A stretch of DNA of 64,000 bases from Hysterangium stoloniferum (taxonomy: Eukaryota > Basidiomycota > Agaricomycetes > Hysterangiales > Hysterangiaceae): the NCBI GenBank assembly GCA_015178975.1, contig WHVD01000045.1, positions 62,001 to 126,000 on the forward strand, read 5' to 3'. Position numbers and translations under genes: made by a program. A model generated the notes under the pieces. That model did not search any database and had not been told where the DNA came from. It saw only the letters and a list, made by a program, of their open reading frames with translations. Position 1 is the stretch's first letter; the number at the start of each line of letters is the position of its first letter. This document shows, piece by piece, positions 1 through 64,000 of the stretch.

Positions 1-230
1 GTCACGCCCGAACTCCCTCCATAAAAGGCAGGTAAAAGGTACCATCAGCTTAGTCACCTCCTTAGTCAGCGCACCCATCCCACGGCGCACCCCTCCCACG
101 GCGCACCCCTCCCACGGCGCACCCATCCCACGGCGCACCATCCACGCACCTATCCACCATCGACGCACCCACTCCCATCCACCGCGCACCCATCCACCCG
201 CACCCATCCACCACTGCGCACCCAATCCCA
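1..230. repeat. C-rich degenerate tandem repeat
   Basis: From about base 65 the sequence repeats short variants of a CCCACGGCGCACCC-like motif with CATCCACC spacers. No convincing coding frame is seen; open frames here only reflect the repeat. Confidence 0.6.
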
Positions 231-1905
231 TTCACAGCGCACCCTCTCTCTTTCCTCCAGGTGATGCGTGTACTATTTCCTTCTCCCTCCATCCTGTGCT
301 AATCCGCCTCCTCTCTTTTTCCTCCAGCCAGTGTGTGTACCATTTCCTTCTGTCTCTGTCCTCCTCTAATTGACCTCTTCTCTCTTTCCTCCAGCCGGTG
401 TGTCTACCATTTCCTTCTTCCTCTGTCCTGCACTGATTTGCCTCCTCTCTCTTTCCTCCAGCCGGTGCGCATTCCATTTCCCTCTCTCTCTGTGCTCTTC
501 TGATTGGCCCTCTCTCTTTCCTCCAGCCGGTGTGCATTCCCTTTCCCCTCTCTCTTTGTCCTCCTCTGAATGTCCCCCTCTCTTTCCTCTAGCCAGTGTG
601 CGTTCCCTTTCCCTCTCTCTGTCCTCTTCTGATTGGCCCCCTCTCTTTCTTCCAGCATTGTCCCCTTCTCTTTCCTCCAGCCAGTGTGCACTCCCTTTCC
701 CCTCTCTTTGTCCTCCTCTGATTGTCCCCCTCTCTTTCCTCCAGCCGGTGCGTCTACCATTTCCTTCTTCCTCTGTCCTGCGCTGATTTGCCTCCTCTCT
801 CTTTCCTCCAGCCAGTTGTGTTCCATTTCCCTTTCTCTCTGTCCTCTTGTGATTGGCCCTCTCTCTTTCCCCCAGCCGGTGTGTGTACTGCTCCTTCTCC
901 CTCTGTCCTCCTCTCTCTTTCCTCCGGCTGGTACATGTACCGTTTCCTCCTCCCTTCGTCCTCCTCGAATCGGCCTCCTCTCTCTTTCCTCCAGGAGGTG
1001 TGTGTACCGTTTCCTTCTCTCTTCGTCCCACTCTAATTGGCCTCCTCTTTCCTCCAGCCAGTGTGTGTACTATTTCTTTCTCCCTTTGTCCTCCTCTGAT
1101 TGGCCTCCTCTCTTTCCTCCAGCTGGTGGGTGTACCTTTTCTTTCTCCCTTTGTCTTCCTCTGATCGGCCTCCTCTCTCTTTCCTCCAGGAGGTGCGTGT
1201 ACCATTTCCTTCTCTCTTCGTCCTCCTCTAATTGGCCTCTTCTCTCTTTCCTCCAGCCGGTGCATGTACCGTTTCCTTCTCCCTTCATCCCCTCTCTTTC
1301 CTCCAGGAGGTGTGTGTACAGTTTCCTTCTCTCTTTGTCCTCTGATTGTCATCCTCTCTCTTTCCTCCAGCCACTGCGTGTCCCATTTCCTTCTCCCTTC
1401 GTCCTCCTCTCTCTTTTCTCCAGGAGGTGTGTGCCCCCTTTCCTCCTCCCTCCGTCCTGCTCTGATTGGCCCCCCTCTCTCTTTCCTCCAGCAAGTGCAT
1501 GTACTATTTCCTTCTCTCTCCATCCTGCTCTGATTGGCCCCCCTCTCTCTTTCCTCCAGCAAGTGCGTGTACTATTTCCTTCTCTCTCCATCCTGCTCTG
1601 ATTGGCCCTCTCTCTTCCCTCCAGGTGGTTTGTCTACCCTTTCCTTCTCTCTTCATCCTACCTGATTGGCCTCCATTCTCTTTCCTCCAGCCAGTGCATG
1701 TTCCTCTGATTGGCCTACTCTCTCTTTCCTACAGTATGTCTACCATTTCCTTCTTCCACCATCCTCCTCTGACCAGCCCTCTCTTTCCTCCAGGTGGTGT
1801 ATACCCTTTCTTCAGTGAGTGTGTGTACTGTTTCCTTCTCTCTTTGTCCAGCTGCTGTGTATACTGTTTCCTTCTTCCTCCGTCCCCCTCTGATTGGCCT
1901 CAATA
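231..1905. repeat. Pyrimidine-rich minisatellite with splice-acceptor-like core
   Basis: A degenerate tandem array of about two dozen units of roughly 55-75 bp. Each unit has a core CTCTCTTTCCTCCAG, then a short GT-rich piece (GGTGTGTGTACC-like), then TTTCCTTCTCCCT and GTCCTCCTCTGATTGGCC. The strand bias is extreme (C+T on plus). The array keeps several long frames open on both strands; I read these as repeat artefacts, since no frame looks more protein-like than another. Confidence 0.85.
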
Positions 1906-2035
1906 AAATATAATAAATGAATATAAAATGTTTAAAAATAAAATAAATCGAAATGAAAAACAATAAAATAAAATAAAATTCAATAAATCAAAATAAAATA
2001 CATTAAATCAAAATAAATAAATTGAGTGACCACAG
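1906..2035. repeat. AT-rich simple sequence (AATAAA-like)
   Basis: Low-complexity run of AATAAAAT/AAATAAAT variants following the pyrimidine array. No gene is seen. Confidence 0.6.
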
Positions 2036-2065
2036 TAATTACTTGCAGTTGAGAGTCAATTTAAC

Positions 2066-2306
2066 CACTCTGTCCATTTGTAACCATTGTTTCCTTTTGT
2101 AACCATTGTCTCCTTTGTAACCATTGTTTCCTTTGTAACCTTTGTCTCCTTTTGTAATGGTTGTTTCCTGTGTAACTGTTGTTTGCTTTTGTGACCATTG
2201 TCTCCTTTGTAACCGTCATTTCCTTTTGTAACCATTGTTTCCTTTGTAACTGTTGTTTCCTTTGTAACTGTTGTTTCCTTTGTAACTGTTGTTTCCTTTT
2301 GTAACT
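2066..2306. repeat. Short minisatellite, unit about 13-20 bp
   Basis: Tandem variants of TTTGTAACCATTGTTTCC run up to the left border of the first gene-A unit, which begins with GGACTGCATTTATAAAG near 2307. The reverse strand stays open as a KETTVTKE-type repeat, an artefact of the array. Confidence 0.75.
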
Positions 2307-2337
2307 TGGACTGCATTTATAAAGTACATGGCAATGT

Positions 2338-2507
2338 CACTTCTCGATATCAGAAAAGCCGTTTTGCTTTCAACTCTGATGTTGAGAAATGCTATACTAT
2401 GTGAAAATCGACTGAACCATTATTATATGCTGTGTGAGCCTTCAGTGGAAGGTGTAAGAAGTAGTGACCTCATTACGTTGGAGCCTATAAGGTTCAAGGA
2501 AGGTTAG
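2338..2507 (+). pseudogene. ORF D copy 1 (shortened)
   Basis: Starts MAMSLLDIRKAV and ends early at TAG, 56 codons in. It is nearly identical to the 109-codon ORF at 8019-8348, but a small indel after the EGEG-coding stretch shifts the frame. The remaining D-like sequence runs on to just before gene A copy 1. No function is recognised. Confidence 0.4.
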
Positions 2508-2658
2508 GGAACCTCATGGACGAAGGCAGGAATGAAATGCTGTGTATCCCGTGTAAGTACAGCCATAACGCTGTACCTTCATGGAATTAGCTCTCCGACT
2601 GGTGGCGGCACAAAACCAAGGCACCTCCTTCTAGTGTAGGTGAGACTGCTACCCACTA

Positions 2659-4620
2659 ATGTCTACTTTCAACGAGGCGACTCAGGGGAATGATGATTGG
2701 GCAACGGCTGGGATCTACCTTGAAGGTATTGAAGAGCTACCACCCTTAGTTTCCCCGGGTGTATTGACTTCAGAGAAACGGGACGAGATCGTTCAAGGGA
2801 TGAGAGAGATGTTCAGGGAGAAGCTTCAAGCACGATGGCGCTGTAACGAACCAGGCCATGATTTATGTTTTCGGGGCCTCGATGATGAGCAGCACATACA
2901 GCTGTCTGAAAACCATATAGAGGTCTGGGTTGACGGGTTGGTGAGTAAAGTATAATGCTATTTTCATGTGATCTGTGTTACATGCGGCAGATCTCAGTGT
3001 CAAGGAGAAACGACCTGCCATGACCCACCCACTGTGGTTAAAATATCCACCAACACGACATCCAACCTTAGCCCATATCTCAGTAATGCCGATGAATGGG
3101 GAATGATCTCACGGAGTCAGGGGACAATGTCAAGTATTGACATTGGCCCCGGGTATTGCTGTGGAGTCGGGTTGGAATGGGTTGGAATGAAAGTCCTTCA
3201 CAGTGCTAAGACAGCTTCGCTGATCGCAAAGCTGACAATATACCGGGAAATCGCCCGTTTGTTACGAGACGATGGTGCCTTTAGCAAGTTGCTATACAAG
3301 CATCTTACGCTGCCAAAACTGGGAAGACTAGTTCAGGATAGTGCTGATTTAGCGAGGTAGGGATACCTCAATCATTGAATACACTGGAAATACTCATATC
3401 TGAGTCGTAGACCTATATACCCGCCTCAAATTCGGAGAAGAGCGAGGGAAGTTTTAAAGAGTTTCCCGATATTTTCACACGTGCGGGGGAGCGGCAAAGG
3501 TCACACTACCGAGCTTATGACATTCTTGGCTTCGGCCTTCTTTTTCTGCCCCGGGGTTTATTGGTTAGATGGAGCCGCGTCACCTGCCGACGCGTCAACT
3601 GCGACGACGTCATCACTATACAACGTTTTAGTCAAGTCACCGCTGCACACCAACTTGGATGAGGTTGCATCATCATTTATCATACACATCGCCCGTTATT
3701 TCTCAGAATCTCATTATGTCTCATTTGATCGGCGCTTACCCCTTTCCCCCCTTATTCCTTTCGTGGAAGCGATCTGCCACATGCGTCCACTATCTGTAAA
3801 GGAGCTCACGGCGATCAGAGGTTGCATTGAATTATGGTTACAACCGTGCGTCGTGCCATCACACCATTTCATCCTTCCCACCAAAACCATAACAGAGAAT
3901 ATCAGACACAACCATTGAACTTTCATGAGTCTCCTATCCGGCTTCTCGTGTGTTGCATTCACCAAGTTGCATGGTTTCGAGATATCGCTGGAGCTGTATT
4001 GAAGGTTTTATTGGACAATATAAACATGTATATAGCGTCATTGACACTTCATCTTGATTGGCACACGTCGTACTTACTGTATCGGTGCATCGGCTCCTTG
4101 GAAACCTTCTTCAACGACAGCACGCTTCTCACCGATCACATCAACCAGCTGAAAGTGCTTTCTTCGCTCATTGGGCCCATCGTACGGTACGTTAACTATA
4201 TTTTATCTTCCAGCACCGTCTTACATCCGCCCATACAATTGTCCTACCAGTCTCATTATGCCACACACGAGCCCAGATTGGGTTCTCCTAGTGGCTGGCG
4301 AAAAAATAATCGACTTGACTCTGAAGTTGATAGGTGGATCTTCCGAGCCAGAATCTGCGTGTACCACAGTGCGCAGCGTCAATACCATCGCCATTCTCGT
4401 TTCCCTCCTTCCACATTGTGACACCATGCGCGGCTCGACCCATGACCAATTCATCAGGGAGTTTGAGCGTTTAGATTTGACCGCACGTTCTGTCCTTTGC
4501 GTGGTCGCCACCCCTTCCACTCGTGTGTCGGTAGGGTCTAATCAGTCCCCCATATCCGTGTTGGAGGAACATGGATACCCTGACAAAGGTCTTGCACCAT
4601 CAATTGGACACAATTCCTAA
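2659..4620 (+). CDS. Family-A protein, copy A1 (five exons, 578 aa)
   Basis: Function unknown; I do not recognise the family. Model: exons 2659-2940, 2998-3356, 3411-3845, 3896-4186, 4251-4620. Introns of 57, 54, 50 and 64 nt have donors GTGAGT, GTAGGG, GTGCGT and GTACGT and CAG/TAG acceptors; phases are 0, 2, 2 and 2, and joining them gives one open frame. Visible features: an acidic N-terminus starting MSTFNE, a CNEPGHDLC Cys/His motif near residue 75, a CQGETT..HDPP motif starting exon 2, SIDIGPG near residue 138, and a C-terminal half of hydrophobic helical segments (LLTDHINQLKVL, LTLKLIGGSS). The usual stop (AATTAG in sister copies) reads AATCAG here, so the C-terminus is about 25 residues longer. 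The start is the first ATG of the conserved exon 1. Confidence 0.75.
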
Positions 4621-4690
4621 TCATTTCTCTTTTGACAATGCCGACACATCTCAACCAAACGAGGAGGAGCCCAATAGCGTCCGCGTATGG

Positions 4691-5517
4691 TCAATTTGTA
4701 TTATCTCGGCGAGCTCTGCAGTTGTCCCCATATAGGTGGTGAATACATTTTGGGCCACTAGCCGTGCGTAGACTAAAATACGAATCATGAACGATAGATG
4801 TTTTTAAATAAGATATCGTTGAAGGTCTGGACAAGGCCTTCCCTGTCCCCAGTTCGATGCATGTCTCGTTCAGGATCATCATACCTTCAGGCCAGTGTTC
4901 AATCGACAAGATCCATGATCTTCGCACCAAGGGCCTCCACACCGTGCGAGTCAATGTGCTCGGCGAATTCCTTAAACTAATTCTCTTCCATTGAAAACTT
5001 GACAATAAAGCTGCCATAGGCTGAGCAAATATAAGAGCGCATACAGTCACTTTTCGCCGCCACTGCGCGCTCTGCATGTTGCACGCGTTGATGCCATACA
5101 TGTATAGGATACACTCGCGGCCACCACCAGCGGCTAGACTGATATCCTATTTATCAATGACAATCATTTCAAACAGGACGCGAACTTGAGAGTTGTATGA
5201 AGCTACATAATTTGATTCAACTTAGAAGCGAAGATCGTCACTTGTAATAGTCGCTGCGAGGTTCTCTACACTGGTATTGAATATACCCCAATGACTACTC
5301 GGTGAATTCACATCGCATATACTAGCAGTAACAATGTCAATCGAATACCACTACGGCGTCTCAAAGAAGGCGGTCCCACCATTCCTCTCGTGTCTTTTGT
5401 TTGGGAGGACAGGAAGCCGGGGCCAAACAAATGGAAAACACCATGATCAAGACACCGACATGTCTTCACATGTCGTGAGCTTTCACCTTGTATAAGAGAA
5501 ATGTAGCTCGTCGTCAT
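4691..5517 (-). pseudogene. Antisense ORF B, copy 1 (decayed)
   Basis: Lies tail-to-tail with gene A1. Two open blocks remain on the minus strand: 5517-5308 (starts MTTSYISLIQGE, ends with a hydrophobic LTLLLLVYAM stretch) and 5101-4691 (starts MYGINACNMQ). In other copies the same frame continues between the blocks through stop codons, with VASYNSQVRVLFEMIV and MYGINACNM in order, so this looks like one decayed gene, perhaps with a membrane segment. No family is assigned with confidence. Confidence 0.4.
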
Positions 5518-6379
5518 GTCAGGCGGAATCCCATATCAACTAAGAGCTGAAGAATACCCACGACCCGCTGCGTGGAGCAGTCATTCCCCGAGATTTTCTG
5601 GTTTATGGTCTGTTTCAATATTTCAGTCGTTATCGTCAAACTACAAGCCACAACGATTTATTTTACTCCCTATCCCGACAGTTCCCCTGCTGCTTCCATG
5701 TCAATTGACTGGAGTTCATTCCACCAATTGACATGTTTGATCATTGCGAGTAGTAGCGAAAGAAATTCGTTTGATCCAATCTAATATTAAAGGACTATTC
5801 GACTAGATCCGTGCGCCTTTTGAACGTTAGTTGTCGTCCCCTGTTCCTTCCTATGTGTTAGTCTCTACATCTTTCACTGGTGTCGACACCGTTGACGAAT
5901 TCGAATTACATCTTCGTTTTCCGGAAAATAGCCCCTGGAACATAATTATGTGGCTTCCAGACTGCTTCATCAAAACAATGCTAGTGGGTTTGTCGCCATA
6001 AAGATGCTCGCCAAGGAGACACAGCTAGATGTCAGCTTTGACATTCGCAAGGACCTACAGTGCCTCACAATCCTTAATCTACCTTGCCATCGTCACATCT
6101 AACAGCTACAGCAATGGATGAATAGTATGAGCCTGGGGCGTCGCAGCGAACAGTTCACTGAACAAGACAGAGAACAAAATATATTCACATTCGACGATCA
6201 GCCTTCTCGTGAAAAATTGCCCTGAACTCCTCTTGGATATTACAGCGGAAGGGTCAACTATATTCATCTTTCTTGCTTTTCTCAGACCTTTCTGAAGATG
6301 CAGGCCCCTTGATATGGCAAGGGAACACGAGGAATATACTCCTCATTGGGATAATAAAAAATTGTTAAACTAGAAATAT
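5518..6379. other. Unit 3' spacer with traces of ORF C
   Basis: Conserved spacer found after ORF B in other units (compare 11279-11580 and 28480-29230). The part near 5940-6230 is a decayed relative of the open frame at 53415-53687 and of ORF C (Cys-His-Arg stretch near 6083 and a GRR motif further on). No intact frame is seen. Confidence 0.5.
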
Positions 6380-7120
6380 TGTGGTGGGATTATGATAGAA
6401 TTGAAGACGGATGGCCATTATTCAAGCAACAGCCGGGTTGAGTTTAATTCTCGATGCACGACTGTTGACAAACTGGATGTTTCGCTGCCAAGGAGAGACA
6501 ACTTACCATGACCCTTCGAGTATGGTTGGGATGACAGGGAGTCCACGAAATCCACATCCTGTGTTACCCCGTATCTTAGTCATACTGCTGACTGGGGAAT
6601 GGTCTCACAGCACCACGGCTTGACGGGTTCCTGACTCAGAAGAATTAAACTCTGCAAGACTTGGCAGACTAATTCAACAGAGCATTGATTGAATGAGGTA
6701 GGGATAGCTCAGCCTCAATAATTGAATACACTCGAAATACTCACGTCTTCATAGACCCACGAAATTCCTGAGGGAGCGTCAATTATTTTATCCCTGTTCT
6801 GGTGGTGTTCACTCTATATACAGCGGAGAGATCACACTGCCAATGTCCTGACATCTTTGGGTTTTACCTTCATATGGTGTCCCGGTGTCAATCATCTTGA
6901 CGATGAAATGTTGATACATTTTGGGCGATTTGTATGATAAAGGTCGATACAACATCCTCAAAGTTGGTGTTTAGTGCTGGTTTGGCGGCACTATTATAAA
7001 ATAATAACCTGATTTCAATTACTTCACTCATTGGCGAGCTTGTGTATTTCATGGAAACATCTACCACGTGCGTCAGCAATGGAACCATTCTGAGACTGGG
7101 TTCGACCATTTCCACTGTCT
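6380..7120 (+). pseudogene. Divergent, decayed family-A fragment
   Basis: The CQGETTYHDP motif that begins exon 2 of gene A appears near 6488-6515. A piece of exon 3 follows near 6840-7060, with a recognisable match to the fragment at 29640-29950. It is much more diverged than A1/A2, has many stops and shifts, and seems an older member of the array. Confidence 0.55.
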
Positions 7121-7625
7121 TTGAAAGGAATTGCTGTCGTTTTCGGTCCGGTACCAGCGTACTGAAGTATAAATGTCTTCAAGAGTGATCCAAATGGTAT
7201 TCCCAAGACATAATCCTTTTGTTATCCTGCTGCACTTGAGATTATCTGAGAGCCACTATGATGTATTGCCGTGGCAAGCGTCGCATGTTCCGCCCATTTT
7301 TTGACGACAATAGCCGATTATCAGCTCGGAAGTATGTTAAGACTCTGGATACCTCGTCCATTCCTTGACTGACAAATTAGCCAAAACGTGAAGATGAAGG
7401 ATCGATTGTGGTGACAAACCCAGGGCTGCGATGAATGGCTATCGTGTGGGAACGAAGAGGGATTGCTACGGTGACCTATGTGGAACTCCAAGGGCACAGT
7501 GGAATTGACAGCACCGAAGGGGGTAGAAAGATAGCAGAAAATGGGGATGTAAATTAGCATAGCCAGCATGGTGAATCTTTACATACCGCAAGAGCTGAAA
7601 TAGGTCAAACTAAGGGTGGGTCACA
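7121..7625. other. Conserved spacer upstream of ORF C
   Basis: Strongly similar to 59370-59660 and, more distantly, to 13440-13740. On plus a frame reading about AIVWERRGIATVTY is open for a short distance in the 59.4-kb copy, but no start, splice sites or full frame can be defended. Confidence 0.4.
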
Positions 7626-7952
7626 ATGCTCGATCTACCTTGTTTGTCATCGTCGCTTTGAAGAGCAATGTCCACGCATCAATCGTGTGAGCGTGGGGCG
7701 AAACATTCCACTCAGACAGAGAGATAATAATAAGGCTACCTGTCAGTGTCGCCTGAGACGAGATTATATTTAGAATGTGTTAATACACACCCGGATGGAT
7801 TCGTCACGACCAAGGATATGGCGACGGTGAATGAAAAAATCACGTTGCTTCCCATTAATGGGACTAGGTCATCACTGGCCCCTGGTTTCTCCTCGGTGAA
7901 AGTTTGCAAAATTAAAAACGGGAAGTGTGCAATCTCTCTGGACAAAGCCTGA
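7626..7952 (+). pseudogene. ORF C copy 2 (frameshifted)
   Basis: Starts ATGCTCGATCTACC, matching the intact ORF at 59662, but extra bases near 7640 shift the frame. The second half is still open (SPETRLYLECVNTHPDG, then GFVTTKDM) and ends SLDKA-stop at 7952. It precedes ORF D and gene A2 in the same order as in other units. Confidence 0.5.
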
Positions 7953-8018
7953 GGGTGACAGCGGCAATTTGACGGCAGCAACCATTGGGTATCGCTTTGG
8001 ACTGCATTTATAAGGTAC

Positions 8019-8348
8019 ATGGCAATGTCACCTCTCGATATCAGAAAAGCCGTTTTGCTTTCAACTCTGACGTTGAGAAATGCTATGCTATGTGACAATC
8101 GACTGAACCATTATTATATGCTGTGTGAGCCTTCAGTGGAAGGTGTAAGAAGTAGTGACCTCATTGCGGTGGAGGCTATAAGGTTCAAGGAAGGTGAGGG
8201 AACCTTATGGACGAAGGCAGGAATGAAATGCTGTGTATCCCGTGTAATTACAGCCATAACGCTGTACCTTAATGGAATTAGCTCTCCGACTGGTGGCGGC
8301 ACAAAAGCAAGGCACCCTTCTAGTGTAGGTGAGACTGCTACCCACTAA
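8019..8348 (+). CDS. ORF D, the most complete copy (109 aa)
   Basis: Reads MAMSPLDIRKAVLL... to GETATH, then TAA. It has five Cys and no clear signal peptide or motif; function is unknown. Its TAA shares the last A with the ATG of gene A2 (TAATG, 8346-8350). Other copies (2338, 14.1 kb, 30.8 kb, 41.7 kb, 60.06 kb, and minus 25878-25567) are shortened or shifted. It may therefore be leader DNA of gene A rather than a protein gene. Confidence 0.35.
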   Translation: MAMSPLDIRKAVLLSTLTLRNAMLCDNRLNHYYMLCEPSVEGVRSSDLIAVEAIRFKEGEGTLWTKAGMKCCVSRVITAITLYLNGISSPTGGGTKARHPSSVGETATH

Positions 8349-10270
8349 TGTCTACTTTCAACGAGACGACTCTGGGGAATGATGATTCGGAAACGGCTGG
8401 GATCTGCCTTGAAGACGTTGAAGAGCTACCAACCTTAGTTTCCCCCGGTGTATTGAGTTCAGAGCAACGGGACGAGATCGTTAAAGAGATGAGAGAGAGA
8501 TTCAGGGAGAAGCTTCGAGAACGATGGGGTTGTAACGAACCCGGCCACGATTTATGTGATCGGGTCCCCGATGGTAGACAACACATACAGCTGTCTGCAA
8601 ACCATATAGAGATTTGGGTTGACGAGTGGGTGAGTAAAGTATAATGCTATTTCCATGTGATGGGTCACATGTTGCAAATCCAGTGTCAAGGAGAAACGGG
8701 CTACCATGACCCACCGAATGTTGTTAAGATATCCACCAACACGACATCCAACCTCAGCCCCTATTCCAGTCATGCCGATGACTGGGGAATGATCTCGCGG
8801 AGTCAGGGGACAATGTCAAGTATTGACATTGGGCCCGGGTATTACTGTGGAGTCGGTTTGGAAAGGGTTGGGAAGAAAGTCCTTCACAGTGCTAGGACAG
8901 CTTTGCTGATCGCAAAGCTGACAATATACCGGAAAATCACCCGTTTGTTACGAGACCATGGTGCCTTTGGCAAGTTTCTACACAAGCATCTTACGCAGCG
9001 AAGACTAGGAAGACTAGTTCAAGACAGTGCTGATTTAGTGAGGTAGGGATACCTCAATCATCGAATACACTGGAAATACTCATATCTGAGTCGTAGACCT
9101 ATATACCCGCCTCAAATTCGGAGAAGAGCGACAGTGGTTTTAGAGAGTTTCCCGATATTTTCTTACGGGAGCGGCAAAGGTCACACTATGATGCTTATGA
9201 CATTCTTGGCTGCGGCCTTCTTTTACTGCCCCGGCGTCCATTGGGTAGATAGAGACGCGGCACCGTCGATTACGTCATCACTTTACAACATTTTTGTCAA
9301 GTCACCGCTGCACACCAACTTTGATGAGGTTGCATCAGCATTTATCATACACATCGCCCGTTATTCATCAGAATTTCATTATGTCTCAGAATTTCATTAT
9401 GTCTCAGAATTTCATTATGTCTCAGAATTTCATCATGTCTCAGAATTTGATCGGCGCTTCCCCCTTTTCGGCCTTACGAATATCGTGGAAGCGATCTGCC
9501 ACATGCGTCCACTATCTGTAAAGGAGCTCACGGCGATCAGAGGTTGCATTGAATTCTGGTTACAACCGTGCGTCGTGCCATCACACCATTTCATCCTTCC
9601 CACCAAAACCATAACAGAGAATATCAGACACAACGACTTGACCTTTATTATTATCCCATAAAGCTTCTCGTCTGTTGCATGCACCAAGATCCATGGTTTC
9701 GAGATATCGCTGGAGCTGCATTGAGGGTATTATTGGACGACATAAACATGCATATAGCGTCATTGACACTTCATCTTGATTTGTACACGCCGATGTCACT
9801 GTATCTGAGTATTTACTCCTTGGAAACCTTCTTCAACGACAGCACGCTTCTCACCGATCACGTCAACGAGCTGAAAGTGCTTTCTTCGCTCATTGGGCCC
9901 ATCGTACAGTACGTTCACAATATTTTACCTACCTGCAGCGTCTTACATCCGCCTATGAAACTTTCTTACCAGTCTGATTCTGACGCACACGAGTCCTGAT
10001 TGGTATATCCTGGAGTGTGGCGAAAAAATAATCGACTTGACTCTGAAGCTGATAGCTGGATCTTCCGAGCCAGAATCTGCTTGTACCACAGTGCGCAGCG
10101 TCGATACCATCGCCATTCTCGTTTCCCTCCTTCCACATTGTGAGATTATGCGCGGCACGACCAACAACAAATTTTTCAATTCCTTGCTTGAAACTTTAGA
10201 TTTAACCGCGCGTTCCTTCCTTTGCATGGTCGCCACACCTTCCACTTGTGTGTCAGTATGGTCTAATTAG
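8348..10270 (+). CDS. Family-A protein, copy A2 (five exons, 566 aa)
   Basis: The cleanest copy. Exons 8348-8629, 8684-9042, 9097-9567, 9618-9908, 9973-10270; introns 54, 54, 50 and 64 nt. Splicing gives one open frame ending at the family's usual stop (SVWSN-stop). It shares the exon 1 CNEPGHDLC motif, exon 2 start CQGETGYHDP and the hydrophobic C-terminal half with A1. Exon 3 has a private 18-bp in-frame expansion: SEFHYV repeated three times, then SEFHHV and SEFD (about 9368-9450). Donor 4 is GTACGT preceded by ACA rather than ACG. No function is assigned. ORF D ends on its start codon, and ORF B converges from downstream. Confidence 0.78.
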
Positions 10271-10555
10271 ACCCCCTATCAGTGTTGAAGGCACATGGTT
10301 TCCCTGACAAGGTCTTACACCATTGATTGGACACACTTTCTACTCATTTCTCTTCGATGATGCCGACACATCTCAACCAAAGCAGGATTGCAGCCGGGGT
10401 TGCACATGTTATAAATATCTATATGGTTTGAACCTATGTAAGAACTATATAGTCACTTTTCATTATCGCCGCGAGCTCCTCAGTTGTCCCCATAAATGTG
10501 TTGAATACATTTCCACTAGCCGTGACTATACTAACATCCCCATTTTAAAGTAAGA

Positions 10556-11278
10556 TATCACTGGAGGTCTGAAAAAAGTCTCCCCCATCCCAAATTTGAT
10601 ACATGTCTCGTTCAGGCTCGTCATGCCTTCAGGGTAATGTTCAATCGACAAGATCCATGATCTTCCCACCAAGGGCCTCCACACCGTGCGAGTCAATGTG
10701 CTGGGCGAATTCCTTAAACTAATTCACTTTCATTGACTGTAGCTGGGCAACACAGTCATAGGTTGAGGCTGCCTTGAGACGAGAACCTCTGCTTGGAACG
10801 GGTGTCTACAGTCACCTTTTCGCCGCCGCCGCGCGCTCTGCATGTTGCACGCGTTGATGCCATACATGCATTGAATACCCTCGCGGTCACCACCAGCGGC
10901 TAGACTGAGATCCTATTTATCAATGACAATCATTTCAAACAGCACGCGAACTTGATAGTTGTATGAAGCTACATAATTTCATACAATTTTAAAGCGAAGA
11001 TAGTCGTTTGTAATAGTCGCTGCGAGGTTCTCTACACTGGTGTTGAATATACTCCAATGACTAATCGCTGAAATCGCATATACTAGCAGTAACAATGTCA
11101 ATAGAATACCACTACGGGCTCGCAAAGAAGGTGGGACCACCATTCTTCTCGTGTCCTTTATTTGGGAGAACAGGAAGCCGGGCCCAAGCCAATGGAAAAC
11201 ACCAGGATCAAGACACCGACATTTCTTCACATGTCGTGATTTTTCACCTTGTATAAGAGAAATGTAGCTCGTGGTCAT
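10556..11278 (-). pseudogene. Antisense ORF B, copy 2
   Basis: The 11278-10979 block is the longest open B frame (99 aa): MTTSYISLIQGEKS..., a hydrophobic LLTLLLLVYAIS segment, then SVENLAATIT. A small deletion joins parts that are separated by a stop in the other copies. Homology to the second B block (VRVLFEMIV, MYGINACNM-like) continues to about 10556 with stops. Convergent with gene A2. Confidence 0.4.
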
Positions 11279-11579
11279 GTCAAGAGGAATCCCACATTAA
11301 CTAAGAGGTGAAGAACATCCACGACCCGACACGTGGAGCAGTCATTCCCCGACATTTTCTGGTTTGCAGTCTGTTTCAATGTTTCAGTCGTTAGCGTCAT
11401 ACTACTTCACGACAATTTATTTCACTCCCTATCCCAACAATTCCCCTCCTGCTTCCAGTTCAGTTGACTGGAGTTCATTCCACCAATTGGCATGTTTGAA
11501 TTATTTCATTGCGAGTAGTAGCGAAAAATTCATTTGATTCAATCTAATATCAAAGGACTATTCGACAAGATCCGTGCGC
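11279..11579. other. Unit 3' spacer
   Basis: Matches 5518-5810 closely; no gene seen. Confidence 0.5.
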
Positions 11580-12431
11580 CTCTTGAACATATTGCCCGTT
11601 ATCTCATAGAATTTCATCATCTCTCGCCAATTTTTGGCCTTGTGTATATCGTGGAAGCGATCTGCCACGTCAACTATCTGTAGAGGAGCTCACAGCGATC
11701 AGAGGTTACATTGAATTCTGGTTACAACCGTGCGTCCCCACATCACATCATTTCATCCCGCCCACCAAAAGCATAACAGACAAAGTCACCGGCCGCTAAT
11801 TTCCTCATCTGAACATCCTATACGGCTTCTCGTGTGCTGCATCCACCAAGATGCATGGTTTCGAGATTTTCCTGCAGCGGCATTGAGGGTTATATTGGAC
11901 GACATAAACGTGCATATAGCGTCATTGACACTTCATCTTGATTTGGAGACATTAGATTTATTGTGGGGGAGTATTTACTGCTTGCAAATTTTCTTCAACG
12001 ACAGCACGCTTCTCACCGACCACATCTGCCAGCTGAATGTGGTTTCTTCGCTCATTGGGCCCATCGTACGGTATGTTCACAATTTTTACCTTATTGCACC
12101 GTCTTACATCCGCCCATGAAACTGTCCTACCAGTCTCGTTCTGACCCACACGAGTCGTAATTGGCGTCTCCTTATGTGTGGTAATCGAATAATCGCATTG
12201 ACTCTGAAACTGATAGTTGGATCTTCCGAGCCCGAATCCACATGTACCACAGTGCGCAGCCTCGATAGGATCCCCCTGCTCGCTTCTCTTCTTCCACATT
12301 GTGACATAATGCACAGCTCGAGCAATGACCCCTCCATCAGTTACCCGCCCAAGTGTTTAGATTTGACCGCACGTTCCTTCCTTTGCGTGGTCGCCACACC
12401 TTCCACTCATGTATCGGTAGGGTCTAATTAG
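11580..12431 (+). pseudogene. Partial family-A copy A2b (exon 3 end to exon 5)
   Basis: Begins abruptly inside exon 3 near 11580. Exon 4 (11780-12070) and exon 5 (12134-12431) keep their lengths of 291 and 298 nt, the 63-nt intron with a GTATGT donor, and the normal stop (SVGSN-stop). The upstream half of the gene is missing: the left border joins spacer sequence directly to exon 3, so this is a recombination product and not a complete gene. Confidence 0.65.
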
Positions 12432-13737
12432 AGCCTCATATCAGTGTTGGAGAAACATGGTTGGCCCGACACCGGTCTTGCACAATCAATTGGTCACCCC
12501 TTCTAATCATTTCTCTTCGATAATGCCGACACAACTCAACCAAACCAGGAGGAGTTCAATAGCGTCGCCCTTTATTCTTTGCCGCCGTGGTTGGGGATGT
12601 TATAAAGCTATATAATTTGAACATATGTAAGAACGCATATAATCACTTTGTATCATCACCACGAGCTCTGCAATTGCCCCATCCATGTGTTGAAAACATT
12701 TGGGGGCATTAGCCGTGGGTAGCCCAACATCCGAATCATGAACAATACTTGCTTTAAATATGATATCATTGAAGGTCTGAAAAGGCCTCCCCTATTGGCA
12801 TTTCGATGCCCTTCTCGTTCAGGCCCATCATACCCTCAGGCCAGTGTTCAATCGACAGGTTCTATGATCTTAAAACCACAGGCCTTCACACCGTGCGAGG
12901 CAATGCGTTAGGGCAATTCTTTAAACCAATTCTCTTCCATTGAAAACTTGACAATAAAGCTGTCATAGGGCGACAAAATATAAGAGCGCATACAGTCACT
13001 TTTCACCATTGCCGCGAGCTCTACAGCTTCTACGCGTTGATGCCATACATGAGTTGAATATACTTCGGACACCACCCGTGGATAGACAATTTATAAATGA
13101 CAATCATTTCAAATAGAACACGCCCTGGAGAGTTGTATGAAGCTACATAATTTGAGCATTGCTGACGAGAATTGTGTGGGTGATACCTTTGGCTTTGACA
13201 GTGATTGCTGTCGTTTTCGGGAGTATACTAAAGTATAATTGTCGTCAAGAGTGATCCTAATGGTATTCCGAAGAAATACTTTTGTCCGTTAGTCATCCCA
13301 AAGAAATTTTGAGGAACAATTTTTTGTTGTTCTGCTGCACTTGAGATTATCTTAGAGCAATAACATTATGATGCATTTCCTTGGCGAGTTCATATATTCC
13401 GCCCATTTGTTTATGAAGATAACCAATGATCAGCTTAGAGGTGTATATAGACTCAGAGTACCTCGTCATTCGTTGACTGAAAAATCAGGAAAAACGAGAA
13501 AATGAAGGATAGATTGAGGTGACAAACGCAGAGCTGCGCTGAAACCATTGTGTGGGAACGAAGAGGGACCGTCACAGCGACCTGAAAGGGCATAGTGGAA
13601 TGGGCAGCAACGAAGGGTGCAGAACGATGGGAGGAAAGGGGAATGTGTAAGCATAGCCCAGCATGGTGAATCTTTACACACCGGAAATGATCCACCTGCA
13701 ATACGTGAAGCTCCAGGGGGTCACAGTGTTTGATCTA
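12432..13737. other. Unit spacer with decayed B and pre-C sequence
   Basis: 3' flank of gene A (12432-12760), then traces of ORF B (12770-13150), then the spacer that precedes ORF C (13440-13737). Nothing here keeps a defendable frame. Confidence 0.4.
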
Positions 13738-14060
13738 CTTTGCGATCGACGCTTTGAAGAGCAACGTCCACGCATCAGTAGTGTTGACTTGGGGCGAAAC
13801 ATTCCACTAAGACAGACAGGATGATAATAGGGTTAGCTGTAAGTAAGCGTTGCCTGACACGGGAATATAGTTAGAATCTGTTAAAACACAGCCGGATGGA
13901 TTCGTCACAATCAAGGATGTGGTGAGGGCGAATGAAGAAATCACGTTGCCTACCATTAGCGGGACTAGGCCATCACTTACCCTGGGTGTCTCCTCAGTAA
14001 AAGTCTGTCAAATTAAACAGGACGTGTGCAATCTCTCTGGACAAAGCCTGAGGCTGGCAG
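13738..14060 (+). pseudogene. ORF C copy 3 (decayed)
   Basis: Matches ORF C at DNA level (GGGGCGAAACATTCCACT near 13793; CACAGCCGGATGGATTCG near 13887) with several indels. No open frame spans it. Confidence 0.45.
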
Positions 14061-14085
14061 CGCCAACTTGAAGGCAGCAACCGAT

Positions 14086-14215
14086 GGGCATCGCTCTGGA
14101 CTGCATTTATATTATACATGGCAATGTCACTTCTTGATATCAGAAAAGCCGGGCATCGCTCTGGACTGCATTTATATCATACATGGCAATGTCACTTCTC
14201 GATATCAGAGAGGCC
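14086..14215. repeat. 65-bp tandem duplication inside ORF D region
   Basis: Two adjacent copies, 14086-14150 and 14151-14215, each starting GGGCATCGCTCTGGACTGCA, with only a few differences. The other D copies have a single one, so this is a local slip or unequal exchange. It disrupts ORF D copy 3, whose remains extend to about 14500. Confidence 0.8.
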
Positions 14216-14529
14216 GTTTTGCTTTCAACTCTGACGTTCAAGAATGCTAGACACACTATACTATGAGGTGACAATCGACTAAACTATATTAGATGCTGTA
14301 TGAGCCTTCAGTGGAAGGCGTAAGAAGTAGCAAGGTAACCTCGTTACACTGTAGCCTATAAGGTTCAAGGATGGTGAAGGAACCATGTGTACGAAGGCAG
14401 GAATGAAATGCTGTGTATCCTGTGTAAGCACGGTCAGAAGGCTGTCCCTTGGTGGAATTAACTCTCCGACCGATGGCGGCATAGATGCGAGGTATCCCCT
14501 TCTAGTGTAAAGAAGACTGCTATCCACCA

Positions 14530-15560
14530 ATGTCTCCTTTAAACGAGACGACTCTGGGGAATGACGATTCGGCTACGGCTGGGATTTACCTTGAAGACAT
14601 TGAGCAGCTACCACCCTTAATTTCCCCGGGTGTATTGAGCTCAGAGAAACGGGACGAGATCATTAAAGAAATGAGAGAGATATTCAGGGAGAAGCTTCAA
14701 GAACGATGGCGCTGTAACGAACCTGGCCATTATTTGTGTTATCGGGCCCCCGATGATGAGCAGCACATACAACTGTCTGCAAACCATATAGAGGTCTGGG
14801 TTGACGAGTTGGTGAGTAAAATATAATGCTATTTCCAGCGTGATCTGTGTCAGATGAGGCACATTTCAGTGTCAAGGAGAAACGACCTACCATGACCCAC
14901 CCACTGTTGTGAAGATATCCACCGACACGACATGCAACCTCAGCCCGTATCACAGTCATGCAGAGGACTGGGGAATGATCTCAGGGAGTCTTGAAACATC
15001 GTCAAGTATTGAAATTGGCCCCGGGTATTACTGTGGAGTCGGTTTGGAAAGGATTGGGATGAAAGTCCTCCACAGTGCGAAGACAGCTTCACTGATGGCA
15101 AAGCTGACAATATACAAAGAAATCATGAGTCAATTGTCTCAAGACAGTGCCTGTAGCAAGGTTCTACGCAAGCATCTCACCCTGCCAAGATTGGGAAGAC
15201 TAGTTCGAGAGAATGTTGAATTAGCGAGGTAGGGATACCTTAGCGTCAATCATTGAATACACTGGAAATACTCACGTCCTTTGTAGGCCCACATACCCAC
15301 CTCAAATTCGGAGACGAGCATGGACGGTTTTAAAGGAGTACTTGGTGCCTTCACTTCATATGCGGCGAAGTAGCAAAGGTCACACTACCCAGCTTATGAC
15401 ATCCTTGGCTTCGGCCTTCATGTGGTGTCCCGGCGTCCATTGGTTAGAAAGAGACGCGTCACTATGCGATGTGATTTCAGCGAGTAGTCATTGGAGTATA
15501 TTGAATACCAGTGTAGAGAGCCTCGCAGCGACTATTACAAGTGACGATCTTCGCTTCTAA
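14530..15560 (+). pseudogene. Family-A copy A3, truncated and joined to ORF B
   Basis: Exons 14530-14811 and 14870-15228 are intact; intron 2 (15229-15286) has the long form with a CTCACGTCC branch region. Exon 3 starts at 15287 and stays open, but near 15474 the A sequence stops and sense-oriented ORF B sequence begins (CGATGTGATTTCAGCG). The frame continues through the junction and ends at 15560 as SDDLRF-stop. The chimeric frame would give about 305 residues, but the whole C-terminal half is lost. Confidence 0.65.
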
Positions 15561-15990
15561 ATTGTATCAAATTATGTAGCTTCATACAACTCTCAAGTTC
15601 GCGTCCTGTTTGAAATGATTGTCATTGATAAATAGGATATCAGTCTAGTCGCTGGTGGTGGGCGCGAGTGTATTCAATGCATGTATGGCATCAACGCGTG
15701 CAACATGCAGAGCGCGCGGCGGCGGCGAAAAGGTGACTGTATGCGCTCTTATATTTGCTCGGCCTATGGCAGCTTTATTGTCAAGTTTTCAAAGGAAGAG
15801 AATTAGTTTAAGGAATTCGCCCAGCAATTGACTCGCACGGTATGGAGGCCTTGGTGGGGAGATCGTGGGTCTTGTCGATTGAACATTGCTCTGAAGGTAT
15901 GATGAGCCTGAACGAGACATGCATCGAATTGGGGGGGGGGAAACCTTTTTCAGACCTCCAGTGATACCTTACTTTAAAATGTGGATGTTA
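15474..15990 (+). pseudogene. ORF B copy 3, now on the plus strand
   Basis: Same sequence as 10.56-11.05 kb in inverse orientation: ESLAATITSDDLRF, then SNYVASYNSQVRVLFEMIV, then MYGINACNMQSAR, with stops between blocks. Its 5' part is missing because of the junction with gene A3. The inverted 3' spacer of a gene-A unit follows to about 16250. Confidence 0.45.
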
Positions 15991-16250
15991 GTCTAATCAC
16001 GGCTAGTGCAAATGTTTTCAACACATTTATGGGGACAACTGAGGAGCTCGCGGCGATAATGAAAAGTGACTATATAGTTCTTACATAGGTTCAAACCAGA
16101 TAGATTTATAACATCTGCAACCCCGGCTGCAATCCTGGTTTGGTTGAGAGGTGTCGGCATCATCGAAGAGAAATGATTAGAAAGTGTGTACAATCGATGG
16201 TGTAAGACCTTTGTCAGGGCAACTATGTGCCTTCAACACTAATAGGGGGT

Positions 16251-17581
16251 CTAATTAGAACGTACTGACACACAAGTAGAAGGTGTGGCGACCACGCAAA
16301 GGAAGGACCGCGCGGTGAAATATAAATCTTTAACCGAATAATTGAAGAAATCGTCGTTGGTCGTGCCGCGCATAATGTCACAATGTGGAAGAAGAGAAAC
16401 GAGAATGGCGATGGTATCAAGGCTGCGCACCGTGGTCAACGCAGATTCGGGCTCGGAAGATGCAGCTATCAGCTTCAGAGTCAAGTCAATTATTCTTTCG
16501 CCAGACACCAGGAAAAACCAATCTGGGCTCGTATGTGTCAGAATGAGATTGGTAGGACAATTGTATGGCGGATGTACTGGAAGATAACATATAGTGAACG
16601 TACCGGACGATGGACCCAATGAGCGAAGAAACCACATTCAGCTCATTGATGTGATCGGTGAGAAGCGTGCTGTCGTTGAAGAAGGTTTCCAAGGAGGCAA
16701 TACTCCGATACAGTGAGTTCGACGTGTCGCTATCAAGATGAAGTGTCAATGACGCTATATGCATGTTTATGTCATCCAATAAAACCCTCAATACAGCTAC
16801 AGCGATATCTCGAAACCATGCATCTTGGTGCATGCAACACACGAAAAGCTCTATAGGATATTCATACAATCCAACTCGTGTCTGATATTCTCTGTTATGG
16901 TTTTGGTGGGAAGGATGAAATGGTGTGATGGCACGACGCACGGTTGTAACCAGAATTCAATGCAACCTCTGACCGCCGTGAGCTCCTTTACAGATAGTGG
17001 ACGCATGCGGCAGATCGCTTCCACGATATACATAAGGCCGAAAAGGGGTATGGGCCGATCAAATCCTGAGACATAATGAGATTCTGAGAAATGACCGGCG
17101 ATGTGTATGATAAATGTTGATGCAACCTCATCAAAGTTGGTGTGCAGCCGTGTGCAGCCGTGACTTGACTAAAGCGTTGTAAAGTGATGACGTAATCGAC
17201 GGTGACGCGTCTCTATCCCACCAATGGACGCCGGGGCAGTAAGAGAAGGCATAAGCCAAGAATGTCATAAGCTCGGTAGTGTGACCTTTGTCGCTCCCCG
17301 GCATGTGTGAAAATATCGGGAAACTCTGTAAAACTTCCGTCGCTCTTCGCCGAATTTGAGACGGGTATATAGGTCTATGACTCAGATATGTGTATTTCCA
17401 GTGTATTCAATGATTGAGGTATCCCTACCTCGCTAAATCAGCACTATCCTGAACTAGTCTTGCCAGTTTTGGCAGCGTAAGATGCTTGTGTAGAAACTTG
17501 CTAAAGGCACCATGGTCTCGTACCAAACGAGTGATTTTCCGGTATATTGTCAACTTTGCGATCAGCGAAGCTGTCTTAGCA
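16251..17581 (-). pseudogene. Family-A copy A4, 3' half (exons 2-5)
   Basis: Reading minus: the end of exon 2 (17581-17429), exon 3 (17374-16942), exon 4 (16891-16604) and exon 5 to the normal stop at 16251. The exon 4/5 acceptor has lost its AG (CTACCAAT instead of CTACCAGT). The exon 3 region holds a GCAGCCGTGT duplication near 17150. The first half lies at 22662-23155 and 25521-25547, separated by a copia element and a second insertion. The copy is inactive. Confidence 0.7.
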
Positions 17582-17586
17582 CTGTG
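17582..17586. repeat. Target-site duplication of copia element (left)
   Basis: CTGTG flanks the element on both sides (17582-17586 and 22657-22661). Removing the element and one CTGTG restores exon 2 of gene A exactly. Confidence 0.85.
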
Positions 17587-17821
17587 TTTTAGTTTAAATA
17601 CAAAGAGTGCACACGAAGTTTAAGTAGACGAAGTAATGCTTTGGGTTTTTTAGTTCGTGAGATACAACAACTAAGGTATTTATATACAAATACAGCTCCA
17701 AGATGTATGTCATGCTATGTATATGAGATAATTGGAGCGAATGACGAAATGAGCATAATTGGTAATACAACCTGTTTAGGTAATCGATTGACGGAATACG
17801 CGCAGGCTTGCAATTCAAACA
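17587..17821 (-). repeat. Copia LTR (3' LTR in element orientation)
   Basis: 235 bp, matched by 22422-22656 with about 3 differences. In element orientation it begins TGTTGGAATTG... (here TGTTTGAATTG) and ends ...TTTAAACTAAAA. Confidence 0.9.
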
Positions 17822-20800
17822 CTCCCTCAAGCTGAGCATAGTCCGAGTTCGATGGCAAAATGTTGTACTTTCGGAGATGGTAAAGCTTTTGTTAAAGTGT
17901 CTGAAACCATGTCGTCTGTTGGGCAAAAAACAAGCCGAATTTTACCTTGTTTTACGATCCAACGAATGAAATGATATCGAATATCAATGTGTTTCGTTCT
18001 TGCATGATATTTGTGGTCTTTAGTGAGTGCGATTGCTGACTGATTGTCGCAAAATAAGGTTGTAGGCAGGGGTTGATGGTCATGACTGTCACTTGAGAAC
18101 TGTGTATCAAGCTCAAGGTCTGTGCCAAAAGTGACGCCGAAAAGTTGGATCAATAGAGATCGAATCCAAAGCGCCTCTTTGGCAGCGTGGGTAGCTGCCA
18201 CGTACTCGCTTTCTGTTGTCGATAATGACACTATCTCCTGCCGTTTGGACGACCACGAAACCGCTCCCCCATCAATAATGAATGCGAATCCTGAAATTGC
18301 ATGTCGATCCTCCGCCATGCTGCCATCTGCATCCACATACCCAGATAACACCCGCACTTCACCACCGTAAGTCAACCACAACTCTTTCGTGCCCTTCAAA
18401 TAACGATATACTCGTTTCACAGCTTCCCAATGAGCAACACCGGGGTTACTGGAAAACTTCGAGAGCGCTGTCACTGTGAACGCGATATCCGGGCGCGTTG
18501 CCAGTGCCGCGTACATCAACGATCCGATGGCCTCACGATATGGGACATCTCGCATGAATGCGAAATCCGCCGTTGAAACTGGTGCTTGAGATGTTGAGAG
18601 ATGGACATGGGTGTCCATAGGCGTCGAAATCGGTTTCATGTCCTCTAAGTTAAATCGACGAAGGATTGCGTCGATGTAAGAACGTTGCGAAAGAGATAGG
18701 GTACGTGCGCCACGGTCCCTCTTTACTTCGATGCCTAATAACCAGTGTAGCTCGCCGAGATCAGAAATTTCGACATGCTTTCGAATCTCTCCCTTGAACT
18801 CTACCACCAACAACTTTGACGTCGCTGCAATTGTACAATCATCCACATGTACCACAACGACCGTCAGCTTTTCCCCCTCTCGTTTGAAGAACACCACTTG
18901 ATCGACATCGCACTGGGTGAAACCCATCTCGTCGACCAGAATCTGTATCAAACGGTGGTACCAGCGTCGCCCACTCTGCTTCAAACCATATAAGGTTTTC
19001 CGAAGCCTGGCAACTAACCTCGAAGATGACAATGACGGTTTGGAATAACCGGGAGGTTGACGCATATAGACGACCTCGTCACCGGTAAGTTCTCCATTCA
19101 GATACGCACCCTTGATGTCAATCTGATCAAGCTCCATATCATGGCGCGCAGCTATGGCTAGAACCGCACGGATGGACGCCAACTTGGCGACGGGAGCGTA
19201 GGTATCGAAGTAGTCGACCCCAGGTACTTGCGAAAATCCCTGTGCAACTAGCCGCACCTTGTAACGAACAACATTGCCGGCCGCATCTTTCTTCGCCCGA
19301 AAAACCCACTTCGACCCAATGATATTCGCTCCTACAGGCGCTTCTACTAACTCCCAAGTGCCCGCATTTTTCAGCGTTTGTAGCTCCTCCTCAATCGCCT
19401 TCTCCCATAACGGCCAATCTGGACGACGTTTCGCCTCCTCAAGCGTTCTCGGCTCAATTGCCTCCGCCTCTCGCATCTCTGCAAGCATACCATACTCCAC
19501 ATCGTCATCTTCATCGTCATCAATGTGAAGACCATGCTCCCCCTCATTTTGAGACTCGGGATCCGGCAACTGAACCCCACGGGTAGGTTTCTCATCCGCC
19601 GCTTTACCAGCAAGAATGTCCTTGACACGTTGTGCAGGTTTACGCACACGCTTTGGGCGTTCTGGACAGGTTCTGGTGGAGATTTTTCAGGAAGCGGTGA
19701 GTCCTTAGGTTTTGGATCGGGAGTAGATGAATTGTCGACAATTGGATTGTCGGCCTGGGCTCTTGGTAACTCGATCTGGAAATCATCCTCCCCCTCGAGT
19801 GTATCTGGAGCCCTTACATTCGTCTTGTCGAACCATAAATTCCGTTCGACCGTTACTGACTTTTTCTTTGGCCAGTAAACCCTTTCTCCCTTGCTCCGAT
19901 CATCAAAACCCATCCACTGACCTTCTTCCACATGACCACCTAGCTTATTTCCACCCTCAATGCGCACCCATACTGGACATCCCCATTCACGAAGCCCATG
20001 AAGATCAGGCCGTTTGCCAGTTGCTGCCTCCCATGGTGTTAAATTATCAAGTGCTTTTGTTGATGTCCTATTTTTTAACCAAATGGCGTGTCGAGCTGCC
20101 TCGCCCCATAGAAATTTAGGTAAACTGCTGGCATGTAGCATTGCCTGAATTTTCTCCACAACCATCCTATTTAGCCGTTCCGCAACTCCATTGTGCTGAG
20201 GTGTATCATGAACGGTAAGTTTCTGCTTCGTGCCTCGTCCCTCGAGATAAACAGTAAACTCCTTTCCTAGGTATTCACCACCTCGATCTGAGTGGAGGAT
20301 TTTCACCCGTGCACTTTGCTGGGTCTCACACCATGCGTCAAAGGTTTTGTAGGCCTCCAGCACATCACTTTTCTTCTGAAGAAGATAAATGTGAGTGAGT
20401 CGAGTTTTGTCATCTGTGAACGTAATATAGTAATGTCGTCCACCCAAGGTTGTGACTGGCGATGGTCCCCAGAGGTCTGTATGAACTTCCTCTGCAAATT
20501 CTTTCGCCCGCTCCCCTTCACGCTCTGTTGCAACAGGTTTATGCATTGCTTTGTCATAGGTACAAGCCTCGCAAAAGGTAGGCTCATTCGATGAAGTATC
20601 CAGCTTCACCCCAGTGACTAACCCTTTCTCCACTAGCTTCCGAGCTGTTTGGGGTGTGATGTGCCCCATTCGGCGATGTAATTCCATCATGGAAACCTCG
20701 TCGTATACAACATTTACGGCATCGGGCTCCTGTACATTTCGGTACAGCCCTTTGTTGCCTCTGGGAATTACACCAATCATCTTGCCATCAGGCCCACGAA

Positions 20801-22421
20801 TGATGCATTTTCCTCCCCCAAATGTTGTCTTGTATCCCAGCTCATCTAGTCGGCCAATTGACACCAATGTATAACCGACCTCTGGAGAATACAGGACTTC
20901 CGTCAACTGCAATTTCGAGGTATGGAGGCCATTAGGGACCTCAATAACCATCTCACCCATTCCTACAGCATTAAATGACTTCTTGTTTGCTGCCATAAAG
21001 GGCTTTGGAGGAATTTCAACAAAATTGTCGAAAGATTCTCGGTAAGGTGAGATGTGTCTGGTTGTTCCGGAGTCATATAATTCCTTCCTCGGATACTCAG
21101 TTGGACGATCCTCGTTAATGTTCACAGTTCTACAGGTTCTGCGGCATGGCATTTCCTTAGGACATGGGTCCAAGATACCTTCTCAACCGAATCGGAGTCA
21201 ACACTAGTAAGCGATTCTTCGCTTTGTCCAGCCTCCAATAAATCCTCGGTTTCCCAGCCGCAACCCAACAAGCTGTCGTTCTCATCGCCCACTTCCGAGA
21301 ACCAGTCACTTTCATTATCTCCCTCACCCCCCTCCACTTCAGATTCATTCGATGAATCCGAAACACTTTCTAAACTGGGCACGTAATCCTCAGAAGATAA
21401 TTCGTCGACGTGGAACACCCCATTCGACTCTAAATCGGAATCAGATGCTGCGTAAGCTTTTTCCTTAGCTTTCCCGTCTTTCTTCTGATCCTTGCCCTTC
21501 CCAGAGTCATCAGACTCCTTTTTCTTGCTTGGGCACTTTTTCTTGATATGCCCTTTGCCCCCGCACTTCCAACATATTAGTTTCTTCTTCTTTCCCTTCT
21601 CCTTGTCGTCACTCTCACCACCTTTTGCAGCTGTAACCGCCAAGGCCTCATCGTCCTTGGAAGTTTTCAAACTACCTTCCCCATTACCATGTCCAAGCTG
21701 CTTAATGCCTATCCGTTCCGATTCTTCAACAAGAACCGAAATCAACACATCTGGCTCGATGGTTTTCTTAGAGCTCCAAAGCCTTGCAGCGGTTAACTGG
21801 GATGATGCAAAGTTGGCAAGATTTTTAGGAAGAGATGATATAATAGTTGAGTGGTAATCCTTTTCATCAATCTCAACTCCTACTTGTGATAACTTTTCCT
21901 TTTCAGCACGAAGGCTGTCAAGGAATTGTCTAACATTTCCTCCGATGGGGCACCTAGACTCCAAAAAATGGGTACGAAGGTCTGTCTGTGCATATGCACC
22001 CTTCTCCGTGTATTCCCATTTAATCTCGGCCCACATGCCAGCAACACTCTCCATGGTATAAATGCGGAGAGCTGTCGAATCGGGAATCTTCTGAATAAGA
22101 AAATTCTTCGCACTGCTCTCATCCTTCTTCCATTTGGTAAGCTCTGCCATAGCTTCAGCTGTTGGAGGTGTTTGAGACTCTGAAGTAACCACAGGCTCAA
22201 CATTACTTCCATCGAACTGCATCCAGAGCCCTTTCGCCTCAACGGCTGCCTGAAAACAGAGCTGGAAAATTGCCCAATTCACCCCGTTCATGTCAAGCTT
22301 CGGCACGGTCGAAGGAAGATTGTCCGTCGTCACTGGAACGGTAACAGTATCCATCATCATTGAGTTGTCGAACGAAAATATGTATTGATTAATTCAATAG
22401 GTAGGGTCGGGGCCCATAACC

Positions 22422-22656
22422 TTTTAGTTTAAATACAAAGAGTGCACACGAAGTTTAAGTAGATGAAGTAATGCTTTGGGTTTTTTAGTTCGTGAGATAC
22501 AACAACTAAGGTATTTATATACAAATACAGCTCCAAGATGTATGTCATGCTATGTATATGAGATAATTGGAGCGAATGACGAAATGAGCATAATTGGTAA
22601 TACAACCTGTTTAGGTAATCGATTGACGGAATACACGCAGGCTTGCAATTCCAACA
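22422..22656 (-). repeat. Copia LTR (5' LTR in element orientation)
   Basis: 235 bp; the partner of 17587-17821. Followed in element orientation by GGTTATGGGCCCCGACC, which is where the primer-binding site should lie. Confidence 0.9.
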
Positions 22657-22661
22657 CTGTG

Positions 22662-23155
22662 AAGGACTTTCATCCCAACCCATTCCAAACCAACTCCACA
22701 GCAATACCCGGGGCCAATGTCAATACTTGACATTGTCCCCTGACTCCATGAGATCAGTCCCCAGTCATCAAGGTTGGATGTCGTGTTGGTGGATATCTTA
22801 ACAACAGTGGGTGGGTCATGGCAGGTCGTTTCTCCTTGACACTGAGATCTGCCGCATGTAACACAGATCACATGAAAATAGCATTATACTTTACTCACCA
22901 ACCCGTCAACCCAGACCTCTATATGGTTTGCAGACAGCTGTATGTGCTGCTCATCATCGAGGACCCGATAACATAAATCATGGCCTAATTCGTTACAGCG
23001 CCATCATTCTTGAAGCTTCTCCCTGAATATCTCTCTCATCCCTTGAAGGATCTCGTCCCGTTTCTCTGAAGTCAATACACCCAGGGAAACTAAGGGTGGT
23101 AGCTCTTCAATGTCTTCAAGGTAGATCCCAGCCGTTGCCAAATCATCATTGTTGA
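22662..23155 (-). pseudogene. Family-A copy A4, exon 1 (most) and exon 2 start
   Basis: Minus strand: exon 1 from 23155 to 22899, the GTGAGT donor at 22898-22893, then exon 2 from 22842 to the copia target site. Exon 2 has an in-frame loss of nine codons after TSNL (the SPYSSHA stretch is missing). The first codons of exon 1, with the ATG at 25547, lie beyond the second insertion. Confidence 0.65.
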
Positions 23156-23304
23156 ATAGGAGACAATAATTCGGAAGGATTTTGAGTCTGTTTGCGAAGC
23201 TCAGTGAGTGAGTGAGTAAACTTCACTATATATTATAGTACCTGTTTGCGAAGCTACAATATGTGTAAGAAGTAATAGAATGATAATGAATGATTGTGCA
23301 TATA

Positions 23305-23519
23305 CAGTAGGCAACAAAACCTAGGCAACAAAACCCTTACAATGTTTTGTACTTTTTGAAAGACATGGCTATTCCTCCAGAAATAAATTCTGTAAAATGC
23401 CAAAAATATTATGTAATATACTTCAACATCATACCTTCCAGAAATGCAAGCCACAAGGCACCACATCCTTATTTGGTAAGTCCACATCACACACAAACCA
23501 ATAGCTCATTGTAAGGGTT
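23305..23519 (+). repeat. Left terminal inverted repeat of Tc1 element
   Basis: Pairs with about 25029-25242 on the other strand over more than 200 bp; the inner edge is TTGTAAGGGTTTTGTTGCAC. Confidence 0.85.
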
Positions 23520-23556
23520 TTGTTGCACACATTTTTAAAGTTCAAAATGGGTCCTA

Positions 23557-23598
23557 GTCACATGACTTTGTTTATAAAGTTCAACAAAGTCATGTGAC
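23557..23598. repeat. Perfect 16-bp hairpin inside the Tc1 element
   Basis: Arms GTCACATGACTTTGTT (23557-23572) and AACAAAGTCATGTGAC (23583-23598) with a 10-nt loop, between the left terminal repeat and the SINE-like insert. Confidence 0.8.
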
Positions 23599-23603
23599 CA
23601 CTT

Positions 23604-23931
23604 TTCTTTTTTTTTTTTTTTTTTTTTGATATATTTGTATCCCGCTTCAAGCAACAATGGCTAACTGCGGCTAGGGGGTGAAAAGGCCCCCAGAGAAACT
23701 ATGCTACGGTGGTACGAAGTTCCGAGTGAGCTACGTGTGCGGAAGGGATTTTAGTAAGCAAAGGGGGGGCATGTTGATATATACATGGTATAGAGCTGAG
23801 GCCTTGAGGCCTTGGGCCGAAGCCCCAAGAAAAGCCCGAGATCCTGCTAGCAGGCGTCGACAAGGGCTGCAGGCACACCGAAGTCTTGCATTGCTAGTGC
23901 ATAGGTGAATGCTGGAGTTGGAGGTGGGTAG
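23604..23931 (-). mobile_element. SINE-like retroposon, 5'-truncated copy
   Basis: On minus it ends ...GGGATACAAATATATC followed by a long A tract (T tract on plus, to about 23627). It is nearly identical to the 3' two thirds of 55479-55990. The similarity stops at GTGGGTAG (23931), where the transposon sequence resumes, so the copy lost its 5' third at insertion, as LINE-mobilised elements do. Confidence 0.7.
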
Positions 23932-23949
23932 TTCCTCAATGTATATAAG

Positions 23950-25003
23950 ATGAAAGCAACCAGTTGGAATGCCACAATCACCCTACTCACAATGAAAAAG
24001 CTCTCCTCTAGCCAAATCCAACATGTTCTTACTCTACTTGACTCTGGCATTTCTGGAGCTCAAATATGTTACCAAACTCATCTCAGCAGTGCCACCATCA
24101 GTCGTATTCACTCTGAGCATTGCCCTGACCTCCCCAAATGCTCTGGTGGCCATCCTACAAAGCTTCCCACAGCCAATGTTGCCTATGCTAGAAGAATAAT
24201 TGCATGGGGAAGGTTGATAATGCCACACAGGCAACCAAGAAACTTATAGACATCATCAACACTCCTATTACTTCACAAACAGTGTGTCACCACCTCAAAA
24301 CCATAGGCATGAGGACTGTGGTAAAGAGAAAAAGGCCACTTCTCAAACCTCATTATCGGAAATCTCGATTGGAGTTTGCAGAAAATTTGGAATGGACCCT
24401 GGAGGACTGGAAGAGGGTCATATGGTCTGATGAGACTAAGATTAATAGGCTGGGATCAGATGGAAGGAAATATGTGTGGAAAAATGTGGGTGAGGGGTTA
24501 AATGATAGGTTAGTAGAGGGAACAGTCAAGTTTGGAGGAGGAAACCTGATGATATGGGAATGTGTGGGCTGGGATGGGGTTGGGTTTGCAACCAAAATTG
24601 ATGGGAGGATGGATGCTGAGCTTTATGTGGAGATCCTGGATGATGAACTCCAGCAAACCCTCAAATATTACAACAAAACAGTGGCTGACATTGTGTTTCA
24701 ACAAGACAATGACCTCAAACACACCAACAAAAGGCCCAGAAATGGTTCACTGACCATGATGTTACAGTCTTCAAGTGGCCTGCACAATCTCCTGACATGA
24801 ATCCTATTGAACATCTGTGGAATCATGTCAAAAAGAAGCTGGGGGAGTATGAACAGCCTGCAAATAGTGTTCATGAACTGTGGGAGAGGGTGCAGAAGGT
24901 GTGGGAAGAGATTCCAAAGGAGGAGTGTCAGAAGCTTATTGAGAGTATGCCTAGAAGACTTGAAGCAGTGATTAGAGAAAAGGGGGGCCATACTAAATAC
25001 TAA
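23950..25003 (+). pseudogene. Tc1/mariner transposase, two frameshifts
   Basis: Cut-and-paste transposase. Order: N-terminal helix-turn-helix region (SSSQIQHVLTLL, then HLSSATISRIHSEH), second DNA-binding half (TSQTVCHHLKTIGM), catalytic region with WSDETKIN (first Asp), QQDND (second Asp) and NPIEHLW (Glu). The spacing between the second Asp and the Glu is 34 residues, giving DD34E. The frame changes near 24200 (after ARRIIAWG) and near 24730 (after DLKHTNK). The end is GGHTKY-stop at 25003. The upstream ATG at 23950 may be too early; MKKLSSSQ at 23992 fits better. Confidence 0.88.
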
Positions 25004-25520
25004 TTTCTTGTAATAATAGTCTCAAAATAGTGTGCAACAAAACCCTTACAATGAACTATTGGTTTGTGTGTGATGTGGACTTACCAAATAAGTACATGGT
25101 GCCTTGTGGCTGTGCATTTCTGGAAGGTATGATGTTGAAGTATATTACATAATATTTTCAGCAATTTACAGAATTTATTTCTGGAGGAATAGCCATGTCT
25201 TTCAAAAAGTACAAAACATTGTAAGGGTTTTGTTGCCTACTGTACCTCATTGAGTGAGTGAGTAAACTTCACTGAGGTATATGGCGAAATATCGCGACTT
25301 TTTATCTACTTTCTGATTATTTTAGGAGAGTTATTAGGGGAGTAAATAGGGGAAATTTAGATACTCGAAGTTTCTAGTCCATTGCATCATTAAGGAGATT
25401 AGGAATTACTCCCCCCCTAACGGCACCTCAATATATGCGCATATATGCGCATATACTCGTCATCGGATCCATATTTCGGTTACATTTTACGCGAAGACTT
25501 GATTACTAACAATCATTCCC

Positions 25521-25547
25521 CAGAGTCGTCTCGTTGAAAGTAGACAT
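25521..25547 (-). pseudogene. Family-A copy A4, first codons
   Basis: ATG at 25547 (minus) and the codons for STFNETTLGN, cut by the insertion at 25520. Upstream (higher coordinates) the usual D and C regions follow. Confidence 0.65.
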
Positions 25548-25566
25548 TAGTGGGTAGCAGTCTCAC

Positions 25567-25878
25567 CTACACTAGAAGGGGGTGCCTTGCTTTTGTGCCG
25601 CCACCAGTCGGAGAGTTAATTTCATGAAGGTACAGCGTTACGGCTGTACTTACACGGGATACACAGCATTTCATTCCTGCCTTTGTCCATAAGGTTCCCT
25701 CACCTTCCTTGAACCTTATAGGCTCCACCGTATTGAGGTCACTACTTCTTACACCTTCCACTGAAGGCTCACACAGCATATAATAATGGTCCAGTCGATT
25801 GTCACATAGTATAGCATTTCTCAACGTCAGAGTTGAAAGCAAAATGGCTTTTCTGATATCGAGAAGTGACATTGCCAT
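25567..25878 (-). CDS. ORF D copy 4 (104 aa)
   Basis: Reads MAMSLLDIRKAILL and ends ARHPLLV-stop. It is open almost to the length of the 8019 copy, but a one-base difference near the end changes the last residues. Function unknown; it sits just upstream of the broken gene A4. Whether any D copy is translated is uncertain. Confidence 0.3.
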   Translation of the reverse strand: MAMSLLDIRKAILLSTLTLRNAILCDNRLDHYYMLCEPSVEGVRSSDLNTVEPIRFKEGEGTLWTKAGMKCCVSRVSTAVTLYLHEINSPTGGGTKARHPLLV

Positions 25879-25944
25879 GTACCTTATAAATGCAGTCCAA
25901 AGCGATATCCAATGGTTGCTGCCTTCAAGTTGCCGCTGTCAGCC

Positions 25945-26183
25945 TCAGGCTTTGTCCAGAAAGATTGCACACTTCCCGTTTTTAATTTTGCAAACTTTCA
26001 CCCAGGAGAAACCCGGGGCGAGTGATGACCTAGTCCCATTAATGGTAAGCAACGTGATTTTTTCATTCGCCCTCGCCATATCCTTGGTTGTGACGAATCC
26101 ATCCGGGTGTGTATTAACACATTCTAAATATAATCTCGTCTCAGGCGACACTGACAGCTAGCCTTATTATTATCTCTCTGTCT
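25945..26183 (-). pseudogene. ORF C copy 4 (5' end missing)
   Basis: Minus strand carries SPETRLYLECVNTHPDG to LDKA-stop, as in other C copies. The N-terminal part is cut at about 26183, where the sequence switches to the inverted 3' spacer of another unit (TTCCAGTCAACTGACATGG). Confidence 0.5.
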
Positions 26184-26373
26184 GATTCCAGTCAACTGAC
26201 ATGGAAGCAGCAGGGGAACAGTCGGGATAGGGAGTAAAATAAATTGTCATGGCGTGTAGTTTGACGCTAACGACTGAAACATTGAAACAGACCATAAACC
26301 AGAAAATCTCGCGCTCCACGCGGCGGGCCGTGGGTATTCTTCAGCTCGCAGGTGATATGGGATTTCGCCTAAC

Positions 26374-27090
26374 ATGACCACGAGCTACCTTTATCTTATA
26401 CAAGGTGAAAGCTCACGACATGTGAAGAAATGTCGGTGTCTTGATCATGGTGTTGTCCATTGGTTTGGCCCCGGCTTCCTGTTCTCCCAAACAAAGGACG
26501 CGAGAAGAATGGTGGGACCGCCTGCTTTGAGACGCCGTAGTGATATTCGATCGACGTTGTTACTGCTAGTATATGCGATGTGATTTCAAAGAGTAGTCAT
26601 TGGAGTATATTCAACACCAGTGTAGAGAACCTCGCAGCGACTATTTCAAGTGACGATCTTCGATCCTAAATTGTATCAAATTATGTAGCTTCATACAACT
26701 CTCAAGTTCGCGTCCTGTTTGAAATGATTGCCATTGATAAATAGGATGTCACTCTAGCCGCGGGCGGTGGCCGCAAGTATTTTCAATGCATGTATGGCAT
26801 CAACGCGTGTAATATGCAGAGCTCACGGTGGCCGTGAAAAGTGACTGTATGCGCTCTTATATTTGCTCGGCCTATGGCAGCTTTATTGTCGAGTTTTCAA
26901 TGGAAGAGAATTAGTTTAAGGAATTCGCCCAACACAGTGACTCGCACGGTGTGGAGTCTCTTGGTGGGAAGATCATGGATCCTGGCGATTGAACATTACC
27001 CTGAAGGTATGATGACCCTGAACGAGACATGCATCGAATTGGGGGTGGGGGGAGACATTTTTCGGACCTCCAGTGATATCTTACTTTAAA
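26374..27090 (+). pseudogene. ORF B copy 4 (plus strand)
   Basis: The most complete B sequence on plus: MTTSYLYLIQGESS to LLVYAM-stop, then KSSHWSIFNTSVENL, VRVLFEMIAID, DVTLAAGGGRKY, MYGINACNM and TVCALIFARPM. Three stop codons lie between the blocks of the second half, which otherwise share one frame. This supports an ancient single ORF of about 240 residues. Family not recognised. Confidence 0.45.
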
Positions 27091-27365
27091 ATGAGGATGA
27101 TAGTCTAATCACGGCTAGTGCAAAGGTATTCAACACACTTATGGGGACAACGGAGGAGCTCGCGGCGATAATGAAAAGTGACGATATAAATCTTACATAG
27201 GCTCAAACCATATATATTTATAACATCTGCAACCCCGGCTGCAATCCTGGTTTGGTTGAGAGGTGTCGGCATGATCGAAGAGAAATAATTAGAAAGTGTG
27301 TCCAATCGATGGTGTAAGACCTTTTTCAGGGCAGCCATGTGCCTTCAACACTGATAGGGGGGTCT

Positions 27366-28276
27366 AATTAGACCGTACTGACACACAAGTGGAAGGTGTG
27401 GCGACCACGTAAAGGAAGGAACGCGTGGTAAAATCTAATTTTTTAACCGAGTAATTGGAGAATTTGTGCCGCGCATAATGTCACAATGTGGGAGAAGAGA
27501 AACGAGAATGGGGATGGTATCGTGGCTGCGCACCGTGGTCAACGCAGATTTGGGCTCGGAAGATCCAGCTATCAGCTTCAGAGTCAATGCGATTATTCGC
27601 TCACCATACCCAAGGAGATCCCGATTAGGACTCGCTTCCATCAGAATGAGACTGGTAGGACAGTTTCATGGGCGGATGTAAGACGGTGCTATAAGGTAAA
27701 AAATTGTGAACGTACCGTGCGATGGGCCCAATGAGCGCAGAAACCACATTCAGCTGGTTGATGTGATCGGTGAGAAGGATGCTGTCGTTGAAGAAGGTTT
27801 CCAAGGAGTAAAGATTCCAATACAGTAAACATGATGCCTCTGAATCAATATGATGTTTCAATGACACTATAAGCATGTGTATCTCGTCCAGTTGAATGTT
27901 TAATACATCTCTAGCAATGTCTCGAAACCATGCATCTTGGTGGATGCAACACACGAGAAGCCGTATAGGATTTCTATAATGGGGAGATAGTCGGTAATTT
28001 TGTCTGTTATGTTTTGGTGGGGAGGATGAAATGATGTCATGTCGCGACGCACGGTTGTAACCAGAATTCAATGTAACCTCTGATCGCCGTGAGCTCCTCT
28101 ACAGATAGTTGACGCACGTGGCGAATCGCTTCCACAATATACACAAGGCCGATAATGGCCCAGGGCTCATGAGATCCTGATAGAAAACTGGCGATTTGTG
28201 TGATAAATGTTGATGCAACCTCATCCAAGTTGGTGTGCAGCGGTGAATTGACGAAGACGTTGTAAAGTGATGACGT
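27366..28276 (-). pseudogene. Family-A copy A5 (exons 3-5)
   Basis: Minus strand: part of exon 3 (28276-28053), exon 4 (28003-27716), exon 5 from 27651. Exon lengths and splice sites are conserved; exon 5 runs to an altered stop at 27435 because of an indel (TRLKN-stop). Exon 3 begins abruptly at a junction with ORF B sequence at 28276. Confidence 0.6.
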
Positions 28277-28480
28277 ACTAGCAGTAACAATGTCAATCGA
28301 ATACCACTACGGCGTTTCAAATAAGGCGGTCCCACCGTTCTTCTCGTGTCTTTTGTTTGGGAGAACAGGAAGCCGGGGCCAAACCAATGGACAACACCAT
28401 GATCAAGACACCGACATTTCTTCACATGTCGTGAGCGTTAACCGTGTATAAGAGAAAGTTACCCCGTGGGCATGTCAGGT
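28277..28480 (-). pseudogene. ORF B copy 5 (N-terminal block only)
   Basis: Minus strand, matches 5320-5517: GVVHWFGPGFLFSQTKDT and the hydrophobic LTLLLLV end, fused at 28276 to gene A exon 3 of copy A5. Confidence 0.45.
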
Positions 28481-29229
28481 GGAATCCCATATCAACTAAG
28501 AGCTGAAGAATACCCACGTGGAGCAGTCATTCCCCCAGATTTCTGGTTTGCGGTCTATTTCAATGTTTCAGTCGTTAGCGTCATACTACGTCACGACAAT
28601 TTATTTTCCAACAGTTCCCCTGCTGCTCCCATTTCAGTTCACTGTAGTTCATTCCACTAATTGTCATGGTTGAATGATGTCATTGCGAGTAGTAGCGAAA
28701 AGGTCATTTCATTCAATGTAATATTAAAGAACTATTCGACTAGATCCATGGGCCTCTTGAACGTTGATTGTCGTCCCCTGGTCTTCCTTATGCGTTAGTC
28801 GCCACACTTTTCACTGGTGTCGACACCGTTGACGAATTCGAATTACGTCCTCGTTTCCCGGAACATAATTATGGTGGCTTCCAGACCGTTTCATCAAAGC
28901 AATTCTAGTCATTTCGTCGCCATAATGATGCTCGCAAGGAGACACTCCCAGACGTCAGCTTTGACATTTTCAAGGACTCACAGTACTAAACAAATCCTTT
29001 ATCTACATTGCGATCGTCACATCGAACGACCAGAGAAATGAATGATTAGTGTGAACCTGGGGCGTCGCGGCGACCAGTTCACTGAGCAAGACAGTCAATA
29101 AAATATATTCACGTTCGACGGTCAGCCACCTCGTGAAAAATTGTTCTGAACACCTCTTGGATTTCACAGGAGAATTGTCAACTCTAGTGATCTTTCTTGC
29201 TTTTCTCAGACCTTCCAGAAGATGCAAGC
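28481..29229. other. Unit 3' spacer with ORF C traces
   Basis: Closely matches 5518-6300. The C-like stretch near 28860-29040 has lost its frame. No gene is seen. Confidence 0.45.
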
Positions 29230-30180
29230 CCCTTGATATGAGAAAGGCACACGAGGAATACAGTCCTCATCCAGACAATAAAAAATTGTTTAAACGAGAT
29301 TTCTTGTGGTGGAGTTATGACCCATATCTCAGTCATGCTGCGGATTGGGAAATGGGCTCACGGCATGTTGGCTTGACAGGTTCCTGACCCAGAATTAACC
29401 TCTGGCAAGACTGGACAGACTAATTTAATAGAGTATTGAGTTAATGAGGTAGGGATATCTCAGTGTTAATTATTGAATATACTTGAAATACTCACGTCAT
29501 CGTAGAATTACGATATTCCGGAAGGAGCGTCGATTATTTTATGCCTGTTCCGGTGGTCTTCACTCGATATACAGCGGAGAGATCACATTGCCAAGCTCCT
29601 GACATCTTTGGGTTTTTCCTTCATATAGTGCCCCGGTGTCGATCGGACAGATAGACGTAATACGTCAACTGCAATGAGGTCAGTATTTTATAATACTGTC
29701 ACCAAACCGCCACTAAACACCAACTTTGATGATGATGTATCGACATTTATCATACAAATCCCCCGAAATGTATTAACATTTGATCGTCAAGATACATTAC
29801 TCATTGGCGGGCTTGCGTATTTCATGGAAACTGTCTACCAGCAATGTATAGAAGAAGTCACTGCGATCATAGGCTACTTGCATTCTTGTTATAACAGTGC
29901 ATCACACCATCACACCTCATCCTACGGACGAAAACCATTGTCGCCAGAATAGCCAGTAACGACGTTGAGGTAACCACGATCCTATTCATATATTCGGGGG
30001 TTGCATTCACCAAGATATATGGTTTCGACATGTTGCTGGAGCTGTATTCAAGATTATCGTGTGAAGCAATTTCAGAGCGTATACAATCACTTCTTATTCT
30101 TAATGCAGCTCTGTGCGGACTCCGTGACGAAAACTGGATCGATAATACCTTTGAATTTGTAGGGCTCGTGTTTTGTGACT
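29230..30180 (+). pseudogene. Divergent decayed family-A copy A6
   Basis: Counterpart of the fragment at 6.38-7.12 kb. Exon 3-like frame at 29674-29952 (SVFYNTVTKPPLNTNFD...). An exon 4-like frame near 30000-30180 reads VAFTKIYGFDMLLELYS and NAALCGLRDENW. It is far more diverged from A1/A2 than they are from each other, suggesting an old subfamily. Confidence 0.5.
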
Positions 30181-30206
30181 AATATGGAAATACGTTGTAG
30201 GATTAG

Positions 30207-30222
30207 ATATATATATATATAT
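30207..30222. repeat. (AT)n microsatellite
   Basis: ATATATATATATATAT before TCACAGGCAA; the same arrangement recurs near 63810 after the second divergent A fragment. Confidence 0.8.
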
Positions 30223-30328
30223 CACAGGCAAACCAGAAAAAGGGGACATATAAGCATTTCTAACTTGGTGAATCTGGACGTAGCAGAAGAACTCTGCCTG
30301 CGATAGGTCACGCTGAGTGGTCGCAATC

Positions 30329-30730
30329 ATGGATCTACGTTGTCATCGTCGTGCTGAAGAGTCATGTCCACGCATCAAGAGTGTGAGCCTGGGGCGAAAC
30401 ATTCGACTCGGAAAAACAGATAATAATAAGGCTAGGTGTAAGCAAGTATTACCTGACATGTGATTATGTGTGCAGTTTATTAATACAAATTCTGATGGAC
30501 ACGCCACAATCGAAGATATTCCAAGTTCGACCCTTGCGTACCTCGATAAAATCTACCCTGAGAACTCTGGTCTTACCTTACTCTTTGTCTTCTTCAGACA
30601 TTCTACAGAATTCAAGCTGTTTGATGTGGCAAGGCTTGCCAGTAACCTGACTAGACTATCATTGACCCGGTTTCTTCTCATTGAAACTTTTGATAAAATT
30701 AAACAGGAAGTGCACAATATTGCCGGATAA
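30329..30730 (+). pseudogene. ORF C copy 5, single internal stop
   Basis: Starts ATGGATCTACGTTGTC. Frame: CHRRAEESCPRIKSV, GRNIRLGKTDNNKAR, TGA at about 30461, then FINTNSDGHATIEDIP to NIAG-stop at 30730. The 41251 copy reads through the same place without a stop, so the TGA is a nonsense change, not an intron. Confidence 0.55.
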
Positions 30731-31137
30731 AGTCTCAGGTTGACAACGCCAGCTTGAATGTAGCACCCAGTGAGCATCACTCTGGAGTGCATTTATATTA
30801 TCCTTGGCAATGCCCCTCTGGAATGTCAGAAAAGCCGTATTGCAACTCTGACGCTCAATAATGCCAGAAATATTATGCAGTGGGGTGACAATTGACTAAA
30901 CTATTATATGAAATCCTGTGTGAGCCTTGAGCAGAAGGCATAAGAAAGTAGTAAGGTAACTTAGTGCATTGGGTATGGAGGGTGAGAGGATGTTATTTAC
31001 AATGGCAGGGATGACAGGCTGTGGATCGTGCGTAGGCACGGCCACAAGGCTGTACCTTGATGGAATTAACTCTCCTCTTGACTGTGGCATAAAAGCTCAG
31101 CATCTCTTTCGAGTGTAAGTATGACTGCTACCCACCA
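30731..31137 (+). pseudogene. ORF D region copy 5 (decayed)
   Basis: Aligned to the D region by CTCTGGAGTGCATTTATATT and GAGCCTTGAGCAGAAGGC. Many indels; no frame. Confidence 0.4.
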
Positions 31138-31155
31138 ATATCTACCTTCAATGAG

Positions 31156-31910
31156 ATGACTCTGGGGAATCACGATTTGGCAACTGCTGAGTCCTACCGT
31201 GGAGACATTGAGGAACTACCACCCTTAGTTTCCCCCGGTGTATTGAGTTCAGCTCAACAGGAGAATATCAATGAGGTGTGGATGAGGAATGTATTCCGGC
31301 TGAAGCTCAGGGAACGATGGAGCTGTAACGATCCAGGCCATTATTTATGTTATCAGGCCCCCAATGACGAGCAGCACATACAACTGTCTGCAAACCATAT
31401 AGAGCTTTGGGTTGACGAATTGGTGAGTAAATATAATACTATTTCCAACAGGATTTGTGTCAGATGCGGCACATTCAGTGTCAAGGAGAAACGACCGACC
31501 ATGACCCACCCACTGTTGTTAAGAGATCCACCAACACGACATCCAACCTCGGCGCATATTGCAGTCATGCAGAGGGCTGGGGAATGATCTCAGGGAGTCT
31601 TGAAACATCTTCAAGTATTGAAATTGGCCCCGGGTATTACTGTGGAGTCAGTTTAAAAAGGGTTTGGATGAAATTCCTTCACAGTGCGAAGACAGCTTTG
31701 CTGATGGCAAAGCTGACAATATATGGGCAAATCATGAGTCAATTGTCTCAAGCAGACAGTGCCTGTAGGTTTCTACTCAAGCATCTCACCCTGCCAAGAT
31801 TTGGAAGACTAGTTCAAGAGAGTGTTGATTTAGCGAGGTAGGGATACCTTAGCGTCAATCATTGAATACACTGGAAAATACTCACGTCCCTTGTAGGCCC
31901 ACATACACTG
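31156..31910 (+). pseudogene. Family-A copy A7 (exons 1-2 only)
   Basis: The family start ATG is ATA here (about 31138); the next in-frame ATG is 31156 (MTLGNHDL). Exon 1 ends at 31422 (donor GTGAGT), exon 2 is 31479-31837 with the normal 359 nt, and the intron 2 donor and acceptor are present. At about 31910, in CCCACATACACTGG, gene A gives way to unrelated AT-rich DNA. The 3' half is missing. Confidence 0.6.
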
Positions 31911-32640
31911 GAGGCATCCCAAGATTTTTGGAGTTGGAAAACCTTCAGAAGATCTTGTTATTTGGCCAAATTTTCTAAGTGTTTTGTCAATCGAAAAACT
32001 CTTTGAAAATTCTGAGTTTTAGTAGGTTTTTCTGAAGCCAAAAATTGGATCTGAAAATTCTAAAAATTTGCATCAGGAAATTATGAGGAAATATTGTTGG
32101 AAATAGCCTATTCTTTATGAATTTTCTGAATAAGAAAACCTGTAGAAAACCCTGTATTTTGTTAGGATTTTTCCACCTAACAAAATCCTATGAAAACTGT
32201 AATGATGTGCCTAGAGAAATCAATTGAAAACCACATATTTCTACTTAATTTTGCCCCTGAGGGAATTCAGTGAAAACTATGGTTTTCTGCCTGAAAAAAT
32301 CTCAAGCCAAGACAAAGTTTTTTTAATGTTTTGTCAAGGGGAAAACCATGATGAAATTTACAATTTAATTATACATAAAATCATTGAATAATTATATATT
32401 TCAACAAAATTTTCCTTGGTCACAAACACTATGGAAATTCAAAAAATCTGTTTGTGAAATCATGAAGAAATTGATGATTTTCCATGAGTTTCTTAGAGGT
32501 TTTTCAAGGTGAGAAACCCTGAACCGATGTTTTGCAATTCAGCAAATATTCGAAAGGATACAGTGTGATTCAGTGTGATTCATTACAATTGGCAAGTGTT
32601 CAGGAATATTCAATGCGATTTGCAAGTTTTCAGGAAGCTA
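31911..32640. other. AT-rich, gene-free segment
   Basis: About 730 bp rich in short runs such as GAAAATTC and TTTTCTG; no open frame, no recognisable repeat unit, no RNA gene. Its left border cuts gene A7. Confidence 0.5.
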
Positions 32641-33110
32641 GAGTGCGACTCTTTTAGACTTTTTGCAACTATTCTAGACCTTTTGCGACTATTCTAGACT
32701 CTTTGTGATTGTTTGTGACTGTTTGCGACTCTTTTGGACTTTTTGTGACTCTTTTGGACTTTTTGCGACTCTTTTGGACTTTTTGTGACTCTTTTGGACT
32801 CTTTGTGACTCTTTTAGACTCTTTGTGACTCTTATAGACTCATTACGACTGTTATAGACTCTTTGCAACTGTTATAGACTCTTTGTGACTCATGTAGACT
32901 CTTTTTGTGACTCGTTTAGATTCTTCGCGACTCTTTTAGACTCTTTGCGACTTTTTTAGACTCTTTGCGACTTACTCTTTGTGACTCTTTGAAAAGTTGC
33001 AAAGTCGCACAAAGTCGCAAAGTGTCACATAAAGTCACAAAGTCGCACAAAGTCACAAAGTGTCGCACAAAGGCGCAAAGTATCGCAAAAAGTCGTGTTA
33101 CAAAAAGTGT
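32641..33110. repeat. GACTCTTTTxGACT minisatellite, left block
   Basis: Degenerate 10-13-bp units: GACTCTTTTAGACTCTTTGC-type on plus to about 32990, then the reverse orientation (GCAAAGTCGCACAAAGTC) from about 32997 to 33110. The two orientations meet in an inverted arrangement. No gene. Confidence 0.8.
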
Positions 33111-33710
33111 CACAAATCATAGCACAGTGTCTTCACACAATAATAATCTATGTAAAAAGCCTCCAAAATTTCTATTATCCTCTTTTCTCTATAACCACAA
33201 ACAATGATACACTATACACACAGCACATGGACAAAGGGAGGAAAAAAACGCATCACTATCAATTATATAGATAATGTATGTTAAGAAGAAGCTGCAGCAA
33301 ACCTGATATACAGTAGGAGGTACACATCACATGTGAATTTGAAGCTGGGGGATGATGGCATGGAACAAGAAAATGGGGCTTGGGGCAGGCAGTATCCAAG
33401 GCAGGGGGCAGGCTGGGGTGATGGTGGGTAGGTACAGGTAGTTGAGTATCGATACCAGTATCATCAGGCGCAGGATATAAATGAGACATTGGTTATATTA
33501 AGTAGAATATACTTTTTACTTGAATAAATCTTGAAAGCTGGCACAGTGCTGGCCGGGGCGGGGTGACAAGGCAGGGAGAGGTGATGTGGGCGTGATGGTG
33601 TGATATAATATGCTGAGCAAGAAAAAGGGAATCCAACTCCAAGTCTAGCTGGAGAGGATAGCAATAGAAGTGGGGGGGGGATAACCAAAGGGAGCCGGCC
33701 AGAGGAGACG
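33111..33710. other. Intergenic, no gene seen
   Basis: Moderate-complexity sequence between the minisatellite and the GC-rich ORF. Short open frames on minus (His/Pro-rich) lack any support. Confidence 0.35.
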
Positions 33711-33789
33711 ATGGCGAAACGTGATCACTCATCCATCCTATTCATATCTCCGTTTTCATCGTCCGCATACTGCTCCACAGACTGCCATG

Positions 33790-34857
33790 CTACACATTTG
33801 CGGGGGACAGCGCAAGCGTGGTCCCCAGGCCCGACGGGTGCTGGTACGACTGGCGCGTCGTCGACGTGTGCGGGTGATGCGAGAGAAATGGCCCGGCCCC
33901 ACCTCCGCGCCCGATCCGCCTCCCGCCGCACCGTTCGAGCTGGTCGTGGTGGTGCTCGGCGAGCCCCCAGGACCCTGCGGGAAAAACGGCGCCGTCAGCG
34001 TCCCAAGCCTCAGCTTGCTGCCCCCACCCCTCCGCCGCTGCCGCCCCTACTCGCGTTCCCCGCACCACTGCCGCCGCTCCCGCTCCCGCCGAGGCTGCCG
34101 TATCCGCTTCCGCCGTTTCCCGCGGCGCCGCTACCAAGCCCAGGCGGGAAGCCCCCAAAGTCCGCACTCGAGCCGGTCTCGTCGGACCAGTTCTGCGCGT
34201 GGTACGGGGGTGCGCGCCGCCGTGCGCGATCGGGTGCAGCGGCGCGGGGTGCAGCGTGTCGTAGGGCCCGTTCCCGTGTCCGTGTCCATCGCCGCCGCTG
34301 TGCGGCCCGTGCCCATGCCCATGTCCCTGTCCATGGTCGTGAGGCCCATACCCGTGTCCTTGCGGCCCGTGGGGCCGGTGGCCGCCGTGCGTGTGCCCCA
34401 GCTTGGGGAAGGCGGGATGCCATGTCGCGGCAGGGGGGAAGTGGTCGTCGGGGTCCGCGTGGACGGCGGGTCCATTCAGCGCGGGCACGGCATCGGCGTA
34501 GTGGCTGCTGCTGGAGTAGTAGGCCGTGGCGAGCCCGTAGGGGAGGCGGTAGGGTGCGCCGTCGACGGGGGAGATGCTGCTGTACTCATCGGCGGGGAAG
34601 TCGTGCGGTGAGATGGAGGTGTCGTAGGGCGAGGCATCGGTGCGGCGCTTCTTGCAGCTGTTGTTGGGGCGGGGGCGGTAGATGCGGTAGTGCTCTGCGT
34701 GAGGTTTCCGGTGGGTGGGTGGGATATGTGGGATAACAATGGGGGGGCGGACTACCAGGTTGGGTTTGAGCGCGCCAAGGGAGAGAGGGCGGGGGACCTG
34801 CGGCTGGGGCTGGAGAAAGCGAGTGTCACGGTCACCGTTGTGGACGACAGGCGACAT
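33790..34857 (-). CDS. GC-rich His/Gly/Pro-rich hypothetical protein
   Basis: Minus-strand frame from ATG 34857 (MSPVVHNGDRDTRF) with PRPLSLGALKPNL, a basic NNSCKKRRTD stretch, a GHGHGHGPH-type His/Gly region, and an end SPANV-stop at 33790. Base composition is far more GC-rich than its surroundings. Between about 34220 and 34010 a second minus frame (NWSDETGSSADFGGFPPGL) looks more protein-like than the main one, so a frameshift or intron is likely; TTTTTCCCGCAG near 33980 would be a good acceptor. No family recognised; low complexity makes this model uncertain. It lies between inverted minisatellite blocks. Confidence 0.4.
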   Translation of the reverse strand: MSPVVHNGDRDTRFLQPQPQVPRPLSLGALKPNLVVRPPIVIPHIPPTHRKPHAEHYRIYRPRPNNSCKKRRTDASPYDTSISPHDFPADEYSSISPVDGAPYRLPYGLATAYYSSSSHYADAVPALNGPAVHADPDDHFPPAATWHPAFPKLGHTHGGHRPHGPQGHGYGPHDHGQGHGHGHGPHSGGDGHGHGNGPYDTLHPAPLHPIAHGGAHPRTTRRTGPTRPARVRTLGASRLGLVAAPRETAEADTAASAGAGAAAVVRGTRVGAAAAEGWGQQAEAWDADGAVFPAGSWGLAEHHHDQLERCGGRRIGRGGGAGPFLSHHPHTSTTRQSYQHPSGLGTTLALSPANV

Positions 34858-35099
34858 AAACTCCCCCCGCGGAGGCTGAGGATTCTCCCCCACACGCTCC
34901 GCGACTCTGACTCGGATGCCGACTTTGACAACGATTCGTTAACGGGCAAGGACAAGGACAAGTTGTCCCCGGCGGAACTGGAACCCATGCTCGCCTCGCC
35001 TCTCGCTGCACGGTATGATTTCCACGCTAGCTTGAAGGGAAAGACAGCATGGACATCTTGAGCCCAAGTTCGGGATCCGCCACTGCACCCGCCCCCGCG

Positions 35100-35350
35100 C
35101 CCAAAAAGTCACAAAGAGTCTACATGAGTCACAAAGAGTCTACATGAGTCACAAAGAGTCTATAACAGTTGCAAAGAGTCTGAGTCTAGAAGAGTCGCAA
35201 AAAGTCCAAAAGAGTCGCAAAAAGTCCAAAAGAGTCACAAAAAGTCCAAAAGAGTCGCAAACAGTGCAAAAGAGTCGCAAACAGTCACAAATAATCACAA
35301 AGAGTCTAGAATAGTCGCAAAAAGTCTAGAATAGTTGCAAAAAGTCTAAA
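35100..35350. repeat. Minisatellite, right block, reverse orientation
   Basis: AAAGAGTCTACATGAGTC and AAAAGAGTCGCAAAAAGTCC units: the reverse complement of the left block's plus orientation. Confidence 0.8.
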
Positions 35351-35400
35351 TCGGGAGGATTGAGTGCGATTCCCAAATATTCGAGAGGCTACAGTGGGAT

Positions 35401-35795
35401 TCATTGCGACTCTTTTAGACTTTTTGTGACTCTTTTAGACTTTTTGCGACTCTTTTAGACTCTTTTAGATTGTTTGTGGCTCTTTTAGACTCTTTTAGAT
35501 TATTTGTGGCTCTTTTAGACTCTTTTAGATTCTTTGCGACTCTTTTAGACTCTTTTAGATTCTTTGCGACTCTTTGCGACTCTTTGCGACTCTTTGCGAC
35601 TCTTTGCGACTCTTTGCGACTCTTTGCGACTCTTTGCGACTCTTTGCGACTCTTTGCGACTCTTTGCGACTCTTTGCGACTCTTTGCGACTCTTTGCGAC
35701 TCTTTTAGATTCTTTGTGCTTTTAGACGCTTTGACTCTGGTAGACTCTTTGCAACTCTTTTAGATTGTTTGCGACTCTTTTAGACTCTTTGCGAC
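35401..35795. repeat. Minisatellite, right block, forward orientation
   Basis: GACTCTTTTAGACTCTTTTAGATT units around a pure array. 35561-35700 is fourteen perfect copies of TCTTTGCGAC (10 bp). The plus frame (FATLCDSLRL repeats) is an artefact. Confidence 0.9.
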
Positions 35796-35984
35796 CCTTT
35801 GCACAGTATCGCCGATCCCCCCCATGTAGAAATTCAAATTCGTTCTCAAAACGACTCCAATTTATCTTACCCATGTATCATTTTTATGTCTTACTACATT
35901 TCAAAACAGAAGACCATTATCGCCCAGTCATATTACATTGAAAAAAAGTACTTTATTAGCAATTCACCTAATCCACCATCTCCT

Positions 35985-36911
35985 CTAACTCTGCAGTTGC
36001 TGGTGACTCTTTTGCGCAACCTGACAACGTGCTTCCATGGTGATAGTGTCTATTTCAAGGCCCAAATATTTGAGGCAGGTGCAGAATAGAAGCTTGGTGA
36101 TGAAGGGGCCGAGGACCGAATGACCAAAGGTTCGCTTGGAGTGGAAGGCGAAGTGGTAGTTTAAGAGTGCTGTCCAGTCGTATTCCAAGTACCAAGAGCA
36201 GAGGAGGGCCAAGTAACTTGAGGTCCCGAGAATGAAGTTGGTGGATACTGGAGAGTGGTTACCTGAGAGGACGTGTGCATGGAGGATGCTGAAATAGCAT
36301 GAAAGGGGGTAGTAAAATGACTCAAAGTTGGGGAAGTCTTTCGAAAAGGCACGCTCTGCCTGTACATAGATACCACCCTGGAACTCATAGGAGGGCTTCA
36401 GAGGCTGATATCCGGAAACAGAGAAAGCAGAGAGGATGCACCAGAGCCTGCATTGCCCGAGGGAGGCATGAAAGATCAGCCAGTTGAAGACTGGTGTGGG
36501 GGCTGGAAAGCATAAGGGGCTTGCGGGGGGCACTTGCGAAGCTAGGGAAGCCTGTTGAGCAGATCTAGACATGTTTTGAAGGAGAGCCAATAGTTCAGAG
36601 GTCGAGATCGGTGGTGTAGCGAGAGGTTGGGTCTCATCAGCAGGAGCCACTGTGGTGACAGGGGGCAACTGAGCTTGACTGGGGAGTGCAGCAGACATTG
36701 TTGAATGGGAATGCAAGAGGGTGAAGAAGTCTGAGAAATCGGAGTCTGCAAATGGGTCTGGTGCAACTGGGGGTGGGCTTGATAATGGCCTGCTGCAAAG
36801 AATGTGGGTAGCAGGGGGGATGGTGGCTTTTTGCTTGTCCCTGTTTTTGGATTGGGAAGACAGTGGTGTGGAAGGGGGCTTGGGAGTTGCCAGCTGTTTC
36901 CAGCCAAACAT
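35985..36911 (-). mobile_element. DIRS-like retroelement fossil
   Basis: Minus-strand relic. It has a Ser/Pro-rich leader, then a gag-like region with LEYDWTALLNYHFAFHSK (typical of fungal DIRS-type gag proteins), and a stretch LKYLGLEIDTITMEA that resembles the RT palm region of DIRS-type elements. Most of the element, including most of the RT and any recombinase, is absent. It is old and broken. The assignment is by motif memory only. Confidence 0.5.
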
Positions 36912-37044
36912 GCACTAAACAAGGCCTCTGAAAGAAAATAAGCTACTCGAAGTCTTTGAAGAATATGGAGTGGGAAATGAGTCAACAATTGCATCATGAG
37001 ATAAAACCACGTGCAAGTTAATATCATTAGAGACTTACACCGGT

Positions 37045-37277
37045 GTTTAACACGGGGATTGTATGCAGCGACCTCGGAGGTGTTTTCATGTCCGATGAGT
37101 GATATTTGGGACGTTCAAGCCTCCACTGACACTAACAATGTGTTGTCGTCAGGAGTTTTGTAAATGATGTCATGAGTGAAAATGAGAGCAACGTACAGAT
37201 CCAAGTCCCAAATCATAACAATACCATCGTCACTGCAGCTCGCTAACCATTTTCCAGAATAAGCCCATCTAATCGTC
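37045..37277 (-). pseudogene. HIR1/HIRA-like WD40 fragment
   Basis: Minus strand reads TIRWAYSGKWLASCSDDG, then IVMIWDLD, then (after a divergent stretch) VSVEA-stop-TSQISLIGHENTSEV. This follows the order of a repeat in fungal HIR1 (..VRWAHSGRWLASGSDD..VMIWDLD..VNVEGW..RL.GHESDV), the WD-repeat subunit of the histone chaperone HIR complex. One TGA interrupts it and no flanking blades are found, so it is a gene fragment. Confidence 0.5.
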
Positions 37278-37772
37278 AAACCAACCCTGCCTTACGATTA
37301 TGAAGATAGTTCATATGAGCGGAGGTTGGATGGAAAAGTGCCTGACCACTTACTCAACGGTTGGATATTCTCTCCAGGTGCAAGTTGTTTCAACCTGAAG
37401 TCATGTGCTCCGGAAGTAGAGGCAAATTGTAGGTGGGGGTGAAAGTGGATGGGTCCTTGGGAAGAGTGGCGGAGGGCAATTTAGAGCAAGGAGCTCGCTT
37501 TTGGTAGGGCTTCTGAAGGGCTGGAGTCCTGTTTCGTCCAGTGCGCAATCGCGATGCAAGACTGAGAAGAAGTAGCCGTAACTTTGTTTGGACTTTGCAA
37601 AATTCAATTCCTTGAACAAGGAGCGAAATTGTGGCCAAGAATCACAAAGAATCACAAAGAATTGCAAAGAGCAAATTCAACGAGGCAGATCTATTGATAA
37701 AGAGACGGCATCTATGTCATTAGCATTATGAGGGCAATTTACACGGGGGAACCAAATACAGTTTTAGCCAAA
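37278..37772. other. Unassigned sequence between two gene fragments
   Basis: Minus frames of 82-88 codons exist (for example ending LPLLPEHMTSG) but show no known domain. Possibly remnants of the same rearranged DNA as the HIR1-like and FAS2-like fragments. Confidence 0.3.
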
Positions 37773-38225
37773 CTAGAGCTCGTAGGGGTCAGTGATACCC
37801 GACATTATGAGTGCCTCTGCAGCACAAACTAATGCCCACAAGGATGTGCGGTCGGTTTGAGCAATGATGTCTTCTGGAATACCATAAGACCAACCCGTGG
37901 GGATCTGGCCTTATTGGGATCATAGCCCTTATTCAACTCGGGTTCTATGAGGACAGTATAAGTAAACACATCACATCTGAGTCAAATGGCACGAACCAAT
38001 TAACCACACACCAGCGTGGGTGAGAATCTCCTTCCCTTTACATCCTTGTCCTCAACTGGTTCGCATCTCCCAACACATACGGAAACTACCTTATGGTCCG
38101 ACCTTGGCAAAGCTGGTGATAACAATTACCTGCTCTAGATCAATAAGACCTTGTAATTGCGATACATTCTCCATCCCATTGGTACTCTCCATCTTGGGGA
38201 AGTCAAATTTGAAATCGGCACAAGG
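37773..38225 (-). pseudogene. FAS2-like fragment (fatty acid synthase alpha subunit)
   Basis: Minus strand, in order: [61 protein letters not shown] and [18 protein letters not shown], then [13 protein letters not shown]-stop. This is the order of the segment leading into the ketoacyl synthase domain of fungal FAS2 (..FPKL..LHGLVDLEKVVVVTGFAEVG..WEME..DDKDVK..LIEPELFGGYDPKK..GQIPTGW..YGI.EDII.Q.D..ITDPYE.YKY). Several frameshifts and a deletion before IPTGW show a decayed, partial copy; a functional FAS2 must lie elsewhere. Confidence 0.75.
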
Positions 38226-38420
38226 TGTCACCCGTGAGCAATCTTGTAATCTGCCACATTATCTGGAGTAATAGCGCAACCCAATTCATTGTCAGTGTCA
38301 TTACTGACTGGCTATAGGCGTCTACATGAAAGTTTTTCAAACAACGATGCTAGATTTCCAGCATTCATCTCAACAACTCTGAAACTTTGAGCCACTTGTC
38401 TAAGTAGGGTGCCGCTACTG

Positions 38421-39237
38421 TCATTGATGCATCACCTCCAGCTTCTGAACTTGAAGGAATACAAGGTACTGATGTGCATGGCAAAGCATTTCAAATGAAT
38501 GTGCAACGTTCGCAGCATTTGTCTCAACAGCTCTGAGGCTTTGTACCGCTCGTATAAACTTTGATGCCGGGATTCTGATGAAGGCACTATTTGCAGCTCG
38601 AATGAGGTCGGGTGCAGAGTCCTTCGGTGACGGGAAGTCATGCACGCTTTGAATACCATCCATCTCGTCGTCGGAAGATGTGGCTATGGCTAGGAGGGTG
38701 CAGCGATTATTGTTGGTAGTGCGATCATTGTCATCATCCGAAAAGTATATGACCCGAGGTGATGCTGTTGGAGATGGTTGGTATATGGAACCGTCCTTGT
38801 CCTCAGCTTCAACATTCTAAAGACAGGTCACCAACGATCATACAGTCATCATCAGAGAACTTACCTCATCATCGCTGTCCAACTCACCTAGTTCATCAAC
38901 CTCATCCCCCATTCCACCGTCCTCGGCTTGCTCTTCCCCAGCCTGTCCCTCTTCCCTAGTCTGTTCGCCCTCAAACTCTGTAGACATCTCGTTTGAGTCC
39001 AGTTCTTGGAACGGAAGGTGGAGGCCACCTAGTTTAAAAGCGTGAGCCTGAATATCTAGGACGAAACAGATAACGTACACACATGAGTACTGGCAAGGTG
39101 TACGATTAGGTGGTAACCGAAGTGCGTACACTGAATAAGAAAAATTAAATCCAATACAGCATTACCGGTTTATCATGAGCAGCGTGGACTTTTCCCAATT
39201 TGTGGTGTGGGTATGCAATGGCCGTGGCCGACCTCAT
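38421..39237 (-). CDS. Hypothetical acidic protein, four exons (232 aa)
   Basis: Model on minus: 39237-39166, 39130-39083, 39047-38865, 38816-38421. The last intron (48 nt, GTAAGT...CTTTAG) is convincing and phase 0; the first two would be only 35 nt each, unusually short. Protein: MRSATAIAYPHHKLG..., a Glu/Asp-rich middle (EGEQTREEGQAGEEQ), SDDDNDR, and an amphipathic C-terminal half (KFIRAVQSLRAVETNAANV). No family recognised. Just downstream, 38340-38400 repeats the VQSLRAVETNAANV region in diverged form (VAQSFRVVEMNAGNL), a partial duplication. Confidence 0.55.
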
Positions 39238-39737
39238 GTCAACAAAGAGATTTTATTAGTAATGATAATAATAAAAAAACTTTTCCTAGCACATGCACTA
39301 TAACCTAATAAATTGCCTGGGGAGAGAACTACCCTAACAGTAGGTGGAGAAAAGGTGGGATCTGAATGCAGTGGGTTGGGATACATGGGAGGGTCTAATG
39401 CAGGGTGTGATTAGGTCTCATGTGACGGGGATTTTTACATACACAAAACACGACTATAGGCACGACTTACTGAACTGTAGGCATTCAATCAAATTCACAA
39501 GAAACACATAAGTATGTCGACCTCATTGTAGGAGGAACCTAAAAGTAAAGATCTAGTAGCCAAAGAAGGTTTTGTGCAAGTCACGCATAAGGTATAATGA
39601 TGTACTATATAGGTGATCTGAGGTGAGTCCTCAAGTGATTATACATGCTGTTTTATGCACTCAGTTTAAAATTCCAGTGACTCGCCTTCCATTTTTCCAT
39701 CAATTCCCCCATCGCCTTTTGAAATTGAGACTGAAAT
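39238..39737. other. Intergenic, no gene seen
   Basis: AT-rich; no convincing frame or repeat on either strand. Confidence 0.4.
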
Positions 39738-40062
39738 ATGGCAGACCAAGATGACCAATCTAAAGCCCTTTCTGAGTTATTTAGTCATAATAAAATGTGG
39801 ATTAACCAGGCGGTATGCATAAATGCACTTGTATTGCATACGGCTGATACCATTCCTTTCCTAGGTCGCTGCAAGCCAAAAGGCAACTAGTGAAAGTAGG
39901 ATACTTGTCGTTGTATCTCCGCCTTATTTGATGCATTTTTTTTGCAGCTATCTTACTGCACCTGCATATGGCGAGTCTACCGATAATGACTGTATGATCG
40001 TCGCTGACTTGTCTTTTAGAATGCCGAGTGGTCTCAACGAGACCTGCTGCCACACCATCTGA
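39738..40062 (+). CDS. Small hypothetical protein, two exons (about 90 aa)
   Basis: Exon 1 39738-39812 (MADQDDQSKALSELFSHNKM...), a 52-nt intron (GTATGC...CTTTCCTAG), exon 2 39865-40062 ending ETCCHTI-stop. The phase is 0. The second exon contains TAATGACTGTATGATCGTC and GACTTGTCTTTTAG, close to the last intron of the minus-strand gene at 38.8 kb. The two loci may share a duplicated segment, and an intron could end at that TTTTAG. Function unknown. Confidence 0.3.
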
Positions 40063-40169
40063 ACATGGCCCAGGGTCAGATTAATGACCAAGAGGAGAGA
40101 GAATGTGAGGAAAGTCTATTAAGCCCAGACCGGCAGCGTATGTCCATATCCGATTGTGCCACCAAGCCC

Positions 40170-40850
40170 AATTTCCGAGAGTGCGAGCCTGGGGCGAAAC
40201 ATTCCACTCAGCAAGACAGAAAATAATGAGGTTGGAGTAAGCAAGTATTACCTGACATGGGGTTATGGGTACAGTTTATTAATACAAATTCTGATGGACA
40301 CGCCACAATCGAAGATATTCCAAGTTCGACCCGTATGTACGTCAATAAAATCTACCCTGAAAACTCTGGTCTTACTTTACTCTTTTGTCTTGTTCAGACA
40401 TTCTACAAAATTCAAGCCGTTTGAAGTGGCAAGGGTGCCTGAATAAACCGCATTGTTTACCATCAACCTGACTAGATTGACCCGGGTTTCTTCTTATTGA
40501 AAATTTTGATAAAATTAAACAGGAAGCGCGCAATCTCGCCGGATAAAATCTGAGGTCGGTTGACAGCGCCAACGTCAGCAAAGCCGTATTGCAACCGTGA
40601 CGTTCAATACTTCCCTAAATACTAAATTATGGGGTGAAAATATCAAAACTATTATTAGTACGAAAGTAGTAAAGTAACTAAGTCCACTTAGTAGCCTATA
40701 TAGTTCAAAGAAGGTGAGGGCATTTTGCTTACGAAGGTAGGGATGACATGCTGTGAATCCTGTGTAAGCACAGCCAAGAGTCTGTAGAACACTCTGACTG
40801 CGCTACAAAAGCCTGGCACTTTCTTCTAGTGCAAGTGCGACTGCTACGCC
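40170..40850 (+). pseudogene. ORF C copy 6 and D region (decayed)
   Basis: C-like sequence (GGGGCGAAACATTCCACTCA, then TATTAATACAAATTCTGATG) with frameshifts, followed by a heavily deleted D region (AACTAAGTCCACTTAGTAG). Precedes exon 1 of A8. Confidence 0.45.
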
Positions 40851-40853
40851 CAA

Positions 40854-41135
40854 ATGTCTGCTCTCAATGAGACAACTCGGGGGAATCACGATGAGGTAAC
40901 GGTTCAGACCTACCTTGAAGGCGTTGAACTACCACCCTTAGCCCCCCCAGGTGTATGGAATTCAGAGCAACGGGACCAGATCATTCAGACTGGGATGAGA
41001 GATATATTCAGGGAGAAGCTTCGAGAACGATGCAGATGTAACGAACCCGGCCATGATTTATGTTATCGGGCCCCCGATGATGGGCAGCTGATACAACTGT
41101 CTGCAAACCATATCGAGATTTGGGTTGACGAGTGG
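40854..41135 (+). pseudogene. Family-A copy A8 (exon 1 only)
   Basis: Complete 282-nt exon 1 with a normal GTGAGT donor at 41136. After about 25 nt of intron 1 the sequence switches to the spacer that precedes ORF C. No other exon follows, so this is a lone exon. Confidence 0.65.
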
Positions 41136-41250
41136 GTGAGTAAAGTATAATGCTGTTTCCAAAAAGGGATACAAGCATTCCCAGCATGGTGAATCTGTAC
41201 GTACCAGGCGAACTCCGCCTGCGATCGGTCAAGCTGCATGAGTCGCAATA

Positions 41251-41598
41251 ATGGATTTACATTGTCATCGTCGCATTGAAGAGCCATGTTCACGTATCAA
41301 GAGTCTGAGCCTGGGGCGAAACATTCCACTCGGCAAGACAGGTAATAATAAAGCTAGGTGCAAGCAAGTATTGCCTGACATGGGATTATGTGTGCAGTTC
41401 ATTAATACAAATTCTGATGGACACGCCACAATCGAAGATATTCCAGGTTCGACCGTTCCGTACCTCAATAAAATTTACCCTGAGAACTCTGGTCTTACCT
41501 TACTCTTTGTCTTCTTCAGACATTCTACAAAATTCAAGCCGTTTCATGTGACCATTGACCTGACTAGACTATCATTGATCCGTGTTTCTTCTCATTGA
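41251..41598 (+). CDS. ORF C, intact copy 7 (115 aa)
   Basis: Starts MDLHCHRRIEEPC. Continuous frame with SLGRNIPLGKTGNNKAR, VLPDMGLCVQFINTNSDG, HATIEDIP, YPENSGLTLLFVFFRHSTKF and ends VSSH-stop. This copy shows that C is a single uninterrupted ORF. Central GLTLLFVFF is hydrophobic but too short for a sure membrane segment. Function unknown; expression not shown. Confidence 0.45.
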   Translation: MDLHCHRRIEEPCSRIKSLSLGRNIPLGKTGNNKARCKQVLPDMGLCVQFINTNSDGHATIEDIPGSTVPYLNKIYPENSGLTLLFVFFRHSTKFKPFHVTIDLTRLSLIRVSSH

Positions 41599-42031
41599 AA
41601 GTTTTCAAAAACTTGAACGGGAAGCGCGCAATCTCGCAGGATAAAGTCTGAGGTTGACAGCGCAAACGTGAATACAGCACCAGTGAGCATCACTCTGGAG
41701 TGCATTTGTATTATGCTTGGCGATGCCACTTCTGGAATGTCAGAGAAGCACCATTGCAACTCTGACGCTCAATAATATTATACTAGGGGGTAACAATTGA
41801 CTAAACTATTGTTAAATGGTGTGTGAGCGTTCAGCAGAAGGCGTAAGAAAGTAGTAAGGTAACTTAGTGCACTGGAGCCTTTATGGAAGGTGAGAGGATG
41901 TTTTTTACAAAGACGGCAATGACAGGCAGTGAATCCTGTGTAAGGACGACCACAAGGCTGTACCTTGGTGGAATTAACTCTCTGACTGACTACATCATAA
42001 ACGCTCAGCACCCCTTTCGAGTGTAAGTAAA
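41599..42031 (+). pseudogene. ORF D region copy 7 (decayed)
   Basis: Reads LCLAMPLLECQRSTI near 41710, related to the D start, but breaks up after about 35 codons. Directly precedes gene A9. Confidence 0.4.
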
Positions 42032-43310
42032 ATGTCTACCTTCAACGAGATGACTCTGGGGAATCACGATTTGGCAACGGCTGAGTCCTACCTTGAAGAT
42101 GTTGAGGAACTACGACCCTTAGTTTCCCCAGGTGTATTGAGTTCAGAGCAACGCGACCAGATCATTAGGATGGGGATGAGAGAGATATTCAGGGAGAGCC
42201 TTCAAGAAAGATGGCGCTGTAACGAACCCGGCCATGATTTATGTTATCGGGACCCCGATGATGAGCAGCACATACAGCTGTCTGCAAACCATATAGAGGT
42301 CTGGGTTGGCGAGTTAGCGAGTAAAGTAAAATGTTATTTCCATGTGATCGGTGTTACATGCGGCACATTTCATTGTCAAGGAAAAACGACCTACCATGAC
42401 CACCCACTGTTGTTAAGGTATCTACCCACACGAGATCCAGTCTCAGCCTGTATCGCAGTCATGCTGAGGACTGGGGAAAGATCGCAAGGAGTCTTGGGAC
42501 ATTATCAAGTATTGAAATTGGCCCCGGGTATTACTGCGGAGTCGGTTTGGAAAGGGTTGGTATCACAGTCCTTCACAGCGCAAGAAAGCTTCTTTGATGG
42601 CAAAGCTGACAATATACCGGCATCATAAGTCAATTGTCTCCAGGAAACTGTGCCGTTAGCTAGTTTCTACACAAGCATCTAACCCTGCCAAGATTGGGAA
42701 GACTACTTCAAGAGAGTGTCGACTTAGCGAGGTAGGATACCTTAGCGTCAATCATTGAATACACTGGAAATACTCACGTCCTTTGTAGGCCCGCATACCC
42801 GCCTCAAATTCGGAAACGAGCATGGATGGTTTTAGATGAGGTCCCGATGTATCCACTTCACATGCACCGGAGTAGCAGAGGTCACACTTATGACATATTT
42901 GGCTTCGGCCTTCACGTGGTGTCCCGGCGTTCATCCGTCAGATAGAGACGCGTCAACTGCGATTACGTCATCACTTTACAACGTTTTAGTCAAGTCACCG
43001 ATGCACGGCAACTTTGATGAGGTTGCATCAACATTTATCATACACATGGCCCGTTATCTATCAGAATTTCATGATTCCGCGCCCTGGACCATTATTGGTC
43101 TCTTCGGTATCACGGAAGCGATCTGCCACTTGCGTCAACTATCTGTAGAGAAGCTCACGGCGATCAGAGGTTAACATACAACCGTGCGTCGCCACATGAC
43201 ATCATTTCATCCTGCCCACCAAAACTATAACAGACAAAGTCACCGGCAACTATCTCTCCATTATGACTATCCTATATGGCTTCTTGTATGTTGCATCCAC
43301 CAAGATGCAT
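42032..43310 (+). pseudogene. Family-A copy A9 (intron 1 donor lost, truncated)
   Basis: Exon 1 42032-42316 is intact. The donor GTGAGT is GCGAGT here, and the stop normally inside intron 1 (TAATG) has changed, so the frame reads straight through the intron into exon 2 (CQGKTTYHDH). A one-base loss then shifts exon 2, and the frame ends at 42628. Exon 3 (about 42788-43200) and the start of exon 4 follow; the copy stops at a copia LTR at 43311. Confidence 0.6.
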
Positions 43311-43711
43311 CTATAACAAATATACTCAGTTGACACGTAAGGGTGATTCGACTGAGGTATGGATGTGTAACTGTTGTAGTTAAATACTCTTTGGTTGACG
43401 TACAACTGAGATGGTAATACGTGTTCTAAGGTATGATATGACTGGGTACTGTCATATAAGCTTGATATGGGATGGGACAGTGTTATTTGGTGACATTGTG
43501 TTAGTTTAAACTTAAGCTTGGGCGCAACTTAAGCTTGGGCGCACGAGCCTATTTCAACACTCCCCCTGGCTCGGCGCGCCCTCGCAGAGTCGTAATTCGA
43601 CACAATGCCTGTGGAAGAGCACCCTGGCCAGTGGTTTTGTGAACATATCGGCGAGGTTGCTGCTAGACGGAGTGTGGTGTACTTCGATGTCTCCTTCCTC
43701 CACGCGTTCCC
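43311..43711 (-). mobile_element. Copia remnant: LTR plus end of pol
   Basis: Fossil. The 43311-43559 stretch ends (plus) CCTATTTCAACA, i.e. begins TGTTGAAATAGG in element orientation, as copia LTRs do, and contains a direct repeat of CTTAAGCTTGGGCGC. 43560-43711 encodes on minus the last part of copia RNase H (RERVEEGDIEV, NLADMFTKPLAR). The rest of the element is missing. It is a different family from the element at 17.6 kb. Confidence 0.8.
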
Positions 43712-43802
43712 GTAGCAATGAGGGTTTTAGATGATTTCTCGATGTCTTCATTTGACGTGTCGTCGAGTAGCAAAGGTCACGCCCAGCTTATGACATAATT
43801 GT
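43712..43802 (+). pseudogene. Fragment of family-A exon 3
   Basis: GTTTTAGATGATTTCTCGATG...GAGTAGCAAAGGTCAC...CAGCTTATGACAT matches exon 3 of A3/A9. It is not the continuation of A9, whose exon 3 lies left of the LTR, so a second copy was involved. Confidence 0.5.
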
Positions 43803-43979
43803 AAATAGGGCTTGGTGACCTTGAGGCCCGACTTCTTCGCCTGACTCTTGTCTCTGTTAAAAAGAAACACTGATATATATATATACCTGCCCGAGTTAGA
43901 TACAGAAACGATAAATACTCACGTTTTTGTTGTTTCTTCCTCCATGCCCATTTTTTCCATTGTCGTTTATCTTCTCGCT

Positions 43980-45091
43980 CTAACCAACCCTGATTTCACG
44001 TGTCATCCCATCATCCTCTACTCGACATCGTTCAACGAAACGTTGTCCCCAATATTTGAATTGTTCCTCGTCCCCAAGGACAGCATAGCAGAGAGCAATC
44101 TCTTCCAGAACTAATCCCTGTAGTCCATGCATCCCTTCTTGGTCTATAAGATCAAGTGCCGCAAGGTGAGAAGAAATGACAGTATCATCCGACCTGCACA
44201 AATCTGTGTGCCACTTGGTGAAGGCTGGATGGGTATGAAACCAATCGCGCAGTTGCATTCGTGCCTCGTTGCTCTTTTGTACTTGATCATCAAGAACTAA
44301 GGAGCAGTGGGGGCAGTTACATGTAAATCGATAATTTTGCTGGAGTTTAGCAACTCTATCGGACTGCGGGTGAGTTGGATCAATGTAAGTTATGGTTATT
44401 TCTTCGCCTGCCTGTATTGGACGCAGGGCGTAAAGAGATGAAGAGAGTGTATCGAGCGACCACTTTGGAGCTGCATTGGGACCACAACTGTATTTGAAAT
44501 GAGAAGGACTCGGAAGTTACGGCATAGAATGTAAACCATATACCTATGATTACACCGGTTGATCTTCAGAAATATTCCACCGTACTCGCGTTCTTGTTCT
44601 TTCATCTCCTCGGGGAACTTGAATTGCAAAGCCAGCGCGTTCGTTCTTGCGATGCCTTCTACAGAAGTATGACATTCCTCATAGGGGCGACAATTTGTCA
44701 AGGTGAGCATTTCCTCGCGTTGGCTCACAGGTAGCTGGAGTTCCAACTCATCATACGCATCGTCGTACGGGATTGGTTTATTCGGGAGGATAATAACAGG
44801 GTGTTCTGCAAGAATCAATTCCCCCGCAGCAATATCACGAGTAGAGAACATGCCGGCTCCCTTATACGGGGTCTGTTTAATTTCAAAAGACGGATCTTCT
44901 GGGAAAGGGACTGCAGGCGGCGTGGGAGGCAGGAGTGGTACCATAGAGGGATGCAAAAGAGTGGAAATTACAATAGGTGCATTAGCTGATTTTTTCCGAG
45001 GCAGATAGTCCAACGAAACATTATGTAAAATATATTGTTGATGTCCGACAGTCCATACCTTTGCTGAGGACCTTTGAGGGTGATTCGACAT
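43980..45091 (-). CDS. SMYD-like SET-domain protein (351 aa)
   Basis: Probable lysine methyltransferase of the fungal SET/SMYD type. Exon 1 45091-44544, intron of 56 nt (GTATAT...ATACAG), exon 2 44487-43980. Splicing recreates the key motif NHSCGPN (about residues 181-187). Domain signs: FEIKQTPYKGAGMFSTRDI starting near residue 69 (start of SET), then GEEITITYID, then the post-SET zinc cluster CNCPHC, and a C-terminal helical part (ALDLIDQEGMHGLQG). There is no MYND finger before or inside SET. The start is the first ATG giving a full frame (MSNHPQ); a shorter start at MVPLLPPT is possible. Divergent from the RING gene across about 260 bp. Confidence 0.85.
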
Positions 45092-45354
45092 GTTGCTATT
45101 TGTGACGTCACACATTTCTTTATCACAGAACATGGAGCTACAGACAGAGTCCCACAATATCCATTTAAAATAATAAATTTGGTTAATAAAATAAAAAGAC
45201 TCGCATGTATAAAGTGAGGTTTATCAATATTTTAATGAGAATGGCAGAAGTCAAAGCATAGTGGTGTGGTGGTTATTATGTTAGGTAAGCACTGCCCCTT
45301 CACTTAAACTCCAAAGGGCGACTTCAGTGGCCAATCCCTTTTATTCCCACAACC
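45092..45354. promoter_or_regulatory. Divergent promoter region between SET and RING genes
   Basis: 263 bp between two divergent start codons, the only place for both promoters. AT-rich around 45165-45200; no TATA box or factor site can be assigned with confidence. Confidence 0.4.
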
Positions 45355-47451
45355 ATGACCTCGATTGGCAAACGCCGCACGCCTGAGTCTCCTATACAGC
45401 AGGCCCAAGAAGTAAAAAGAAGTTGAGTTGATGACGATCTATCGTCTCAAAAAGTCGTCTCGAACGATTTCGAATCAGCTAGTCAAGGCTCCAAGCCACT
45501 TGGTCTTGTTGAGACCTTCTCAGATTCCTCCGCTACCCTTAATAACGATTCTGTCCCGGTCGATAAAGGCAAAGGCGTAGAGCCAGATCCCATTTTAATC
45601 GAGTTACAAAGTCTTCGCGAGCAGGTCGCAGCGCAAGCAAAGGTTGGTGGCTACATTTTTATGGTGCTTGCCAAGTAATAGTAATAATCACGTCGCTCGC
45701 TTAGCTCCTCAAGGCAAAGGAAGCCGCTCTAGAACGAATTGAAAGAGAAGTTTCATGTTCTATCTGCATGGACATGGCGCCACTCCCCTACATGTGTGTC
45801 TCCGCATTTCTCGTTATTTGTTAAATCAGTGACAAAATATATTCAGCCTTCCTGCATGCGGACATATTTATTGTCACAATTGCCTCGCAAAGTGGTTTAC
45901 AACTCCACAGGAAGGGGAAGTCGTTGCAGAGCCGCAGCCACACGCGAGCGATGGAGACGATAGTAGTAACAACAAAAATAATACTAACCCTACCCCTGAA
46001 CATGGCCCACCACCCATTTTAAAACCGCCTCCCCCTATTTATCACAATATCAAAAACCACATTAAAATGTGTCCCTTCTGCCGTGCCGTGGTCACAGATC
46101 GACCCACGCCCCTTCGTAGTTTCGTGAATATTGCTACTATTATTCGAGGCGAAGAGGAGACCGCTCCTCCGAACTACTCAAAAAAGAACTGGAAAAACAT
46201 ATTTCGACTCAAACCTTCTGACAAACCCGCCCCCGGGGCTCCTCGGGCAGGTAGTGTCTATAGTGATGACTCGGATTTTAGGGCACAGCTAGGGGCTGGC
46301 GCTCTCCCTCCGGTATTCGTGGACCATGAAGACGGAGTCAGCCGATGTGGACGCTGTTTCCATGAACTATGGAACGGTCAGTGCTCCAACGATGAATGTC
46401 AAGCAGAATACGATGGCCATAACGATAGCGAGGGTGACGGTAACGACGGCTACGCAGACAATCATGAGATTGTTTGGATGAATCAGGCTGATGAAGGAGA
46501 CTTCGAGGACGAAGAAGAGGATGACTTGGAAGGGAGCTTTATTTACGACGGCGACGATACCCAGGGGCGAGATTCGGATGATTTTATATCTGGCCCGCCT
46601 AGGAGACTCACAAGAGAGATGGGTCTACCCAATGTCATCATTGATAATGAGAGCGACTCTGAAAGCGACGACTCCCGCGGTTTTGTACGACAGCACAACA
46701 GGCTTCACCCTATCATTATTCCATCTTCAAGTGGGGAAGGGAGTGATGACCCATCAAGAGACATCCGCCGTGTTCGTATACCCGCAGGCGGTTTCCGATC
46801 AGCTAGAGGGCACACAAGTGAATTCCCAATCGCCGTTGAGTCATCTGGCGAGGAAGAGGACGACTACCCAGGTCCAAGTCAGAGACATAGTCGAAGAAGA
46901 TTGATTTTGTCAGACGATGATGAAGAAAGCAATGACCCGGGTCCCAGTCACAGGCACTGTCGAACACGGTTTATCTCAGACAATGAGGAGAGCGACCACC
47001 CAACTACACATGACAGTAGCAGCCGAAGGGAACAGGTGTCAGATGTGCAGGAGGAAGTTGAGTTTGACGTACCGCGACTTCCTGCAATATTTACGGCCTC
47101 GAATGAGGAGGATGAGAATTTCATAGAAGAGCACAATGTAGAGAAAAGCATCGGCTCCATTGAAGATTCGTCAAGTATTCTATCAATTCCAGATGGGTGT
47201 GTTGTCTTTTGTGATTGCAGGTCAACTATCGCTAACTTCAGACTTGTAGCATACGCGCTAGAAACATTGACGGATACATCTCTGACTCTTCGTATTCCTA
47301 CCCAAGATCCCACGAAGAAGAAGAAGAATTCCTTGGGTTTGGGGACTACAAAACTGACCTCTATGATGAACAGAGCGATCCTGGGTCCGATGCAAGTGCA
47401 GCAAACCCATTTGAAGAAGGCGATGACGAGGAGGCTTCCACTAATTTTTGA
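45355..47451 (+). CDS. RING-finger protein, acidic (about 623 aa)
   Basis: Likely E3 ubiquitin ligase. Exons 45355-45421, 45479-45642, 45705-45793, 45847-47196, 47250-47451; introns of 57, 62, 53 and 53 nt. Order: Ser-rich N-terminus, coiled coil (LQSLREQVAAQAK, KAKEAALERIE), RING from about residue 95 (CSICMD, ACGHIYCHNCL, MCPFCR). The RING is unusual: about 55 polar residues sit between CHNC and CPFC. A second Cys cluster (RCGRCF, QCSNDEC) follows, then a long acidic tail with repeats of GPSxRH and ESSGEEED type, ending EEASTNF. Intron 1 uses a weak GTTGAG donor; unspliced, the frame meets TGA at 45424. The last intron replaces a longer frame that reads basic and unlikely. Confidence 0.8.
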
Positions 47452-47681
47452 GTTTTCAATTCTGTACTAATCAAGACCGGAGTATCGGGAAACGCAAGCA
47501 ACGTCATTATACCATAGATATTGGTTCAAAATGAAGCAAAAGTTGTATATCATATTTGCACTGGCACAATATACTATATATATAAATACTTAGTTTTCTT
47601 ATGCTTTCCGATCTAGCATTACAAAAACCTAAATATAAGCGCCTGTGCCGACCATTTCCTTGTCAATCTATTTCCACCATT

Positions 47682-48820
47682 ATGAGCGCACCTAAGCTCA
47701 CCAAAAAGCAGAAGAAAGGTCTAGCATTCCGAGAACGCAAAACCAAGAGAAATACCAATGCTTTGGACGAAGATCTCGCAGTCCCTGAGGCAGATCCTCT
47801 CGTCGAAGAAAGCACCGAGAAAGACGACATAAATCCCAAGGATTTACTTAAAAATCAAACTCGGTTAGAGTCGAAAGTGGGTGTTGTCAACCCCAAATAA
47901 AGGCCCACGGAGTCGCTATCTAAGCCTGAAAAACGAAAGCGGGATCCTGGCCTGAGTGTGGAGGAGGAGAGCGTGGAGCCTGCAGGTACAATTACAGATG
48001 TAGCACCTCGGAAGACCAAGAAGCGGAAGTTAAACGAGATTGACGATCCCCAGGAGGAGGATGGAAAGGAGAAGACGATGAAGTCAGGGACTTCAAGTTT
48101 CATTCTTTTTGTTGGTCAGTTGGCGTGCTTTTCATCCTTTGATTGAGCTAACCATTCGCCTGGTAGGTAATCTCAAATATACAACGTCTCTAGAAGCCAT
48201 CCAAGAGCATTTCTCCAAGTGTTGTGGGTTGTCCTTGTATTGGGCTTTCCTACATCCATGCTGAGATTTGATCAGACCCGCCGCCGCAAGTGCGCTTGCT
48301 AACACCTAAACCCAAGGCCCCAGGTACTTCCAACGCGAGGTCAAAAGGATGTGCATTTCTTGAATTCACACATCGGAATGCCCTGCAACAAGGGCTTAAA
48401 CTACACGGATCTACGCTAGATGACCGAAGAATAAATGTAGAATTAACTGCGGGTGGTGGCGGGAAGAGCGATAAAAGGCTTAAGAAGGTGCAAACAAGAA
48501 ATAAGCAATTGGTTGAGGAATGGGTATGTAGGCTCGCCAATATTTTACATTGCGTGGAATTGACATGACATATTTAACAGAAAGCTCACGTGCAGAAGAC
48601 CGTGGAGGCTGGCGGCAAAGCCAACACGGACATTATTGCACCACCACAACGGCATTCTAAGACGTCAGGTGTCGATAACGTGCCGCAGCAAAAGCGAACT
48701 TGGACTGTGCCGGAGGATGGCGAAGCAAGTGGGCGGGGTGGTGTCAAAAAGAGAGGTAAAAAATGGAAAACTTTGAGCAAGTCGTGGGGGACTGGTGCAA
48801 ATTCTATCGCCGTCGGGTAG
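47682..48820 (+). CDS. NOP6: NOP6-like RRM protein (about 309 aa)
   Basis: Likely nucleolar RNA-binding protein of 40S ribosome biogenesis, by likeness to yeast Nop6. Model: 47682-47876, 47925-48114, 48167-48223, 48276-48523, 48581-48820. Lys-rich N-terminus (LTKKQKKGLAFRERK), acidic middle, basic KTKKRKLNE, one RRM: FILFVGNLKYTTS (RNP2, made by splicing), then GCAFLEF (RNP1), RRINVELTAGGGG, and a basic tail (KKRGKKWKTLSKSWG). The GGGG after NVELT is typical of Nop6. Introns 2-4 (52, 52, 57 nt) are well supported. The first, GTGGGT to TCTAAG (48 nt), removes an in-frame TAA at 47898; if it is not spliced, the gene would be broken by that stop. Confidence 0.75.
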
Positions 48821-49328
48821 ATCCTCTTGATGGATTTTTGTTAGGCGCGATTTTTATCTTAGGGAAGGTCTTTTGGATATCAGTATCTTAAGGGCTTGCA
48901 CGCCGATAGTTTGATAAACGGCCTCTACGAGTAAAGAGGAGTTATTGGTGACGTGGATAAAAGTGAACGGAAGAATTTTCACTTTGGTAGGCGCGAACGC
49001 GATTGGCAATCTCGGAATATACTTTATATATAAGTTACTTTGCGTGCAGTCATGATGAGTGTCATGGATGCATTGAAGCGATTCATTTCAATTTATGTTG
49101 GCTTGAGAGAAAGTAACGTTGAAATCCGAAACGTCCTCCCACGAGACCAGGTGCCTGGTGTCCATTCACAGCCGAATAATTGGCTCTAGCGCGACACAAC
49201 GTCACGGACTCCCGGTTGGAATTCGCCCAGATCATGAAGCATCCACTCATCGTTTTGCCCTCGACCCGACACTACCGCCTACTTCTTTCTTAAATAACTG
49301 GGGAAATGATTTGAAAAGGGAGGCGCTC
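48821..49328. other. Intergenic, no gene seen
   Basis: 3' flank of the NOP6-like gene. A frame opening at 49119 runs into the 20-bp repeat and is kept open by it. No independent support. Confidence 0.4.
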
Positions 49329-49608
49329 GTCCTACCACATGCCCGGTCGTCCTACCACATGTCTGGCCGTCCTACCACATGTCTGGCCGTCCTACCACAT
49401 GTCTGGCCGTCCTACCACATGTCTGGCCGTCCTACCACATGTCTGGCCGTCCTACCACATGTCTGGCCGTCCTACCACATGTCTGGCCGTCCTACCACAT
49501 GTCTGGCCGTCCTACCACATGTCTGGCCGTCCTACCACATGTCTGGCCGTCCTACCACATGTCTGGCCGTCCTACCACATGTCTGGCCGTCCTACCACAT
49601 GTCTGGCC
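49329..49608. repeat. Fourteen 20-bp tandem repeats
   Basis: Unit GTCCTACCACATGTCTGGCC, 14 copies in exact register; only the first differs (GCCCGGTC end). Because 20 is not a multiple of 3 and the unit has no stop, all three plus frames are open and encode a 20-residue period (LPHVWPSYHM, SGRPTTCLAV). The core CCACATGTCTGG includes an ACATGT palindrome. The near-perfect identity means recent expansion. Confidence 0.95.
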
Positions 49609-50056
49609 GTCCACCTAAAAAATTAATATGAATCACTCCACCATTGTCCACTCGATTGATTGCTCTCCCTTTTGTCTCCCCGGCCTGATCTATTCTGATC
49701 GAGAATTCCTTTAGTTCTTTCTTCGCTCTCAGACCCCTTTTGTTGTACCAATCCCATTGTTCCATTTCACGTATATTACGCACCTACCCATTCCTAAACG
49801 ACACTCCCACCGCGCTCCACTGTCACCTTTATATTCTACTATCCGCAACGACGACAAACTTGTCCTGTCTGTTATCAAACGAGTGGGGTTGATACAACAA
49901 CCCGTGCATTATATGAAATTCTGATACCGATAATACAGCGTATGTATACAGGAACCGTGAGCGGTGCCCAAAATATGTGATGGAATCAAAATGGAATAGA
50001 GAGAGAAATGCAATGAAGAGAAAAATGGAAAGAGGAAACCCAAAGAAAATCCACAA
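49609..50056. other. Intergenic, no gene seen
   Basis: Between the 20-bp array and the stop of the next minus-strand gene; no frame or repeat stands out. Confidence 0.4.
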
Positions 50057-51616
50057 CTACGAAGACCGCATATCAAGTGGGAATGCAGGTGTCGGATAAT
50101 CATCATACTCGGCCTCGCCGTCAAGGAACCGTCTTAGCCGTGCGACCTGTGATGACAGGTACATGATGATAATTTGCATTTTGAGATCCAACTTGAGCTT
50201 CAGTAGCTCTTGACAGGTCGCCAGCGCCTGTGTGCGTGTGTTGACAAACATATTTCCTTCAAAGCCCAGGTTCTTCAGGTGATCAATGAGCTCACTGAAC
50301 TCGGAACACCAGCCGAGCACGCCCAGCTATACAACCATCAGTTTTCCGCAAGTCTCGATAGAAAACATGCACCATACCTGGCCGTACTGCTTGTACTGTG
50401 CGTAAAGAACGTTCGGCGCGGCTTGCAAGGCGTAGATAAATGCCTCATTTTGTTCGACTACGCCTGGCATCGGAATATAAGGCGGCGAAATTGTGTCCGG
50501 AGCTGCGGGCTCTGGCTTTGGAGGGGGGTTCTGAGTTAATCATACCTGTCAGATAGAGTACCCTCACGAAGCAAATACTCAGACATACCGAGAACCAGTT
50601 GAAGTTTTCATATTCCCATTCATCCCCCAAATCAATGGTCGGGTTGGCATTGGTAGGCATGTTGAGGAAAGGTTTGGGGGGTAGCTCGAGATTTTCAGGA
50701 AGTTTCTCGAGTTCGTGAGGTGCACGGTGTCGAGAAGGGCGGCGGGAAGGTGTGAAGAACTGCTGTTGTTGAGAATCTTCTGTGGGGGCAAGTTGTTGTT
50801 TAGACGGCTTGCGAGATGTGAAGCGGGATAAAGAGAAGGATGATTTCCTAGAGCGCTCGCGAGGGGCTTCTTGAGTTGCAGAGTGGCGGAAGGCGGAACT
50901 TCTTGGGGATATGGAGTACCTGCGGCGTAAACTGTGACGTCTGAGTCGGCCTGGACAGTTACTTGCGAGGGGTTCTTGGAAAGGACTTTCGAACTTCTCC
51001 TAGAGCTTAAATGGGGAAGGGCACGACGGATAATCGATCGGAGTTTAAATGTCGTTGCCGATGGAGAACGGGAGGCCGGGCGGGATCGAGACTGCCAAGT
51101 GCCGCGTGTCAGAACCAATTACATAATCAACAGATCGGAGTGAGAATAATATTACCTTGTGCGAGGTGGGAGATTGCGGGGGGGTTCGGAACGGTGTACC
51201 TGGAGGAGTGGGAGCAACTGGTACGTTGAAGATGTGGTCAGGGGAGACGGATTGTAATGTCTCAGGATCTTCTGTCTTTTTGTTACCCCCAAAATACAGA
51301 TGCTTGTGCAGAAACTTGCTGAACACCCCGTCGTCTTCAGACAATCGATCTAAGATTTGCTCGTATATTGTCAACTTTGCCCTCAGCAAACCTGTCTTCG
51401 CACTGTGAAGGACTTCGATCCCAACGCTTTCCAAACCGACTCCACAGTAATACCCGGGCCAATGTCAATACTCCAAGATGTCCCAACATACTCCGAGTCC
51501 ATTCCCCAGTCCTCTGCATGACTGCGATATGGGCTGAGGTTGAATGTCGTGTTGGTGGATATCCAAGCCTTCTCAACAACAGTCGGTGGGTCATGGCAGG
51601 TCGTTTGTCCTTGACA
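50057..51616 (-). CDS. Chimeric gene: family-A exon 2 joined to unrelated exons
   Basis: Minus strand. Exons: 51616-51156, 51091-50920, 50869-50589, 50530-50378, 50326-50057; introns of 64, 50, 58 and 51 nt, all with GTANNN donors and AG acceptors, each keeping frame. The first exon is gene-A exon 2 (starting CQGQTTCHDP, later HSAKTGLLRAKLTIYE) extended by FGGNKKTEDPETLQ and a Pro-rich PTPPGTPFRTPP. Later exons encode Ser/Arg-rich sequence (SRSRPASRSPS), a Gln run, LGDEWEYENFNWFS, AFIYALQAAPNVLYAQYKQYG and a helical C-terminus ending FPLDMRSS. Compared with other A copies one base is missing near 51455, which breaks the first exon. No exon 1 is found, as unrelated sequence begins at about 51662. 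The 3' exons alone look like a sound host gene of unknown function. Confidence 0.6.
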
Positions 51617-51661
51617 CTGAAATGTGCCGCATGTGACACAGATCCCATGGAAATAGCATTA

Positions 51662-51842
51662 TACGACACTGCCCGCGTTATGACATCTTTCATTTCGGCC
51701 TTCAAATGGTTGGAGAGAGACGCGTCAACTGCGATTACGTCATCACGTTTTAGTCAAGTCACGGCTGCACACCAACTTTGATGAGGTTGCATCAACGTTT
51801 ATCATAAACATCGCCCTTTCTCTGTCAGAACTTCATCTGTAA
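51662..51842 (+). pseudogene. Fragment of family-A exon 3 (plus)
   Basis: GACATCTTTCATTTCGGCC...GAGAGAGACGCGTCAACTGCG...CACACCAACTTTGATGAGG matches exon 3. It lies head-to-head against the exon 2 part of the chimeric gene, so an inversion breakpoint sits at about 51662. Confidence 0.6.
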
Positions 51843-52150
51843 TAAGCGAAGATAAGGCATCGGCCACCGCCGTGGCACTCCACATTCGGAATTTCAGGCC
51901 CTCCGCCGGAGTAGTTCCAAGATGGCTTCAAACGGTTTATAAAACGCACCTTCGACATCTCCTATAGTCCAACAACGACAGCGAATTTCATTTACCTCTG
52001 TGTCAAGCTCGTTGTACAAGAAGGTCAGCAAGTCGTTGCCCACTTCTATACTTCACGTAAAATCAACGCTGGTACAACATTATTCTGTGTCATCTTCAAC
52101 TTAAACTTCCAATTACAGCTGCCCACCATCTATACCTGCTGGTATCCAAA

Positions 52151-52533
52151 ATGTCATTTTTAAATGTCACCTGGAAATCGATCGGCTTTATCGGCAAAGG
52201 CCAGTCAACTCCAGGCTGCGAAGACTCTACTCAAGACCTTCCCCGTGGTGCCTCCCCGTCTCCAACCTTGCCAAAGGATTTTGATTCATCCAAACATATA
52301 TCTTGTGAAATACCAACAATATTCCCTGAAACACATCTCGGTATGTAGCGTAATGCCTTTTTCATACGATGATTTTGTTGAGCCACCGCTAACAGACAGA
52401 TGAGTCCATTACCCCACCACCACCACCAAACGACGACAAGAAGGCGTCAATCCCCTTTTATTCTCACGGAGTGGTCACACATAGACATACTTTCAATTCT
52501 GGGTCGACCACTGACCTGCTGCTATATTCTTGA
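52151..52533 (+). CDS. Small hypothetical protein, two exons (107 aa)
   Basis: Exon 1 52151-52340 (MSFLNVTWKSIGFIGKG...), a 59-nt intron (GTATGT donor, CGCTAAC branch, AGACAG acceptor), exon 2 52400-52533 (ESITPPPPPNDDKK to TDLLLYS-stop). Splicing is frame-consistent. Polar, no motif recognised. Could be the 5' end of a truncated larger gene, because the right-hand DNA soon becomes unit spacer. Confidence 0.4.
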
Positions 52534-53130
52534 GACCCATCCTTACCACCTCTTGACGGCGCAGCGGATCATTTATCGAAAATTTCTCATGAGTGACTGA
52601 GTCTACTATTAGTTCCATTAATTGATATGTTGTCATTGGATGTAGATCATGGCCATTCCAAGTTCCTAGATGGAACAAAAGAAGATACTCCCCTGCAAAT
52701 TGTGAATAACGCTGAACGATAATTCTTCAACAGTTCCCGGTGAGTCCTTTATACCTCCCCTTGGGATACAACTGAGAAGTCCTCAATTGGAATTAGGTCC
52801 ATCCTCTCATCATTCGCGCGCAACGTCCCAATTGGCGAGCCAAATAGCATACATTTCTCCCGAGCTTCATCCCGTGTCGCCGACCCTATTGTACGAATCA
52901 TCCCTTGATTCTTCAGACCGGTTATTAGAGGATTTTATTGATACGTCGTAACACAAACGAGGTGGAGATGGTTCGATAAATTTCTGGAGTGAGTCATTCA
53001 AATCTTGCATTGTCTATAACTATATCAAGGCGTGTAACTAGGCACTTGACCTTTTGTGGAACAGAGTCAGCAGGGACACTTTTAAACGTTCCCTACTCCA
53101 ATATCGTTGAGCGATTACACTATGGCTCTC
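52534..53130. other. Intergenic, no gene seen
   Basis: No convincing frame. Leads into a unit 3' spacer starting about 53150 (TGACTGGATTTCATTCCAAT). Confidence 0.35.
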
Positions 53131-53414
53131 AGAATTTTGGTAAACACCGCAATTGAGTGCGTTCGGTTGACTGGATTTCATTCCAATTGTCATGTTTGAA
53201 TTATTTCAGTTAGAGGAGTAACTAAACAATCATTTGATTCAATCTAATATTAAGGAACTCTTCTACAAGATACGTCGGACTCTTGAACGTTAATTGTCGT
53301 CACCTGTTCCTTCCTATGCGTAGTCGCCACACCTTTCACTGATGTGTCGGTAGCATTGACGAATTCGACTTCCGTCTCCATTTTCTGAAAAAAAAAAAAC
53401 CGCGGAACCTAACT

Positions 53415-53687
53415 ATGAGGGTTCCAGGCCGTGTTATCAAAAATAATACTGGTGAGTTAGTCACCGCAATCATGCTAGCCAAGGAGAAACCGCCAGATGT
53501 CAGCTTTAACATTGGCGAGGACTCACAGTACTTCAAAATCCTCAATATACCTTGCCGTCGTCTCGGCCCAAATGGCATGTGCTGTTCACTGGGCAAGTTC
53601 AGCGCAATCACTCTCTTTATTCGACCATCCTGCCAACCACAACTCGCTCCGACGCATCCGGCCTGCTTCCTCTTCATTCTCCCGTAG
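53415..53687 (+). CDS. Open relative of the ORF C region (90 aa)
   Basis: MRVPGRVIKNNTGELV, then MLAKEKPPDVSFNIGEDS, then LNIPCRRLGPNG, GKFSAITLF, ending ACFLFILP-stop. It matches the decayed sequence at 5.94-6.2 kb and 28.86-29.04 kb at DNA level and keeps a full frame here. Its end resembles the CHRR start of ORF C, suggesting C is part of a once longer gene. Function unknown. Confidence 0.35.
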   Translation: MRVPGRVIKNNTGELVTAIMLAKEKPPDVSFNIGEDSQYFKILNIPCRRLGPNGMCCSLGKFSAITLFIRPSCQPQLAPTHPACFLFILP

Positions 53688-53699
53688 ATACTATAGGAG

Positions 53700-54600
53700 C
53701 TAATCTCTATACGATTCTACGGAACTGCTATGTATCTTAGTTATGCGACGCGGTATATAAATGTATTAAAAAGAAAAAAAGAAGGAGGAGGAGGCATGTG
53801 ACATAGACAACAATGCTCGATCACTCGTTATGCCACTCATTGTTCTATTGTCCCCCTTTCTCTTTGTTTCTCTCTCATTGCTCTATATCCTATATATACT
53901 GCATTCTATGTTCCATACTCCCCATCTCGTCTCGTCTCAATTCCGCACTTGATAGTCTTCAAAGACTTCGAGTTCTGTTTATATTTTCGCACCCACCCTT
54001 CCTCTTACCCTAGTTACGCTGCATGTATTTCGCTTCCGCCGGCTTGAGCATGGCCCGATTTATTTCTGGTCGCGCAAAAGAGCGGTGGCGATGCAATAGA
54101 TCCTATTTGCTCGCCCAAACTCACGAACGAATGTCAGAGAGTCGCGGCAGTTCCTTCTTAATTAAGAAGTGCCGCACAAAATCACCCAGTTAGGAAGGAA
54201 CTGCCACAACATACAGGTTTTTCGTGTAAACCTAGAACCCACGTCATTTAAAAGTTATATTTTGTTATTTTGGACTTAATAGGTTTATTTGAGAATCAAT
54301 ATTACTCAAAGAAGGACTAAAATTAAGGATGTGCCAATTAAGTAGTGCACAAGATATATTTCACTAGGAAATTATACACTAGATGTAATATTTGTCATGT
54401 TTTGATGCTCTAATATCAAATATAATTGTATTTTTGTAAATTTCCAACACAAATTTGATCAAATATCTACTTGTTTTGAAAAAAACAAACATGTCGCGGC
54501 ACTAGCGCGGCAGCGCGACACCCAGCGCGACACCCTGCACGGCACTTTCCTATAGCCCGGCTGTCCCTTAATTCTCCGACCGATGGCGGCATAAATGCGA
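53700..54600. other. Gene-free segment with short inverted motifs
   Basis: AT-rich in the middle. Near 54143-54212 GCAGTTCCTTCTTAATTAAG and later GGAAGGAACTGCC form an imperfect inverted pair. Near 54490-54550 GCGCGACACCC repeats twice. It may be a non-autonomous element inserted just upstream of A11, but termini cannot be set. Confidence 0.35.
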
Positions 54601-54639
54601 GGTACCCTCTTCTAGTGTTAGTAAGACTGCTACCCACTA

Positions 54640-57007
54640 ATGCCTCCTTTCAACGAGACGACTCTGGCAAATGGCGATTCGGCTACGGCTGGGATTTACC
54701 TTGAAGACATTGAGGAGCTACCACCCTTAGTTTCCCCGGGTGCATTGAGCTCAGAGAAACGGGACGAGATCATTAAAGGGATGAGAGAGCTATTCAGGGA
54801 GAAGCTTCAAGAACGATGGCGCTGTAACGAACCTGGCCATTATTTGTGTTATCGGGCCCCCGATGATGAGCAGCACATACAACTGTCTGCAAACCAAATA
54901 AAGAGTTGGGTTGACGAGTGGGTGAGTAAAGTATAATGCTATTTCCATGCGATCTGTGTCACATGCTGCGCATTTTAGTGTCAAGGAGAAACAGGCTACC
55001 ATGACCCACCGAATGTTGTTAAGATATCCAACACGAGATCCAACCTCAGCCCGTATCGCAGTCATGACGATGACTGGGGAATGAGCTCACGGAGTCTTGG
55101 GACATCATTAAGTATTGAAATTGGCCCTGGGTATTACTGTGGAGTCGGTTTGGAAAGGGTTGGGATGAAAGTCCTGCACAGTGCAAAGAAAGCTTCGCTG
55201 ATGGCAAAGCTGACAATATACGGGCAAATAATGAGTCAATTGTCTCAAGACAACGGTGCCTTCAGCAAGATTCTACACAAGCGTCTCACCCTGCCAAGAT
55301 TGGCAAGACTAGTTCAAGAGAGTGTTGATTTAATGAGGTAGGGATACCTCAGCGTCAATGATTGGACACTCGAAATACTTATGTCTGAGTCGTAGACCTA
55401 CATACCCGCCTCAAATTCGGAGAAGAGCGAGGAGGGTTTTAGTTGAGGTGTATCCACCTCATATCCAGCGGAGTAGCAGGGTTGGGGCCCCCAGTGCTCG
55501 TGGTGAGGGGCGGAGAGGCGGATGACAGTGAACAGGTTTGGGGACCTCTGAATTCACTGCTCTGTCAAAGTCGGCAGCCTTCAGCCGCGCACCAGTGTCG
55601 TCTGCGGAACGTCACTGGCACCTACCAACCATGACTGTTGCCTGGCAGCGGTCTACCCTTCCTACCCACCTCCGACTCCAGCATTCACCTATGCACTAGC
55701 AATGCAAGACTTCGGTGTGCCTGCAGCCCTTGTCGACGCCTGCTAGCAGGATCTCGGGCTTTTCTTGGGGCTTCGGCCCAAGGCCTCAAGGCCTCAGCTC
55801 TATACCATGTATATATCAACATGCCCCCCCCTTTGCTTACTAAAATCCCTTCCGCACACGTAGCTCACTCGGAACTTCGTACCACCGTAGCATAGTTTCT
55901 CTGGGGGCCTTTTCACCCCCTAGCCGCAGTTAGCCATTGTTGCTTGAAGCGGGATACAAATATATCAAAAAAAAAAAAAAAAAAAAAAAAGGTGGTCACG
56001 AGCTTATGACATCTTTGGCTTGGGCCTTCCTGTGTTGTCCGGGCGTTCATTGGACAGACGGAGACGCGTCATCTGCAATAACGTCATCACTTTATAACAT
56101 TTTAGTAAAGTCACCGCTGCACACCAACTTGGATCAGGTCGCATCAACATTTATCATACACATCGCCCGTTCTGTAATAGAGTTCCATGATCTCTTACCC
56201 CTTTTCTGCCTTGTGTATATCGTGGAAGCGATCTGCCACGTGCGTCAACTATCTGTAGAGGAGCTCACGGCGATGAGAGGTTACATTGAATTCTGGTTAC
56301 AACCGTGCGTCGCGACATCACATCATTTCATCCTGCCCACCAAATCCACAACAGACAACACCGCCAGCGACTATCTCTTTTTTATATCTATCCTACACGG
56401 CTTCTCCTGTGTTGCATCCACCAAGATGCATGGTTTCGAGATTTTGCTGGAGCTGTATTGAAGGGTTTAGTGGACGACATAAACATGCACATAGCGTCAT
56501 TGAGAGATCATATTGATTTCGTCTTATCGGACTCACTGTATTGGAGTATGCGCTCCTTGCGAACCTTCTTCGACGACAGCACCCTTCTCACCGAACACAT
56601 CAACGAGCTGAATGTGGTTTCTTCGCTCATTGGGCCCATCGCAAGGTACGGTCACGATATTTTACCTCATGGCACCGTCTTACATCCGCCCGTGAAACTG
56701 TCCTACCAGTCTCATTCTGATGGAAGCGAGTCCACATTACGCACTCTTGCGTTCTGCTGACATAATAATAGCGGTTACTCAGAAGCTGATAGCTGGATCT
56801 TCCGAGCCCGAATCTGCGTGTACCATAGTGCGTAGCCTCGACACTATCACCATTCTCGTTTCTCTCCTTACACATTGTGACGTGATCCGTGGCTCAACCA
56901 ATTACCAATCCATCAGTTGCTGGCTTGCGTGTTTAGATTTCACCGCGCATTCTTTCCTTTGCGTGGTTGCCACTCCTTCCACTCGTGTGTCGATAGGGTA
57001 TAATTAA
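54640..57007 (+). pseudogene. Family-A copy A11, exon 3 split by a SINE-like element
   Basis: Exon 1 54640-54921, exon 2 54979-55337, exon 3 begins near 55400 and is interrupted at 55479-55990. Exon 3 resumes to 56304; exon 4 56355-56645; exon 5 56710-57007 with the normal stop (SIGYN-stop). Intron 3 (50 nt) and intron 4 (64 nt) are normal. Apart from the insertion the copy would be nearly complete. The start codon context ATGCCTCC differs slightly (MPPFNE). Confidence 0.7.
55479..55990 (+). mobile_element. SINE-like retroposon, longer copy
   Basis: About 510 bp with no coding capacity, ending GGGATACAAATATATC plus about 25 A. The left border is the conserved AGTAGCA of exon 3 and the right border GGTCAC of the same exon. 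The head region (GGTTGGGGCCCCCAGTGC... GGTTTGGGGACC) is only weakly like pol III boxes, so the source RNA is unclear. A second, truncated copy is at 23604-23931. Confidence 0.7.
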
Positions 57008-57456
57008 AACTCCATAACAGTTTTGGAAAACATGGTTGCCCTGACAAAGGTCTTCCACCGTCAATTGGACACACTTCCTATTTGTTTCTCTTGGATAGTC
57101 CGGACACATTCTCAACCAAACCAGGAGTAGCCCAATACCGTCGCCCTTTATTCAACTCACTTTGCAGCCAGGGTTGTAGATGTTATAAAGCTATATGATT
57201 TGAGCCTATGTAAGAACGCATATAGTCACTATGTATTCTCGCCGCAAGCTCTGCAGCTGTACCCTTTTATGTGTTGAATACATTTGGGGGCACTACCCTT
57301 GGCTAGACTAATTATTTACAAAGACGGCAGTGACAGGCAGTGAATCCTGTGTAAGTACAACCACAAGGCTGTACCTTGGTGGAATTAACTCTCCCACTGA
57401 TTGCGCCATAAACGCTCAGCACCTCTTTCGAGTGGAAGTACGACTGCTACCCACCA

Positions 57457-59241
57457 ATGTCTACTGTCACCGAAATGACTCTTGAGAATCACAATTTGGC
57501 AATGGCTGAGTCCTACATTGAAGACGTTGGGGAACTACCACCCTTAGTTTCCCCAGATGTATTGAGTTCAAAGCAACGGGCCCAGATCATTCAGGAGGGG
57601 ATGAGAGAGATATCCAGGGACAAACTTCAAGACCGATGGGGTTGTAACGAATCCGGCCATGATTTATGTGATAAGCCTCCCGATGACGAGCAGCCACATA
57701 CAACTGTCTGCAAACCAAATAGAGATTTGCGTTGACGAGTGGGTGAGTAAAGTATAATGCAATTTCCATGTGATCTCTGTCACATGCTGCGCATTTCAGT
57801 GTCAAGGAGAAACGGGCTACCATGACCCACCAAATGTTGTTGAGATATCCACCAACACGACATCCAACCTCAGCCCCTACTGAAGTCATGCCGATGACTA
57901 GGGAATGATCTCGCGAAGTCAGGGGACAATGTCAAGTATTGACATTGGCCCCAGGTATTACTGTGGAGTCGGTTTGGAAAGGGTTGGGATGAAAATCCTT
58001 CACAGTGCTAAGACAGCTTCGCTGATCGCAAAGCTGGCAATATACCGGGAAATCGCCCGTTTGTTACAAGACGATGGTGCCTTTGGCAAGTTTCTACACA
58101 AGCATCTCACGCTGCCAAGACTAGGAAGACTAGTTCAAGACAGTGCTGATTTAGCGAGGTAGGGATACCTCAACCATTTCATACACTGGAAATACTCATA
58201 TCTGAGTCGTAGACCAATGTACCCGCCTCAAATTCGGAGAAGAGCGACGGAAGTTTTAAAGAGTTTCCTGATATTTTCAAAAGGTTACAGTACCCAGCTT
58301 ATGACATTCTTGGCTTTTGCCTTCTCTTACTGCCCGGGCGTTTATTGGTTCGATGGAGCCGCCTCCTCACCTGCCGACGCGTCAACTGCGATGACGTCAT
58401 CACTATACAACGTTTTAGTCGTCACCACTGCACACCAACTTTGATGAGGTTGCATCATCATTTATCATACACATCGCCCGTTATCTAACAGGATTTCATC
58501 ATCCCTTTCCCATTTTGGGCCTTGTGTATATCGTGAAAGCGATCCGCCACGTGCGTCAACTATTTGTAGAGCACGGCGATCACAGGTTACATTGAATTGT
58601 GGTTACAACCGTGCGTCGCGCCATCACATTATTTCATCCAAATTCCCAAAACCATAACAGACAAAATCACTGGCAACTACCTCCCTTTTATCAAAATCCT
58701 ATACGGCTTCTCGTGTGTTGCATCCACCAAGCTCCATGGTTTCGAGACATTGCTGGAGATGTATTGAAGGTTATAGTGGACGACATAAACATGCATACAG
58801 CGTCATTGACACGTCATATTGATTCGGAAGCATCACGTTTACTGCATTGCAATATTCAGTCCTTGCAAATCTTCTTTGACGACAGCACGCTTCTCACCGA
58901 TCACATCAACCAACTGAATGTGGTTTCTTCATTCATTGGGCCCATCGTACGGTACGTTCACCATATTTTACCTTATAGCACCGTCTTACATCCGCCCATG
59001 AAACTGTCCTACCAGTCTTATTCTGATGGAAGCGAGTCCAAATTACCCGCTCTTGTGTTCTGCCGACACAATAATGGAGGTTACTCTGAAGCTGATAGCT
59101 GGATCTTCTGAGCCCGAATCCGCATGTACCACAGTGCGCAGCCATGATACCATCTACATTCTCGTTTCTCTCCTTCCACATTTTGAGGTAATGGGCGGCC
59201 CGAGCAATATCCAATTCATCAATTACAGGCTTAAGCGTTAA
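57457..59241 (+). pseudogene. Family-A copy A12 (all exons present, broken)
   Basis: Exon 1 starts MSTVTEMTLENH and is shifted by one extra base near 57690. Exon 2 (57800-58158) has stops where TGCAGTC became TGAAGTC and TGGGG became TAGGG. Exon 3 has lost bases near 58420. Exon 4 and exon 5 (RCCG-type ends) are open, and exon 5 ends at 59241 (YRLKR-stop). At least four disabling changes. Confidence 0.6.
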
Positions 59242-59661
59242 TATTTGACCGCACATTCTTTCTTTTGTGTGGTTGCCACTCCTTCCACTCGTGTGTTGGT
59301 AGGGTATAATGAGAACTCCATATCAGTGTTGGAAAACATGGTTCCCCTGAAAGGTTTCTCGGAAGTATGTTAAGACTCAGGGTAGCTCGTCCATTCCTTG
59401 ACGGAAAAACTAGCCAGAACGAGAAAATGAAGGATCGATTGTGGTGACAAACCCAGGGCTGCGATGAATGGCTATCGTGTGGGAACGAAGAGGGATTGCT
59501 ACGGTGACTTATGTGGTACTCAAAGGGCACAGTGGAATTGGCAGCACCGAAGGGGGCAGAAAGATGGTAGAAAAGGAGAATGTACATTATTAGCATAGCC
59601 AGCATGGTGAATCTGTACATACCGCAAGAGCTGCAATAGGTCAAACTACGGTTGGGTCGCA

Positions 59662-59982
59662 ATGCTTGATCCACCTTGTCATCGTCGCTTTGAAAAGCAA
59701 TGTCCACGCATCAATCGTGTGACCCTGGGGCGAAACATTCCACTCAGACAGACAGATAATAATAAAGCTAGCTGTCTGCCGCCTGAGACGAGATTATATT
59801 TAGAATGTGTTAATACACACCCGGATGTATTCGTCACAACCAAGGATATGGCGAAGGCGAATGAAGAAATCACGTTCCTTACCATTAATGCGACTAGACT
59901 ATCACTGGCCCTGGGTTTCTCCTCTGTGAAAGTTTGCAAAATAAAAAACAGGAAGTGTGAAATCTCTCTGGAGAAAGCCTGA
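59662..59982 (+). CDS. ORF C, intact copy 8 (106 aa)
   Basis: MLDPPCHRRFEKQCPRI, TLGRNIPLRQTDNNKAS, LYLECVNTHPDVFVTTKDM, ANEEITFLTINATRLSL, FSSVKVCKIKN, ending ISLEKA-stop. Differs from the 41251 copy mainly in the second half but is clearly homologous. Two independent intact copies argue, weakly, for coding. Function unknown. Confidence 0.45.
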   Translation: MLDPPCHRRFEKQCPRINRVTLGRNIPLRQTDNNKASCLPPETRLYLECVNTHPDVFVTTKDMAKANEEITFLTINATRLSLALGFSSVKVCKIKNRKCEISLEKA

Positions 59983-60376
59983 GGCTGACAGCGGGAACTT
60001 GAAGGCAGTAACCATTGGGCATCGCTCTGGACTGTATTTATATGGTACATGGCAATGTCACTTCTCGATATCAGAAAAGCCGTTTTGTTTTCAACTCTGA
60101 GGTTGAAAAATGCTATACTATGTGACAATCGACTACCATTATTATATGCTGTGTGAGCCTTCAGTGGAAGGTGGAAGAAGTAGTGACCTCATTACGGTGG
60201 AGCCTATAAGGTTCAAGGAAGGTAAGGAACCTTATGGACGAAGGCAGGAATGAAATGCTGTGTATCCCGTGTAAGTACAGCCATAACGCTGTACCTTCAT
60301 GGAATTAGCTCCCCGACTGGTGGCGGCACAAAAGCAAGGCACCCCCTTCTAGTGTAGGTGAGACTGCTACCCACTA

Positions 60377-62203
60377 ATGTCTACTTTCAACGAGACGACT
60401 CTGGGGAATGATGATTCGGCAACGGCAGGGATCTACCTTGAAGACATTGAAGAGCTACCACCCTTAGTTTCCCCGGGTGTATTGACTTCAGAGAAACGGG
60501 ACGAGAACGTTAAAGGGATGAGAGAGATGTTCAGGAAGAAGCTTCGAGAACGATGGGGTTGTAACGAACCCGGCCACGATTTATGTTATCGGGCCCCCGA
60601 TGGTAGGCAACACATACAGCTGTCTGCAAACCATATAGAGATTTGGGTTGACGAGTGGGTGAGTAAAGTATAATGCTATTTCCATGCGATGTGTGTCATA
60701 TGCTGCGCATTCAGTGTCAAGGAGAAACGAGCTATCATGACCCACCGAACGTTGTTAAGAGATCCACCAACACGGCATCCAATCTCAGCCCCTATTGCAG
60801 TCGTGCCGATGACTGGGGAATGATCTCACGGAGTCAGGGGACAATGTCAAGTATTGACATTGACCCCGGGTATTGCTGTGGAGTCGGTTTGGAATGGGTT
60901 GGAATGAAAGTCCTTCACAGTGCTAAGACAGCTTCGCTGATCGCAAAGCTGACAATATACCGGGAAATCGCCCGTTTGTTACGAGACGATGGTGCCTTTA
61001 GCAAGTTGCTACACAAGCATCTTACGCTGCCAAAACTGGGAAGACTAGTTCAGGATAGTGCTGATTTAGCGAGGTAGGGATACCTCAATCATTGAATACA
61101 CTGGAAATACTCATATCTGAGTCGTAGACCTATATACCCGCCTCAAATTCGGAGAAGAGCGACGGAAGTGTTAAAGAGTTTCCCGAGATTTTCAAGAAAA
61201 GGTCACACTACCGACCTTATGACATCCTTGGCTTAAGCCTTCTTTTTCTGCCCCGGCGTTTATTTAGATAAAGACGCGTCACCAAAGGCGATTACGTCAT
61301 CACTATACAACGTTTTAGTCAAGTCACCGCTGCACACCAACTTGGATGAGGCTGCATCATCATTTATCATACACATCGCCGGTTATCGTGATCTCTCACT
61401 CACTTACGGCCTTGTGGGTATCGTGAAAGCGATCCGCCACGTGCGTCAACTATTTGTAGAGCACGGCGATCACAGGTTACATTGAATTGTGGTTACAACC
61501 GTGCGTCGTGCCATCACACCATTTCATCCTTCCCAACAAAACCATAACAGACAATATCAGACACAACGACTTGACTTTTCTGAGTCTCCTATCCGGCTTC
61601 TATTGTGTTGCATTCACCAAGATGCTTGGTTTCGAGATATTGCCGGAGCTGTATTGAGGGTTTTATTGGACGACATAAACATGCATATAGCGTCATTGAC
61701 ACTTCATCTTGATTGGTACACGTCGAACTCACTGTCTCGGAGCATTGACTCATTGCAAACCTTCTTCAACGACAGCACGCTTCTCACCGATCACGTCAAC
61801 CAGCTGAAAGTGCTTTCTTCGCTCATTGGGCCCATCGTACGGTACGTTCACCATATTTTATCTTCCAGCACCGTCTTACATCCGCTCATACAATTGTCCT
61901 ACCAGTCTCATTCTGACACACACGAGCCCAAATTGGGTTATCCTATTGTCTGGCGAAAAAATAATCGACTTGACTCTGAAGCTGATAGCTAGATCTTCCG
62001 AGCCCGAATCCGCATGTACCACAGTGCGCAGCCTCGATGCCATCTCCATCCTTGTTTCTCTCCTTCCACATTGTGACGTAATGCGCGGCTCGACCAACGA
62101 CAAATCCTTCAATTACTGGGTGGAAAATTTAGATTTCACCCCGCGTTCCTTCCTTTGCGTGGTCGCCACACCTTCCACTTGTGTGTCAGTACGGTCAAAT
62201 TAG
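60377..62203 (+). pseudogene. Family-A copy A13 (one stop in exon 3)
   Basis: Exons 1 (60377-60658), 2 (60715-61073), 4 (61551-61841) and 5 (61906-62203, ending SVRSN-stop) have the family lengths and open frames. Exon 3 (from 61128) contains TAA at 61234-61236 where sisters read TCG, and has lost bases near 61262. Very close to A1 in exon 2, so the break is recent. Confidence 0.65.
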
Positions 62204-62409
62204 ACCCCCCTATCAGTGTTGAAGGCACATGGTTGCCCTGACAAAGGTCTTGCCCCATCGATTGGACACGCTTTCTAATCATTTCTCTTTGATGATGTCG
62301 ACACATCTAAACCAAACAAGGATTGCAGCCGGGGTTGCAGATGTTATAAATCTATATGGTTTGAATCTATGTAAGAACTATATAGTCACTTTTCATTATC
62401 GCCGCGAGC

Positions 62410-62685
62410 CCAGATGGGGTTATCCTAGAGGCTGGCGAAAAAATAATTGACTTGACTCTGAAGCTGATAGCTGCATCTTCCGAGCCCGAATCTGCGTGTA
62501 CCACAGTGCGCAGCCTCGATATCATCGCCATGCTCGTTTCTCTTCTTCCACAGTGTGAGATTATGCGCGGCACGACCAACGACAAATCCTTCAATTCCTT
62601 GCTTAAAATTTTAGATTCCACCGCACGTTCCTTCCTTTGCGTAGTCGCCACACCTTCCACGCGTGTGTCGGTACGGTCTAATTAG
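62410..62685 (+). pseudogene. Extra exon 5 of family A
   Basis: After A13 and its 3' flank, exon 5 recurs from AGCCCAGATGGGG to SVRSN-stop at 62685, followed by a second 3' flank. The join at CGCCGCGAGC/CCAGATGG uses a shared CGAGC. Confidence 0.6.
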
Positions 62686-62989
62686 ACCCCCCTATCAGTG
62701 TTGAAGGCACATGGTTGACCTGACGTCAGGGCAACAAAGGTCTTACACCATCGATTGGACACACTTTCTAATCATTTCTCTTCGATGATGCCGACACATC
62801 TCAACCAAACCAGGATTGCAGCCGGGGTTGCAGATGTTCTAAATCTATATGGTTTGAACCTATGTAAGAATTATATAGTCACTTTTTATTATCGCAGCGA
62901 GCTCCTCAGTTGTCCCCATAAATGTGTTGAATACATTTCCACTAGCCGTGATTAGACCAACATTCGCATTTTAAAGTAAGGTATCACTG

Positions 62990-63520
62990 ACGGTCTGAAA
63001 AAGGTCTCCCCACCCCCAATTCGACGCATGTCTCATTCAGGATCATCATACCTTCAGGGTAATAATGTTCAATCGACAAGATCCATAATTTTCTCATCAA
63101 GGGCCTCCACACCGTGCGAGTCAATGTGCTGGGCGAATTCCTTAAACTAATTCTCTTCCATTGAAAACTTGACAATAAAGCTGCCATAGGCCGAGCAAAT
63201 ATAAGAGCGCATACAGTCACTTTTCGCCGCCGCCGCGCGCTCTGTTGCACGCGTTGATGCCGTGCATGCATTCAATACACTCGCGGCCGCCCAGCGGCTA
63301 GACTGATATCCTATTTATCAATGACAATCATATCCAACAGGGCGCGAACTTGAGAGTTGTATGAAGCTACATAATTTGACACAATTTAGAAGCGAAGATT
63401 GTCACTTGAAATAGTCGCTGCGACGTTATCTACACTGGTATTGAATATACTCAATGACTACTCGCTGAAATCACATCGCATATACTAGCAGCAACAATGT
63501 CAATCGAATACCACTACACC
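62990..63520 (-). pseudogene. ORF B copy 6 (decayed)
   Basis: Minus strand, convergent with A13 as in other units; the open block 63271-62984 reads KVTVCALIFARPMAALL and WILSIEHYYPEGMM. The 5' block is cut at about 63517, where the sequence jumps to a divergent A fragment. Confidence 0.45.
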
Positions 63521-63786
63521 TCATCTTGCTGACGAAAACCATTGTCGCCAGAATAGCCAGTAACGACGTTGAGGTAACCAATATCCTATTCAGCTATTCG
63601 GGGGTTGCATCCACCAAGATATATGGTTTCGACATGTTGCTGGAGCGGTATTCAAGATTTTCGTGTGAAGCAATTTCAGAGCGCATACAATCACTTCGTA
63701 TTCTTAATGCAGCTCTGTGCGGAGTCCGTGACGAAAACTGGATCGATAATACCTTTGAATTTGTAGAGCTCGTGTTTTGTGGCTAA
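63521..63786 (+). pseudogene. Divergent family-A fragment (second copy)
   Basis: ASTKIYGFDMLLERYS to NAALCGVRDENW, ending VELVFCG-stop, nearly identical to 30.0-30.18 kb and followed by the same (AT)n tract near 63810. Only this part of the divergent subfamily remains here. Confidence 0.5.
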
Positions 63787-64000
63787 TTAGGAAATATGTT
63801 GTAGGACTAGATATATATATATCACAGGCAATTATTATTCCCGGATCATTCTTGAACCAGTCCAAGACCAGGTGCGGCCTCTGCCACTGTCTTTGAAGGG
63901 GTTCCTGTCCTTTTTGGACTGGTTACTGGCATACCGAAATTTTCTTGTCGTCGAGAGTGATGCACGTGGTATTCTATTTTTCCTGCTACACTGAAGACTA

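What the first reader, a model, noticed from the sequence alone, without database searches (positions are those of the whole stretch)
2659..62203. Unrecognised gene family A: about thirteen copies with one conserved five-exon structure
Gene A recurs on both strands. Introns of about 54-57, 54-58, 50 and 63-64 nt sit at identical positions and phases (0, 2, 2, 2), and splicing turns fragments in different frames into a single 566-578 aa protein in A1 and A2. The frame logic holds independently in A2b, A11 and A13. I know no family with its motifs (CNEPGHDLC, CQGETT..HDPP). Short-intron conservation across copies shows the array grew by DNA duplication, not through RNA.
Basis: partly seen in the sequence, partly recalled or inferred. 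Interest (0 to 1): 0.75.

Follow-up and report, generated by a model that had tools for sequence, protein, structure and literature searches.

The report
Huge fast-changing mushroom gene family
A fungal genome carries hundreds of shuffled copies and fragments of one unassigned five-exon gene, many still readable, whose protein changes quickly while its reading frame is kept; what the protein does is not known.

Summary
The five-exon gene is real. A1 (2659-4620, 578 aa) and A2 (8348-10270, 566 aa) splice cleanly through four GT-AG introns. Of 16 pieces modelled in the window, five have all five exons and only A1 and A2 have whole, unbroken genes. The family is far larger: the 111 Mb genome holds 480 matches to the start of exon 2, 304 to the 3' end and 272 to the start codon, controls 0; fragments and uncollapsed haplotypes are included. 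Introns keep their places down to 56% protein identity. Frames look selected: 8 stops seen against 95 expected in 26 copies; exon indels are multiples of three in 45 of 60, intron indels in 3 of 17. Yet pN/pS is about 0.7 in exons 1-2 and 1.0 in exons 3-4. Paralogs exchange sequence. No transposon ends and no Pfam, PHROGs or PDB relative were found; structure models are weak and all-helical. Best reading: a functional family growing by segmental duplication and shuffled by ectopic recombination, with a conserved Cys/His N-part and a variable C-part, perhaps for recognition. The function is inference.

The parts
2659..4620 (+). A1, intact five-exon gene (exons 2659-2940, 2998-3356, 3411-3845, 3896-4186, 4251-4620), 578 aa; runs 25 codons past the usual family end
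8348..10270 (+). A2, intact five-exon gene (exons 8348-8629, 8684-9042, 9097-9567, 9618-9908, 9973-10270), 566 aa; in-frame 18 bp repeat, 4.5 copies, at 9368-9448
7966..8347 (+). conserved leader/promoter-like block of A2 with a TTTGGACTGCATTTATA-type box at about 7996; a like box lies upstream of copies in many loci, including distant L039-L041 and L043-L045 (L042 did not come up)
11588..12428 (+). A2b: 3' part only (end of exon 3, exons 4 and 5), of a second sequence type about 75% like A2 in DNA
14530..15461 (+). truncated copy, exons 1, 2 and start of 3
16254..17595 (-). truncated copy, end of exon 2 to exon 5, one frameshift in the model
22638..23150 (-). truncated copy, exons 1-2, one stop
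27367..28276 (-). truncated copy, end of exon 3 to exon 5, one frameshift in the model
29575..30058 (+). divergent relic, parts of exons 3-4
31138..31954 (+). truncated copy, exons 1, 2 and start of 3 (ATA instead of ATG)
40854..41135 (+). exon 1 only
42032..43324 (+). degraded copy, exons 1-4 (1 stop, 5 frameshifts in the model)
51297..51616 (-). exon 2 fragment
54640..57004 (+). A11: all five exons, exon 3 interrupted by an insertion of about 550 bp with a poly(A) end
57457..59310 (+). A12: all five exons, 3 stops and 3 frameshifts in the model
60377..62200 (+). A13: all five exons, 1 stop and 1 frameshift in the model
62389..62682 (+). exon 5 only

Best explanation
A functional, lineage-expanded protein-coding gene family of a mushroom-type fungus. 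Shown by computation: five exons with fixed introns; hundreds of places in the genome; copies in tandem and segmental duplications; exchange of sequence between paralogs (ectopic recombination or gene conversion); reading frames kept far better than chance while exons 3-4 show no net protein-level constraint. Inferred: each intact copy makes a protein of about 550 aa, probably intracellular, with a Cys/His-rich, possibly metal-binding N-terminal part (C62, H67, C70, H79, C95, H102 in A2 numbering) and a variable, probably helical C-terminal part that binds partners which themselves vary, so that copy number and shuffling supply diversity (recognition of self/non-self, or conflict with a parasite or selfish element). 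The recognition role is in my view the most likely use but has no direct evidence.
For: Structure and splice sites. Places in the genome 480 / 304 / 272 by three patterns with up to 3 mismatches, reversed-pattern controls 0. Introns of 57/57/49/63 nt at the same places in L040, 56% identical to A2. Frames: 8 stops seen against 94.6 expected and 20 stop-free against 3.9 expected, in 26 full-length copies (21 in loci I chose from the DNA hits, 5 in the window); indels; projection. Fast change: pN/pS 0.71, 0.69, 1.02, 1.01, 0.82 for exons 1-5 in 14 intact copies; plain NG86 median 0.72 over 171 pairs of 19 intact copies; exons differ more than introns (mean p-distance 0.130 and 0.104, 153 pairs of 18 intact copies). 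Shuffling: linkage between paralog sites falls from r2 0.176 to 0.044 with distance, permutation 0 of 1000; the nearest relative differs between N- and C-part in 17 of 19 intact copies (no null run for this count). Duplication units: about 5.7 kb between A1 and A2, about 9-11.5 kb on C528, C162 and C174. No membrane-spanning stretch (best 19-residue Kyte-Doolittle means 1.4-1.7 in the nine proteins scanned). Both structure models all-helical.
Against: No transcript or protein was seen. A ratio near 1 in exons 3-4 is also what relaxed selection gives, and no exon has pN significantly above pS (highest bootstrap share 0.66, exon 2 of the four-copy group). The restraint in exons 1-2 is itself only marginal in the 14 copies (bootstrap P(pN>pS) 0.062 and 0.050) and clearer in all 19 (0.013 and 0.045). 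Recombination lengthens tip branches, so the 95 expected stops are to some degree too many. 15 of 34 full-length models carry a stop or frameshift (A2 among them, as a query artefact). Models have pLDDT 44 and 55, and helix periodicity was barely above chance (8% of windows at P<0.05), so the domain picture is weak. Metal binding rests on conserved residues only.
Confidence: 0.55

Rival explanations
1. Selfish genes that work like the wtf spore killers of fission yeast: compact multi-exon genes that multiply in clusters, diversify by gene conversion and in-frame repeats, and bias their own transmission.
For: Parallel evolutionary habit: multi-exon, clustered, paralog exchange, in-frame repeat growth in A2, fast protein change. 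The wtf paper (PMC9562144, passages seen) names gene duplication, expansion and contraction of repeats within the coding sequence, and non-allelic gene conversion as the wtf pattern.
Against: Sequence relation to wtf was not tested; no membrane-spanning stretch (that Wtf proteins span membranes is recalled); no upstream frame kept across the 39 leaders looked at; alternative starts inside the gene were not tested; no drive data.
Confidence: 0.13
2. The gene belongs to a DNA transposon or other mobile element, and the copies are insertions.
For: Hundreds of dispersed places, isolated truncated copies on large contigs (L039 on C113, L046 on C2), DNA-level spread with introns kept. KDZ transposases are present in the genome.
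Against: No common ends, judged by eye: upstream of the apparent 5' border (7993) most listed copies still share sequence (A1 is an exception), and the 3' border (11588) is shared only by A2 and L016, L017 and L027 among the rows listed. Tandem units of two sizes. No transposase-like Pfam hit in the gene or in the 10 ORFs tested, of 27 listed, in the 10.5 kb unit. Target-site duplications were not scored.
Confidence: 0.12
3. Mostly dead repeat: an old gene amplified as part of satellite-like DNA, with the intact copies just young.
For: dN/dS near 1 in exons 3-4 and for the closest pair; 15 of 34 full-length models damaged; 11 of 16 window pieces truncated.
Against: 8 stops seen against 94.6 expected, 20 of 26 stop-free against 3.9 expected; exon indels 45 of 60 multiples of three against 3 of 17 in introns.
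Confidence: 0.1
4. Much of the copy number is an assembly effect: two nuclear haplotypes kept apart in a 111 Mb assembly of 554 contigs.
For: Near-identical sets such as L016/L017/L027 (tip branches 0.000-0.006) and copies on C316, C63 and C547 with nearly equal scores.
Against: The sampled copies are mostly distinct (median gene identity 88.3% over the 253 of 276 pairs aligned), and many lie on one contig; by inference at most about half the count would go.
Confidence: 0.1

Closest known systems
wtf killer meiotic driver family of Schizosaccharomyces (PMC9562144, passages seen)
   Same: multi-exon genes, clusters, non-allelic gene conversion, in-frame repeats inside the coding sequence, rapid protein change
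   Different: hundreds of places rather than tens (the wtf number is recalled); no membrane-spanning stretch; no drive evidence; a different, Cys/His-bearing protein
Large recombining recognition families (NLR-type genes of fungi, surface-antigen families of parasites); recalled, not compared here
   Same: conserved part joined to a variable part, clustered copies, paralog exchange, frame kept under fast change
   Different: no NACHT, NB-ARC or other known domain found by Pfam
Helical-repeat (ARM/HEAT-like) proteins
   Same: both weak models are all-helical
   Different: no Pfam repeat hit; best PDB fold match E 0.046, to a designed helical filament, so not shown

Membership tests
wtf-type killer meiotic drivers | clustered multi-exon family with non-allelic gene conversion | tested here: met
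   supported
wtf-type killer meiotic drivers | membrane-spanning protein (recalled) | tested here: not met
   best 19-residue hydropathy means 1.4-1.7 in the nine proteins scanned
wtf-type killer meiotic drivers | sequence relation to Wtf proteins | not tested
   no Wtf sequence was compared
wtf-type killer meiotic drivers | transmission bias with poison and antidote forms | not testable with these tools
   needs crosses
DNA transposon gene | fixed element ends with target-site duplications | tested here: not met
   by eye: no end common to the listed copies; target-site duplications not scored
DNA transposon gene | transposase or other element protein | tested here: not met
   10 of 27 listed ORFs of the 10.5 kb unit
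Retroposed family | intronless copies | tested here: not met
   introns present in 34 of 34 full-length models
ARM/HEAT helical repeat protein | sequence-profile or confident fold match | tested here: inconclusive
   no Pfam hit; models pLDDT 44 and 55; PDB best E 0.046
Metal-binding N-terminal domain | conserved Cys/His ligands | tested here: inconclusive
   C62 98%, H67 95%, C70 100%, H79 98%, C95 91%, H102 98%, at sites covered by about 44-47 of 57 models; binding not tested
Any Pfam family | profile score above cut-off | tested here: not met

The most novel reading that the evidence does not exclude
One of the largest diversifying gene families in any fungus: several hundred loci of a protein type without known relatives, in which exchange between copies joins a more conserved N-terminal module to a freely varying, probably helical C-terminal module, creating a repertoire used in self/non-self recognition or genetic conflict (a killer or resistance repertoire) in mushrooms.
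Probability: 0.18. Interest if true: 0.85.

Novelty: new member of a known kind. Interest (0 to 1): 0.52.

Why it matters
If the family is expressed, hundreds of places in a fungal genome encode or once encoded one unassigned protein type whose frame is kept while its sequence is shuffled, which is the pattern of recognition or conflict genes. It would be a good test case for how fungi build variable repertoires. It also warns that repeat masking may hide functional genes: 44.8% of this window is DNA like the family's repeating unit.

Tried and rejected
Transposon reading: apparent borders at 7993 and 11588 recurred in the first comparisons. One search shows shared sequence upstream of 7993 in most listed copies, and 11588 shared only by A2, L016, L017 and L027; rejected as element ends.

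Gene-limited homogenisation: the multiple alignment showed diversity of 0.06-0.14 in the gene and 0.21-0.23 upstream and further downstream. A pairwise check reproduced this upstream (gene more alike in 97 of 146 pairs, median difference 8.6 points) but not downstream (115 of 189, 0.8 points), so the claim was dropped.

Upstream frame: A2 has a 109-codon frame ending on the gene's start codon, but most other copies lack it.

Prokaryote or viral origin: pattern-led scans confirmed no relative in viral contigs (6 stretches) or genome contigs (52 stretches). rDNA unit: Rfam 0 hits in 9,901 bases of the unit and in the window.

Structure: two AlphaFold2 jobs gave weak all-helical models; fold search on the C-part gave 500 matches at E<=10 and 0 at E<=0.001; the N-part model was too weak to search. 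A codon-model omega from IQ-TREE did not print and is not used.

Papers: five searches (one search was about wtf genes, one search found none) showed no paper on such a family in the rows and abstract starts listed; only PMC9562144 was opened, for passages. UniProt, NCBI nr and MycoCosm were not available.
Full report
What was checked. Hydrophobin (PF01185, 18 matches) and KDZ transposase (PF18758, 71 matches) hits, absent from the tool's 14 control genomes, and short introns point to a mushroom-type basidiomycete (that these are typical of that group is recalled).

The gene. A1 and A2 each give one open frame once four introns are removed: 57/54/50/64 nt and 54/54/50/64 nt, all GT-AG, 578 and 566 aa. 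I wrote a spliced protein-to-DNA aligner and ran it over the window and loci L009-L038. It gave 34 full-length models, 19 with no stop and no frameshift. A2 counts as broken there only because the query lacks its in-frame repeat; against itself it is clean. In 24 full-length copies of the A1/A2 subfamily, introns 2-4 have GT and AG in 24 of 24; intron 1 has GT in 21, GC in 3, and AG in 23. In 39 of 39 copies with a 360-nt leader an in-frame stop precedes the start by 3-34 codons; 3 of them have ATA for ATG.

The window. Beside A1 and A2 there are three more copies with all five exons: 54640-57004 (exon 3 split by an insertion with a poly(A) end), 57457-59310 (3 stops, 3 frameshifts) and 60377-62200 (1 stop, 1 frameshift), and 11 truncated pieces on both strands, 16 in all; further decayed relics lie at 6405-7178. 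DNA like the unit 7816-11588 covers 28,652 of 64,000 bases, 44.8%.

The genome. A 1.25 kb DNA query gave 54 matches with only 40 of 1183 candidates scored; the A2 protein gave 241 exon matches with 77 of 4290 candidates scored. Three short patterns with up to 3 mismatches gave 480 (exon 2 start), 304 (3' end) and 272 (start codon) places, with 0 in the reversed-pattern controls. These count fragments too, and near-identical sets (L016/L017/L027) warn that separate haplotypes or recent duplications are included. Distant subfamilies exist: L040 on C84 is 56% identical to A2 in protein with introns of 57/57/49/63 nt at the same places. In other distant models the fit is less exact: intron 3 is placed differently in L037 and L041, and L043 has an insertion in exon 2. 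The L040/L041 subfamily recurs at spacings of about 9-11.5 kb on C528, C162 and C174. In that unit 10 of 27 listed ORFs, one of them the gene itself, were tested and none had a Pfam hit at E<=0.1; Rfam gave none.

How it spreads. The introns are present in 34 of 34 full-length models, so RNA copying is not the route. Judged by eye, the apparent 5' end is passed by shared sequence in most listed copies (A1 is an exception), and the apparent 3' end is shared only by A2, L016, L017 and L027, so there are no common element borders. The units of A1 and A2 begin about 5.7 kb apart in the same order. Within the gene, 245 informative sites in 24 copies show linkage falling with distance (r2 0.176 under 20 bp, 0.044 at 1200-1900 bp), and 0 of 1000 permuted site orders are as compatible as the real one. 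In 17 of 19 intact copies the nearest relative by exons 1-2 is not the nearest by the C-terminal part (no null was run for this count). This is the mark of exchange between paralogs. Diversity is lower in the gene than upstream, which a pairwise check confirms; the apparent rise downstream is not confirmed.

Selection. If unconstrained, the tip branches of 26 full-length copies (21 from loci I chose out of the DNA hits, and 5 in the window) should carry 94.6 stops; 8 are seen. 20 are stop-free against 3.9 expected. Recombination lengthens tips, so the expectation is somewhat too high, but the gap is about tenfold. Unique alignment gaps are multiples of three in 45 of 60 cases in exons and in 3 of 17 in introns, over 33 copies. 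A plain projection of exon borders gives 15 of 24 stop-free copies. Against this, amino-acid change is little restrained: pN/pS is 0.71, 0.69, 1.02, 1.01 and 0.82 for exons 1-5 in 14 intact copies, plain NG86 gives a median dN/dS of 0.72 over 171 pairs, and A1 against A2 gives 0.82-0.94. The restraint in exons 1-2 is marginal in the 14 copies (bootstrap 0.062 and 0.050) and clearer in all 19 (0.013 and 0.045); no exon has pN significantly above pS. Positive selection is thus possible but not shown. Frame selection with a ratio near one in exons 3-4 fits a mixture of conserved and diversifying sites, or relaxed constraint in a protein whose frame still matters.

The protein. No significant match in Pfam, PHROGs or PDB sequences, none confirmed in viral or prokaryote contigs. 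W60, C62, H67, C70, H79, C95 and H102 to P105 are among the conserved residues, a possible metal site interrupted by intron 1. No membrane-spanning stretch in the nine proteins scanned. AlphaFold2 with window-only alignments gave all-helical models with pLDDT 44 (N-part, with intron read-through) and 55 (C-part), and the C-part has no confident fold match. That the C-part is a helical repeat is a guess.

Interpretation. The best account is a real, expanded, recombining gene family with a more conserved N-part and a variable C-part, used for recognition or conflict. The family-level statements are computed; the role is inference. The nearest parallel in habit is the wtf family (PMC9562144, passages seen), from which it differs in protein type and in the lack of any drive evidence. 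I file it as a member of no known family. Because no fungal protein collection could be searched, it may already be held elsewhere as unnamed hypothetical proteins; hence 'new member of a known kind' (expanded recombining gene families) and a middling interest score.

Noticed in passing
about 55441-56001, related copy 23594-23931: An insertion of about 550 bp ending in a run of more than 20 A splits exon 3 of the copy at 54640; its last ~340 bp are 98.8% identical to 23594-23931, and another part is 90% like L025:1442-1697. Looks like a non-LTR retroposon or SINE; Rfam gave no match.
   Followed up: partly
17827-22393 (-): Copia-type retrotransposon: Pfam RVT_2, E 4e-63 for 17830-19686; the neighbouring open frames look gag- and integrase-like (my reading, not searched).
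   Followed up: partly
24192-24800 (+): Tc1/mariner-type transposase fragment (Pfam HTH_Tnp_Tc3_2, E 3e-9).
   Followed up: partly
32644-33095 and 35102-35802: Satellite stretches of 10/20 bp units (GACTCTTTGT and TTGCGACTCT types) on either side of a block with long overlapping ORFs at 33.6-34.9 kb.
   Followed up: no
49328-49612: Nearly perfect 20 bp tandem repeat, 14 copies (CGTCCTACCACATGTCTGGC, 98% matches).
   Followed up: no
242-1704 and 2077-2305: Pyrimidine-rich ~67 bp minisatellite and an 18/37 bp TTTGTAACC minisatellite that abuts the start of A1's unit at 2306.
   Followed up: no
14086-14216: 65 bp direct duplication of the TATA-like block upstream of the copy at 14530 (93% matches).
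   Followed up: no
6405-7178: Decayed, more divergent relics of the same family between A1 and A2: a CQGETTYHDP piece on + and a TNFEDVVSTFIIQIA piece on -.
   Followed up: partly
44396-45220 (-) and 45833-47470 (+): A SET-like stretch (my reading; no Pfam hit at E<=0.01) and a RING-type gene (Pfam E 5e-4, below the curated cut-off) inside the array; perhaps ordinary host genes.
   Followed up: partly
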